Virus record (IMG/VR): IMGVR_UViG_3300032093_011587
Coordinates: 1 to 40,731 of that record
From: a virus
Strand: one strand, 5' to 3'
DNA: 40,731 nt
Both the position numbers and the translations under genes were made by a program. Shown here one piece after another: positions 1-40,731 of this stretch; the first letter of the stretch is position 1; each line of letters opens with the position of its first letter. The notes below the pieces were generated by a model. It was not told where the DNA came from. It saw only the letters and a list, made by a program, of their open reading frames with translations, and ran no database searches.

Positions 1-89
1 GGCTCGCCGAACTCCAGACCCGGGCCGCCCTTGGGGACTCCCTCGCGTCCACGATCCTCTCCGTCGTGACTGGAATCCCGGTCCCCTGA
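1..89 (+). CDS. 3' end of LuxR-type HTH protein (continues from 40482)
   Basis: Open frame from base 3 (the first two bases complete the codon begun at base 40731) to TGA at 87-89, giving about 28 residues that end in GIPVP. Joined to the frame starting at 40482 it makes one continuous 112-residue protein, so this is most simply the tail of that gene on a circular or circularly permuted molecule. The stretch itself has no recognisable motif; it follows the HTH domain. If the molecule is not circular, it is the end of an unrelated gene. Confidence 0.7.
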   Translation, partial: LAELQTRAALGDSLASTILSVVTGIPVP

Positions 90-102
90 GACCCTACCTT
101 TA

Positions 103-125
103 GGCTCCACCCTTTCCGAGGAGCC
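103..125 (+). promoter_or_regulatory. Hairpin that can hide the ribosome-binding site of the 129 gene
   Basis: GGCTCC at 103-108 is perfectly complementary to GGAGCC at 120-125, with an 11-base loop. The right arm contains the GGAG Shine-Dalgarno sequence of the ATG at 129. Folding would compete with ribosome binding. Seen in sequence; regulation is inference. Confidence 0.45.
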
Positions 126-128
126 TCC

Positions 129-428
129 ATGTTCCACCTTGCCACAGCAGCCGCGCCCTCCGTGCCCGACCTCCCTCCCACCGTCTACTCCCTCCTCCGC
201 GAGTCCATCGTCCTCGTGACCATCGGCGTGGGCATCTTCGGGCTCTACCTGCTCACCAAGTTCGGCCTTATCCCCCTCGCCACCGTCATCAAAGAGGGCC
301 TTGTGAACATGGCCGAGGCCTCCGCCAACCTCAAGGAAGGCAGCCGTAACATCAACGACGGCCTCGCCAAGAACCTCGAACTGACCCGCGACCTCCGCGA
401 CATCCACCTCGCCTCCCGGAAGGACTGA
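129..428 (+). CDS. Small one-TM protein with C-terminal helix (holin/spanin-like candidate)
   Basis: 99 residues. A short N-terminal segment is followed by one hydrophobic stretch at about residues 29-50 (SIVLVTIGVGIFGLYLL...), then a charged helical region at about 55-99 likely to form a coiled coil. GAGGAG lies six bases before the ATG. The stop is two bases before the next start (SGNH hydrolase), so the two are probably translated together. Single-TM proteins of this size with a charged tail occur among phage holins and spanin-like proteins, and its partner is a hydrolase, so a role in lysis or at the envelope is possible. No family signature is visible, and it could equally be an inner-membrane accessory protein. 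Confidence 0.75.
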   Translation: MFHLATAAAPSVPDLPPTVYSLLRESIVLVTIGVGIFGLYLLTKFGLIPLATVIKEGLVNMAEASANLKEGSRNINDGLAKNLELTRDLRDIHLASRKD

Positions 429-430
429 CC

Positions 431-1693
431 ATGGCCGTTGCCAAGCACATCATCCGCGGTAACGCAGCCCGCCTCCTCGCGGCCCAATTCCGCTTCCTGA
501 TCCTCGGCAACTCCATCCACCTTCCCTCGATCAACTACAACGTCACGCAGGCCCTCTTCAAACAGGCCCCCACGCCCATCCTCGGCAACTCCGCAGGCAT
601 GGTCTTCTCGACCGGCCTCCCCGTCACCGGCTCCTTCAACGGCCTCGGGATGACCCTCACGTCCCGCCGTCCGGGCGAAGACACCAGCAAGTGCCACCTG
701 AAACAGACCACCTTCGCCTCCGGCGATTGCAGCAGCTTTACGCCTACCGCCTCCCTCTCAGCCGTCTACGACGCAGGCCCCGGCGCCGACTGGCTCGGTT
801 CTCGCACCTTCCGCAGCATCTTCCTCCTCGAATCCGACCCTTCCCTCACCGGCTACGCCAACTGGGAACACAAGGGCGCTAACCGCACCTCTCCCGCCTC
901 CAACACCTACTCCCTCACGGTCGGCTCCACAATCACCGCGACGCCCTCCCTGATTCGCCAACTGACCTCCACCGCCTACTCGGCAGGTACGGGCTCCAAC
1001 GCCCTCCTCGCCTTCATCCAATCTTCCAACCAGGTCGAGTCCGGCACCTTCCGGGTCGCGTCCGGAGCCCTCGAAGTGGTCGGCGAGTCCGTCGGCGTCT
1101 TCGGCGGTTACGGCGGGCACGGCTCGTGGGGCCTCGAACCCCACACCTCCGCCACCCCCGGCGTCACCATCACCGCCGACGCCCCTGCCTACGACCCCTC
1201 CTACTCCGACGCGGCCCTCATCGCCGAACTCGCCGCCTACCGCTACAACCTCATCATCCTGAGCCCCGGCGCCAACGAGACTGACTTCCCCGGCCTCAAG
1301 AACCGCGTCCAGCGTGTCATCGCTCGCATCCGTCGTTGTGCCGCCCTTGCCGGCATCCCCGCCCCCTTCTTCCTCCTCGTCACCCAGTACGACGCCCTCT
1401 CCGACGACCAGACGTCCTGGGACACCGCGCGTCAGGCCTGCTGGGACATCGGCTACACAGATTCCGCCGTCGAAGTGGTTGACTTCTGCGGTTGGCAGCG
1501 CGATAATTTCGGCCCCTGGTCCGCGTGGCGCACGACCCAACTCTCCGACCTCATCCACCCCGCGACCGCCAACGCCACGCTCCGGACCAACTGGGCCAAC
1601 CTCATCTACTCGCAGATCCAGAAGATCAACTACAGCGGCACCCCGCACGCCCCCGCCTACGCCGCCGTCAAGCCCGCGTGGCTCGCTCGCTGA
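431..1693 (+). CDS. SGNH/GDSL-type hydrolase (putative esterase/lipase)
   Basis: 420 residues. SGNH-hydrolase landmarks are in order: block I FLILGNS with candidate nucleophile Ser28 (the usual GDS is GNS here), block III ILSPGAN with Gly280-Asn282, and block V DLIHP with Asp373 and His376. About 200 residues of small, Ser/Thr/Gly-rich, beta-like sequence sit between block I and the glycine-rich GGYGGHG at 225-231, longer than in typical compact SGNH enzymes and possibly a substrate-binding insert. The family de-esterifies lipids, polysaccharides or glycans. GGAAGGA precedes the ATG, and the gene is two bases after the one-TM gene. Possible roles are a lysis-stage esterase or a virion-associated deacetylase; its place outside the virion operon slightly favours the former. 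A second LGNS at residues 51-54 leaves the nucleophile choice open. Confidence 0.82.
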   Translation: MAVAKHIIRGNAARLLAAQFRFLILGNSIHLPSINYNVTQALFKQAPTPILGNSAGMVFSTGLPVTGSFNGLGMTLTSRRPGEDTSKCHLKQTTFASGDCSSFTPTASLSAVYDAGPGADWLGSRTFRSIFLLESDPSLTGYANWEHKGANRTSPASNTYSLTVGSTITATPSLIRQLTSTAYSAGTGSNALLAFIQSSNQVESGTFRVASGALEVVGESVGVFGGYGGHGSWGLEPHTSATPGVTITADAPAYDPSYSDAALIAELAAYRYNLIILSPGANETDFPGLKNRVQRVIARIRRCAALAGIPAPFFLLVTQYDALSDDQTSWDTARQACWDIGYTDSAVEVVDFCGWQRDNFGPWSAWRTTQLSDLIHPATANATLRTNWANLIYSQIQKINYSGTPHAPAYAAVKPAWLAR

Positions 1694-1694
1694 T

Positions 1695-1707
1695 CACCCC
1701 TCCCATC
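1695..1707 (+). repeat. 13-bp motif copy, exact (intergenic leader)
   Basis: CACCCCTCCCATC, one base after the TGA of the SGNH gene and directly followed by GGAGAC, the ribosome site of the 1721 gene. Confidence 0.9.
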
Positions 1708-1720
1708 GGAGACACCGCCA

Positions 1721-3010
1721 ATGTCCGAGTCCGTTCCCCCGCCCACCGACTGGGGTCAGTCGGCCGTCTTGTGGCTTCAAGCCCACGGCCTCACCGCCAT
1801 GACCCCCCAGATCCGCGCCTCTGACCACTACCTTTGCGCCCACGATCCGTTCCGCTACTACGTCGAACGCCGTCTGGGCCTCCAGTCCATGTTCACCTAC
1901 TCCGAGGCGCTCCGCCATGGCTCGTGGCTCCACAAGTGCCTCGAACTCGACCCCTTCAACGTCAACTGGACCCTCGACCAGTGGCAACGCGCCCTCTCTC
2001 CCCACATCGCCGCCCGGCAGGCCGAACTCACCACCGTCTGCGACACGCTCAACATCCACGGCGACAGCCGCAAGGCCATCCTCCGCCGCGAAGAGGAAGA
2101 CGCCCACACCGTCGCAACCTGGTACTCCGCCGAACGCCGCGTGCCCATCGGCAACGGGCCCTGCTTCTCCCGCTTCCTCTGCAACCCCAACATCCAGATC
2201 CTGGGCCGCGAAGTCGGCCTCCGCATCAAGAACCCGTTCCACGCCGACCTGCCTCCCCTCGCGGGCCGCATCGACCTCCTCTACCTGAACCGCATCACCA
2301 ACGAGCTGGTCGTCCTCGACATCAAGTCCACCTCTCTCACCACCAGCGCTCGCCTCGCGGGCTGCGGCTGGGAGTACGGCACCCTCCACTACATCTGGCT
2401 CCTCGAAGAGTCCCTGAAGGCCGGCCTCATCCACGACCGCTTCCCCGATCTGCCCACGGACGTCCGGGTCGGTGGCATGGTCCACGTCGCCTTCGAGAAG
2501 CCCAAGATCCGACTCTCCAACGAGGACCGGGACTTCGTCGTCGTCGAGCAGACCGTCAGCCGCGGCAAGAATAAGGGCCAGGTTCGCACCGAGAAGCAGT
2601 TCGACGGCCTTCCTCAGTTCCGCAACTACCTCCGCCGCGTCCAGGACTGGGCGCTCGCCGAGAACGACTACCTGCACCTGCGGGCCGAACGCTCCCTCGA
2701 CCCCGTCATCAACATGTCGTGGACGCACGCCCGAGCCACTCCCCAGAACACCAAGCCCGGCGTCCTCGACCCGGCCCGCCTCCGCCACTTCCAGCTCAAG
2801 CACGATCTCATCGCCCACTACGCGACGGTCGAGCCTGAGCCTCACAACTTTCCCGTGGACCACCTTTCGTTGGTGGACCGCGACAGCAACCGGCACACTG
2901 CATGGGGTGCCCTCGCTGTTTCATCCCCGTCTCAATGGCCCACTCTGATCCGCCAGCAGAGACTCGTCACCGTGCACCGTGAGGACCCTCTCCATGAACC
3001 CGCAAACTAG
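1721..3010 (+). CDS. PD-(D/E)XK nuclease (RecB/Cas4-like exonuclease)
   Basis: 429 residues. The RecB/Cas4-type PD-(D/E)XK arrangement is visible: GSWLH with His71, Glu164 in LGREVGL, Asp185 in GRIDLL, and Asp200-Ile-Lys202 in VVLDIKST. Members of this family are metal-dependent nucleases; in phages they resect or process ends for recombination. The neighbours are a Sak4-like ATPase and a candidate ssDNA-binding protein, the classical company for a recombination exonuclease. The residues after about 330 show no known domain. The ATG is preceded by a 13-bp motif copy and GGAGAC. The 3' end overlaps the next gene by 17 bases. Confidence 0.85.
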   Translation: MSESVPPPTDWGQSAVLWLQAHGLTAMTPQIRASDHYLCAHDPFRYYVERRLGLQSMFTYSEALRHGSWLHKCLELDPFNVNWTLDQWQRALSPHIAARQAELTTVCDTLNIHGDSRKAILRREEEDAHTVATWYSAERRVPIGNGPCFSRFLCNPNIQILGREVGLRIKNPFHADLPPLAGRIDLLYLNRITNELVVLDIKSTSLTTSARLAGCGWEYGTLHYIWLLEESLKAGLIHDRFPDLPTDVRVGGMVHVAFEKPKIRLSNEDRDFVVVEQTVSRGKNKGQVRTEKQFDGLPQFRNYLRRVQDWALAENDYLHLRAERSLDPVINMSWTHARATPQNTKPGVLDPARLRHFQLKHDLIAHYATVEPEPHNFPVDHLSLVDRDSNRHTAWGALAVSSPSQWPTLIRQQRLVTVHREDPLHEPAN

Positions 3011-3485
3011 CCCCATCGCACCCCCACCACCCCCACCGCCGCCACCGGCCACGCTCGACAAGAAGCGTGACGAGCGCCCCATCTGGCACGACCTCGAATC
3101 GTTCCAGGGCTGGGCCGTCCACATCTTCGGCGCCCTCATCCGGAACATCTTCGCCAACGGCGTCTCCTCCTTCGCCGAACTGCACCGCAAGGTCCAGGAC
3201 GAGCTGGAGGCCCGCGTGCCTGAAGACCACCTCCGCCGGTGGCTCCAGGCCATGGGCGACCCGTACGCCAACGCCTTCGCTCGGCGCCGCGTCATCAAGA
3301 TCGACCCGGTCGCACCGACCAACCTCGCTCCCACCCCTCCCACCGTCCCCACCGCCGCGGACGACGAGGCCCCGGAGATCGAGGTGCCCCCGGCCACCAA
3401 CCCGCGTCCGGCCGATCCGCCGCTCGCTCCCGGTCAGCGTCCGCCCCAACCCGTCCTCGAATACACTGCCCCCACCACGTCGTAA
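2994..3485 (+). CDS. Pro-rich protein of replication operon, unknown
   Basis: 163 residues from the ATG at 2994 (GAGG eight to ten bases upstream; preferred over an upstream in-frame start deeper in the nuclease gene). It opens with a run of nine prolines, has a compact helical core at about 25-95 (Trp-, Ala- and charge-rich, with HDLESFQGWAVHIF and EDHLRRWLQAMG), then a disordered Pro/Ala tail. No family recognised. Its place between nuclease and Sak4-like genes suggests an accessory role in recombination or replication. The variant motif at 3332 lies in the Pro-rich tail. Confidence 0.75.
   Translation: MNPQTSPIAPPPPPPPPPATLDKKRDERPIWHDLESFQGWAVHIFGALIRNIFANGVSSFAELHRKVQDELEARVPEDHLRRWLQAMGDPYANAFARRRVIKIDPVAPTNLAPTPPTVPTAADDEAPEIEVPPATNPRPADPPLAPGQRPPQPVLEYTAPTTS
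3332..3344 (+). repeat. 13-bp motif variant (CCCACC end)
   Basis: CACCCCTCCCACC, one base from the consensus, in coding sequence. Its surroundings are C-rich and encode prolines, so this copy could be fortuitous. Confidence 0.45.
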
Positions 3486-3493
3486 ACCACTCG

Positions 3494-3506
3494 CACCCCT
3501 CCCATC
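3494..3506 (+). repeat. 13-bp motif copy, exact (intergenic leader)
   Basis: CACCCCTCCCATC in the 33-base gap before the Sak4-like gene, directly followed by GGAGAC as at 1695. Confidence 0.9.
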
Positions 3507-3518
3507 GGAGACACACCC

Positions 3519-4421
3519 ATGAACACAGTCGCGGCGGGCCGTTATGCCGGCCTTGGGGGCTTCTCAGGCCCCATGCGAATCCCGCTCAGCCGGTCCACCG
3601 TGCTGCTTTTCTCACTCCCCGGCAAGGGCAAGACCACCCTCGTCCAGACCAACCCTGACGCCTTCATCTTCAACTGCGACCAGTCCTCGACGGTCACGGC
3701 CAAGCCGCTCGCACTGATCTGGCCCGGCGTCTCGCCGACCGGCCAGCCAGTCAACGACGACGGGCGCCCCTTCGTTCTCACCTACGAGCATGTCCTCCGC
3801 AAGAAGGACGTCCTGATCCAGCTCGCCCGCGACAACAAGGAACGTCCGGCGACCGTGGTCATCGACTCGCTCACCACCTTCATCACCCTCGTCAAGCCCT
3901 ACGTCACGGCCAACGCCAAGGCGCTCAACATCTGGAAGGAGAACAACCCGCCCGAATCCTTCCGCGTTCTCTACGGGCCCGCCGCATACGACTGCGTCTA
4001 CGAGCAGGTCACCTCATTCGTGGCCGACCTCCGCAACGCAGGCTACGGGGTCACCATCCTTGCACACATCGTCAAGGAGAAGATCCCGCTCGGCGACAAC
4101 AAGTTCCTTCCCAGCGTCGACTTCACCTTTGGCGACGGCCTCTGGAAACGCCTCAGCGCCGTCGTCGACTACTCATGCCTCATCGACCAGGTGGTCGAGG
4201 CCGAGGAGACCGTTGGCACTCGTGAAGTGATGGTCGGTCCGGGCAAGACCCAGACCGTCAAGCACGTCGAGACCAAGAACGTCCTCTGCTCCTACATCGA
4301 CTGTCTCAATCCCGAGTACGCGGGCATCAGCAAGACCCGCAGCATGTTCCCCCGCTTCAAGCTCCCGGCCGTTGACAGCTGGGCCGCTCTCGAAGCCCAT
4401 CACGCCAAGCACAGCATCTGA
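3519..4421 (+). CDS. Sak4/RecA-like AAA ATPase (single-strand annealing)
   Basis: 300 residues. Walker A is S32-LPGKGKTT-40 and the Walker B-like strand is ATVVIDSLT with Asp116. Length and layout (P-loop near the N-terminus, RecA core, conserved LAHI strand at about residues 185-190) fit the phage Sak4/AAA_24-type ATPases, which anneal single strands or act in RecA-like recombination and usually depend on an SSB. An SSB-like gene follows immediately. Translation is led by a motif copy plus GGAGAC, the same leader as the nuclease. The stop codon lies inside a 12-bp perfect palindrome (4417-4428). Exact subfamily is inferred from layout. Confidence 0.85.
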   Translation: MNTVAAGRYAGLGGFSGPMRIPLSRSTVLLFSLPGKGKTTLVQTNPDAFIFNCDQSSTVTAKPLALIWPGVSPTGQPVNDDGRPFVLTYEHVLRKKDVLIQLARDNKERPATVVIDSLTTFITLVKPYVTANAKALNIWKENNPPESFRVLYGPAAYDCVYEQVTSFVADLRNAGYGVTILAHIVKEKIPLGDNKFLPSVDFTFGDGLWKRLSAVVDYSCLIDQVVEAEETVGTREVMVGPGKTQTVKHVETKNVLCSYIDCLNPEYAGISKTRSMFPRFKLPAVDSWAALEAHHAKHSI

Positions 4422-4439
4422 CGTCAGACGCTGCTTTTT
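4414..4439 (+). promoter_or_regulatory. Palindrome at the stop codon of the Sak4-like gene, followed by T5
   Basis: TCTGACGTCAGA at 4417-4428 is a perfect 12-bp palindrome containing the TGA stop. It extends to a 20-bp near-perfect one (AGC..GCT flanks, one mismatch per half) and five Ts follow at 4435-4439. It could be an operator for a dimeric regulator or a weak terminator between the Sak4-like and SSB-like genes. Confidence 0.5.
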
Positions 4440-4452
4440 CACCCCTCCCATC
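4440..4452 (+). repeat. 13-bp motif copy, exact (intergenic leader)
   Basis: CACCCCTCCCATC after the palindrome and T5, followed by TGGAGAC, the ribosome site of the 4468 gene. Third consecutive replication gene with this leader. Confidence 0.9.
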
Positions 4453-4467
4453 TGGAGACCCGTCCCC

Positions 4468-5043
4468 ATGTCCGCTATCGACCAATCAGTTCTCTCGCTC
4501 GCTCAGTCCCTGACCGGCACCCTCAACGGCGTCCGTGCCAACGATGGCTCCGGCGGCCAGTGGCCCCCCCACGGCGAGCACGTCGTCGTCGTCGAAGGCT
4601 TCACCCTGAAGCCCGAGAAGGTCAAGTACGGCCCCAAGGGCCAGAACCCCCAGGAAGCTGACGGCTTCAGTGCCCGCTTCACCTACCGCCTCTACCACGA
4701 CAAGTCCAAGCCCGGCTACGACCCCAAGTCGGGCGACTACCTGGAGTTCCTGGGCTCGCCCATGACCTTCATGCCCGGCTGGGAGAAGCTCGGCGACAAG
4801 GAGCAGACCCGCTTCCGTATGTCCGCCGAACGCTTCATCCAGTCGGCCGTCGTTCTGCTCGGCCTCCCCGAAGACCAGTGCAAGAACCCGGTCGCTGTCC
4901 TGCCGAAGATCGTCGCCGCCGTGGCCACCAAGCCCAGCGTCAGCCTCTTCTGCGAGCACCGGGAGAACACGCAGAACGGTGAGACCAAGGTCTACAAGAC
5001 CGACTTCATCCGCGAGTTGCTGAACGGCCAAGTCTCGGCCTAA
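4468..5043 (+). CDS. Putative ssDNA-binding protein
   Basis: 191 residues from the ATG at 4468, chosen for its GGAGAC; an upstream in-frame start would overlap the Sak4-like gene and run through the leader repeat. The centre (about 35-150) alternates short beta-like stretches with aromatic and lysine residues (VVVVEGFTLKPEKVKY, FTYRLYHD, YLEFLGSP), and a helical C-terminus follows. No clear OB-fold signature or acidic tail can be asserted. The call rests mainly on position: phages with Sak4 commonly carry an SSB or single-strand accessory protein next to it. It could be another recombination accessory protein. Confidence 0.6.
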   Translation: MSAIDQSVLSLAQSLTGTLNGVRANDGSGGQWPPHGEHVVVVEGFTLKPEKVKYGPKGQNPQEADGFSARFTYRLYHDKSKPGYDPKSGDYLEFLGSPMTFMPGWEKLGDKEQTRFRMSAERFIQSAVVLLGLPEDQCKNPVAVLPKIVAAVATKPSVSLFCEHRENTQNGETKVYKTDFIRELLNGQVSA

Positions 5044-5060
5044 GCTACCGCACTCACAAG

Positions 5061-5073
5061 CACCCCTCCCATC
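5061..5073 (+). repeat. 13-bp motif copy, exact (before terminator)
   Basis: CACCCCTCCCATC, 17 bases after the stop of the SSB-like gene and two bases before a terminator stem. Confidence 0.9.
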
Positions 5074-5074
5074 T

Positions 5075-5110
5075 GCCCCCGGCGTGCCCGCAAAGCCTCC
5101 GGGGGCTTTT
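5075..5110 (+). terminator. Rho-independent terminator after replication genes
   Basis: GCCCCCGG (5075-5082) pairs perfectly with CCGGGGGC (5099-5106), 16-base loop, then TTTT. The next ATG is the base right after the T run, so read-through or antitermination would decide expression of the 5111 gene. Confidence 0.75.
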
Positions 5111-5584
5111 ATGTTCATACGCGCCCAAATGAAGCCCCTCGCCAACCAGGTGACCGTCACCGCGGCGTCCGGCTTCCTGATCACGTGGCGGGCGCCTGCT
5201 CCCTTCCCCGCCGTCACCCTCCGCACCGTCACGGCCCGCTGCTCCCTGCTCTTCCGCACCGAATCCGCCGACGGCCTGCTCTACCCCATGATCGGCTTCT
5301 ACGGCTCCTGGTCGGCCCAAGCGCCGGCGCTGGCACCGCCCAACAACACCACCCTCATCGACCCCGTCGTCCCGGTCCAGTTCACCTACAAGCCCGGCAC
5401 CTCCCTCTGGCGGGCCGTCGTCTCGGCCCGGGCCGCCACCTCCCTCCGCACGCACTTCGCCCTCCGGCACCCGACCCTCCTCCCGGACTTCTTCCTCGAA
5501 CGGGACCGGCACGCCTTCGTCGCATCCACGGACCCCCTCCTGTTCTGGGTATACGGACCGGCCGTACCACCCGGACCACACTGA
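5111..5584 (+). CDS. Unknown protein at end of rightward arm
   Basis: 157 residues if started at the ATG at 5111. An in-frame GTG at 5084 lies inside the terminator loop, and an ATG at 5129 is also possible. No start has a convincing ribosome site, because the terminator stem occupies the upstream bases. The protein is beta-like with many Thr, Val and aromatic residues and no recognised domain. Codon third positions are C-rich like neighbouring real genes, which favours it being coding. It is the last rightward gene before the convergent terminator and may be a virion or accessory protein. Confidence 0.55.
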   Translation: MFIRAQMKPLANQVTVTAASGFLITWRAPAPFPAVTLRTVTARCSLLFRTESADGLLYPMIGFYGSWSAQAPALAPPNNTTLIDPVVPVQFTYKPGTSLWRAVVSARAATSLRTHFALRHPTLLPDFFLERDRHAFVASTDPLLFWVYGPAVPPGPH

Positions 5585-5604
5585 GCTCCCGCTCCCCTCT
5601 ATAT

Positions 5605-5638
5605 ACTCTTCCTTTCTTCTAATAAGAAAAAGAAGAGT
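5605..5638. terminator. AT-rich convergent terminator hairpin
   Basis: ACTCTTC at 5605-5611 pairs with GAAGAGT at 5632-5638, and an inner TTTCTT (5613-5618) pairs with AAGAAA (5624-5629). T-rich and A-rich arms lie on both strands. It sits where the rightward arm (ends 5584) meets the leftward operon (ends 5703) and could stop transcription both ways. Unusually AT-rich for this genome; a related element lies at 34919-34956. Confidence 0.7.
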
Positions 5639-5673
5639 GGTACATGGTATAACCTTCGGGCGCAAGCACTTAG

Positions 5674-5698
5674 GCGTACCACCGCGTACCAGCGTACC
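5674..5698. repeat. Three direct repeats of GCGTACC
   Basis: GCGTACC at 5674-5680, 5684-5690 and 5692-5698, each followed by A, packed between the convergent terminator and the end of the 5703 gene. GTACC is also the core of repeats in the 34.9-35.0 kb region. Confidence 0.7.
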
Positions 5699-5702
5699 AC
5701 CG

Positions 5703-8700
5703 TCAGAAGCTGTCGAAGCTCGCGACCGCCCCGCCACCCACCGCGTCGAGCCGCCGCTGCACTTCGAGGGCCGCCTGCGTGTCCCTCGCCTGGGTGAGCC
5801 GGTCTCGGTGGGTCGCCGTCGGTCCCGACGTGAGCCCTGCCGGTACGTTCCGGCCGTACCCCGACGCGTCCGCCATCTGGGCATACCGGTCCCGGACGGC
5901 CGGGTTGATCCGGTCCAGCACCCGCTCGGTCCGGCCCACCACCTGCGACTGGAGGGCCCTCTCCAGGTCCGCCTGGGTCACCGACAGCGGCACCTTGAAC
6001 CGACGCTCGAAGTCCTTCCGGATCCGATCGGCCCGGCCCGGATCGTTCCCCACCAGTGCGTTGATGTACTGGTTCCGGACCTTCACGATCTCCTCCCGCT
6101 GCTTCACCAGGTACTGGTCGAGCTGCCCCTGTTCCTGCCACTGCCCCAGGTCCAGCCCCAGCCCCCTCGCAATGACCTCCGCGGGCGTCCGGTACTCAAT
6201 GAGCTTGCCGTCGGCCTTGAACACCGGGACCTCGCCGGATGGGAGGGGTGCGTTCCAGCCCACATACGTCGCCTGCATCGACCCCGGCAACCCCGCCAGA
6301 CCCTCCACTTCGGGGGCCTCCGGGCTCAGTCCAACCATGCGGTGCAACGCCACACCCGCCGGCGCCAACCGGAAGATCGCACTGCTCAGCAGACGGCGGT
6401 CCTCCGTCGCCAGTCCAAGGATGATGTCACGGGGAATCGCGACCACCGGGGGCAACGGAATGATCTGCTCGTTCGGGTCCGTGAACCTCGGCCCGTACAG
6501 CAACCCCGGTGCCGCCTCCCCGTACAGACCACGCGAGATGTCCACACCGACGAGGCCCTTGGTCACCTCGTACGTCAGCGCCGAGAGGCCCAGGCCCCGC
6601 AGCGTCGTCTGGGCCAGTCCCTTCAGGTACGTGCCGCTCTCGCCCGCCGCAATCAGCGGCGTCTCATAGACGGCGTTCATCGTCGTCCGGAGCGGGAACG
6701 TCAGGAACATCTTCACGAGCGGGTTGGCCGCGAACGAGTTCTCCTGGAAGATTCGCAGCGTGTTCTCCGGCCCGCTACCGAACTGGTACATCGACACGAA
6801 CTCGCGTGTCTCCTCCCAGAACGACGCATCCAGCTGCCGTCCGGCCCTCACGTTCACGCGCTCGAACAGGTGGGCCGACACGCTCCGGTTCATGGCCTCG
6901 CTCGCGCTGAAGAGACCCAGCAGCGAGTCCTGCAACTTGTCCGTGAACGTCTCCCGCCGGTTCGCCCGCAGCACCCCGTCAATCATCTGGTGCGGATCAG
7001 CCGACAGGCCCAGGACGTTCACCCCTCCCGTCCCCTTGCCCATGTGCTTGAAGGCGGCCCGCATGGCCTCTTCCTTCTGCTCCATGGTCGCCGTGAGACC
7101 GAGCGAGATTCGCCGCTTCGTGTAGTCCGCCATCTCCCCGAAGGCCTTGCCGTACGCCACGACCGCGTCGTCGAGCCGCCCGTGCAGGGCCGCACCGATG
7201 ATCGGCTGCGTCAGGTTCAGCACCACGCTCGCCAGGTTCAGACCCAGGTGCGTCCCGTACAGGTAGTTGGCCACCCCTTGCGACAGGGAGCGGGGCGTCA
7301 TGTACGACTCGGGGTCCGCGATCTCGCGCATCCGGCCGATGAAGCCCTTGCCTGTGTCACCGAACTTCTCGATCGTCCTGCCCAGGAAGCTGTTCGCGAA
7401 CCACTTGGCGGCCTGCCGGTTCTGCAACTCCTGGTTCCGCCGCATCATGTACTTCGGTCCGGCTACGTGCAGCATGTTCGGGATCAGCATCTCCCGCATG
7501 ATCCGCTGCCGCTCCGGGTCCGCCTCACGCAGCATCGCCGCGTCCGCCATGTCGGCCACACTGACCTTGACGCCCTGTCGGATCGTCTCGCCTTCCATGA
7601 TGGGCTCGTTCGCCTTGTGCATGACGTCGAGCACTTCTTCACCGTGCTGGCTGGGCACGAACCGCTTCGTGTAGTCCACGGCCCCCTGGCCCGGATCGTT
7701 CATCAGCGAGATCGCCCGGTCGTTCCCCTTCATCACGTGCACCGGCGCCGCGTACGTGTCCCACGCCGCGGTCCGACCCATGCCCACCACGTACCGGTTC
7801 CGCGACACGCTCACATTCGAGTCGACCACCAGCTGCGGCCGGCTGTTCTTCGCCGAGTCCTCAATCGCCTTCTTCGCACTCTTGATCAGCCGCTCCCCGT
7901 CCTTGCCCAGCAGGCCCCTCGCCTGCATCCGCTCCAGGTACTCCGGGTCCCACAGGATCGACTCGCTCGTCAACGGGGCCAGCCGACCGCCCAGCATGTT
8001 GCTCGCGGCGAACGGTGCCGTCTCCAGCATGTTCCGCTCCGCATCACTCAGGTTCACGTGCGGCGTCTGCCCGTTGATGCGGCCCTGCTTCAACGCGTTC
8101 TTCGACAGGAAGAACTCGCTCCGCTGCGGCTGCAACAGTCGCTCCAGCACCTCGCCCACCCGCTTCCGCCGTTCCGGAGCGCTATGCGTGCGTGCGATCC
8201 GGCTCAGCTCGTCCCAGCTCGACACCGCCAGCAGGGCCTCCATGCCCTCCACATTCTCCGTCAGCGTGGCCACATCCGCAAACTGATTCGGGCCGCCACT
8301 CGCCTTCAGCTTCCGATGCAACCCGTTCGCCAGCAGCGTCAGCTTGTCCTCGTCAATCACGAAGTCGCCCTCACCCACGAGGGTCCCGTCCGCATCGACC
8401 TTCTTCGTCGCGTCCCAGAGGTCTTCGCGGCCGACCGCCCGCACGTACAGCTCCTTCTGAGCCACCGCGTTCCGCGTCAGCCACTTCACGCCCGCGTCCC
8501 CATACAACTCCTCGAACCGCGCCCGCACTCCCTCCTCGAAGACCTGCGGTTCCATCCGAAAGTTGCCCTCTTCCACGCTAATCGACCGGTCGTCCAGCTT
8601 TGTCGGACCCCACGGCGTCTCCATCGTCCCTTGGTCCTTCACCAGGTAACGCCCGTAGTCCTCGTAGTACAGGTCGAACGGGGTCGCGGGGATGTTCCGA

Positions 8701-9626
8701 CCCTCCTCCAGCCGGGTCTTGAACTCCTCCTTCTTCATCCGGTCGAACCGCGCCTCGTACTCCTTCTTCAGCCCATACAGCCCGTCGCTGTCCTGCTCCT
8801 TCGTCGAGTACCAGATCTTGCGGGCCTGCTCCTCCTCACGCCGGAACTGGTCCGCCATAGCCCGCAGCTGCGCCGCCTGCCCCGCCGGATTGTTCTTGAT
8901 GCCTTCCTCGAACTCGATGTCGCGGACACCCTTCTCCGGGTCGAACATTTTGGCCCGCAGCTTCACCTGAAGCGAGTCTCGCACTTTCTTCGTCCGGTAC
9001 TCGCCGCTGGCGACGGCGGCGGCGTGGTCGTGGAACTCCTGCAAGATGTCGCGCTCAGCACTGCCTCGCGTGTACTCGTACGGGTTCAACTGGTCCTCGA
9101 CGGACCACTTCATCTTGACGCCTCGCTTCGCCGCCACCTGCTCGATCGCCTCGATCATCTCCTGGTCGGCACGAGCCAGCGTGGGTGACACCCCTCCCAT
9201 CACCCGCTCCAGCCGCTGCGACGCGGCCCGGACCGTCTCGGTGATGTTGGACCCGGCGAACTCGCGGCCGTACGTCCGGAACTGCGAGAAGATGGAGAGG
9301 CCCTTCTTGTTCTGCGACACGAACCGGCGGGCGGGTTCCAGCATCGAGCGCCCGGCCTTCGCGGCACCCCACCCCAACGGGCTGCTCAGAAACCAGAACC
9401 AGATGAAGGGGTTCGTCACCGTCTCCATGAAGGTCTTGCTGAGCCGGTCGTTCGGGTCCACCACCGAGTCCGCGATGCTGGTTCGCTCCTCCGGCGTCAG
9501 ATTGTTCGGACTCAGGAACAGGTCCTTGAACGACGACAAAGCAGCCTCTCCTTCGAGAAGCTGGGCCGCCGCGATCTGCGGGGTGTCATAGATGCGGACC
9601 GGCTCAAACGCCGGAATCTGAGCCAC
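5703..9626 (-). CDS. Very large (1307 aa) internal virion/ejection-type protein
   Basis: 1307 residues, the last and longest gene of the leftward virion operon. GTG start at 9626 with GGAGGAG just upstream. The N-terminal quarter has a short hydrophobic patch (about 70-90, NPFIWFWFLSSPLGWG). The middle is charged and helical. The last third has several amphipathic or hydrophobic segments (LGLNLASVVLNLTQPIIG; MFLTFPLRTTMNAVYE; PPVVAIPRDIILGLA). Size, position after smaller Ala/Gln-rich virion genes and membrane-active-looking segments resemble the large proteins that podoviruses package inside the head and eject into the cell. No lysozyme or protease motif was seen. The ejection role is inference; a large polyvalent or tail-tip protein is an alternative. 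Confidence 0.75.
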   Translation of the reverse strand: MAQIPAFEPVRIYDTPQIAAAQLLEGEAALSSFKDLFLSPNNLTPEERTSIADSVVDPNDRLSKTFMETVTNPFIWFWFLSSPLGWGAAKAGRSMLEPARRFVSQNKKGLSIFSQFRTYGREFAGSNITETVRAASQRLERVMGGVSPTLARADQEMIEAIEQVAAKRGVKMKWSVEDQLNPYEYTRGSAERDILQEFHDHAAAVASGEYRTKKVRDSLQVKLRAKMFDPEKGVRDIEFEEGIKNNPAGQAAQLRAMADQFRREEEQARKIWYSTKEQDSDGLYGLKKEYEARFDRMKKEEFKTRLEEGRNIPATPFDLYYEDYGRYLVKDQGTMETPWGPTKLDDRSISVEEGNFRMEPQVFEEGVRARFEELYGDAGVKWLTRNAVAQKELYVRAVGREDLWDATKKVDADGTLVGEGDFVIDEDKLTLLANGLHRKLKASGGPNQFADVATLTENVEGMEALLAVSSWDELSRIARTHSAPERRKRVGEVLERLLQPQRSEFFLSKNALKQGRINGQTPHVNLSDAERNMLETAPFAASNMLGGRLAPLTSESILWDPEYLERMQARGLLGKDGERLIKSAKKAIEDSAKNSRPQLVVDSNVSVSRNRYVVGMGRTAAWDTYAAPVHVMKGNDRAISLMNDPGQGAVDYTKRFVPSQHGEEVLDVMHKANEPIMEGETIRQGVKVSVADMADAAMLREADPERQRIMREMLIPNMLHVAGPKYMMRRNQELQNRQAAKWFANSFLGRTIEKFGDTGKGFIGRMREIADPESYMTPRSLSQGVANYLYGTHLGLNLASVVLNLTQPIIGAALHGRLDDAVVAYGKAFGEMADYTKRRISLGLTATMEQKEEAMRAAFKHMGKGTGGVNVLGLSADPHQMIDGVLRANRRETFTDKLQDSLLGLFSASEAMNRSVSAHLFERVNVRAGRQLDASFWEETREFVSMYQFGSGPENTLRIFQENSFAANPLVKMFLTFPLRTTMNAVYETPLIAAGESGTYLKGLAQTTLRGLGLSALTYEVTKGLVGVDISRGLYGEAAPGLLYGPRFTDPNEQIIPLPPVVAIPRDIILGLATEDRRLLSSAIFRLAPAGVALHRMVGLSPEAPEVEGLAGLPGSMQATYVGWNAPLPSGEVPVFKADGKLIEYRTPAEVIARGLGLDLGQWQEQGQLDQYLVKQREEIVKVRNQYINALVGNDPGRADRIRKDFERRFKVPLSVTQADLERALQSQVVGRTERVLDRINPAVRDRYAQMADASGYGRNVPAGLTSGPTATHRDRLTQARDTQAALEVQRRLDAVGGGAVASFDSF
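6238..6250 (-). repeat. 13-bp motif copy, exact (in gene, sense)
   Basis: Reads CACCCCTCCCATC on the minus strand, coding APLPS within the 1307-aa protein. Confidence 0.9.
7020..7032 (+). repeat. 13-bp motif variant (CCCGTC end)
   Basis: CACCCCTCCCGTC, one base from the consensus, antisense to the leftward gene. The same A-to-G change recurs at 28498, 29942 and 32413, so it may be a real sub-class. Confidence 0.7.
9189..9201 (+). repeat. 13-bp motif copy, exact (in gene, antisense)
   Basis: CACCCCTCCCATC on the plus strand; the gene reads it as MGGV. Confidence 0.9.
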
Positions 9627-9639
9627 GGGACTCCTCCCG

Positions 9640-10074
9640 TCAGTTGATCTTGTTCGTGATCTCGAACGTCACCGTCGCCAGTCGAGCCGCCACCGTCGCC
9701 GCAGCCGTGTTCAGCTCTAGGATGACCGTCTCGCCCGCTTCCACGATGTTCTCCGTCGGGCCGTTCGCGCCCGTGATGAACGCCGGAACCACGTTCGTGT
9801 TCGCACCCGCGTTGAAGTTGATGCCGTTCGCGGCCGTCACGTCGGTGTTGGTGGTCAGGGCCACGCCGTTCGCAACGCGGGCGATGTGCCCCGTCAGTGC
9901 CGTGCCGTTGACCGCGTTGAAGCGGACCACGATGTTCTCCAGCACCATTCGCTGACTCGCCGTGAAGAGAGGGACCTGCGTGAGGCCGTCGATGCGGACG
10001 TTGATCGGCAGGATCTGCGACGCGATGCCGACCGTGTTGCCGGCGCCAGAGGGGGTGGGACGTTGACCAGGCAT
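9640..10074 (-). CDS. Small beta-rich virion protein (decoration/fibre-like), unknown
   Basis: 144 residues, ATG at 10074 with AAGGAG eight bases upstream. After a Pro/Gly N-terminus the sequence is rich in Val, Asn, Thr and Ala with alternating beta-strand patterns and no charged helices (VRFNAVNGTALTGHIARVAN; GINFNAGANTNVVP), ending in a beta segment VTFEITNKIN. This composition suits a capsid decoration or small fibre protein. Its location inside the virion operon supports a structural role; no family is recognised. Confidence 0.72.
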   Translation of the reverse strand: MPGQRPTPSGAGNTVGIASQILPINVRIDGLTQVPLFTASQRMVLENIVVRFNAVNGTALTGHIARVANGVALTTNTDVTAANGINFNAGANTNVVPAFITGANGPTENIVEAGETVILELNTAAATVAARLATVTFEITNKIN

Positions 10075-10093
10075 TGGGACACTCCTTGTGGGT

Positions 10094-11449
10094 TCAGATG
10101 AGACCGAGCAACTGTAGCAGCTCCTCCGTCTCCGTTCCCTCGGACACCTCGCCCGTGATCGGGTCGAAGCCCCGGTAGTTCGGCTTGACGTTGGCTCCCG
10201 TCAGTCCCCGCTGTTTGTTGATGTCCAGCAGCCGAAGCAGTTCCGCGGCCCTCGGATCACCCGAGACCTGCTTTCGACCGGCCCACTGATCGCGGGCCTT
10301 CCCCTGCAACTGCGAGATGATGATGTCCCGGTCGGACAGCTTCGGCGGAGGCGGGGCCTGCTTCACCCCTCCCATCCGCTCCAGCAGAGCCTTCCGGTTA
10401 CGGCCGGTCGTGTCAAGATCGGCGAGGCTCGCCTTCTCCAACGGCTTGCTCTTCGGGGCGACCGGACGTCGGCTCGCTGCAAACCGGGCGGCCGGGTTGT
10501 ATGCCTGCTCGTGCTCGCGGTCCGCGTCCTTCTTCCACTTCCCGGCCTGCCGAGCACCCTCACCCTCGTGGAAGGCCGTGCTCTCGACCGCCTCGACGTC
10601 CCCGTCGAAGTCGCGGGCGCTCCGGGCCAGCCCGTCGTTCATGGCCTTCCCGTAGCCCTTGGCGGCGGCCGTCTGGGCGAACTGCGGGTTGAATCCCGCT
10701 CCCTCCCGGCTCTTGGCCTGGTTCATCCAAAAGGCTTCGCCCGCCTTCTTGTGCGGCGACAGGTCCACCCCTCCCACCGGGACACTCGCAGCCTCACGCC
10801 CGGCCCCGAACTGTCGGAGCGGCGATGGGAGGGGTGCCACTTTGGTGTTGTTGTTGCGGATGGACCACCGCAGCACGCTCTCCGTGCCGGGGAAGTAGCG
10901 AGCCAGGTCCATCATGCGGAGGTTGGCGAACGACGGCATCTGCATCATCGCCGTCAGCAGCTGGGTCTTCGCGCCGTACGGCACGTCGTCCCGCCGCAGG
11001 AAGTCGTCAAGGAAGCGGGCCTCCGGGATGACCTTCAGGTTCCGGGTGTCACCGGGGCCGATGTACTCGTTCGTGAAGACGCTCTGACTGACCTGCCGGA
11101 CCGGGTCGTACTCGTTCACCTTGCTGCCGCGGTCGAGACGGGCGCGGGTCTGGCCGTCCTTCGCCTTGTACCGCACGATGGCGGGCGGGTCCCGGAACCG
11201 CTCCAGGAGAGCGGCCACAGGGTTCCGCTCGTTCTTGGTGTTCCAGTCCCGCTCCACGTAGCGGGGCGGAGGCTCCGGCTGAATCTTGGGCTTGCCTTCG
11301 TACTTGACCGGCTCCTTGCTCCGGGCCAGCAGCTTCTGGACGAACAGTTTCTCAGGCGCCGGACCTGCCTCTTTGAACAAAGCGACGTCAGCCGCACGAC
11401 GACCTGCGGAAGGCGTGAACAGCTTCGGCATTTTGATCCGCTTTGCCAT
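10094..11449 (-). CDS. Virion-operon protein, 451 aa, unknown
   Basis: 451 residues. A basic, Pro-rich N-terminus (about 1-75) leads into a mixed helical body; no catalytic motif or membrane segment is visible. The charged, disordered centre (about 255-345) carries repeated Arg/Ala/Glu stretches. The gene carries three copies of the 13-bp motif or its variants (10364, 10766, 10824), the highest density in any gene, read as MGGV, VGGV and APLPS. It lies in the row of internal-virion-type genes, so a packaged internal protein is a fair guess. The upstream gene's TAA is three bases before the ATG. Confidence 0.78.
   Translation of the reverse strand: MAKRIKMPKLFTPSAGRRAADVALFKEAGPAPEKLFVQKLLARSKEPVKYEGKPKIQPEPPPRYVERDWNTKNERNPVAALLERFRDPPAIVRYKAKDGQTRARLDRGSKVNEYDPVRQVSQSVFTNEYIGPGDTRNLKVIPEARFLDDFLRRDDVPYGAKTQLLTAMMQMPSFANLRMMDLARYFPGTESVLRWSIRNNNTKVAPLPSPLRQFGAGREAASVPVGGVDLSPHKKAGEAFWMNQAKSREGAGFNPQFAQTAAAKGYGKAMNDGLARSARDFDGDVEAVESTAFHEGEGARQAGKWKKDADREHEQAYNPAARFAASRRPVAPKSKPLEKASLADLDTTGRNRKALLERMGGVKQAPPPPKLSDRDIIISQLQGKARDQWAGRKQVSGDPRAAELLRLLDINKQRGLTGANVKPNYRGFDPITGEVSEGTETEELLQLLGLI
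10364..10376 (+). repeat. 13-bp motif copy, exact (in gene, antisense)
   Basis: CACCCCTCCCATC on the plus strand; read as MGGV by the leftward gene. Confidence 0.9.
10766..10778 (+). repeat. 13-bp motif variant (CCCACC end)
   Basis: CACCCCTCCCACC, one change from consensus, 45 bases from the start of the opposite-strand exact copy at 10824-10836. Confidence 0.6.
10824..10836 (-). repeat. 13-bp motif copy, exact (in gene, sense)
   Basis: CACCCCTCCCATC on the minus strand, read APLPS. With 10766 it forms an inverted pair. Confidence 0.9.
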
Positions 11450-11452
11450 GGC

Positions 11453-12307
11453 TTACATTCCAGCAAGGGGGTCGGGTGTGTTGGGGTCGAGGCTGCCGGC
11501 GGCCATCGCGTCCGCGACGGACTCCAGCGCCGAGATGTTGGGACGACCGCCGATGACGGTGGCGTTCTTGGGCAGGATGCGACCGGCCGACAGCTGCATC
11601 GCCAGCTGCGGGTTGAGCGTGGCGATCCGCTGCATGTTGACCGCACGCAGCCGTTCCGTCTCCTGCTTCTCCGCCTGTTGCCGCTGCCGTTCCCGGATCA
11701 GCTGAGTCCGAGCCCGCAGCATTCGAGCCTGATCGGCGGCCGGGTCCGCGAAGGCCCAGTCCTTGAGTGCACCCAGCCCGCCTGCGGCCATGTCCGCCGC
11801 TTCCATCGCAAACAGGGCACCGCCGAGCGCTCCCGCACCCTTCAGCGTCAGCGGGGCCTTCGCCGCTCCCTTGACGCCCTTGATCAGACCCGCCGCACTC
11901 CACCGCCCCTTCGGGATCGGAGGTGCACTCGCGAGTTTGCCTCCCGGCTTCAGTCGGGGTGCGAACCCGGACGGGTCGTACGGTCCCATCGGCTTGGACT
12001 TGTTGACGAACTTGGCCTTGGCCGTTGCGTCCCGGAGCGCCTGGTGAGCTCCGTCCCGGTGCTTCAGGTCTTCAGCCGACCGTCGCTTCAGGTCCGCTTC
12101 CTCGTAGACGTCGAACAGGGACATCTGCCCCTGCGGAGCGATCAGTTCAGGGGGATCGTCCGGAACCCCGTCGAGGTACTTGACCCACGCCTTGTACTCC
12201 TCCTCGCTCAGCGTGTCGGGGTCAATGCCCACCTCAGCGAACCGCTTGGTGTAGGTGCCCTTGTCAAAAAGCAGACCGGGCGGAGGTGTGCGTGTCTTGC
12301 GGGGCAT
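11453..12307 (-). CDS. Internal-virion-type protein, 284 aa, unknown
   Basis: 284 residues from the ATG at 12307, chosen because GGAG lies eight bases upstream and the start overlaps the previous stop (TGATG). The N-terminal 60 residues are Pro-rich and acidic. A Gly/Ala-rich, weakly hydrophobic stretch at about 140-180 (GALGGALFAMEAADMAAGGLGAL) looks like a membrane-seeking helix, and a long Arg/Gln/Glu helix follows at about 190-225, probably a coiled coil. Together with the Gly/Ala-rich neighbour at 12307 it resembles ejected head proteins. No family recognised. Confidence 0.75.
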   Translation of the reverse strand: MPRKTRTPPPGLLFDKGTYTKRFAEVGIDPDTLSEEEYKAWVKYLDGVPDDPPELIAPQGQMSLFDVYEEADLKRRSAEDLKHRDGAHQALRDATAKAKFVNKSKPMGPYDPSGFAPRLKPGGKLASAPPIPKGRWSAAGLIKGVKGAAKAPLTLKGAGALGGALFAMEAADMAAGGLGALKDWAFADPAADQARMLRARTQLIRERQRQQAEKQETERLRAVNMQRIATLNPQLAMQLSAGRILPKNATVIGGRPNISALESVADAMAAGSLDPNTPDPLAGM

Positions 12308-12765
12308 CAGGAGACTCCGAGGCGGGTGAGGACGTCGATGTAGGAGAGGGGACGCTGTTGGCGGCGGACGGCTGCGGCCTGAAGACGGGGTGCTTCGCGG
12401 GCCAGAGCCTCCTGAAGCAGGATCGCGTCCGACGCCTGCCGAGCGCTCATCCGGCCGTCGGACTCGGGCGCGAGACCCGACAGCAGCATGGAGAGGTCCT
12501 GCTCCGACTTCAGCACGTTGGCCTGGTCGCCCAGCCCTTCGAGGGTGAAGCGGTCCAGCATGTCCTGCGACGCCGTGTCGAGGCCCCCGTCGCCGGTGAA
12601 CCAGTCCTTGCCCTGCTGATAGATGCCGAGGGCGGCACCTGCACTCATGAGCCCGGTGAGAGCCTTGCCCCCGTAGTTCTTGACGTGCGGGGTCATTCGA
12701 GAGAGCATGGGACCGACTCGCCCTGCGGCAGCGGTTGCGGCGGGGATGGCAGATCCGATGGACAT
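12307..12765 (-). CDS. Small Ala/Gly-rich virion protein, unknown
   Basis: 152 residues. The N-terminal half has a Gly/Ala-rich amphipathic stretch (about 30-48, YGGKALTGLMSAGAALGIY), the second half is helical with SARQASDAILLQEALAREAP. Translationally coupled to the next gene by a one-base TGATG overlap. Probably a structural or ejected protein by context; no motif. Confidence 0.7.
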   Translation of the reverse strand: MSIGSAIPAATAAAGRVGPMLSRMTPHVKNYGGKALTGLMSAGAALGIYQQGKDWFTGDGGLDTASQDMLDRFTLEGLGDQANVLKSEQDLSMLLSGLAPESDGRMSARQASDAILLQEALAREAPRLQAAAVRRQQRPLSYIDVLTRLGVS

Positions 12766-12776
12766 AAGGGCTCCTT

Positions 12777-13043
12777 TCAGGCGGGGACGGGGAAGGCGAG
12801 GCCCATGTGGACCCGGTCTCCCTCAGTGTACGCGTACACACCGGCCGAAGGCACGTGACGGACCGACCACAACCACCGACGAACGTCCGCGGCCGTGAGC
12901 GGTGCCGGCAGCACAGTTGCGGAGGAGGGGGCGGCATCGTGGAAGTCGGAGGCCGCCACCTCTGTCTCCCATGCAAGAGCCACCCCCTTCTCCGCGAGCT
13001 GGGCGACCACCGTATCCGCCACCTTGCCCCAGTTCTTCGTCAC
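12777..13043 (-). CDS. Small unknown protein, 88 aa
   Basis: 88 residues, starting in the ATGA overlap with the 13040 gene. It has one amphipathic N-terminal helix and a C-terminal half with Trp, Tyr and Val (DVRRWLWSVRHVPSAGVYAYTEGDRVHMG) that looks like a small beta hairpin. No family recognised; by position it is an accessory of the internal virion proteins. Confidence 0.68.
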   Translation of the reverse strand: MTKNWGKVADTVVAQLAEKGVALAWETEVAASDFHDAAPSSATVLPAPLTAADVRRWLWSVRHVPSAGVYAYTEGDRVHMGLAFPVPA

Positions 13044-14812
13044 CGGTACAGATCTCCAAGGAACTGCTCGTACTCCGTGTCGAGGGCATCCAGCTTCTTG
13101 TTCCGCTCCACTTCGCCCCGGCTCACGAGGCGAGCCAGGTCCCGGTCGGTGCGGTCCAGCTGCCGGTCGAAGTCGTCGATGCGGTCCTTGCCCGCGACCG
13201 CGTTGTAGTTGGCAATCTCAGCCACGTTCCCGTAGCCCGCCTGAGTCATGCTCGCCTGGAGCTGCCGGTACTCCCGATCGGCCGCATCTAGAATGATCGT
13301 CTTCAGCTTGGGGCTCATGTCACGCACGAGAGTGCCGACCTGCGGGTCGTTGGTGGGGTCGCCGTCACGCAGCGCCGAGATGATCGCGGCCGGGTCCTGC
13401 GACCCGATGATGGCGCCGAAGACCTCCTTCACCGTGTCCCGCATGTCCACACCCCGCTGCGAGAACTCCGCCGCCGTCAGGTCGTACATGCCATTGCCGC
13501 TGCCAAAGTCAGACACGAGCGGGTTCCCGTCCTCGCCCTTGACTTGCGACAGCATCCGGGCCATGTTGGCGATGCGGAGACCTCGGGCCTTCTCTTTCTT
13601 GCCCGACGCGAGCCGGTCCTTGTCCACCTTCTCACCGGTCTCGGCAGCCGCTACCAGCGTGTTCGCCGCGTCCTTCTCCAGCTGCGTCGCCTGCCACATC
13701 GTTCGGGCCATGATGTCCGACAGGACGTCCGTGTCGGCGCCTCCGGCCTGCAACGACTTGAAGGCGTTGACCGCGACCTGTTCCTGCGTCTTGTCGCCCT
13801 GGGCCAGTCCGTCGAGCGCCGACAGCAGCACCTTCGTCTGCGTGGCCACCTGATCTACGGCCATCTTCCCGTGCGAGTGTGCCGCAATGTGCTCCGCCAA
13901 CCGATCCACCTTGAGCCGGTCCGTCTTCTTCGTCTCTACCTGAGCCTGCTGTTGGTCCCACTGCTCGTCCGTCAGAGTCAGACCCGGATCTCCCGCGATG
14001 GAGGCCGGACCGGAACCTTCGTTCATGGCCCGGAACTTCCTCACCTGAGCGATCTTGCGGGGGTCGCCTGGGGTCTCCGTCACTTCGGGCAGGGTGTCCG
14101 TGAGGACCATCGGGAGGTCCATGAAGGCGCGTTGGCGGACCTGAAAGCCCGCCGTCTTGGCGTTGTCGAAGTCGGCGACGACGTCGGCCACCGCCTCGGT
14201 CTGAGCCGGGTCCAGCAGTTGCCGGGCGATGAGCATCTTGGCCTGCAACTTCTCCTGCTCGATCTGTTCGGCCGTGATCTGCGACTGCAACGCCTCCAGC
14301 TCCTCGGGCGTGGTCACCATGCCGTCCCCGTCGAGATCGCCGCCGACCGGACCCGGCGATGGGAGGGGTGTTCCTTCGCTCCGCACGTCGATGCGGGCAC
14401 GCAGGGCCTTCTGCCGCTGGAGGTCCAGCTGCTCGCGACGCAGCGCGAGGCGGTTGGCACGGTCGCGTTCCTCGGCGGCTTCGCGGGCCTCCTGCTCCTG
14501 AAGCTGGACCTGGCGGGCCTGAAGGGCGAGAGACTGCTGGTCGGTCGCGCCCCGTTGAGCCAGCTCCTTCTCGGCCAGGGAGGCGTCCTGCGACATCTTG
14601 TCCCGCTGGAGACGCTCGTTCCGCATGTCGGAGGCGGCGCTCGCGTTGCGGTTCTTCTGGCCCTCGGAGGCCTGAAGTGCACGCTGACGGTTGCCCTCAC
14701 CGACGCCCGCGATAGTGTCGATGGACTGACTGGCGGTCATGCCGCCCGGGTTGATGACGTTGACGGGCTTGGCCGTATAGAGGTTGCCGCCGCCCAGAAT
14801 GTTCTCCGCCAT
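13040..14812 (-). CDS. Coiled-coil internal virion protein with an EF-hand loop
   Basis: 590 residues. Residues about 40-145 are a long Gln/Arg/Glu/Ala coiled coil. Directly after comes a complete 12-residue EF-hand loop, Asp159, Asp161, Asp163, Gly164, Met165 (backbone position), Val166, Thr167, Glu170, followed by the acidic helix EELEALQSQ, so one calcium site is likely. The rest is helical and charged without known domains. In podoviruses such Gln/Ala-rich coiled-coil proteins are typically internal or ejection proteins; calcium could order the particle interior or trigger release (inference). The 14358 motif copy encodes TPLPSPG just before the EF loop. ATGA overlap with the next gene. 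Confidence 0.78.
   Translation of the reverse strand: MAENILGGGNLYTAKPVNVINPGGMTASQSIDTIAGVGEGNRQRALQASEGQKNRNASAASDMRNERLQRDKMSQDASLAEKELAQRGATDQQSLALQARQVQLQEQEAREAAEERDRANRLALRREQLDLQRQKALRARIDVRSEGTPLPSPGPVGGDLDGDGMVTTPEELEALQSQITAEQIEQEKLQAKMLIARQLLDPAQTEAVADVVADFDNAKTAGFQVRQRAFMDLPMVLTDTLPEVTETPGDPRKIAQVRKFRAMNEGSGPASIAGDPGLTLTDEQWDQQQAQVETKKTDRLKVDRLAEHIAAHSHGKMAVDQVATQTKVLLSALDGLAQGDKTQEQVAVNAFKSLQAGGADTDVLSDIMARTMWQATQLEKDAANTLVAAAETGEKVDKDRLASGKKEKARGLRIANMARMLSQVKGEDGNPLVSDFGSGNGMYDLTAAEFSQRGVDMRDTVKEVFGAIIGSQDPAAIISALRDGDPTNDPQVGTLVRDMSPKLKTIILDAADREYRQLQASMTQAGYGNVAEIANYNAVAGKDRIDDFDRQLDRTDRDLARLVSRGEVERNKKLDALDTEYEQFLGDLYR
14358..14370 (-). repeat. 13-bp motif copy, exact (in gene, sense)
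   Basis: CACCCCTCCCATC on the minus strand, read TPLPS, ten bases upstream of the EF-hand coding segment region. Confidence 0.9.
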
Positions 14813-14820
14813 GTGTCACC

Positions 14821-16194
14821 TCATGCCAGTCGCGTGTTGCCCGTGGACGCGGCACGTGCCGCATAGATCGACAGGAGCCCCTGGAGCCACGACGTCACGC
14901 TCCGGGGGTTCGCCATGGTAAGCTCGGCCACCTTCCCGAACCCGCTCATTTCGAGGTTGATCGCGTTGAGCATCGCCGCCTGTTTGATGTTGGCGGCCGA
15001 CTCGTAAGCCGAGACGCGAAGCTGACCCATGGCCTGCTCCTGACGGACGGCCTCCTGCACGCGGTCCACCCCTCCCATCTCCAGCTCCGCGGCCGAGCGT
15101 TCGCCCGCGAGACGACCTTCCGCGAGGGCTGCACGCTGGGCTCCGGCCTTCAGCTTGGTGTCGGCACCGGCCATCCGAAGCTGGGCGCCCTGCTGTTTGA
15201 TGCCCGCGCCCTGGAGGTACGTGCCGGCCGCGTTCAGCTTCGTGCCCGCAAGTGCCTGCTTCAGAGAGGCGGACGCCTGGTTGTACGAACTGATGATGGG
15301 CGTGATCGCGGCCTGCGTCGAGGCTCGGGTCTCCGTTTCGAGGGCGTACAGCTGACTGTCGACGACCTCGTCCGGGTAGGCCCCACGCATCGCCTCGATC
15401 TGCTGGCGGGTCGATCGAGCCGACCGGTGGAGAGCGTACGCCGTCGAGCTGGCGTCCTCGGCGCTGCGGTCCTTGAACTCGGAGATCGCCTGTTGCATGG
15501 TGGCGACGGCCCCGTCGGCCAGGCCGTACGCCTTGTTGACGTCCGCGTCGACGTTGTTCAGGCCCTTCATGGCCGTGTCGACGTCCTTCGAGGCGGCATC
15601 GGTCATCTGCTCGGCCTTGCCCATTCCGCGACGGAAGGCGGGCATCGCGCCCCGCATCCCCGCGAGGGCGTTGTCCATTCCGGCCTGGACGTCACCGGTG
15701 TTCTGCTGGGCCGAGCCGTAGAGGGCGTCCGCAATGCCCATGAAGGGATCGGTCGTGCTGTCCGCGAGGCCGCCCAGCCGGTTGTTGACGCCGCCGATCA
15801 GGTCGGAGATGTCGCCGATCCGGTTGTTGACGATGCCGTACTGCTCGTCGGCAGCCGACTGCATCGCGTTCTGGTCCTGGAGGAAGGCCTGCGTCAGGAC
15901 CGGGGGCAGCCCGAGCGAGTTGCCTCCCGTGTTGATCTGCGAGAGAGGCATCTGATGGGGGATGCCGGACTGCGTCCAGTAGGCGTTCTGGCCCTGCACC
16001 CGCATGCCCATGCCGCGAGCGGCGTCCGCCGGACTCTGGCCCGCCGACCGGAGCAGCTCCTCGACGCCCGTGTCGTTCCACTGCGGCGTGTTCGACTGGT
16101 GGTACGGGTCGAACTGCTGATCGACGCGGCGTGCACGACCGGGGATGCCCTGAAGACGGGGCGTGCTTCCGAACGGGTTGCTGGCGCTGTTCAT
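14821..16194 (-). CDS. Ala/Gln-rich internal virion-type protein, 457 aa
   Basis: 457 residues from the ATG at 16194, which overlaps the stop of the upstream gene (ATGA). A longer in-frame extension exists but would overlap the whole upstream gene. The N-terminal 100 residues are Pro/Asn/Gln-rich. From about 150 it is continuous helix with heptad-like Ala, Gln and Leu spacing and several short Gly-turns (LIGGVNNRLGGLAD; LQGAGIKQQGAQLRMAGADTKLKAGA), typical of rod-forming internal proteins. No enzyme motif. The 15067 motif copy is read MGGV. Confidence 0.76.
   Translation of the reverse strand: MNSASNPFGSTPRLQGIPGRARRVDQQFDPYHQSNTPQWNDTGVEELLRSAGQSPADAARGMGMRVQGQNAYWTQSGIPHQMPLSQINTGGNSLGLPPVLTQAFLQDQNAMQSAADEQYGIVNNRIGDISDLIGGVNNRLGGLADSTTDPFMGIADALYGSAQQNTGDVQAGMDNALAGMRGAMPAFRRGMGKAEQMTDAASKDVDTAMKGLNNVDADVNKAYGLADGAVATMQQAISEFKDRSAEDASSTAYALHRSARSTRQQIEAMRGAYPDEVVDSQLYALETETRASTQAAITPIISSYNQASASLKQALAGTKLNAAGTYLQGAGIKQQGAQLRMAGADTKLKAGAQRAALAEGRLAGERSAAELEMGGVDRVQEAVRQEQAMGQLRVSAYESAANIKQAAMLNAINLEMSGFGKVAELTMANPRSVTSWLQGLLSIYAARAASTGNTRLA
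15067..15079 (+). repeat. 13-bp motif copy, exact (in gene, antisense)
   Basis: CACCCCTCCCATC on the plus strand; gene reads MGGV. The next copy rightward is not until 19687, the longest gap in the virion operon. Confidence 0.9.
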
Positions 16195-16850
16195 GTGGTC
16201 TTTCCTCCCCGACCGGAGCCGGGCGCGTTGAACGTGTTGTAGCTCTTCAGCCACGCCGGTGTGTTGTACTTGTTCAGCGGCGTGACGCCAATCCGCTGGT
16301 TGCCTCGACCGTACTTCTGGGTCGCGGCCGCCTGCTGACTGCGGTTCACACTGATGCCCGTGACCGGATCGCGGATCATGTCGTCCGTGTAGCGACCGCC
16401 CATCGTCGGCAGTCCGGGAATCCGGGCGCTCGCCATCCCGTTGTACGTGCCGCCGTCGGCCGGGATGCCCAGGGAGCCTGCGGGTGCCGCACCGGTCCAA
16501 CCGGCCTCGCCCTGTCGGCGGACCGAGAGGTTGCCGTCGGCGCCGAAGTAGGCCTGAGCCTTGCCGCTGCGGATGCCCTCGCGGGTCTGAAGCAGCGACT
16601 CCAGGTCCTGCCCATTCAGCAGGTGGCCTTCCATCCAGGCCCGGTTCACCGGGCTCATCGGGCCGCCGCCCAACAGGTCCCGGAGCGTCTGATCAATGGC
16701 CTGGTTGTTCGCGTTCAGGAGCAGCTCGGCGCGGGGGTCGTTGGCCGCGAGGCCCTGAAGGACACTCATGTCGCCGTACTGAAGCGAGCCACCGGGCCCG
16801 CCGTTGTGTGCGGGGGACTGACTGCGGAAACGGGGGCTGAAGGTGATCAT
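16191..16850 (-). CDS. Virion-operon protein, 219 aa, unknown
   Basis: 219 residues, ATGA-coupled at both ends (to the nozzle-like gene upstream and the 14821 gene downstream). The sequence is Gly/Asn/Pro-rich with a helical middle (about 25-95) and a basic C-terminus ending in GSGRGGKTT. No motif recognised. Probably a tail or internal structural protein given its coupling to both. Confidence 0.74.
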   Translation of the reverse strand: MITFSPRFRSQSPAHNGGPGGSLQYGDMSVLQGLAANDPRAELLLNANNQAIDQTLRDLLGGGPMSPVNRAWMEGHLLNGQDLESLLQTREGIRSGKAQAYFGADGNLSVRRQGEAGWTGAAPAGSLGIPADGGTYNGMASARIPGLPTMGGRYTDDMIRDPVTGISVNRSQQAAATQKYGRGNQRIGVTPLNKYNTPAWLKSYNTFNAPGSGRGGKTT

Positions 16851-19579
16851 GCCTTGCGACTCCGATCTGAGGCGAGAACGCTGCCTTGCACCCGCACCCC
16901 GAGCAACTCAAAGTCCAGGGAGGGTGCCACAATGATAACGCCCGGAACCAGAGCCGTCCCGGAGACCCCGTGCTTTCCCGCTTCCGCGGTGAGGCCGAAC
17001 GCGGCGTGGTATGTCCCCTCCCGATCCACCACCGACGCGGTCGGGTTGCCGTTCCGGTCCGTCGGGAACGCACTGACGAGCGGCTGCTCCTCCGTGCCCC
17101 GGTAGACGGTCGCCCGGAACCGGTTGAGGAAGGCGGGCCGGTCCGCCAGTCCCGGCGTTGTGACGCCTGCGAAGGAGGCACCCAGCGACTGCACGTGCTT
17201 CACCGAGAAGTAGTCGAGCGACTCCGCCATCGGCGTCCCGTCCTCGGCCTTCGTGCCCAGCTGCGAGCCTTGCCACTCGAAATAGACCGGCGAGAAGCCC
17301 ACGATGTCGCCCGCCTTGAGGCCGGACAGGTTCGCCCGCGTCGCATCCGTGAGCACGTACCGGCCCGACGTCTCGGCCGCCCTTTTCACGACGGCCGACT
17401 TGTGCACGAGAGCCGGGTTGGTCGAGGACAGGACGTAGAGACGCATGCCCCAGACCTCGCTCGGGTAGGTCTCGCCGTAGGTGGTGCCAAGAGCGATCTC
17501 GCCGATGCCGCTGTAGTCGGCCGAGACGTTGAAGCAGGAGTCGAGGTCGCACGGGAGCAGCGTCGTGCACGGCACGTTGAACAGCTTGGAGCCGCGGTGC
17601 CGGCGTTCGCGGCGGACGTCGTGCGTGAACAGCCGGAACGCAAAGCCCGTGACGATGTCGGAGACTCCGTCCTTGGGCGCGTTCTGCACGAAGAAGGCCC
17701 GCTCCTCCAGCGGATTCCGGTACGTCGCGTTGTTGGTCCCGTCGTTCGTCGTCAGGTCGCTCAGGTCGTAGACGAAGTCCTGGGGCCACGCCGCCCGACA
17801 GCCGGTCTCGAAGGGCAGGTCCCGCAGCTCCGTGACGATGCCCGTGTTGAACCAGAAGAGGCAAGCCTCGCCCCGAGTCGGGTTGTACGCGTACAGGCAG
17901 GACGTGTGCGGATCGAAGACCAGCTCCACGGCCCGCATGTCAGCGGCCCACGTCTCCCGGATGATGTAGTTGATCGACTTGACCTCGTCCAGCTGGGCCT
18001 GCGAGTCGACGTTCTTCATCCCCTTGCTCGTCACGAAGTAGATGAGGGAGCCGACCGTCTCGCACGCCTTGCTGTTGACGACGCCGAAGCCCTCATGCAT
18101 CTCCGTCACGCGGATGTACTGGTCCTCACGCCGCAGCATGTACTGCCGGTCCCGGCTGAACCCGATGACGTTGGGTCCCGCCTTCTCGAACGCGATCACC
18201 TCGTTGTACTGGAGGCTCGGGTAGTACCGGTTGTCCGGCGGGAACAGCTCCGGACTGATCTCCGTGAGCGACGACCACCGGATCTCACCGACGCCCCTGA
18301 CCTCGTCCTCCTGCGTGTTCGTCCCCGTGGACGACTGGCTGCTCTGCGAGATCGCGCCCACAATCAGCGAGCCCTCATACCAGATGGCGGCGCCGCCCTT
18401 GGGCATGTCCGCGTCGTACAGCGTCCGGTCCTGGAACGTGGACTGGAAAACCAGCTGCTTATCCGACAGCTCGTACCAGTAGACGGCCTGCTTCAGCGAG
18501 CCTGAGAGCACGTTCGCCGTCTGCACCGAAGTGAGGTCCACGATGGCGTCCAGATGCAGGATGCCCGCGACGTACACGCCACCCGCGTCCTGCACCCGCA
18601 CGCTCCGGTAGAAGTAGGCCCGGTCGTACTGCGTCGAGTCGTACGTGATCTCCATTGCCGCATACAGCGGAATCGGTTCGACGTCGTCGTCCGGGTTCTC
18701 GTCGAAGTTCGACTTGCGAACGTCCGCGATCTCCGAGAGCGCGCTCCGCTTCCCCGTCTCGCTGTTGTACAGCAGATAAGCGAAGGCGTAGTCGCCCGGC
18801 GGCAGCTTCTGCAACTTCGACTCGTCCTGCCCATAGCCCGTGCCCGACGCATCGACCGAGCCGGTCCCGTCATACGGCATGAGCGGATCTGCCTCGCTCG
18901 GCAGGAAGTCCAGCAGCACCAGCTGTCCGGCGCCTGGCCGGTTCGGATCGCCCGTCGACGCGATCGAACCGAGCGCTCCCGCCAGGTCCGGCCCCAGGAG
19001 CGCCGGTCGAGCGCCCGGTCCCGTGTTGCCCACGACGATCAGGTCGTACGGGGCCTCCCGCCGCACGTACGCCAGCACCGGCTCCCGATCCTTGACCATT
19101 ACGTAGATGTTGCGGCCCTGCACCTGCACCGTCATGGGCTTGCCCAGGATCGCGCTTTGCTTCGGACCGACCGGCACCGTCTGCATCAGCAGCACGCTCT
19201 TGACCCAGCGGCCCAGCTGCGTGTGGTAGTAGTCCATGAAGATGTCGGAGAACAGGCTCCCGTTCTTCCGTCGCACCCGATAGACGAAGCCGAACCCGTA
19301 CCAGCGATCCGAGATGGTGAAGTTCACGCCCCGGACGTCAATGATCTCCGAAGTCTCGTCGTGCTGCCCCAGGACCGCCGTGCCCCACGCCTCGTGGTCG
19401 AACCGATGCGTCTCGATGAAGCCCGGGAACGGCCGGAGCCCGCCCTCGGTGCTGCCGTCCACGCCCAGCATGCGCCACGAGAAGGGCTCCGTGACCTTGA
19501 TGCGGCTCGCCTTCGCGTCCATCGTCGTGTTGACGAGCGGCATGTCCCAGCTCACGTTGTCGATCTGAGTGCGGTTCAT
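16847..19579 (-). CDS. Putative tail nozzle/tubular protein (910 aa)
   Basis: 910 residues, almost wholly beta-like, with regularly spaced aromatic and Gly turns and a beta-propeller-like distribution. The opening (N-terminal Asn-Val-Ser, then GLRPFPGF at about 48-55) and the size resemble tail nozzle proteins such as T7 gp12, which open with a sample-and-project beta structure. Its position downstream of the adaptor-like gene and before internal proteins suits a distal tail-tube component. Homology is inferred from layout and not proven; a receptor-binding or other beta-rich tail protein is the alternative. No copy of the 13-bp motif occurs in this gene. Confidence 0.6.
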   Translation of the reverse strand: MNRTQIDNVSWDMPLVNTTMDAKASRIKVTEPFSWRMLGVDGSTEGGLRPFPGFIETHRFDHEAWGTAVLGQHDETSEIIDVRGVNFTISDRWYGFGFVYRVRRKNGSLFSDIFMDYYHTQLGRWVKSVLLMQTVPVGPKQSAILGKPMTVQVQGRNIYVMVKDREPVLAYVRREAPYDLIVVGNTGPGARPALLGPDLAGALGSIASTGDPNRPGAGQLVLLDFLPSEADPLMPYDGTGSVDASGTGYGQDESKLQKLPPGDYAFAYLLYNSETGKRSALSEIADVRKSNFDENPDDDVEPIPLYAAMEITYDSTQYDRAYFYRSVRVQDAGGVYVAGILHLDAIVDLTSVQTANVLSGSLKQAVYWYELSDKQLVFQSTFQDRTLYDADMPKGGAAIWYEGSLIVGAISQSSQSSTGTNTQEDEVRGVGEIRWSSLTEISPELFPPDNRYYPSLQYNEVIAFEKAGPNVIGFSRDRQYMLRREDQYIRVTEMHEGFGVVNSKACETVGSLIYFVTSKGMKNVDSQAQLDEVKSINYIIRETWAADMRAVELVFDPHTSCLYAYNPTRGEACLFWFNTGIVTELRDLPFETGCRAAWPQDFVYDLSDLTTNDGTNNATYRNPLEERAFFVQNAPKDGVSDIVTGFAFRLFTHDVRRERRHRGSKLFNVPCTTLLPCDLDSCFNVSADYSGIGEIALGTTYGETYPSEVWGMRLYVLSSTNPALVHKSAVVKRAAETSGRYVLTDATRANLSGLKAGDIVGFSPVYFEWQGSQLGTKAEDGTPMAESLDYFSVKHVQSLGASFAGVTTPGLADRPAFLNRFRATVYRGTEEQPLVSAFPTDRNGNPTASVVDREGTYHAAFGLTAEAGKHGVSGTALVPGVIIVAPSLDFELLGVRVQGSVLASDRSRKA

Positions 19580-20574
19580 TCCAGGCTCCCGGGCTCAACA
19601 CCGACCGCCAGACAGGGGCGTCCATGCAGCACGTGCTTCACGTGGTAAGCGTATCGCTCCGGGGGCGAACTGACGATGGTGACCTTTCCCCCTCCCATCT
19701 CCGCCGCCAGCACGTCAAAGAGCAGGCGACCGGCACCGCGGAAGTCCGGGTGGAACCAGAGGACCCGGCCCTCGACGATCTGCGAGGCCAGCCACACCAG
19801 CGGCAGCATCTCCGCACCCACAAACACCACATTCTCATGCCAGCCGAACGTGCCCGCCCACTCCCGGAGGGCCGAAAGCGGTACGGTGCCGGGGATTGTG
19901 GAGGCCGTCCGGACGAGGCGGGCGGGAATCGACGCTTCACCCCTCCCATCCACCGCCGGGATGTGCACTTTCTTCATGCCGCTGAAGTGGGCCCCCCACG
20001 TCTCGATGGCCCGGGGGTGGGGTGTGTGTCGGTTGAGGAGCCGGGAGATACGGACGATGGTCCCGCCGCACTGCCGTTCCAGGACTTCGGACCAGAGCGG
20101 CTGCTCGTAGAGGGGACTGAAGGAGGGACGGCCCTTGTCGACCCACCACCGGTGCATGAGTTCGATCAGGGGGCCGTGCGTCTCCGGTTCGTAGAGGCAA
20201 AGACCGCCCTGGAGGTGTTCGCGGGGGTCGGTCGGACCGAAGTGGGGTTCCCACGCGGCGAGACAGCGGCCCCACGGGTAGCGGCCGGCAGATCCGACGT
20301 ACTGCCACTCCGGCGCCATGTAGATGTGGCCGGGCTTCGTGCACCGGAACGGGTCCGGGCAGTCGGCCGACAGCACGATGTCCGGGTCAAGGACCAGAAC
20401 GCGGCTGTACTGGCGGAGATGGGAGGGGAGTGCCAGGCGGGCCCAGCTTGGATGGGGCTCGAACGGGAAGTCGAATACCCGAATCTCGACCCCCCAGCGG
20501 GAGGCTGCTCTTTCGACTGAGCGACGCGCGTTCTCCGGCCACGGACGTGTCGAGTGTAATGCGATTGCGTTCAC
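19576..20574 (-). CDS. Glycosyltransferase family 8-like protein
   Basis: 332 residues. The GT-A metal-binding signature is present: RVLVLDPDIVLS with Asp63-Pro-Asp65 at the end of a beta strand, then the conserved-looking GGLCLYEP at about 124-131. This pattern fits family 8/nucleotide-sugar transferases that add hexoses to lipopolysaccharide or protein. The C-terminal half is variable. The first 62 codons overlap the end of the GT25-like gene by 188 bases in another frame; the strong N-terminal Rossmann-like start (IALHST) argues for this ATG. Third of three adjacent glycosyltransferase-like genes. Target, virion or host glycan, unknown. Confidence 0.75.
   Translation of the reverse strand: MNAIALHSTRPWPENARRSVERAASRWGVEIRVFDFPFEPHPSWARLALPSHLRQYSRVLVLDPDIVLSADCPDPFRCTKPGHIYMAPEWQYVGSAGRYPWGRCLAAWEPHFGPTDPREHLQGGLCLYEPETHGPLIELMHRWWVDKGRPSFSPLYEQPLWSEVLERQCGGTIVRISRLLNRHTPHPRAIETWGAHFSGMKKVHIPAVDGRGEASIPARLVRTASTIPGTVPLSALREWAGTFGWHENVVFVGAEMLPLVWLASQIVEGRVLWFHPDFRGAGRLLFDVLAAEMGGGKVTIVSSPPERYAYHVKHVLHGRPCLAVGVEPGSLE
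19687..19699 (+). repeat. 11-bp core motif copy (in gene, antisense)
   Basis: Core CCCCTCCCATC at 19689-19699 preceded by TC instead of CA. The gene reads MGGG. Confidence 0.75.
19938..19950 (+). repeat. 13-bp motif copy, exact (in gene, antisense)
   Basis: CACCCCTCCCATC, read DGRGE by the leftward gene, a different frame from the MGGV copies. Confidence 0.9.
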
Positions 20575-21193
20575 GGTTCTTGTCCTTGTTGTCTGAGATC
20601 AGGTCGTTCCGCTGCCACGCGAACGGGACGGCAGGCATGTACACGGACATCTGCGGGTGCAGCCCGGCGAGGAGCTGGTCGTTCCAGTGGGCCTTCGTCC
20701 GGAGGGCGGCGATGCACCGGTCGTAGGCCTTCGCGGAGACCGCGTAGGCAAAGCAGTTGTAGACGTACGACGGCCGGACCACCTGGGTGGAGACCCGGGC
20801 CCGGTCGAGCATGACCCGGCCGTTCAGGTAGATCATGTCCCAGTCGTCCGGGACCTCCCGGAGGAAGGCGTCGCACCGGACCTTGAAGTCGTCGGCCAGC
20901 CAGAGGTCGTCCTCGAAGATGAGCACGCCCGGCAGGTCCGCGTTCTTCGCGAGCGAGATGACCGACAGGTGCGACAGCAGACAGCAGTACGGCCCGGCCG
21001 TGAGCGGCCACTTCAGCGGCGGCGTGGCGGGGAGGAGATGGGAGGGGTACGTCTCGCCGTCGATCGCGTCAAAGCGGCGGACGTCGATGCCTGCCTTCTT
21101 GAACTCGGCCGAAGCGAGCGCCCACCGGTCGGACCGGCGTGCCAGATTGATGCAGAAGGCGAGCGGAAACCGCGCCCTCATTGTGGGACTCAT
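20387..21193 (-). CDS. Glycosyltransferase family 25-like protein
   Basis: 268 residues from the ATG at 21193, inside an ATGA overlap with the preceding gene. Family 25 (LPS galactosyl/glucosyltransferase) hallmarks: CINLARRSDRW at 14-24, RFDAIDG at 40-46, a glycine/cysteine-rich AGPYCCLLSHL at about 66-76, and the acidic LIFEDD at 91-96. GT25 enzymes add sugars to lipopolysaccharide or, in some eukaryote homologues, to collagen. The catalytic part ends near residue 205; the last 60 or so residues are Arg/Pro/Ser-rich and overlap the GT8-like start by 188 bases, so they may be an unselected read-through extension. Confidence 0.78.
   Translation of the reverse strand: MSPTMRARFPLAFCINLARRSDRWALASAEFKKAGIDVRRFDAIDGETYPSHLLPATPPLKWPLTAGPYCCLLSHLSVISLAKNADLPGVLIFEDDLWLADDFKVRCDAFLREVPDDWDMIYLNGRVMLDRARVSTQVVRPSYVYNCFAYAVSAKAYDRCIAALRTKAHWNDQLLAGLHPQMSVYMPAVPFAWQRNDLISDNKDKNRERNRITLDTSVAGERASLSRKSSLPLGGRDSGIRLPVRAPSKLGPPGTPLPSPPVQPRSGP
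20418..20428 (-). repeat. 11-bp core motif copy (in overlapping genes)
   Basis: Core CCCCTCCCATC on the minus strand, in the region shared by the GT25-like (PLPSP) and GT8-like (LPSHL) genes. Confidence 0.75.
21037..21049 (-). repeat. Motif copy, first base T (in gene, sense)
   Basis: TACCCCTCCCATC on the minus strand, one base from consensus, read YPSH. Confidence 0.8.
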
Positions 21194-22083
21194 TTGTACC
21201 AGCCTCCCTCCGGAACGGCGGTCCGGCAGTAGGGGTGTGACTCTTCGAGCATCTGGGCGTACGGCTTGTGCGGGAAGCACGTCAGGCCCGAAGACGGGTT
21301 CGCGTTCCAGACCTGGATGCGACGGGACTTCAGATAGGGCGTGAGCGACGTGAGCCGCTGGTTCAGCACCCGGTACAACCGGTTGTTGGAGGCACGGCCT
21401 CGCTCGTGCTTGTCCTGACCGAAGGCGTAGCAGTCGCCCTCGGGCGGCATGTGGAAGTCGCAGCCGAGCAGGTTGATCGTGGTGAAGCCCAGCTTGACGG
21501 CGATCCAGAGAGCGGCCGTCATGACGGAGCGGGCTCCCTTGATGCCGAGGGCGCATTTCGTGCCCTTCAGGGTGCCCCACCCGCAGACAGGCAGGTCCAG
21601 GAAGGTGGCGGGGTCGTACCCGTCGTGACGGCGGAACGCGACCACACCCGGACAGTCGCGGGGCGTCAGCAGGCTCGCCTTGATCTCGCCGTCGGACCAG
21701 GTCCGGAGTCGGCGGCCCAGGTGGGCGGCCGGCACGAACTTCAGGACGCCTGGGTCCCGCCAGCCAGTATCGGCGAATTGGGCCGGATTGTCGACGCCGA
21801 CCCAGAAGTCCGGCCGATAGCGGAGCCAGGCGTTGTTGACGGCCATGCTGAGACGGCCGCGGTCCCGGAGCGGAGCGAGGTCAAGGGTCGAGAGGGAGGG
21901 CCCGGAACAGATCAGGAAGAGGACGGCCTTGCGGTACATGCCGTCGACGCGGAGGGGTTCGCCGCCCGCTGAGAAGAAGGGTGAGGGGCCTCTCATGCCC
22001 GAGTCGGGCTCGAACGCCAACGGTTCCTTCGGCGCCGGACTGGTGCGTTGAGCCTTGCGAGTTCGAGGATCGAGTGTGATCAT
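21190..22083 (-). CDS. DUF115/MAF-like glycosyltransferase-type protein
   Basis: 297 residues. After about 50 Pro/Ser residues comes FLICSGPSLSTLDLAPL (about 55-72), a glycine-containing nucleotide-binding loop, then VNNAWLRYRPDFWVGVDNP and the late LLGCDFHMP (about 205-213). This order (GPSL, then VN/PD, then G-C/A-D) is the pattern of the DUF115/MptE-like and flagellin-glycosylation MAF proteins that bind sugar nucleotides such as CMP-sugars. Coupled by ATGA to the GT25-like gene. First of the three glycan genes. Biochemical role inferred; the exact sugar is unknown. Confidence 0.65.
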   Translation of the reverse strand: MITLDPRTRKAQRTSPAPKEPLAFEPDSGMRGPSPFFSAGGEPLRVDGMYRKAVLFLICSGPSLSTLDLAPLRDRGRLSMAVNNAWLRYRPDFWVGVDNPAQFADTGWRDPGVLKFVPAAHLGRRLRTWSDGEIKASLLTPRDCPGVVAFRRHDGYDPATFLDLPVCGWGTLKGTKCALGIKGARSVMTAALWIAVKLGFTTINLLGCDFHMPPEGDCYAFGQDKHERGRASNNRLYRVLNQRLTSLTPYLKSRRIQVWNANPSSGLTCFPHKPYAQMLEESHPYCRTAVPEGGWYK

Positions 22084-22451
22084 GGCGGTTCATGGTTGGA
22101 GAAGCCCTTCCGCTTCAGTGGACATGCGAGCCAAGGGTACTCCAGCTTGCTGTAGAAGTCCGGTCCGACGTCAAGCCGCGTGCCCTTCGCTTTCGGACAG
22201 CCGCAGCTCCCGCAGTAGTGGAAGCCGTCCTTCTCGACCCGTCGCTCGCACGGCGCCTGTAGCTGCACCAGGCTGTATGGTTCTCGCCCGTGGCAGGCGA
22301 TGTGCCGCTCCCGAACCACCTCGGGCCCGGCCCGCTGATCGAAGGGACCCCGGCTTAGCATGGAGCGGGTGAAGTCCAGCGGTCCTTCGAGGCGGGCGAA
22401 GTATCGCTCGCGGACCTCGTTCGCTGTGCGGATGGCTTCTTCGGGGGTCAT
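22080..22451 (-). CDS. Small Cys-rich (zinc-finger-like) protein
   Basis: 123 residues, starting inside the ATGA overlap with the preceding gene. Cys at 53, 68, 80, 83, 85 and 110, with the cluster HYCGSCGC at about 78-85, suggest one zinc site. Ends in YPWLACPLKRKGF, a pattern I have a sense of in other short phage proteins but cannot name. A long in-frame extension upstream was rejected because it overlaps the preceding gene. Function unknown. Confidence 0.72.
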   Translation of the reverse strand: MTPEEAIRTANEVRERYFARLEGPLDFTRSMLSRGPFDQRAGPEVVRERHIACHGREPYSLVQLQAPCERRVEKDGFHYCGSCGCPKAKGTRLDVGPDFYSKLEYPWLACPLKRKGFSNHEPP

Positions 22452-23743
22452 CGGTATCTGATGCAGACGGGGCCGTTGACGGTGAACGTGTTGAAGAAAC
22501 GGTAGTCGGCGCAATCCACCGGCGTCGTGCTGTTGTTTGTAGGGTCGCAGCACGTGCCCTCGCCCGGCTGAATGAGCAGGAACGTGCTGGGGTTGAAGGT
22601 CTCAAACTTCGTCGGGTCGTCCGGGTTGATGAACGCGGCTTCGAGGACCGCGCTCCCATAGGCGAAGCCGTACGCGACGTACCAATCCAGGTGCAGAGGC
22701 GTCACTCGGGCGTTCTCGAAGCAAACCTCCGTGACGATGGTCTCGGCCCACAGACAGTTGCTACCGGGGACGCGGTGCATGCCCGGGACCTGCTGCTTGA
22801 CGACGCAACCGCAGTAGGCGCCCAGCTCGGAGGAGCGGGGGAAGGGAGGGGGATTGCCCGCGATCCCGGCAGACACGAACTGGTCGTACTGGAACCAGGC
22901 GTCGTCCAACGCCGCAGTGACGAAGCTGCCGCACGCGCTCGGACTTTCGATGGGGTTGAAGGCGGTGCAGTCGACGAACTCAGTCGGGTTGGCGGAGTTG
23001 CGGACGTAGGAGGGGCCGGCGCTGAGGTTGACGGTGAAGCCCGCACCGCACCCGGCACATTGGTCTTCGGAGCTGGACGAGGAGCTGCTCGACGAGGAGG
23101 AGCCGGTTTGGCCCGGACCGTCAGTGCCGCCCCACGGAGGCTGACCACCACCACCGCCGCCGATGACAGCGGTCCCGTCCGGACCGGTCGTGAAGCCGCC
23201 AGGTGTATCGCCGCCGCCGGACGTCGCGACACCATCGGTGTCGGGACCATCGCCCGGAGTGGATTCTTCGCCGGGACCGCCCGTGGATTCGTCACCGGGG
23301 GTCGTGCCCTCACCAGGTGTACTCTCTTCGCCGGGACCTTCGGTGGTGCCGTCGCCTGGCGTGGTGTCTTCACCGTCGGTCGACTCGTCGCCGGGTGTGG
23401 ACTCATCGCCCGGAGTGGATTCATCACCCGGCGTGGACTGGTCGCCGGGCGTCGTGTCGAGGCCGGGCGTTTCGTTGGGCGTCTCCGCGACGATGATGGC
23501 CGAAGAGGCAGGCAGCAGGACGGGGGTGAGGACGCCCTGGTCGAACGGACGGCGGAGGGTGGGCTGCTGGGAGGTGCGGGCGCGTGGCAGCGGGAATGGG
23601 AGGGGGTCCCGGATCTTCTGCTGGCCGAACCCCGTCGCGAGCCGGGTCATGACGGACGTGGAGAACCGGGGCCTGAACGTGGAGGCCCACTGGTTCATCG
23701 CGTCGCCGCCAAGATCCGACTGGATGGGGTTCGTGGAGGGCAT
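22448..23743 (-). CDS. Mucin-like Thr/Ser/Pro linker protein with Cys-rich C-terminus
   Basis: 431 residues. Residues about 88-165 are degenerate repeats of STPGDE/TTPGDG type, a Ser/Thr/Pro/Gly/acidic linker; 195-213 are Gly-rich, and 215-225 are eleven Ser in a row written with mixed codons (so not simple slippage). After this come Cys229 and Cys232 and at least eight more Cys in the C-terminal domain, which may be disulphide-linked and exposed. Its place between the adaptor-like gene and the glycosyltransferase cluster suggests a surface virion protein, for example a collar fibre or receptor-binding knob on a flexible stalk. It is the natural candidate substrate of the neighbouring sugar-transfer enzymes. 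No family recognised. Confidence 0.75.
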   Translation of the reverse strand: MPSTNPIQSDLGGDAMNQWASTFRPRFSTSVMTRLATGFGQQKIRDPLPFPLPRARTSQQPTLRRPFDQGVLTPVLLPASSAIIVAETPNETPGLDTTPGDQSTPGDESTPGDESTPGDESTDGEDTTPGDGTTEGPGEESTPGEGTTPGDESTGGPGEESTPGDGPDTDGVATSGGGDTPGGFTTGPDGTAVIGGGGGGQPPWGGTDGPGQTGSSSSSSSSSSSEDQCAGCGAGFTVNLSAGPSYVRNSANPTEFVDCTAFNPIESPSACGSFVTAALDDAWFQYDQFVSAGIAGNPPPFPRSSELGAYCGCVVKQQVPGMHRVPGSNCLWAETIVTEVCFENARVTPLHLDWYVAYGFAYGSAVLEAAFINPDDPTKFETFNPSTFLLIQPGEGTCCDPTNNSTTPVDCADYRFFNTFTVNGPVCIRYR

Positions 23744-24666
23744 CAGTTCTTCCCGAAGGTCATGTTCACGGCGGAGCCCGGCACGTTGCGTTCCATGTAG
23801 AAGCCGAGCGCTCGATTGATCGAGGTGACGTTGTCGAGGGCCGTCTTCATCGCGGTCTTGTACAGGGTGAGGATGCCGCCCTGCTTCGACTGGGTGGCCG
23901 AGAGGGCGACCGACAACTCGAAGGCGGTGAGCATCGCGACGGCGTGGTGCAAGGCGCCGAAGCCGGGCACGACGATCTCGTAGTTGTGCTTGTCAATGAG
24001 CTCGGGGTTGGTGGCCTCGAACTCGATCTTCCAGTCGGTGCCGTCGTGCCAGTGCCGGAGGATCTGACGCTCCTGCACGGGTGCGTTGCTGCTCGGGATG
24101 ATCCGCACGTGCGAGCCCAGGTAGGCGGACTCCCGGCGGTCGACGGTCCCCAGGATGGGCGCGGTCGCCAGCGACATGACCTGGAGGTTGCCCGTCTTGG
24201 GGGCTTCGAGGTCGCCCTCGCCGTAGTGGGGATACCAGTCGCCGTTGGAGATGTAGACGATGTCGAGGAACTGGGAGGGGTCGGGCGTCGCGTCGAAGAC
24301 GATGCTCAGGAAGCCCGGCGTGCCTTCGAGTCGCCAGCCCTGGCCGTTCGCGCTCCACGGGGAGAAGGGTTGGATCTCGCCCACGACGTTGCCGAGCGTG
24401 TCCGTGAACTGAAGGCGGATGACGCCCTCGATGCACGGCGGCAGCTTGTACCGGGTCTGACCCGCCACGGGCGTGATGCGGAACTTCTGGAGGATGCGGC
24501 ACCCGCTGTTGTTTGAGAGGCGGGAGAGGACGTTCCGCATCGAGTGCGTGAGCGAGTAGGAGCAGATGTACGAGTCGGTGTACTTGCCCCCGTCGATCCG
24601 AGACGCGTCGAGCATCGTGCGGATGTGTTCGACGTCGGCCTGGAGGTAGGAGAAGTTGGAGTCCAT
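23743..24666 (-). CDS. Putative head-tail adaptor (tail tubular A-like)
   Basis: 307 residues. Helical N- and C-termini flank a beta-rich middle with the segment ITPVAGQTRYKLPPCIEGVIRLQF (about 64-87). This arrangement, and the position after the capsid gene, fits tail adaptor/tubular A proteins that attach the tail to the portal in podoviruses. One-base TGATG overlaps on both sides. The assignment is by pattern and context; a connector of another type is possible. Confidence 0.55.
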   Translation of the reverse strand: MDSNFSYLQADVEHIRTMLDASRIDGGKYTDSYICSYSLTHSMRNVLSRLSNNSGCRILQKFRITPVAGQTRYKLPPCIEGVIRLQFTDTLGNVVGEIQPFSPWSANGQGWRLEGTPGFLSIVFDATPDPSQFLDIVYISNGDWYPHYGEGDLEAPKTGNLQVMSLATAPILGTVDRRESAYLGSHVRIIPSSNAPVQERQILRHWHDGTDWKIEFEATNPELIDKHNYEIVVPGFGALHHAVAMLTAFELSVALSATQSKQGGILTLYKTAMKTALDNVTSINRALGFYMERNVPGSAVNMTFGKN

Positions 24667-25223
24667 CAGAGCCCTTTCGTCATTTCAAGGAGCTGCTTCG
24701 TCTGCTCGCGGGCCGCGTCCTTGCCGGTGATCGTAGTCGGCTGCCACTTGACGGCTCCGCTCTCGATGCCGGCCGCGATCTCCGTGGAGCCGCGGCGCCG
24801 GAGGCTGCGGACCATGTCGCTCTTCTCGATCGAGGCCTGCTCCGCGAGCGCCCGCTTGGCGGCCTTCTCGTCCTCCAGGGCCTTCTTGAACGGCAGCGTG
24901 CCGTCGGATGGGAGGGGTGCCAACCGGGCCAGCAGCCGGTCCGGGGGCAGAAGGTCCGAGGGCCACCACTCGCGGGGGTCCGCCTTGAACGCTTCAAGCT
25001 CCTGGAAGAGAGGCACGGTCGCCTCGGCCGGGCTGTAGACCCAGGCACAGAGGACGGTCGAGTTGGCCCAGTGGTGGCGGAGCAGGAAGAGACGGGGGTT
25101 GGCGGTCTGGCGGACGAGCCAGTCGGACCACGCGTTGTGGGCGAGGAGCGTGTGCCGGTCGGAGCTGAGCTGGCCGCAGGCGTGGAAGGCTCGGTCGTAC
25201 GGGGTCGAGACGATGAGGTTCAT
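24666..25223 (-). CDS. Unknown protein between capsid and adaptor, 185 aa
   Basis: 185 residues from the ATG at 25223. An upstream in-frame start at 25256 would lie in the capsid terminator stem. Neither start has a strong ribosome site. The N-terminal half has Trp and His (AHNAWSDWLVRQTA, RHHWANSTVLCAWVY), the second half is charged helix ending LLEMTKGL. No motif recognised. It follows the capsid terminator, so its expression must involve read-through or a promoter not seen here. Motif 24907 is read APLPS. Confidence 0.68.
   Translation of the reverse strand: MNLIVSTPYDRAFHACGQLSSDRHTLLAHNAWSDWLVRQTANPRLFLLRHHWANSTVLCAWVYSPAEATVPLFQELEAFKADPREWWPSDLLPPDRLLARLAPLPSDGTLPFKKALEDEKAAKRALAEQASIEKSDMVRSLRRRGSTEIAAGIESGAVKWQPTTITGKDAAREQTKQLLEMTKGL
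24907..24919 (-). repeat. 13-bp motif copy, exact (in gene, sense)
   Basis: CACCCCTCCCATC on the minus strand, read APLPS. Confidence 0.9.
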
Positions 25224-25237
25224 GGATGGCGGTCCCT

Positions 25238-25278
25238 GAAAAGAAGAAGGACCCAAGCCACGCTGGCAAGGGTCCTTC
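25238..25278 (-). terminator. Terminator after the major capsid gene
   Basis: On the minus strand GAAGGACCC (25278-25270), 15-base loop, GGGTCCTTC (25254-25246), then a T-rich tail TTCTTTTC. Nine perfect pairs. It would give the capsid message its own 3' end within the operon and raise its relative dose. Confidence 0.8.
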
Positions 25279-25300
25279 AGGATAGGGGGCTGAAGTCAGA

Positions 25301-26896
25301 TTAGAGGCTGTACTGACGATCTTCGGCGACGTTCTGAATCACGATGCCGGGGATCTGACGAGGCACAACCTGCATGGTGAACGTGCCGGGCATCTGGACA
25401 CCTTCGGTGAGGGCCGTGTTGCCGTTCGCGTCCACCTTCTGGATCGGGATCTGGTGGCTGTCGGTGCCGTTGAGGGTGCTTCCCACGAACTGGAAGGGGA
25501 CCATCGGGGGCGCCTTGTCGAAGCTCTTGCCCTTGAACGAAGCGGGCGTGTAGACGTCCCAGTTGTTCTTGGACTTGATGCCCCAGACCGTGTTGGCCTG
25601 CATGCATCCGCTCGTCTTGCCGCGGTAGGTCTCGCCTTCGTAGGTGAAGACCATGCCGCCCTCGCCTTCCGAGCCCTGACCGTTCTGCACGGTCGCGAGA
25701 CGGCCGGTCCGGTCGATGATCTCGCGGGTCGCCTGCGTGGCTTCCATCGCGAGCCAGACGCCCTCGCTGGCCAGGAGCAGGTCGATGCTCTGGCCGTAGC
25801 GGACCGCTCGGGCCGAGTGCCAGCGGGCCATGATGCGACGCAGGAACTGCTGGGTGAGCGGCTGGTTGCCGGCGTCGAACAGGAGCGACTTGAACTCCGG
25901 GTGCACCGTGACGTCGATACGGCCGCTGAAGGGCGACTCGTTCGTGGCTTCCGGGCCCAGGATGATGTTGTCGTTGCCGCCCTGACCCGTCTTCAGCCAG
26001 CTGCGGACGCCCGCGATGCCCGTGAAGAACGGGCTGCTCGCGTACGGCGTCGCGGAGGTGCCGATGGTGCCAGGGACGATCACGATGTCGTTGTCCGCGA
26101 CCGACGCGGCGCCACCGGCGTTGAAGACGCTGTCGTCGACGTTACGGAACGTCACGACCGCACGCGTCTCGTCGACGCTTTCCACGATCGTGATGGCGCT
26201 GCCGTTGCGGAGCTGACCGGCCTGGCTCGCGATCTGGACTTGCTGGCCCGGAGCGAACCGGTTGATCGCGTAGTTGTCCAGCTTCAGGTCGATCGTCAGA
26301 CGACGGTTCGCGCCCGTGCCGGGGTCCGACAGCGTCCACGAGCCTGCCGTCAGACGGCAGAGCCGGTACAGATCGTTCTGCGACAGGTAGAAGTAGTTGG
26401 AGACGGTCAGCGCGATGTGGCGACCGAAGGCGGCCAGCGTCGGCTGCACGATCTCGGCGATGTTGGCGGCCGTCGCTTCGAGGCGAAGCTCCGACAGCAT
26501 CATGGCGAGGTTCGTGTCCATGGCTCGCATCGGCACCGACATGCGGAACGTCTGCTGCTTCATGCCCGTCAAAGGATCGGGGAAGGTGCGGGTGAGGCCC
26601 TGCTTGAACAGCTTGGCTCCCACCTGGTTGGCCGTGGCCGACGCGAAGTTGTGCGGGTCGCCGTACAGGGTGAAGTCCTGCACGGAGCCGCCCGCACGGA
26701 TGACACCGGCGAGGCCGCTCTGGAAGGTGCGGTGGATCAGGAAGTCGCGGCCGATGGCGCTCGCGTTGCCGCGGCCCATCTGCATCGACTTGAAGACGGG
26801 GTCAGCCGTCGGCATGATCATTTCGACTTGCTTGTTCAGGATCTCCTGAATCGAGTTGGCGCGGGTGCTGAAAAGCGACCCGATAGTTGCAGGCAT
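25301..26896 (-). CDS. Major capsid protein
   Basis: 531 residues. Its size, position after portal and scaffold-like genes, and the long helical N-terminal arm (MPATIGSLFSTRANSIQEIL...) followed by a beta-rich domain with FTLYGDPHNF and NVDDS/Ala-rich loops fit an HK97-type major capsid protein. GGAG lies seven bases before the ATG, with a perfect hairpin upstream. The gene has its own terminator and no copy of the 13-bp motif, both consistent with the most highly expressed product. Identified by layout; no diagnostic motif exists for this family. Confidence 0.8.
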   Translation of the reverse strand: MPATIGSLFSTRANSIQEILNKQVEMIMPTADPVFKSMQMGRGNASAIGRDFLIHRTFQSGLAGVIRAGGSVQDFTLYGDPHNFASATANQVGAKLFKQGLTRTFPDPLTGMKQQTFRMSVPMRAMDTNLAMMLSELRLEATAANIAEIVQPTLAAFGRHIALTVSNYFYLSQNDLYRLCRLTAGSWTLSDPGTGANRRLTIDLKLDNYAINRFAPGQQVQIASQAGQLRNGSAITIVESVDETRAVVTFRNVDDSVFNAGGAASVADNDIVIVPGTIGTSATPYASSPFFTGIAGVRSWLKTGQGGNDNIILGPEATNESPFSGRIDVTVHPEFKSLLFDAGNQPLTQQFLRRIMARWHSARAVRYGQSIDLLLASEGVWLAMEATQATREIIDRTGRLATVQNGQGSEGEGGMVFTYEGETYRGKTSGCMQANTVWGIKSKNNWDVYTPASFKGKSFDKAPPMVPFQFVGSTLNGTDSHQIPIQKVDANGNTALTEGVQMPGTFTMQVVPRQIPGIVIQNVAEDRQYSL

Positions 26897-26911
26897 TGTT
26901 CATCTCCATCA

Positions 26912-26927
26912 CCGACGGTGTCGTCGG
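26912..26927 (-). promoter_or_regulatory. Hairpin in the capsid leader
   Basis: CCGACG/CGTCGG perfect six-pair stem with a four-base loop, 15 to 31 bases upstream of the capsid ATG. It sits just before the ribosome site and could stabilise or end-process the capsid message. Confidence 0.5.
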
Positions 26928-26941
26928 GCGGTGTTGTTCAG

Positions 26942-27841
26942 TTAGACGCGACCGGGCGAATCGAGGCTGGTCGCTTCACGCAAGAGCTTGTCGACGCTCC
27001 ACGCTTCCAGATCGCGCTCGACGTCTGCACGCTGAGCGTTCGGCCTGACCGTGGGTGTCGCCACCGGCGTCGACTTCGCCAGTTCGGCGTAGTCATCCAT
27101 TTGCGGGGCCTTCCCGATGCGGGACGCTTGCCCGATGATCCGCTGGTACTTCTTGATAGTAGCCGCCGTCGCCTCGCGAGCGGTCTTCCGCATCTCGTCC
27201 CGGGTCAGGGTCACGCCCTTCTCCCGCTTGGCCTTCAGGGCGGCGATGGCCGCCGAGTGGGCTTCGGCCGAAATGGTCGGGACCAGCTCCTTGGCGGTCG
27301 CGGCCCCCTCCTCATCCACTTCCGACATCTTCTTCAGGGCCGACTGGAGGTCCGAGGCCTCGTCGAGCGTCGACTGGATCGACGTGTCGAGGGCCTCCTT
27401 GGCCGACTCCAGAGCCTGGCGACGCATCGCCATGCTCATCTCGTTCACTTCCTTGCGAAGGTCGTCGGTGGGGTCCGGTTCACCCCTCCCATCACGGCCC
27501 CGGCGAGGCTGTTCCGGCTCTTCTTCGGGTTCGCCCGACAGGTGGGCCTTGATCTCCGCGTCGGTGTACCCGGCGGCCTTCATCTGGGTCGCGACGATGT
27601 TGGCCTTCGCTTCGGGGCTGGCGTCCTTCGAGAAGAGCGTCTGGAACGAGCCCTTGATGGTCTCGGCTTCCTGGATGCGGGGCTTGATCTGGTCGAGTTC
27701 GGTCCGGGCGGCGACCAGCTTGTCGTACTCGGCACGCGGAAGCGGGATGGCGTCACTGCCGGGTGCGGGCGGGATCGGGCTCTTGGCTCCGGCGGCGCCT
27801 GCGTCGTCGGGTGAGAGGAGAGGATGGCGGTTGAACTTCAT
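26942..27841 (-). CDS. Scaffold-like protein
   Basis: 299 residues, highly charged and mostly helical, with Glu/Pro linker at about 103-112 and long coiled-coil stretches (about 120-250). Located between portal and capsid, exactly where podovirus and HK97-like phages place the internal scaffold. ATGA overlap with the portal stop. No protease motif was seen, so no maturation protease is claimed. Motif 27481 is read DGRGE in the linker. Confidence 0.72.
   Translation of the reverse strand: MKFNRHPLLSPDDAGAAGAKSPIPPAPGSDAIPLPRAEYDKLVAARTELDQIKPRIQEAETIKGSFQTLFSKDASPEAKANIVATQMKAAGYTDAEIKAHLSGEPEEEPEQPRRGRDGRGEPDPTDDLRKEVNEMSMAMRRQALESAKEALDTSIQSTLDEASDLQSALKKMSEVDEEGAATAKELVPTISAEAHSAAIAALKAKREKGVTLTRDEMRKTAREATAATIKKYQRIIGQASRIGKAPQMDDYAELAKSTPVATPTVRPNAQRADVERDLEAWSVDKLLREATSLDSPGRV
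27481..27493 (+). repeat. 13-bp motif copy, exact (in gene, antisense)
   Basis: CACCCCTCCCATC, read DGRGE in the linker of the scaffold-like protein. Confidence 0.9.
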
Positions 27842-29826
27842 TGGGGACTCCGGTTACTCGATTGCGCCGGTGACGCACCGGGCTGTTGCTGTTGAGAAAG
27901 CATAGCAAGATCTTCGGGGTTCGGCAGATTTCCCGGCAGGGTCGGACCCATGTACTGCATGAGCGTGAACCGGAACGCCGAGAACGCGTCGACCACGGAG
28001 GGCGAGGCCTTCTGCATGATCGGCGAGCACATGAATCCGGAGAGGACGCGGGCCACGACGTCCGGCCGCGTGGTCGTGGGCGTGAGGACGAGCTCGCCCG
28101 GCTCCTCCCCGTTGCCGAAGAGCGTCAGAATCGACAGGACGGCCATCTCGTAGGCGCCCTTCTCCTCTTCGAGCCAGAGCGGGATGTCCACACCGGCCCG
28201 CAGGCACGCCAGCCGGAAGGCCAGCGGGTCCTGCTCGATGCCGTTCTTCCAGAGTTCGTAAAGTTCGGCCTTGATCGCGGCCGGAGACTTCGGCGTGAGC
28301 GCCCGAATCGTCACCTGGAGGCGGCTGATGTCGGGCAGCGGGTTCTCCGAGAACTGAAGTGTGCCGTTTTCGTGGTTGATCACGGCTCCGGCCATCTCCA
28401 GACTGAGGTTCTGGACGGGAATGGGCCGCTTCGTGGTCGTGTAGAGCAGGAGCCCGCGGGCACACCCGGCCTTGTACATGGCGGAGAAGGCGTCCCGCAC
28501 CCCTCCCGTCGGGTTCGTGAGCGCCTGGTTGATCTGTTCCTGGAGGAATGAGAGGCCGGAGGCTGAGTCGACGCGCCCCTTTTCCTCGATCAGGTCCCGG
28601 ATGGGGTTCACGCGGTTCATGGCCTCGCGGGCGAACGCGGCGGTCCGGCCCGGAATCTCGCCCGTGTTCGTCGGCGTGATGGCGAACGGCTTGAAGCCCT
28701 CGGAGATGGCGTCCGGCTCGTAGAAGAGGACCTTCAGGCTGTCGCCGACGGGTCGGAGCACGTTCTCCTGCGGGATCTGTCCCGAAGGCATGACCAGCAG
28801 GCCGAACCGTTCGGTGTCGTGCACGTTCTGGAAGAGCCGCTTGCTCAGCTTTTCGAGCTGGCGGTGCGAGTGGAACATAACGTCGAAGAGACCGGCCCCG
28901 TGGAAGGTGCCGTTGTCCATGAAGCGGGCGAATCCGATCGGACAGTGCACCTGCTGGGCCCGGAGGTCCTGGCGGGACAGGATGCAGTCGCCCGAGGCGA
29001 TCACGTAGTCGGCGACGGTGCGGCCCGGACCGAACGTCCAGAGCTCGCGGACCTTCACGAACTCGGCGCCGTCGCGGGGGTGCGTGTTCGCCGACAGGTG
29101 CGAGTTGGCCATGCCCGAGACGTTGCCGGAGTAGTACGTGTCGATCGCGGGCAGCGACTGGCCGTGTTCGAGGACGAACCACTCCAGCTCGTTGTCCTTC
29201 TTGCCCGCGATCTTGTTCTTCCCGAAGACCTCGTACAGGTGCTCCATGGAGATGACGCGCTCCCGCATGATGCCCGACAGCTTCGTCGGGTCCTCGCCGA
29301 GCAGGGGCCACGGCATGATCTCCTTGGGGTGGATCACTTCGAGTTCGGCCGTCAGGCCCATCGCGGGGTGGTCCTCGATCTCGGCGGTGATGCCCGCGAA
29401 GCCGAGGCACGTGAAGAGCCACGAGAAGTCGCGGACGTTACGGTCCAGCTCGTCCTGGAGGAAGAGGGAGTCGGCCGTGATCTGGAGGACGGCCCGGTCC
29501 CGCATGGCGCCGAGGGTGCTGCCCTGGGCGACGACCGAGGGCCGCATGTCCAGGCCCTGGAGGCGGGAGGCCAGCTGGTTGATGGCGTACAGCAGCTCCT
29601 CCGAGTGGTACTCGACGTTGCCGTCCGACCCGACGTGACGGGCCTCGATGCGACCGGTCTGCGGGTCGTACAGGTCGAAGGTGCGGTAGCCCGACAGGTA
29701 GTAGTAGGCAAGGAGCCAGTTCACGCGCCGCCACGAGTAGTGGGTCATGCAGCGGGCGCTGTGCATCCGAAGGATGGTCGCCAGCGTCTGGTCACTTTTC
29801 GGCAGCTTGCTTAATGCGTGGCTCAT
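27838..29826 (-). CDS. Portal protein
   Basis: 662 residues. Helical N-terminus with aromatic stretch WRRVNWLLAYYYLSGYRTFDLYD, a central mixed domain with repeated Pro-Lys-Glu turns (EVIHPKEIMPWPLLGEDP), and a Gln/Pro-rich flexible C-terminus (QQQQPGASPAQSS). Size and the position between terminase and scaffold-like protein fit a podovirus portal/connector. Start overlaps the small upstream gene by 35 bases. Variant motif at 28498. Assigned by size, order and composition. Confidence 0.78.
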   Translation of the reverse strand: MSHALSKLPKSDQTLATILRMHSARCMTHYSWRRVNWLLAYYYLSGYRTFDLYDPQTGRIEARHVGSDGNVEYHSEELLYAINQLASRLQGLDMRPSVVAQGSTLGAMRDRAVLQITADSLFLQDELDRNVRDFSWLFTCLGFAGITAEIEDHPAMGLTAELEVIHPKEIMPWPLLGEDPTKLSGIMRERVISMEHLYEVFGKNKIAGKKDNELEWFVLEHGQSLPAIDTYYSGNVSGMANSHLSANTHPRDGAEFVKVRELWTFGPGRTVADYVIASGDCILSRQDLRAQQVHCPIGFARFMDNGTFHGAGLFDVMFHSHRQLEKLSKRLFQNVHDTERFGLLVMPSGQIPQENVLRPVGDSLKVLFYEPDAISEGFKPFAITPTNTGEIPGRTAAFAREAMNRVNPIRDLIEEKGRVDSASGLSFLQEQINQALTNPTGGVRDAFSAMYKAGCARGLLLYTTTKRPIPVQNLSLEMAGAVINHENGTLQFSENPLPDISRLQVTIRALTPKSPAAIKAELYELWKNGIEQDPLAFRLACLRAGVDIPLWLEEEKGAYEMAVLSILTLFGNGEEPGELVLTPTTTRPDVVARVLSGFMCSPIMQKASPSVVDAFSAFRFTLMQYMGPTLPGNLPNPEDLAMLSQQQQPGASPAQSSNRSPQ
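28498..28510 (+). repeat. 13-bp motif variant (CCCGTC end)
   Basis: CACCCCTCCCGTC in the portal gene, antisense; same variant as 7020. Confidence 0.7.
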
Positions 29827-30079
29827 GGACGGGTTCCTTCGGTCGTGCAGCCCCCATCGGCGTCAACCGCATGGAGCTCACAGGCACGGGGACTGTAGGG
29901 GACACCCCTCCCATCTCAACAACCGGGCTTGGAGCGGGCGTGACGGGAGGGGTGGGAGTGCGGGACTCGCCGAAGCGGGGGCCGGTGCCGTAGTAGCAGG
30001 CCAGCAGCTCCTTGAAGAACGTGAGGGGTACGACGACGTGGGAACCGGCGAGGAAGTTGGACGGGACTTCGGTGCTCAA
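29792..30079 (-). CDS. Small Pro-rich protein between terminase and portal
   Basis: 95 residues from a TTG at 30079 that overlaps the terminase stop (TTGA), the same coupling that starts the terminase. The N-terminal 45 residues are hydrophobic/aromatic (VVVPLTFFKELLACYYGTG), the rest Pro/Thr/Ser-rich and basic. The 3' end overlaps the portal start by 35 bases. Two motif copies (29903 exact, 29942 variant) face each other inside it. Function unknown; possibly a packaging or connector accessory. The frame is part of a longer open stretch whose upstream part is a shadow of the terminase gene. Confidence 0.6.
   Translation of the reverse strand: MSTEVPSNFLAGSHVVVPLTFFKELLACYYGTGPRFGESRTPTPPVTPAPSPVVEMGGVSPTVPVPVSSMRLTPMGAARPKEPVHEPRIKQAAEK
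29903..29915 (+). repeat. 13-bp motif copy, exact (in gene, antisense)
   Basis: CACCCCTCCCATC; with the inverted variant at 29942 it forms an inverted pair 26 bases apart. Confidence 0.9.
29942..29954 (-). repeat. 13-bp motif variant (CCCGTC end)
   Basis: CACCCCTCCCGTC on the minus strand, inverted relative to 29903. Confidence 0.7.
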
Positions 30080-32031
30080 ATGACGGACTCCTGGTCGGGG
30101 GCGTCGGGGAAGGGACCGAGCAGGTCGGTCGTGATCATGTCGTGCGGCAAAGCGCTGACGAGCGGGATGGAGGTCCCGGGGATATGCCGCTTGCCCTGCC
30201 GGAGGAGGGCGAGGGCGTCCACGGCCTCGGACTTGGCCAGCTGGGTGTGGCGGATGCCGTGCTTGCCCCGGATGACCATGCTGGACATGGAGAGCGTGTC
30301 GATCTCGTCGTCGTTGGCCAGGCCGCCGTCGTTGGAGCTCGGGTTGAAGGACTCGATCTGCTCGAAGAGGCGGGTGTAGGGACCGTGCCGGCCGCGACGC
30401 CAGAGCGGCAGCTTCACGAGGCCGAACTCGAACCGGGTGTCCATGGTGGAGATCTTGGCGGTCTTGGTCATGGCGCCGGGCCGGAGGTCTTTGACGAGCG
30501 GCGTGTGCGTCAGGCCGAGGTTGGTCGTGACGCGGGTCTGCACGGCCGACCGGTAGCGGATGTACAGCTTGATCGACTCGCGGACGACCTCGACGAAGAT
30601 GATCGGGCAACGCCACTTGTCGGCCTGGATGAGCGAGGCGTTGAGCAGCTCCCCGTCGGTCTTCCGGTCGGACCAGAGGTCGAGCGAGAAGAGGATGTTG
30701 TTGGCGTACAGGGCCATGAGGTGCGAGACCCGGCGGTCCGAGGTCGCGGTCTCCGTGAAGGCGCTGTCGACGGTCATGAAGAGCTTGGACTGGGCCAGGA
30801 AGTCCATGACGGAGAGGCGGTGGACGACGTCGGGCTTGTCGTGGTCCCGGAAGCAGATCTTCGCCCGGGAGAGAAGGGGCTGGTCGTTGAAGATCTCGTC
30901 GGCCTCTTCGAGCCACCAGGCGTGCGTGCCCTTCGTGTCGGCGTCGAGCTTGAAGAGGAGCTGGTCGGAGGTGCCGGGGAGGCCCAGCATTTCCTTGTTG
31001 TAGACGGCCGAGCCCAGCATTTTCTGGATCTGGGTGATGGTGCGGGTAGACTCGGGCAGTTTGAGGCGGACCTTCTCCTCCTCGTCGGCGGGCCACATCT
31101 CGGGCCAGCAGGAGCGGAGACGGCCGGTCTGCTCGTCGACCCAGGAGGCGCGGATGTGGAGGCGGGACCAGAGGTCGAAGCGGGGGTCGACGGCTCGGGG
31201 GCCTTCGGGCGTGTTGACCGTGTCCATGGCCTGCCAGAGGTAGTGCCGCTTGGAGACGAAGGTGCCGACCCAGTGCAGGAAGGTGTTCGCACGCAGGGTC
31301 ATCGGCATGGCGATGGAGAAGAGCAGTCGCTCCATGTAGGCCCGGATCTCGTCCATGGAGGTCGAGCCGGACTCGTCGTACTCGGGGTCGTCCAGCTTGA
31401 AGATGCGGGGACGCAGACCGCGGAGGCGGGAGCGGGCCGAGACGCACCGGAGCCACGAGCCGTTGTTCAGGAAGAACATCTGGACGCCGGTGGACTTCGC
31501 GCCCCGGTTGGGCTTGAGGGTCGAGGCGTCCCACTCGGGCGCGAAGTCGGCCTGGATGCGGCCGTTCTCGTAGCACTGGTCCTTGACGAGCTGGCCCGTA
31601 TAGAGGGCGTTCTCGTTTGTGGAGGTGGCGTACGCGACCGAGTAGCGGGGCATCGAGACCATCCGGAGGATGACGTCCTTGCGGATGAAGGTGGACTTGG
31701 CGCCGCCGCGGGGGGCCAGCGTGATCGAGAGGGGGTTGACCCAGTGGGACGCGATCTCCCAGTGGTAGGCGGGCGTCCGGAGCGGCGGCATGTCGTAGAA
31801 GCCCGGCTCGTGCAGGGACTCGACGTCGTCCGCGAGGTAGTGCAGGTCGAAGAAGTTGAGCGAGTTGATCAGGCGGCGAGCGCGTTCGGCCGCCGTGCCC
31901 TCCAGGGACCACTGCCGGGCGGCGTTGACCCGGGCCTGCCGCTGACCCTCCTGCGTGAGGTCGTGATAGTCGAGCGGCAGGGGGTGCAGCGGACAGTCGA
32001 GGGGGATGGCTTTGATCGGGGTGAGACTCAA
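30076..32031 (-). CDS. terL: Large terminase subunit (packaging ATPase/nuclease)
   Basis: 651 residues from a TTG at 32031, chosen because it overlaps the stop of the gene before it (TTGA). A longer upstream open frame would swallow that gene. ATPase: deviant Walker A APRGGAKST (about residues 106-114) and Walker B-like RIFKLDD (about 209-215). C-terminal RNase H-like nuclease: VDSAFTE-type Asp within the central VMDF...TVDSAF strand, then LWSDRK, and a late acidic DDEIDTLSMSS. These mark a dsDNA-phage large terminase that cuts and translocates DNA into the procapsid. Neighbours (TerS-like upstream, portal downstream) agree. Confidence 0.88.
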   Translation of the reverse strand: MSLTPIKAIPLDCPLHPLPLDYHDLTQEGQRQARVNAARQWSLEGTAAERARRLINSLNFFDLHYLADDVESLHEPGFYDMPPLRTPAYHWEIASHWVNPLSITLAPRGGAKSTFIRKDVILRMVSMPRYSVAYATSTNENALYTGQLVKDQCYENGRIQADFAPEWDASTLKPNRGAKSTGVQMFFLNNGSWLRCVSARSRLRGLRPRIFKLDDPEYDESGSTSMDEIRAYMERLLFSIAMPMTLRANTFLHWVGTFVSKRHYLWQAMDTVNTPEGPRAVDPRFDLWSRLHIRASWVDEQTGRLRSCWPEMWPADEEEKVRLKLPESTRTITQIQKMLGSAVYNKEMLGLPGTSDQLLFKLDADTKGTHAWWLEEADEIFNDQPLLSRAKICFRDHDKPDVVHRLSVMDFLAQSKLFMTVDSAFTETATSDRRVSHLMALYANNILFSLDLWSDRKTDGELLNASLIQADKWRCPIIFVEVVRESIKLYIRYRSAVQTRVTTNLGLTHTPLVKDLRPGAMTKTAKISTMDTRFEFGLVKLPLWRRGRHGPYTRLFEQIESFNPSSNDGGLANDDEIDTLSMSSMVIRGKHGIRHTQLAKSEAVDALALLRQGKRHIPGTSIPLVSALPHDMITTDLLGPFPDAPDQESVI

Positions 32032-32363
32032 GTGCCGGCCTTGGCGAGCGTGATGAGGGCGGAGGAGAGGGCGATGCGGGTGACGAACGCGGCCGCGATG
32101 CGGGGCTCGATGAAGTTGGAGCCGCGGACCAGCTCCTGGAGGTGCACGCGGACCCACGGCTGGAGACGGCCGTCCCGGGCGGTGTACTCGGGGATGACGA
32201 GTTCGCCGACCTCCTCGATGGTGCCGAGCTGAGCGCCCCGGTCGGTGATGCCGACCTCGGGCAGGAAGCGGGCGAGGAGCACGCCGAGCCCGTAGGGGTC
32301 CTGAGCCGCGGAGAGCAGGAGGTCGCAGGCCGTGTCAACCCTCTTTCTCTGGTCGGGGGTCAA
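32028..32363 (-). CDS. Small helical protein before the terminase, unknown
   Basis: About 111 residues from a TTG at 32363 preceded by GAAGGAG (12 bases away). A longer frame to 32477 is open but would overlap the previous gene by 142 bases and is Pro-rich low complexity. The short form is all helix: LTPDQRKRVDTACDLLL..., VHLQELV, AAFVTRIALSSALITLAKAG. It ends in the TTGA overlap with the terminase. No family recognised; packaging accessory by position. The alternative start leaves the N-terminus uncertain. Confidence 0.6.
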   Translation of the reverse strand: MTPDQRKRVDTACDLLLSAAQDPYGLGVLLARFLPEVGITDRGAQLGTIEEVGELVIPEYTARDGRLQPWVRVHLQELVRGSNFIEPRIAAAFVTRIALSSALITLAKAGT

Positions 32364-32784
32364 CGCGACGGGCGGCTCCTTCGGGGAGGGCGATGTCGAT
32401 GGGGGCTGCGGGGACGGGAGGGGTGAAGGCAGTGACTGTTTTGGCAGTGCGGGTGACGGAGGCGGTGGCAGAGACACTGGTCTTCTCCTGTTGGGTGAGG
32501 GTCGCGATGCGACCGTTCAGTTTGAGGCACGTTTCAATGTAGGCGGTGAGTCGGGCGATGGCCGCCAGCTGGATCTTGGGGTCCGGGTCGTTGCAGAGCC
32601 GCATGAGCTGCTGGACCAGGTCGGTCTGCGTGAAGGGGGCGCCCCCGGCACGGAGAGCGGCTTCGAGACCTTCGAGCGAGAAGAAGGTCTGCACGACGGC
32701 CAGGTCAGGCGTGGGCTGGTGCAGGAGCTCCGACTGCGGCTCGGTCGGGATGGGAGGGGGTGGTGTGATGGTCGCTCGAAGCAT
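32335..32784 (-). CDS. Putative small terminase subunit (TerS-like)
   Basis: 149 residues. Central helical segment at about 30-95 with LVQQLMRLCNDPDPKIQLAAIARLTAYIETCLKLNG, the Asp-Pro-x-hydrophobic repeat style common in TerS oligomerisation domains, followed by a Thr/Pro-rich tail. It lies immediately before TerL. No clear N-terminal HTH was seen, so TerS is inferred from position and this helix. It overlaps the upstream HTH gene by 80 bases and the downstream one by about 30. Motif copies at 32413 and 32749. Confidence 0.5.
   Translation of the reverse strand: MLRATITPPPPIPTEPQSELLHQPTPDLAVVQTFFSLEGLEAALRAGGAPFTQTDLVQQLMRLCNDPDPKIQLAAIARLTAYIETCLKLNGRIATLTQQEKTSVSATASVTRTAKTVTAFTPPVPAAPIDIALPEGAARRVDPRPEKEG
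32413..32425 (-). repeat. 13-bp motif variant (CCCGTC end)
   Basis: CACCCCTCCCGTC on the minus strand in the TerS-like gene. Confidence 0.65.
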
Positions 32785-33283
32785 GGGTGGCAGCCTGAAG
32801 GATCTGGGCGACGACGGGGTTCTCTTTGATGCGGTGCTTCAGGAGGTCCTGGCCGCGCTTGCGGTTCTTCTCGGCAGTGTAGGCCATGAGGGCCAGGGCG
32901 TCGGCCCCCTTGCGTGCCTTCCGGAGAATGTCGCTGCGGGCCTCGCGTTCCGTGAGGTGGGAGGAGAGCATGAGCTGCGAGATCGAGATGGCGGCCTGGT
33001 CCGGCGTGAGGGTGGGAGGGGTGACCCGGCCCTTGGACTTGGAGGGTGAGCCCGGCGTGGTGTGGCACGGGGGGTCGTGGATCTGGAGCGAGGAGATGAG
33101 CGCGATGGCGAAGGTCGTGTGCTCGATGTAGCGGCCGCCCTTGAGTTCGAGGGAGGGGACGCCGAGCGTGCGTAACCACGCGCGGAATTGGCGTGTGGAC
33201 ATGCCCAGCGCTTTGCAGAATGTAGACTCGTGGTAGAGTCGCACGTATGGAAGAGAAATGATCGGCGGGCCTTGATGTCGCAT
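32705..33283 (-). CDS. HTH (MerR/recombinase-like) DNA-binding protein
   Basis: 192 residues from the ATG at 33283. Upstream in-frame starts exist to 33367 but run through the divergent control region; no start has a strong ribosome site, so this is a judgement. Residues about 15-60 are a helix-turn-helix (STFCKALGMSTRQFRAWLRTLGVPSLELKGGRYI), in the style of MerR/excisionase folds with a wing Gly-Gly-Arg-Tyr. The second half is Lys/Ala/Glu helix plus His/Pro tail. First gene of the leftward operon and next to the divergent helicase promoter, so it is a candidate regulator or the DNA-recognition half of the packaging complex. Confidence 0.65.
   Translation of the reverse strand: MRHQGPPIISLPYVRLYHESTFCKALGMSTRQFRAWLRTLGVPSLELKGGRYIEHTTFAIALISSLQIHDPPCHTTPGSPSKSKGRVTPPTLTPDQAAISISQLMLSSHLTEREARSDILRKARKGADALALMAYTAEKNRKRGQDLLKHRIKENPVVAQILQAATHASSDHHTTPSHPDRAAVGAPAPAHA
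32749..32759 (-). repeat. 11-bp core motif copy
   Basis: Core CCCCTCCCATC on the minus strand, in the overlap of the HTH and TerS-like genes; the TerS-like frame reads it PPPIP. Confidence 0.7.
33011..33023 (-). repeat. 13-bp motif variant (CCCACC end)
   Basis: CACCCCTCCCACC on the minus strand within the HTH gene. Confidence 0.5.
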
Positions 33284-33411
33284 CGGGAGAAGGGTAGAGT
33301 GTGGTGCCGGACGAGTCACCCCTCCCATCACGCACCGATGAGTCACGTCAGCGCCGGCACCCCACACAACAGAACGGAATGGATATGCCCCGAAGAGGGC
33401 AGGAGTGTCAC
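33284..33411. promoter_or_regulatory. Divergent control region of virion operon and helicase
   Basis: 128 bases between the two divergent starts. It holds a gapped inverted repeat (GTGTGGTGCCGG at 33299-33310 against CCGGCACCCCACAC at 33354-33367, two inserted bases), the exact motif copy at 33317-33329, and two GAGTCAC direct repeats (33313-33319, 33340-33346). No clear -10/-35 pair was found. It must contain promoters for both directions unless transcription comes from further away, and looks operator-rich. Confidence 0.55.
33317..33329 (+). repeat. 13-bp motif copy, exact (divergent region)
   Basis: CACCCCTCCCATC lies inside the inverted repeat between the leftward and rightward starts; if regulatory, this copy is the best placed. 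Confidence 0.9.
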
Positions 33412-34857
33412 ATGAGCGAAATGACTGTAAAGGCGGCCGAGGGTGTGCAGTTGACGCGGCGTGAGCCGGGACAGGCCGCGGAGGCCGTGATGAGGCTGTT
33501 GCGGACGCCGAGCGGACGGCAGGGCGTGTACTGGCGAGGCGGCGAGCTGATGCTCTGGGCCGGGAGCCGGTGGCGTGTGCTGTCGGTGGTGGAGGCGATG
33601 GACCTGATGCTGCTCCTGCTGAAGGACGCGGTCGTGATCAAGCGGACCGAAGATGACGGGGAGCGGAAGGTCCGGCTGTCGCCGAGTGTGGGGTTTGTGG
33701 AGGACACGCTGCGGTTCGTGCAGGCGATGGCCCGGACGGACAGCGATGTGCCAGGCTGGAAGAACGGGTCGGGAGGGGAGCCGGACGCGGCGTGGTGCAT
33801 CCCGTTCGAGGACGTGGTGCTGGACGTGAAGACGGGCAAGACGTGGACAAGGGACGAGACGTGGTTCGGCACGATGGTCCTGCCGGTGCGGTACGAGGAT
33901 CTGGAGGGCGCGAAGGCGGAGCGGTGGGCCAAGTGCGTGGAGCAGTGGGCCTGCGGCGATGCGGAGTGGGGTCCGCTGTTGCAGATGTCGCTCGGGTACA
34001 TGCTGATGCCGGTGCGGAGGCTGCGGAAGTGCCTGCTGATCCAGGGTGAGACGGGCGGCGGGAAGGGCGTGATCCAGCATGTGGTGCGGGCGATGATGGG
34101 CCGGGCGTTGCAGATCAGCAACATGGAGGCGCTGGCGGACAAGCACGGCACGGTCGGGCTGGGCAGTGCACAGGGGTTGTGGGTGCCGGAAGTGACGAAG
34201 GGACGGGGCGAGAGCGCGAGGACGGTCGCGAGGCTGTTCAAGGAGATCGTGGGCGAGGATGGGCTCACGATCAACCCGAAGTTCGGGCAGGTGGAGCGGG
34301 GCGTGAAGTGCGGTGCGATGCTTGTGATGACGAGCAACGTGGTGCCGCAGCTGGAGAACGAGAGGGGCGGGCTGACCAACAAGATGCTGATGCTGCCGAT
34401 CCGGAAGAGCTTCGACAAGGGCGGGGCCGAGGTCGGGCTGAAGGACCGGCTGGTGCGGGAGGAGCTGGCGGGCATCGTGGGGTGGGCGGTGGAGGGGGCG
34501 AGACGGGTCGCGAAGGAGGTCGAGGAGCGGGGCGAAGTGAAGTGGCCCAAGCCGGAAGTGGGCGTCGAGATGGAGGAGGCGTTCCTGGTCGAGAACAGCC
34601 CGGTCGCGGCGTTCCAGGCGGTGTGCTTCGAGAAGGCCGCCAAGGGCTTCGTGGCGGGCGAGCTCGTGCGGCGGGCGTGGAAGGCCTGGGTGCGGGACCA
34701 GCTGCGGGGGCGGGAGCCGGAGGGCGTGAGTGAGCACAACCTGCTGACGAAGCTGGAGGACCAGGGCATGTGGGGCGTGGTCAAGAGCCGGAACGGGAGC
34801 GGTGGGAGCCGGGGCATGCGGGGCATGGTCCTGCGGGCCACCCGAAAGGTGGAGTAA
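33412..34857 (+). CDS. SF3 helicase (D5/P4-type, DUF5906-like)
   Basis: 481 residues, ATG at 33412 with AGGAG six bases upstream. N-terminal part has the typical D5-like WCIPFEDVVLDVKTG stretch (about 128-142). Helicase core: Walker A GETGGGKG at 212-219, Walker B-like strand LWVPEV (256-261), motif C LVMTSN (304-309) and the GGLTNKMLMLPIRKSF block (319-334) as in poxvirus D5/P4 SF3 enzymes. No primase zinc finger or acidic primase triad was found, so this seems to be helicase only. Likely opens the origin (34.9 kb lies directly downstream). Its sense strand is G-rich while the other rightward genes are C-rich, in line with a position-dependent skew. Confidence 0.85.
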   Translation: MSEMTVKAAEGVQLTRREPGQAAEAVMRLLRTPSGRQGVYWRGGELMLWAGSRWRVLSVVEAMDLMLLLLKDAVVIKRTEDDGERKVRLSPSVGFVEDTLRFVQAMARTDSDVPGWKNGSGGEPDAAWCIPFEDVVLDVKTGKTWTRDETWFGTMVLPVRYEDLEGAKAERWAKCVEQWACGDAEWGPLLQMSLGYMLMPVRRLRKCLLIQGETGGGKGVIQHVVRAMMGRALQISNMEALADKHGTVGLGSAQGLWVPEVTKGRGESARTVARLFKEIVGEDGLTINPKFGQVERGVKCGAMLVMTSNVVPQLENERGGLTNKMLMLPIRKSFDKGGAEVGLKDRLVREELAGIVGWAVEGARRVAKEVEERGEVKWPKPEVGVEMEEAFLVENSPVAAFQAVCFEKAAKGFVAGELVRRAWKAWVRDQLRGREPEGVSEHNLLTKLEDQGMWGVVKSRNGSGGSRGMRGMVLRATRKVE

Positions 34858-35033
34858 TCCCCGGGAGCGGGGACAGTACCGGGTGTGCCGTACTTTCGCT
34901 CCGCATATATATATATATCTTCTTCTTCTTCTTCTAAAAGAGAAAAGAGTGGTACAGCGGGTAAGGGACGGTGGGGAAAGGGGTTGTGATACCGGTGGGG
35001 GTGGAATATGTACCGGGTGTACCGGGATTTTCA

Positions 35034-35046
35034 TACGGGAGGGGTG
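35034..35046 (-). repeat. 13-bp motif variant (CCCGTA end)
   Basis: CACCCCTCCCGTA on the minus strand, two changes from consensus, in the candidate origin region. Confidence 0.5.
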
Positions 35047-35063
35047 TTTCACCAACACGAAGG

Positions 35064-35105
35064 TCGCGGGTCGGGGGGGCTGCTGCCCCCCTCGTCCCCC
35101 CGCGA
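35064..35105. promoter_or_regulatory. Compound GC hairpin in candidate origin
   Basis: Outer arms TCGCGGG (35064-35070) and CCCGCGA (35099-35105); inner arms a seven-G run (35073-35079) and a six-C run (35086-35091). Could be an origin cruciform or a terminator-like structure. Confidence 0.5.
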
Positions 35106-35358
35106 TCACGGGATGCTCTGAACCGCACGGTCCCCGAACGATTCCGGATAAGCCACTCCCCTGTCGTGGGCGCCTTCACCCTCGCCGGTGACTAACGCGA
35201 CCCGGTCAGACTGCCCCGTTCGGAGCCCGGTCGCCCTCACAAGACCCCCCCATCGCCCAATCGGACCCCCACCTCGGCCCGTCCCATAATGCCTAGACCT
35301 ATGGAACCCGGCACCGCGTTGGTAGCCGCGTCTAACCGTCCCACTCAGGAGTCCACCC

Positions 35359-35655
35359 ATGTTCTACTCCGCCCGCCAATGTGCCCGCCTCGCACTCACA
35401 CCCATGCCTTCGACCGTCATCGGCGGCATCTCCGTGCCCTCTCCCACTCCGTTCCACAACCACCTCGAAGATGGCAACGCCTCGTCCGTCGTCCTCCGCT
35501 GCTACTGGCGGAAGCGGTACGGGAACACTTGGCACGCACCCCGCTTGAACGTCCGCCAGCGTCGCCAAGCCGCCCGTGCCGAAGCCCGTCCCGCTCCGAC
35601 CAACTTCGACGGCACCCGCTTCACGTACAACTTCGACCTCACCCGCTTCGCCTGA
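35359..35655 (+). CDS. Small unknown protein, 98 aa
   Basis: 98 residues, AGGAG with a C-rich spacer before the ATG (as in most rightward genes to its right). Basic middle (YWRKRYGNTWHAPRLNVRQRRQAARAEAR, about 49-77) suggests nucleic-acid binding, and it ends with two similar FDGTRF/FDLTRF-type segments. No family recognised. First gene after the candidate origin, so an early-expressed protein is possible. Confidence 0.7.
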   Translation: MFYSARQCARLALTPMPSTVIGGISVPSPTPFHNHLEDGNASSVVLRCYWRKRYGNTWHAPRLNVRQRRQAARAEARPAPTNFDGTRFTYNFDLTRFA

Positions 35656-35661
35656 CCACCC

Positions 35662-35751
35662 GTGCCGGCACATCTAGCGGTGTGCTTGCGCTTTTGTCCA
35701 CCGACAGCGTGTTGGTGGTTGTGTCAGTTCGTCGGTTCTGTTGACCGACAG
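35662..35751 (+). promoter_or_regulatory. Structured leader of the 35767 gene
   Basis: Holds a perfect 10-bp palindrome GTGCCGGCAC (35662-35671), CCACC/GGTGG arms (35698-35702 and 35714-35718), ACCGACAG twice (35700-35707 and 35744-35751) and a GTCGGT/ACCGAC hairpin (35731-35736 with 35744-35749). Likely the promoter/operator area for a separately expressed gene; no canonical promoter can be asserted. Confidence 0.5.
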
Positions 35752-35766
35752 TTTCTGGAGGTTCGT

Positions 35767-36264
35767 ATGTCTCAGTCCCCCTTCGCCGCTCTTCCCCACG
35801 CCGCCGCACCCAGCACCACGGAGCGTGATCCGAAGACCTTGCTGTTCATCGGTTATGGTGCAAACGGACGCCTCAAGTCCATGCCGTCCGACTCGTTCAT
35901 CCAAGTGGGCTTCACGTCCGCCGAGATCTCGCTTGGCCGCACGCCTGACGACAAGCCCGCCCACTGCGTCATCCTGTCGCGTTCGATCACCGATCCGGTC
36001 GAACGTGCCTCGTTCCAGCGGACCATGTCGAACCTCGTGGGCCTCAACCAGGAGCGCTCACGCGGGACCAAGCCCGTCACGGCCGAACAGATGCTCACGT
36101 ACTTCGTTCGCGTGATGCAAGAGTTCAACTTCGCCGTCGAGCAGTATCGTCCGCTCGAATCGTCCGAGGACGTACGCGCCCAGATCGCAGCACGCCAATC
36201 GGGCACCCGGACGCCCGCTGCGTCACCGCAGTCTCAGGCGTTCGACTTCGAGAACGTCCGCTGA
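35767..36264 (+). CDS. Unknown protein, 165 aa, apparently monocistronic
   Basis: 165 residues, ATG at 35767 with TGGAGG six bases upstream. A short Pro/Ala N-terminus precedes a compact globular part (about 22-150) with beta segments TLLFIGYGAN and FIQVGFTSAEISLG and a helical second half (QMLTYFVRVMQEFNFAVEQY). Its composition is closer to G=C and less C-skewed than the genes to its right. It is flanked by a structured leader and its own terminator (36271-36296), so it is probably transcribed as a unit. Function not recognised; an accessory (moron-like) or abundantly made nucleic-acid-associated protein are guesses. Confidence 0.75.
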   Translation: MSQSPFAALPHAAAPSTTERDPKTLLFIGYGANGRLKSMPSDSFIQVGFTSAEISLGRTPDDKPAHCVILSRSITDPVERASFQRTMSNLVGLNQERSRGTKPVTAEQMLTYFVRVMQEFNFAVEQYRPLESSEDVRAQIAARQSGTRTPAASPQSQAFDFENVR

Positions 36265-36270
36265 TCACGT

Positions 36271-36300
36271 GCCCGACCGCTTCACCGCGGTCGGGCGCTT
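36271..36300 (+). terminator. Terminator after the 35767 gene
   Basis: GCCCGACCGC (36271-36280) and GCGGTCGGGC (36287-36296) form ten perfect pairs with a six-base loop seven bases after the stop; a weak GCTTTGT tail follows. Confidence 0.75.
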
Positions 36301-36403
36301 TGTCTCGCCCGCGTACCCGTCCGCCTCGTGGCGTCCGGGGAAGCGAGCAGGAGCCCCCTCACCGGCCTCGATTGACACCCGTTCCCTTTCAGGAGCCTCT
36401 CCC

Positions 36404-37024
36404 ATGCCATCCACTCCCTCCCATCCCCGCCTCATCACCGTCTCCCTCCACCGCCTCTCCTCGTGCTCCATATCCCTCTCGCACCTGCCTATCCCGCCCC
36501 AGTCCACCCACTCCCTCCCCCTCTGCTCTTCCCAGCTCCTCTCCCTGCTCAACGCGACCTCCCACTCGCTCTGCATACTGCCCCTCGTCCTCCCCGTCCA
36601 CCTCCCCTCCTACTCCCCGGCCGACCGCAACGCCCTCGCCTCCCTCACCGAGCGCCTCGACCAGCTCGGCTTCAACACCCTCGCCCACTTCACCACCGGC
36701 CACACCTTCTGCCTCTTCTCACCCCTCGCCACGGACCGCCTCCCCGACTTCCTCCGCTCTTCCGACCTCCTTCTCCCGGGCGGCCACATCGCCGACTTCC
36801 CCGTCTCCCCCACCACCACCGCCCTTGCCACCCCCATCACCCCCACCCTCCTCGGCGGCCTCGACGACCCCGGCGAGCCCTGCCCCTGCTGTCGCCGCCT
36901 TGACTGCGGCTGCCCCGACAACTGCTCCAACTGTGCCCAGTCCCGCACCCCCGTCCGTTGCTCCAACTGCAACCGCTGGGCCTACTCCTCCCCCTGCGAA
37001 AAGTGCCTCCCCGACCGCCACTGA
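36404..37024 (+). CDS. Zinc-ribbon-like protein, 206 aa
   Basis: 206 residues, ATG at 36404 with AGGAG upstream. The first 150 residues are Leu/Ser/Pro-rich, without a confident fold. The C-terminal 50 hold four CxxC pairs: Cys160/163, 174/177, 186/189 and 198/201, plus Cys162, 168 and 170, so two zinc ribbons are likely. Cys-rich tails of this type bind nucleic acids or partner proteins. Alone on the strand between a terminator and the leader of 37085. Nothing ties it to a known family. Confidence 0.68.
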   Translation: MPSTPSHPRLITVSLHRLSSCSISLSHLPIPPQSTHSLPLCSSQLLSLLNATSHSLCILPLVLPVHLPSYSPADRNALASLTERLDQLGFNTLAHFTTGHTFCLFSPLATDRLPDFLRSSDLLLPGGHIADFPVSPTTTALATPITPTLLGGLDDPGEPCPCCRRLDCGCPDNCSNCAQSRTPVRCSNCNRWAYSSPCEKCLPDRH

Positions 37025-37025
37025 T

Positions 37026-37036
37026 CCCCTCCCATC
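37026..37036 (+). repeat. 11-bp core motif copy (after stop codon)
   Basis: CCCCTCCCATC one base after the TGA of the zinc-ribbon gene; the TGAT then C-run arrangement matches the copy at 1695. Precedes the leader CTTTCACCCCAGGAG. Confidence 0.8.
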
Positions 37037-37062
37037 CCACCGCCCCACCGGGCCGTGGGCTG

Positions 37063-37077
37063 CTTTCACCCCAGGAG
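37063..37077 (+). repeat. Leader repeat CTTTCACCCCAGGAG, copy 1
   Basis: 15-base sequence ending in the AGGAG ribosome site, whose start is 22 bases before the ATG at 37085; identical at 37573-37587. Confidence 0.85.
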
Positions 37078-37084
37078 TCCTTTC

Positions 37085-37534
37085 ATGTCCCAACTCTCTT
37101 TCCATCAGGCTCTCGATCGCATCCGCACTGAACCCCGCATCGCCGCAGTCGCCATCTACCTCATCACCCAGATCCCCAACGTCGACGCGACCGCCCGCCA
37201 GCTCATCATCCAGGGCTTCCACGCCAAGATGGCCGAGCGCACCTCCGAAGCCCTCGACGCCATCAACCACCACCACACCCTGCTCCGGCGACAACTAAGC
37301 ACCCTCGACTCCGTACTCACCGGCGTCAACAGCGATCTCGCCGACGAGAAACGCCGCCACAAAGCCCTATCCCTCTTCGTGGCCGACCTCGCCAAAGAGG
37401 GCCTCCGCTGCGACCTCAACCCCACCCTCAACTGCTCCGACACCCAGGTCCTCTACGCCTCCTTCGCCAACTACCTCACCGACCAGGACACTCGCCTCCG
37501 CGCCCGTGCCCAAGCCGCTCTCGACGCCAACTGA
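37085..37534 (+). CDS. Unknown helical protein, 149 aa
   Basis: 149 residues, all helix by composition. About 45-90 is a Leu/His/Arg/Glu coiled-coil stretch (EALDAINHHHTLLRRQLSTLDSVLTGVNSDLADEKRRHKAL). One Cys pair near the end. AGGAG ribosome site within a repeated leader shared with the next gene. No family recognised; could be a small regulator or a binding protein. Confidence 0.72.
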   Translation: MSQLSFHQALDRIRTEPRIAAVAIYLITQIPNVDATARQLIIQGFHAKMAERTSEALDAINHHHTLLRRQLSTLDSVLTGVNSDLADEKRRHKALSLFVADLAKEGLRCDLNPTLNCSDTQVLYASFANYLTDQDTRLRARAQAALDAN

Positions 37535-37541
37535 CCTCTCG

Positions 37542-37552
37542 CCCCTCCCATC
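37542..37552 (+). repeat. 11-bp core motif copy (after stop codon)
   Basis: CCCCTCCCATC seven bases after the stop of the 37085 gene, followed by a CCCC-tgcc-GGGG hairpin and the second leader repeat. Confidence 0.8.
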
Positions 37553-37572
37553 CCCTGCCGGGGCCGGAGGGT

Positions 37573-37587
37573 CTTTCACCCCAGGAG
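37573..37587 (+). repeat. Leader repeat CTTTCACCCCAGGAG, copy 2
   Basis: Identical to 37063-37077 and also begins 22 bases before its ATG (37595). Confidence 0.85.
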
Positions 37588-37594
37588 CCCCCCC

Positions 37595-37795
37595 ATGCAC
37601 ACCGCGAAAGAACTCGAACAAGCCTACTTCCACCTCTGCAACAAAGTCTCAGCCCAGGACCTCCCCCTACTCCGCATCCTCTTCGACCAAGCCAATTGGG
37701 CGCTCGCCTTGAAAGGTCTGCCTGTCTCGCCCAATGCCACCGGAGAAAAACACGACCCCACGACCGGCGGCTACGCCCATCCCCGTCCCCTCTAA
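37595..37795 (+). CDS. Small unknown protein, 66 aa
   Basis: 66 residues with the repeated leader and AGGAG; the next gene starts 11 bases after the stop. Helical N-terminus (ELEQAYFHLCNKVSAQDLPLLRILFDQANWAL) then a short polar tail. No family recognised, but the ribosome site and codon pattern support translation. Confidence 0.68.
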   Translation: MHTAKELEQAYFHLCNKVSAQDLPLLRILFDQANWALALKGLPVSPNATGEKHDPTTGGYAHPRPL

Positions 37796-37806
37796 GGAGT
37801 CCCCCC

Positions 37807-38151
37807 ATGCACGTCCTCGCCCTCGGTTTCGACGTCCCCTCCCCCACCGCCCGTATGCGTGAAGTCTTCCGCCTCCTCAACATGTTCGTCTCCGAACACG
37901 GCGCCCCCGACTCCCTCCGCAGCAACGGCCTCATCTCCCACTGCCTCGCCTGCGACTGGGCCCTCCACGACACCCCCCACGACTTCAACGTCCACCTCAT
38001 CGCCCCCGCCACTCCAGCCCCTTCCCTCTTCGCCGACCACTCCGACCTCACCCACATCATCGCCCTCGGCAACCCCTCCACTCCCCTCGCCGAGCGCATC
38101 ATCGCCTACAACTTCAAGCGCCCCAACCCACTCCCCGTCACCCGCCTCTAA
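37807..38151 (+). CDS. Small unknown protein, 114 aa
   Basis: 114 residues, AAGGAG before the ATG. Mixed alpha/beta opening MHVLALGFDVPSPTARMREVFRLLNMFV with His and Cys in the middle (SHCLACDWALHD). No family recognised. Part of the run of tightly packed small genes. Confidence 0.7.
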   Translation: MHVLALGFDVPSPTARMREVFRLLNMFVSEHGAPDSLRSNGLISHCLACDWALHDTPHDFNVHLIAPATPAPSLFADHSDLTHIIALGNPSTPLAERIIAYNFKRPNPLPVTRL

Positions 38152-38160
38152 GGAGCCCCC

Positions 38161-38544
38161 ATGATCCCCACGTACCCCACCCCTCCCACTTCCACCCTCG
38201 AACACCTCACCCGCATCCGCACCGTCCTCTCCAACCCCTCCCACTGGACTCGCCACTGCCTTGCCCAACACCCCTCGGGCAACGCCGTCCGCTTTGACGA
38301 CATCGCAGACCCTAGCACCCCCGTGTCCTGTTGCTGTCTCGTCGGCGCCGCAATCCGCACCTCCGGCGTCCTTCACACCATTGCCCGCGAGCGTGTTTGC
38401 GACCCCACCTACGACGTTCTTCACCGCGCGACCTCCACCAACTTCCTCGCCGCGTTCAACGACAACCCCAAGACCACGCACGCCGACATCCTCGCCGCTC
38501 TCGACCTCGCCATCGAACAGGAGACCTCCGCCCATGCTCGCTGA
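38161..38544 (+). CDS. DUF6197-like protein, copy 1
   Basis: 127 residues. The pattern LEHLTRIRTVLSNPSHWTRH, then a short acidic loop, SCCCLVGAAIR and the C-terminal FNDNPKTTHADILAALDLAI matches DUF6197-type proteins of actinobacterial and other phages/genomes, whose function is unknown. The next gene is a diverged tandem duplicate. AAGGAG upstream; ends overlapping the next gene's start by 11 bases. Confidence 0.65.
   Translation: MIPTYPTPPTSTLEHLTRIRTVLSNPSHWTRHCLAQHPSGNAVRFDDIADPSTPVSCCCLVGAAIRTSGVLHTIARERVCDPTYDVLHRATSTNFLAAFNDNPKTTHADILAALDLAIEQETSAHAR
38178..38190 (+). repeat. 13-bp motif variant (CCCACT end)
   Basis: CACCCCTCCCACT near the start of the 38161 gene; two changes from consensus in C-rich coding DNA, so possibly fortuitous. 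Confidence 0.35.
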
Positions 38545-38926
38545 ACCCCTCCCCACATTCCCACCCGCCACCACCGCCCTCGAAGTCCTCACCCGCACCC
38601 GTTCCCTCCTCTCGCACCCCGACGCCTGGACCCAATTCCACTGGGCCGCATGGCCCGACGCCCTCCGTCCCGGCGGCATCGCCGTCTCCTCCAACGGCAA
38701 CGCTCCCCTCGCCTGCTGCCTCTGTCTCGAAGGCGCCCTCGAACGCGCCTCCGGCGGTTCCCAACTCTCCCCCGTCGTCGTCGAGTCCCGCCCCCTCCTC
38801 GAAGCCAACGACATCCTCTGCGTCCTTCTCGAACGCCGTTCCGTCCGCGTCTGGAACGACTTCCACGGCCGCACCCACGCTGACATCCTCGCTCTCCTCG
38901 ACGCCGCCATCGCCCGCCTCTCCTGA
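38534..38926 (+). CDS. DUF6197-like protein, copy 2
   Basis: 130 residues. Shares the layout of the preceding gene: LEVLTRTRSLLSHPDAWTQF at about 16-35, the small-residue segment LACCLCLEGAL, and WNDFHGRTHADILALLDAAIARL at the C-terminus, close to the family's WND-THA-LAL-DAI ending. Tandem duplication followed by divergence is clear from the same residue spacing. GGAG upstream at the end of the previous gene. Function unknown. Confidence 0.68.
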   Translation: MLAEPLPTFPPATTALEVLTRTRSLLSHPDAWTQFHWAAWPDALRPGGIAVSSNGNAPLACCLCLEGALERASGGSQLSPVVVESRPLLEANDILCVLLERRSVRVWNDFHGRTHADILALLDAAIARLS

Positions 38927-38929
38927 CGT

Positions 38930-38974
38930 GTGTTGTGGCCTGCCTCACTGCGTTCGTCAGGCAGGCCACAACAC
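38930..38974 (+). terminator. Perfect 16-bp hairpin after the DUF6197 pair
   Basis: GTGTTGTGGCCTGCCT (38930-38945) is the exact complement of AGGCAGGCCACAACAC (38959-38974), with a 13-base loop, starting three bases after the stop. Too long for an ordinary terminator; the following TGTTCTGTCTGTTTC is only moderately T-rich. It is either a terminator, a message stabiliser or a cruciform. Confidence 0.65.
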
Positions 38975-39002
38975 TGTTCTGTCTGTTTCATAGGAGTAAC
39001 CC

Positions 39003-39827
39003 ATGCCCTCGCCTCACATTCCCGACTGGGCTCGCGCCCTCAAGAACCACGAGCGCCGCAACGCCGGCCTCGACGGTGACCTCCCTGCCCACCTCATCAC
39101 CCCCGAGACCCTGCTCCCCGCCGCCCTCGCCGCGAAGGCCGCCGAGCTCGACGCCCGCGAGCGTGCCCTCGATGCCCGCGAATCCCTTGCCGCCTTCCAG
39201 TCCCTCATCCGCACCCTCCAGCTCTCCTCCAACCCCTGCATCATCGGCGGCCGCAACGGCATCACCCCCTCCCCATCCTTCGACTGCGTCCTCACCACCG
39301 CCGGTCCCCACGGCTCCGTCCGCGACCTCCCCCGCCAGATCCTCTGGGTCCCCGTGCCCCTCTACGCCCTCCCCAAGCCAGGCCCCGCTCACCCCGTCTA
39401 CGGCCCCTCCCACATCCTCGGCGAGACCCGCGTCCAGGACTCCCTCGCCTTCCCCCTCATGGTCTCCGCGGCCCGCCGCAACGACTGCCCGGCCCAGCCC
39501 GTCCTCCGTCCCGTCGCCATCAACGCCTACTGCAAGGTCACCCTCTCCCCCGTCTCCCCCGAAGAGACGCTCACCCGCCTCGACCGTCGCGACCGCCGTC
39601 ACACCCTCGAAATCAACTCGCCCACCGCCGACACCGACCTCGAACGCGACAACCTCGACGCCGAGTGCGACTCCCCCGCCTTCTCGTCCTCCCCCCTGAC
39701 CGCGGCCGCCCTTCGCTCCTTCAACGTCACCTCTCCGCACCCCTCCCCATCCACCGTGGCCGCCCACAACCCCACCTCCTCACCCGCCGCACCCTTCGAC
39801 GCTGGCGGAAACGCCCGCCTCCCCTAA
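39003..39827 (+). CDS. Unknown protein, 274 aa
   Basis: 274 residues with TAGGAG eight bases upstream. Residues about 38-75 form an Ala/Glu/Leu coiled coil (AALAAKAAELDARERALDARE). A globular middle with beta segments (DLPRQILWVPVPLYALP, SLAFPLMVSAARR) follows, and a long Pro/Ser/Thr-rich disordered tail ends it. No family recognised. It lies downstream of the perfect hairpin and before a strong terminator. Confidence 0.7.
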   Translation: MPSPHIPDWARALKNHERRNAGLDGDLPAHLITPETLLPAALAAKAAELDARERALDARESLAAFQSLIRTLQLSSNPCIIGGRNGITPSPSFDCVLTTAGPHGSVRDLPRQILWVPVPLYALPKPGPAHPVYGPSHILGETRVQDSLAFPLMVSAARRNDCPAQPVLRPVAINAYCKVTLSPVSPEETLTRLDRRDRRHTLEINSPTADTDLERDNLDAECDSPAFSSSPLTAAALRSFNVTSPHPSPSTVAAHNPTSSPAAPFDAGGNARLP

Positions 39828-39828
39828 T

Positions 39829-39846
39829 CCTGCCCGGCATGGCAGG
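39829..39846 (+). promoter_or_regulatory. Small hairpin before the terminator
   Basis: CCTGCC/GGCAGG perfect six-pair stem with six-base loop, directly upstream of the terminator at 39854; a possible double-terminator arrangement. Confidence 0.45.
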
Positions 39847-39853
39847 CTCCTAT

Positions 39854-39887
39854 GCCCCTCTCCCCTCACCGGGAGTAGGGGCTTTTT
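39854..39887 (+). terminator. Rho-independent terminator after the 39003 gene
   Basis: GCCCC..CTCCC (from 39854) pairs with GGGAG..GGGGC (to 39882), bulged but strong, followed by five Ts (39883-39887). Confidence 0.75.
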
Positions 39888-39958
39888 CTTTGCCCCAGCC
39901 CTTAGTCCCCCACCCCTTACCCCGCCCTTCCCCTCTCACCCCCGGAGATCACCCACCC

Positions 39959-40489
39959 ATGCACTTCCGATCCGCAGAACTCTCCGCCCTCGTCGCTGTC
40001 CGCGATTCCCTCCCGCCCCTCATCGTCCAAGCCCTCGCCCGCATCCACCGCACCTTCCACCCACCCTCGATCGACTCCCGGGACGGCATCTCCTCCTTCC
40101 TCGACCTCACCCACCTCCTTACCGCCCGCCTCGGCTCCGAGCCCAACACCCCCAAGGAAGTCCTCGAACTCCTGGCCCTCCCCTCGGCCGCCCGCGTCTC
40201 CTTCGACCTCCTCAACTACCACCTTCCCGTCACCCCCGCCTCCCTGCCCCTCGACCAGACCTCTCCCCTCGTCACCTTCACCGCCGACCCCACCACCAAC
40301 ACCTTCACCTGCTCCACCGCCTCCTTCACCGCCACCCTCCACGCCGGCCCTCCCTCCATCCTCGCCCTCCACACCCCCAGCGGCGGGCCCCCTCTCATCA
40401 TCCCCGCCACGCCCTCCTTCCTCTCCGACCTCTCCAACGTGGCATACGCCCTCACCCTTCGCCCCACCCCCGGAGCCTCCCATGGCTGA
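39959..40489 (+). CDS. Unknown protein, 176 aa
   Basis: 176 residues, ATG at 39959 with CCGGAG upstream. Helical N-terminal half (LSALVAVRDSLPPLIVQALARIHRTF; FLDLTHLLTARLGSE), then a beta-rich Thr/Pro half (about 100-165). No family recognised. Its stop overlaps the ATG of the HTH gene by eight bases, so the two are probably translated together after the terminator at 39854. Confidence 0.7.
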   Translation: MHFRSAELSALVAVRDSLPPLIVQALARIHRTFHPPSIDSRDGISSFLDLTHLLTARLGSEPNTPKEVLELLALPSAARVSFDLLNYHLPVTPASLPLDQTSPLVTFTADPTTNTFTCSTASFTATLHAGPPSILALHTPSGGPPLIIPATPSFLSDLSNVAYALTLRPTPGASHG

Positions 40490-40731
40490 AGACTTGCCCC
40501 TGATCGTCGGCACCACCCTCCAGCACCGCCGACCCGACCTCGTCTCGCCCCTCACCTCCACCCAGCGCCTGGTCCTTCCCTACCTCCTCTCCGGCTACAA
40601 CATCCCCACCACCGCCCGCCTCATCCACCGCTCGACCGAGACCGTCCGCTCCCACGCCCAGGCCATCTACCGCTCCACCAACGTCACCTCCCACACCTCC
40701 CTCATCGCCCTCTTCGGCGCCACACCCCCAC
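40482..40731 (+). CDS. LuxR/GerE-type HTH protein (5' part, continues at 1..89)
   Basis: Residues about 24-80 (LTSTQRLVLPYLLSGYNIPTTARLIHRSTETVRSHAQAIYRSTNVTSHTSLIALFG, shown here only by its landmarks LTxxQRxVL, GYNI, STETVRSH and SHTSLI) give the whole LuxR-type helix-turn-helix: the LT-R-VL opening, the ARLIHRSTETVRSHAQ recognition helices and the final SHTSLIAL helix. No N-terminal sensor domain, so it is a small, stand-alone DNA-binding protein. The frame is open at the window end and continues into bases 1-89 for a total of 112 residues. It heads the rightward arm and is the best candidate trans-acting factor for genome-wide sites. AGCC-GGAG precedes the ATG. Confidence 0.75.
   Translation, partial: MAEDLPLIVGTTLQHRRPDLVSPLTSTQRLVLPYLLSGYNIPTTARLIHRSTETVRSHAQAIYRSTNVTSHTSLIALFGATPP

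Follow-up and report, generated by a model that had tools for sequence, protein, structure and literature searches.

A dispersed polar motif in an uncultured phage lineage, a possible phage-owned counterpart of Chi

Introduction

The viral DNA stretch analysed here (40,731 nt, hereafter the window) is strewn with a 13-bp sequence, CACCCCTCCCATC, which raises the question of what a phage would use such a motif for. An earlier note had compared it to the stoperators that silence the prophage of mycobacteriophage L5, and had also mentioned a replication or packaging site and a site for a host factor. Genome-wide polar motifs such as Chi and KOPS are known from bacterial chromosomes; the current view of phages is that they either make use of host Chi or encode recombinases themselves. 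We examined the abundance, conservation and orientation of the motif in the window and in related phages.

Results

Abundance of the motif

The window was found to be 70% of a circular phage genome of 58,069 bp (G001; 69-bp terminal repeat), so that the "whole genome" span given to the motif in the earlier note covered only this part. In the window we counted 15 exact copies of the 13-mer and 21 copies of its 11-bp core (Table 1), and all 15 exact start positions, six additional cores and four variants ending in CCCGTC reported before were recovered in place. The full genome contains 21 exact copies and 33 cores versus 0.19 cores expected from an order-3 Markov model, in agreement with the far-above-chance abundance assumed earlier. 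Allowing up to two mismatches to the 13-mer, 30 sites were found versus 2.4 expected, the largest number in 100 dinucleotide shuffles being 8, and the top 11-mer log score was LL 137 for the real genome and LL 16 for the best of 20 simulated genomes. Codon-preserving shuffles, by which the earlier note had proposed to refute the motif, gave a mean of 0.12 genic exact copies (maximum 1 in 200 shuffles) versus 14 observed, and the motif survives. These data confirm that the dispersed motif is real.

Two details had to be revised. Six exact copies of the window rather than seven are intergenic by the present gene calls, because the copy at 9189 lies inside a leftward gene conserved in 21/23 relatives; the rightward ORF that overlaps this gene (5637-9188) is probably spurious. 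Nor is the motif always sense in rightward genes, since 2/5 exact copies inside rightward genes of the full genome are antisense (49492 and 55064 in circle coordinates). A text search of the literature with the 13-mer and the class consensus strings returned unrelated matches only.

Table 1 Motif sites and neighbouring or diagnostic genes in the window.
Feature	Position	Strand	Remark
exact CACCCCTCCCATC	1695..1707	+	intergenic; 1 bp past stop, 13 bp ahead of nuclease gene start
PD-(D/E)XK nuclease, AddB/AdnA/RecB-type nuclease domain (predicted)	1721..3010	+	core gene, 19/23 genomes
variant CACCCCTCCCACC	3332..3344	+	genic
exact CACCCCTCCCATC	3494..3506	+	intergenic; upstream of Sak4-like gene
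Sak4-like RecA-fold recombinase	3519..4421	+	core, 21/23; phrog_124 E 1e-10; PF13479
exact CACCCCTCCCATC	4440..4452	+	intergenic; upstream of OB-fold/SSB-like gene
OB-fold, SSB-like protein	4468..5043	+	core, 21/23; weak structural support
exact CACCCCTCCCATC	5061..5073	+	intergenic
exact CACCCCTCCCATC	6238..6250	-	genic
variant CACCCCTCCCGTC	7020..7032	+	genic
exact CACCCCTCCCATC	9189..9201	+	antisense in leftward gene 5703-9626
exact CACCCCTCCCATC	10364..10376	+	genic antisense
variant CACCCCTCCCACC	10766..10778	+	
exact CACCCCTCCCATC	10824..10836	-	genic sense
exact CACCCCTCCCATC	14358..14370	-	genic sense
exact CACCCCTCCCATC	15067..15079	+	genic antisense
core variant TCCCCCTCCCATC	19687..19699	+	
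exact CACCCCTCCCATC	19938..19950	+	genic antisense
core variant CTCCCCTCCCATC	20418..20430	-	
core variant TACCCCTCCCATC	21037..21049	-	
exact CACCCCTCCCATC	24907..24919	-	genic sense
exact CACCCCTCCCATC	27481..27493	+	in scaffold-like gene
variant CACCCCTCCCGTC	28498..28510	+	
exact CACCCCTCCCATC	29903..29915	+	intergenic
variant CACCCCTCCCGTC	29942..29954	-	intergenic
terminase large subunit	30076..32031	-	phrog_38 E 8e-24
variant CACCCCTCCCGTC	32413..32425	-	intergenic
core variant ACCCCCTCCCATC	32749..32761	-	
variant CACCCCTCCCACC	33011..33023	-	
exact CACCCCTCCCATC	33317..33329	+	intergenic
D5-like helicase	33412..34857	+	core gene; phrog_6088 E 1e-36; PF19263
core variant ATCCCCTCCCATC	37024..37036	+	
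core variant CGCCCCTCCCATC	37540..37552	+	intergenic

Clade-specific versions in related phages

Megablast with window positions 1-25000 and tblastn with the terminase large subunit (TerL) against 50,697 phage records gave no match, and most structural genes had no match in PHROGs. The terminase family of this phage is, however, common to at least 190 IMG/VR relatives. These relatives lack CACCCCTCCCATC, but nearly all carry a dispersed version of their own, with G strands reading CAGTGGGGG, CGTGGGGGGAC, GGCTGGTGGGG, TGGTGGTGGGGAAA and others. The versions are clade-specific on the TerL tree, GATGGGAGGGGTG and CAGTGGGGG being the motif types of two different clades, and thus the co-varying motif for which the earlier note suggested a search does exist. 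Each genome has about 8-40 copies of 10-13 bp, in which the G strand joins a clade-specific 5' part to a G4-6 tract. A single motif class can span phages with GC contents of 0.46 and 0.60, or of 0.49 and 0.67. The top motif was of the C4/G4 type in 24/27 lineage loci versus 2/43 unrelated contigs of equal size.

Third-position synonymous identity was 86% (483/560) in motifs versus 70% (4140/5921) in flanks (p 5e-18, pooled over overlapping pairs). Amino-acid identity was equal in motif and flank, and conservation at the protein level was therefore rejected as the cause. These results show that the motif represents a lineage-wide family of short asymmetric sites selected as DNA. The sites are mostly genic and show no tie to gene starts, which argues against a promoter or leader element, and their spacing (mean 1.3-5.7 kb) is slightly more regular than a random arrangement would give (p 0.0015). 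Of the 22 genomes that have the scaffold-like gene, 18 carry their own motif inside it, with 21/22 copies antisense.

Polarity along the genome

Taking the direction of the TerL gene as reference, the G strand runs mostly with TerL in 23/23 genomes and 12/12 motif groups, with 298 sites with and 114 against TerL (412 sites in 23 genomes; ~28% opposite) and a ratio of 28:11 in the window's phage. Density and polarity of the sites are equal in genes of both directions across the 23 genomes (0.247 G-sites per kb in genes with TerL and 0.223 in genes against it). In TerL-direction genes the motif ratio was 158:65 versus 2970:3168 for non-motif CCCC (p 3e-11), in pooled tests that count related genomes as independent; the bias in these genes is weak (9:7) in the window's phage. 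In genes against TerL, the polarity does not exceed the local background of the C strand (p 0.31). Compositional strand skew is accordingly rejected as the cause of polarity for TerL-direction genes and intergenic sites only. No reversal of polarity was seen along the genome, as expected of a one-way process. These data show a genome-wide polarity that is independent of gene direction.

Conserved genes of the lineage

A core module of a nuclease, a Sak4-like recombinase and an OB-fold protein is conserved in the lineage. The nuclease matched PF12705 above the cut-off (E 4e-9), and its structural model (pLDDT 86) had AddB among the top Foldseek matches (E 1.5e-5) and VIA Z scores of 13-15 to AdnA and AddB. 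These matches assign it a predicted PD-(D/E)XK nuclease fold of the AddB/AdnA/RecB group. The 429-aa protein aligns to AddB residues 767-1134 only, which corresponds to the nuclease domain without the motor part. The OB-fold protein model (pLDDT 82) matched mostly SSB, RPA and PrgE; none of the structural matches had E <0.001, and the best Z was ~6. A Sak4 profile built over all clades was too divergent for scanning. The lineage has a DNA polymerase of family A as well as a D5-like helicase, with which we saw no primase domain. Nucleases of an ERCC4-type family are encoded in 13/23 genomes, and a RecD-like helicase was found in the window's phage only.

Lysogeny genes were also searched for. 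No tyrosine integrase (PF00589) was found in 29 viral records, and neither serine integrase (PF00239) nor ParB (PF02195) in 23, with positive controls working, which bears out the earlier statement that no integrase is present. A cI-like repressor was not found either, as HTH_3 gave three weak matches in 23 records and none of them reached the curated cut-off. The HTH proteins at 32705 and 40482, proposed earlier as binders, had no BLAST homologue in the other 22 genomes; as singletons they can hardly account for an element found throughout the lineage and were rejected as its reader. A TerL-profile scan of 84,980 bacterial and archaeal species (one genome per species) yielded one relative, located in a MAG.

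Discussion

Copies that are polar, conserved at the DNA level and clade-specific point to a virus-owned signpost for copying, repair or packing of DNA rather than to a gene-silencing switch. We tentatively favour, at somewhat less than even confidence, a phage-owned Chi-like polar site that serves in concatemer processing or packaging, and suggest that the sites work with the conserved AddB/RecB-type nuclease, the Sak4-like recombinase and the OB-fold protein. Since the motif follows phage clade, the protein that recognizes it is probably phage-encoded, and the conserved nuclease is the first candidate for this reader. For lambda, Chi has been described to be read from its 3' side after the terminase cut (PMC2082072), and the polarity observed here is the one required for such reading if the packaging direction of these phages, assumed by analogy, is correct. 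A terminase cut in the concatemer would leave one end covered by packaging and the other free. An exonuclease that enters at the free end would run into the sites from the G strand's 3' side and may be slowed or stopped. The single-stranded DNA left behind could be taken by the OB-fold protein and the Sak4-like recombinase, and the concatemer would escape degradation and be rejoined.

Known Chi sites are G-rich, polar and occur about once per 5 kb (PMC8022716). Like the Chi of RecBCD/AddAB (E. coli GCTGGTGG and its relatives), the lineage sites are short, asymmetric, polar, G-rich on one strand, dispersed in genes, over-represented and variable by clade. Two motif classes even contain the Chi octamers GCTGGTGG and GGTGGTGG, both listed in PMC8022716. 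The octamer itself was rejected as the functional unit, as CCACCAGC falls inside CCCCACCAGC in 35/40, 22/26 and 28/33 cases. In contrast to Chi, the sites are 10-13 bp long rather than 5-8, belong to virulent-looking phages and are rare in the sole bacterial genome checked. Their over-representation exceeds 100-fold, whereas lambdoid phages are enriched only ~2-3-fold in host Chi (PMC3784561).

KOPS, the FtsK-orienting polar sequences, point to dif on bacterial chromosomes, and their polarity therefore reverses between replichores. These 8-mers resemble the lineage sites in being G-rich, polar and dispersed, but the lineage motif shows no such flip.

Besides the favoured Chi-like reading, a phage replication protein could use the sites to start, load or switch on one template strand, for example in lagging-strand initiation during one-way rolling-circle synthesis. 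The one-way polarity across the whole genome, the fairly even spacing and the lineage's polymerase and helicase are consistent with this. Known primases, however, read ~3 nt, a primase domain was not seen with the D5 helicase and 28% of sites are opposite, and we regard this explanation as unlikely. Replication or packaging, both raised in the earlier note, nevertheless fits better than stoperators.

A polar roadblock or silencer, in which a phage DNA-binding protein blocks transcription or forks against the TerL direction, seems rather unlikely. It agrees with a single global polarity antisense to TerL-direction genes and with the intergenic enrichment (103/412 sites versus 10.9% of bases). 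Such sites should nevertheless concentrate in controlled operons, and their density is equal in both gene directions; moreover, no lineage-wide HTH_3 regulator passed the cut-off.

Site-specific single-strand nicks, as in T5, phiKMV-like and tf-like phages, are quite unlikely. Nick-site phages have a short asymmetric motif in ~9-14 copies that is common to divergent relatives (PMC3517423, PMC11780129), and the ERCC4-type family might supply a nuclease. The nick motifs of T5, phiKMV-like and tf/Rembedalsseter phages are likewise multi-copy, strand-biased relative to terL and conserved in divergent relatives, but they lie strictly on one strand and cluster at one side of TerL-oriented genomes, whereas the lineage sites are split ~72:28 and spread throughout. 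Strictly one-strand nick sites fail at the ratios observed.

That the phage mimics a host motif, either host Chi or an FtsK-orienting sequence, is very unlikely, despite the Chi enrichment of lambdoid phages and the presence of GCTGGTGG in one motif class. Motif class tracks phage clade, not GC. In the 3.6-Mb MAG with the relative, which need not be the host, 19/21 copies of TCCCCCCACT sit on three contigs that include the phage contig, and the remaining 2 are elsewhere. Moreover, an IMG/VR 14-mer scan found 80 viral stretches with CACCCCTCCCATCC, but more than one exact 13-mer only in pieces of this phage. The host-factor site considered earlier, and the host genome as motif source, are thus disfavoured.

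The stoperator comparison is largely refuted. Cluster A stoperators (L5, Bxb1) share ~13 bp, asymmetry, 20-30 copies, intergenic and genic positions and a consensus that varies by phage clade (PMC6550527), so the likeness drawn earlier holds for copy number, length, asymmetry and covariation with clade. They are, however, oriented with transcription and sit in temperate systems bearing an integrase or parABS, whereas the orientation in the 23 genomes does not depend on transcription, no integrase, ParB, cI-like repressor or other lysogeny gene was found in the lineage, and the only relative among bacterial and archaeal species is that in the MAG.

At a broader level, we judge it an evenly balanced proposition that a large, uncultured, apparently non-lysogenic lineage has its own genome-wide directional code, in which a phage protein recognizes polar, clade-specific 10-13-bp sites in concatemer processing or replication. 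Such a code would be a viral equivalent of Chi or KOPS that belongs to the phage itself and has branched into about a dozen specificities. The lineage appears to own both a recombination module and a polar motif. Its roughly dozen specificity variants resemble naturally occurring mutants of a protein-DNA code and make testable which protein reads the sites, how its specificity shifts and whether phages tag the ends of their own DNA. In practice, short metagenomic contigs can be assigned to the lineage by their motif class.

The motif in the genome of the window's phage

The whole window was found, with one mismatch, in IMGVR_UViG_3300042691_039422, a record of 58,138 bp whose 69-bp terminal direct repeat gives a 58,069-bp circle; the window covers 40.7 kb of this circular genome. 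The window makes up ~70% of this assembly-circular genome (G001), which comes from another sample, and two further samples yield the same phage at 99.99-100% identity. Every motif copy listed in the earlier note was present in the window at its place, and 30 window sites were found with up to two mismatches, versus 2.4 expected from dinucleotide shuffles. The circle contains 21 exact copies and 33 core copies, the latter versus 0.19 expected under an order-3 Markov model. Codon-preserving shuffles, the comparison that the earlier note had named as able to undo the motif, gave 0.12 genic exact copies against 14 real ones, and the motif therefore withstood it. The earlier claim that rightward genes carry the motif only in the sense direction failed, two of the five exact copies inside rightward genes of the circle being antisense.

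Features of the window's phage (window positions unless marked; gene calls are from our own codon-usage predictor; L018 and L019 are viral stretches that correspond to the circle positions given with them)
Feature	Coordinates	Observation
TerL	30076..32031 (-)	Terminase large subunit; reference direction for motif polarity
1183-aa rightward ORF	5637-9188	Antisense to the conserved 1307-aa gene; probably spurious
Conserved 1307-aa gene	5703-9626	
Glycosyltransferase and sialyltransferase-type PHROG matches	20387-22020	Two neighbouring genes within the structural gene block
Tandem duplicates	38161-38544; 38534-38926	Adjacent, clustering together by BLAST; no homologues in the other 22 genomes
Family A DNA polymerase, two ORFs	L018:18471-19922 and L018:17301-18329; circle 53226-55847	Single open frame of ~665 aa in relatives; may be a frameshift, an insertion or a split gene
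RecD/Dda-like helicase	L019:225-1358; circle 51790-52923	In 0/22 other lineage records searched

Clade-specific motif classes

TerL matched nothing in 50,697 phage records. Among 84,980 species, each represented by one genome, the single match lay on a contig of 22.8 kb from a Myxococcales MAG, while IMG/VR holds at least 190 relatives. The 13-mer was absent from all three distant relatives tested, and k-mer enrichment revealed a dispersed C-rich motif of its own in nearly every sufficiently long relative. For most of the relatives, the sequence at hand is an incomplete contig. On the G strand, the motif reads GATGGGAGGGGTG in the window's phage, and the other classes are ATGGGAGGGGGAC, ACGGGAGAGGGGG, GGGAGGGGTT, CAGTGGGGG, GAGTGGGGG, AGTGGGGGGA, CGTGGGGGGAC, TTCTGGGGGAT, GGCTGGTGGGG and TGGTGGTGGGGAAA. 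A G4-6 tract is common to all classes, and most of the variation between them lies on its 5' side. They track clades on the TerL tree rather than GC: class GTCCCCCCAC occurs in phages of 46% and 60% GC, and class CAGTGGGGG in phages of 49-67% GC. The top motif contained C4/G4 in 24 of 27 lineage loci versus 2 of 43 unrelated viral contigs of equal size. Two unrelated viral contigs have dispersed repeats of other kinds, namely the palindrome TAACAATGTTA (L182, 13 copies), which resembles an operator or partition site array, and GGACTGACCTA (L219, 7 copies).

As far as tested, the element is not a host motif. In the 3.6-Mb MAG with a relative, 19 of the 21 copies of TCCCCCCACT lie on three contigs and 2 elsewhere; one of the three is the phage contig, and the other two are probably further phage pieces. 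Among 80 listed IMG/VR stretches with CACCCCTCCCATCC, more than one exact 13-mer occurred only in pieces of the window's phage. The presence of one lineage contig, and probably of two more, in the Myxococcales MAG (G030; L104 and contigs C7, C18 and C72) is possibly a host hint or a binning error.

Polarity and placement

Sites were called with an EM matrix above a threshold score, a procedure that misses weak ones. The G strand ran with TerL at 298 of 412 sites, a polarity seen in 23 of 23 genomes; pooled statistics ignore the relatedness of genomes, and the safest figure is 12 of 12 motif groups. The ratio with:against TerL was 158:65 in genes running with TerL, 69:17 in genes running against it and 71:32 between genes. 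A compositional cause is ruled out for TerL-direction genes, since non-motif CCCC there gave 2970:3168 (p 3e-11), whereas in genes running against TerL the background alone (75:25) accounts for the bias (p 0.31). G-site density was equal in the two gene sets (0.247 and 0.223 per kb), and polarity did not flip along the genome. Extra clades gave 91:50, and the window's own phage gave 28:11 overall and only a weak bias (9:7) in genes that run with TerL. Sites were spaced a little more evenly than expected by chance (Wilcoxon p 0.0015). They were enriched between genes, where 103 of the 412 lie on 10.9% of the bases.

Selection and candidate reader proteins

In orthologous genes of close relatives, synonymous third positions were identical at 86% (483/560) inside motifs versus 70% (4140/5921) in 60-bp flanks (p 5e-18, nominal because the counts pool overlapping genome pairs), and amino-acid identity was the same (74% and 76%). 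In 18 of 22 genomes, a scaffold-like gene includes the motif of its clade; the position within the gene varies, and several copies sit in poorly conserved linkers.

The conserved DNA genes of the lineage encode a PD-(D/E)XK nuclease, a Sak4-like recombinase, a 174-191-aa protein, a D5-like helicase and a family A polymerase; UDG-like and ERCC4-type proteins are less widespread. The nuclease model (pLDDT 86) matches the nuclease domains of AddB and AdnA (Foldseek E 1.5e-5, Z 13-15), and that of the 191-aa protein (pLDDT 82) weakly resembles OB-fold ssDNA binders. Tyrosine recombinases, serine recombinases, ParB and HTH_3 matches over cut-off were not found in the viral records of the lineage, and the two HTH proteins that the earlier note had proposed for binding assays have no homologue in other lineage genomes.

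Possible function

For an element whose existence, covariation with clade, selection and polarity are established, replication initiation and a polar roadblock are live alternatives to the Chi-like reading proposed below. Nick sites are another, weakened by the fact that known nick motifs are confined to one strand, whereas the lineage sites lie on both (PMC3517423; PMC11780129). The stoperator analogy of the earlier note is disfavoured, as stoperators are oriented with transcription and the lineage sites are not (PMC6550527).

Chi is likewise G-rich, polar, dispersed and clade-variable (PMC8022716). Its G strand is read starting on the 3' side, and the DNA end freed by terminase is the one read in lambda (PMC2082072). 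If packaging in the lineage also runs in the TerL direction, as is assumed here, the observed polarity would be that predicted from Chi and lambda. In lambdoid phages without recombinases or inhibitors, host Chi is enriched ~2-3-fold (PMC3784561); in contrast, the lineage motif is enriched >100-fold, is a longer unit than Chi and follows the phage clade in sequence. On this combination of polarity, enrichment, length and clade-following sequence, we tentatively propose that the motif is a Chi-like site owned by the phage.
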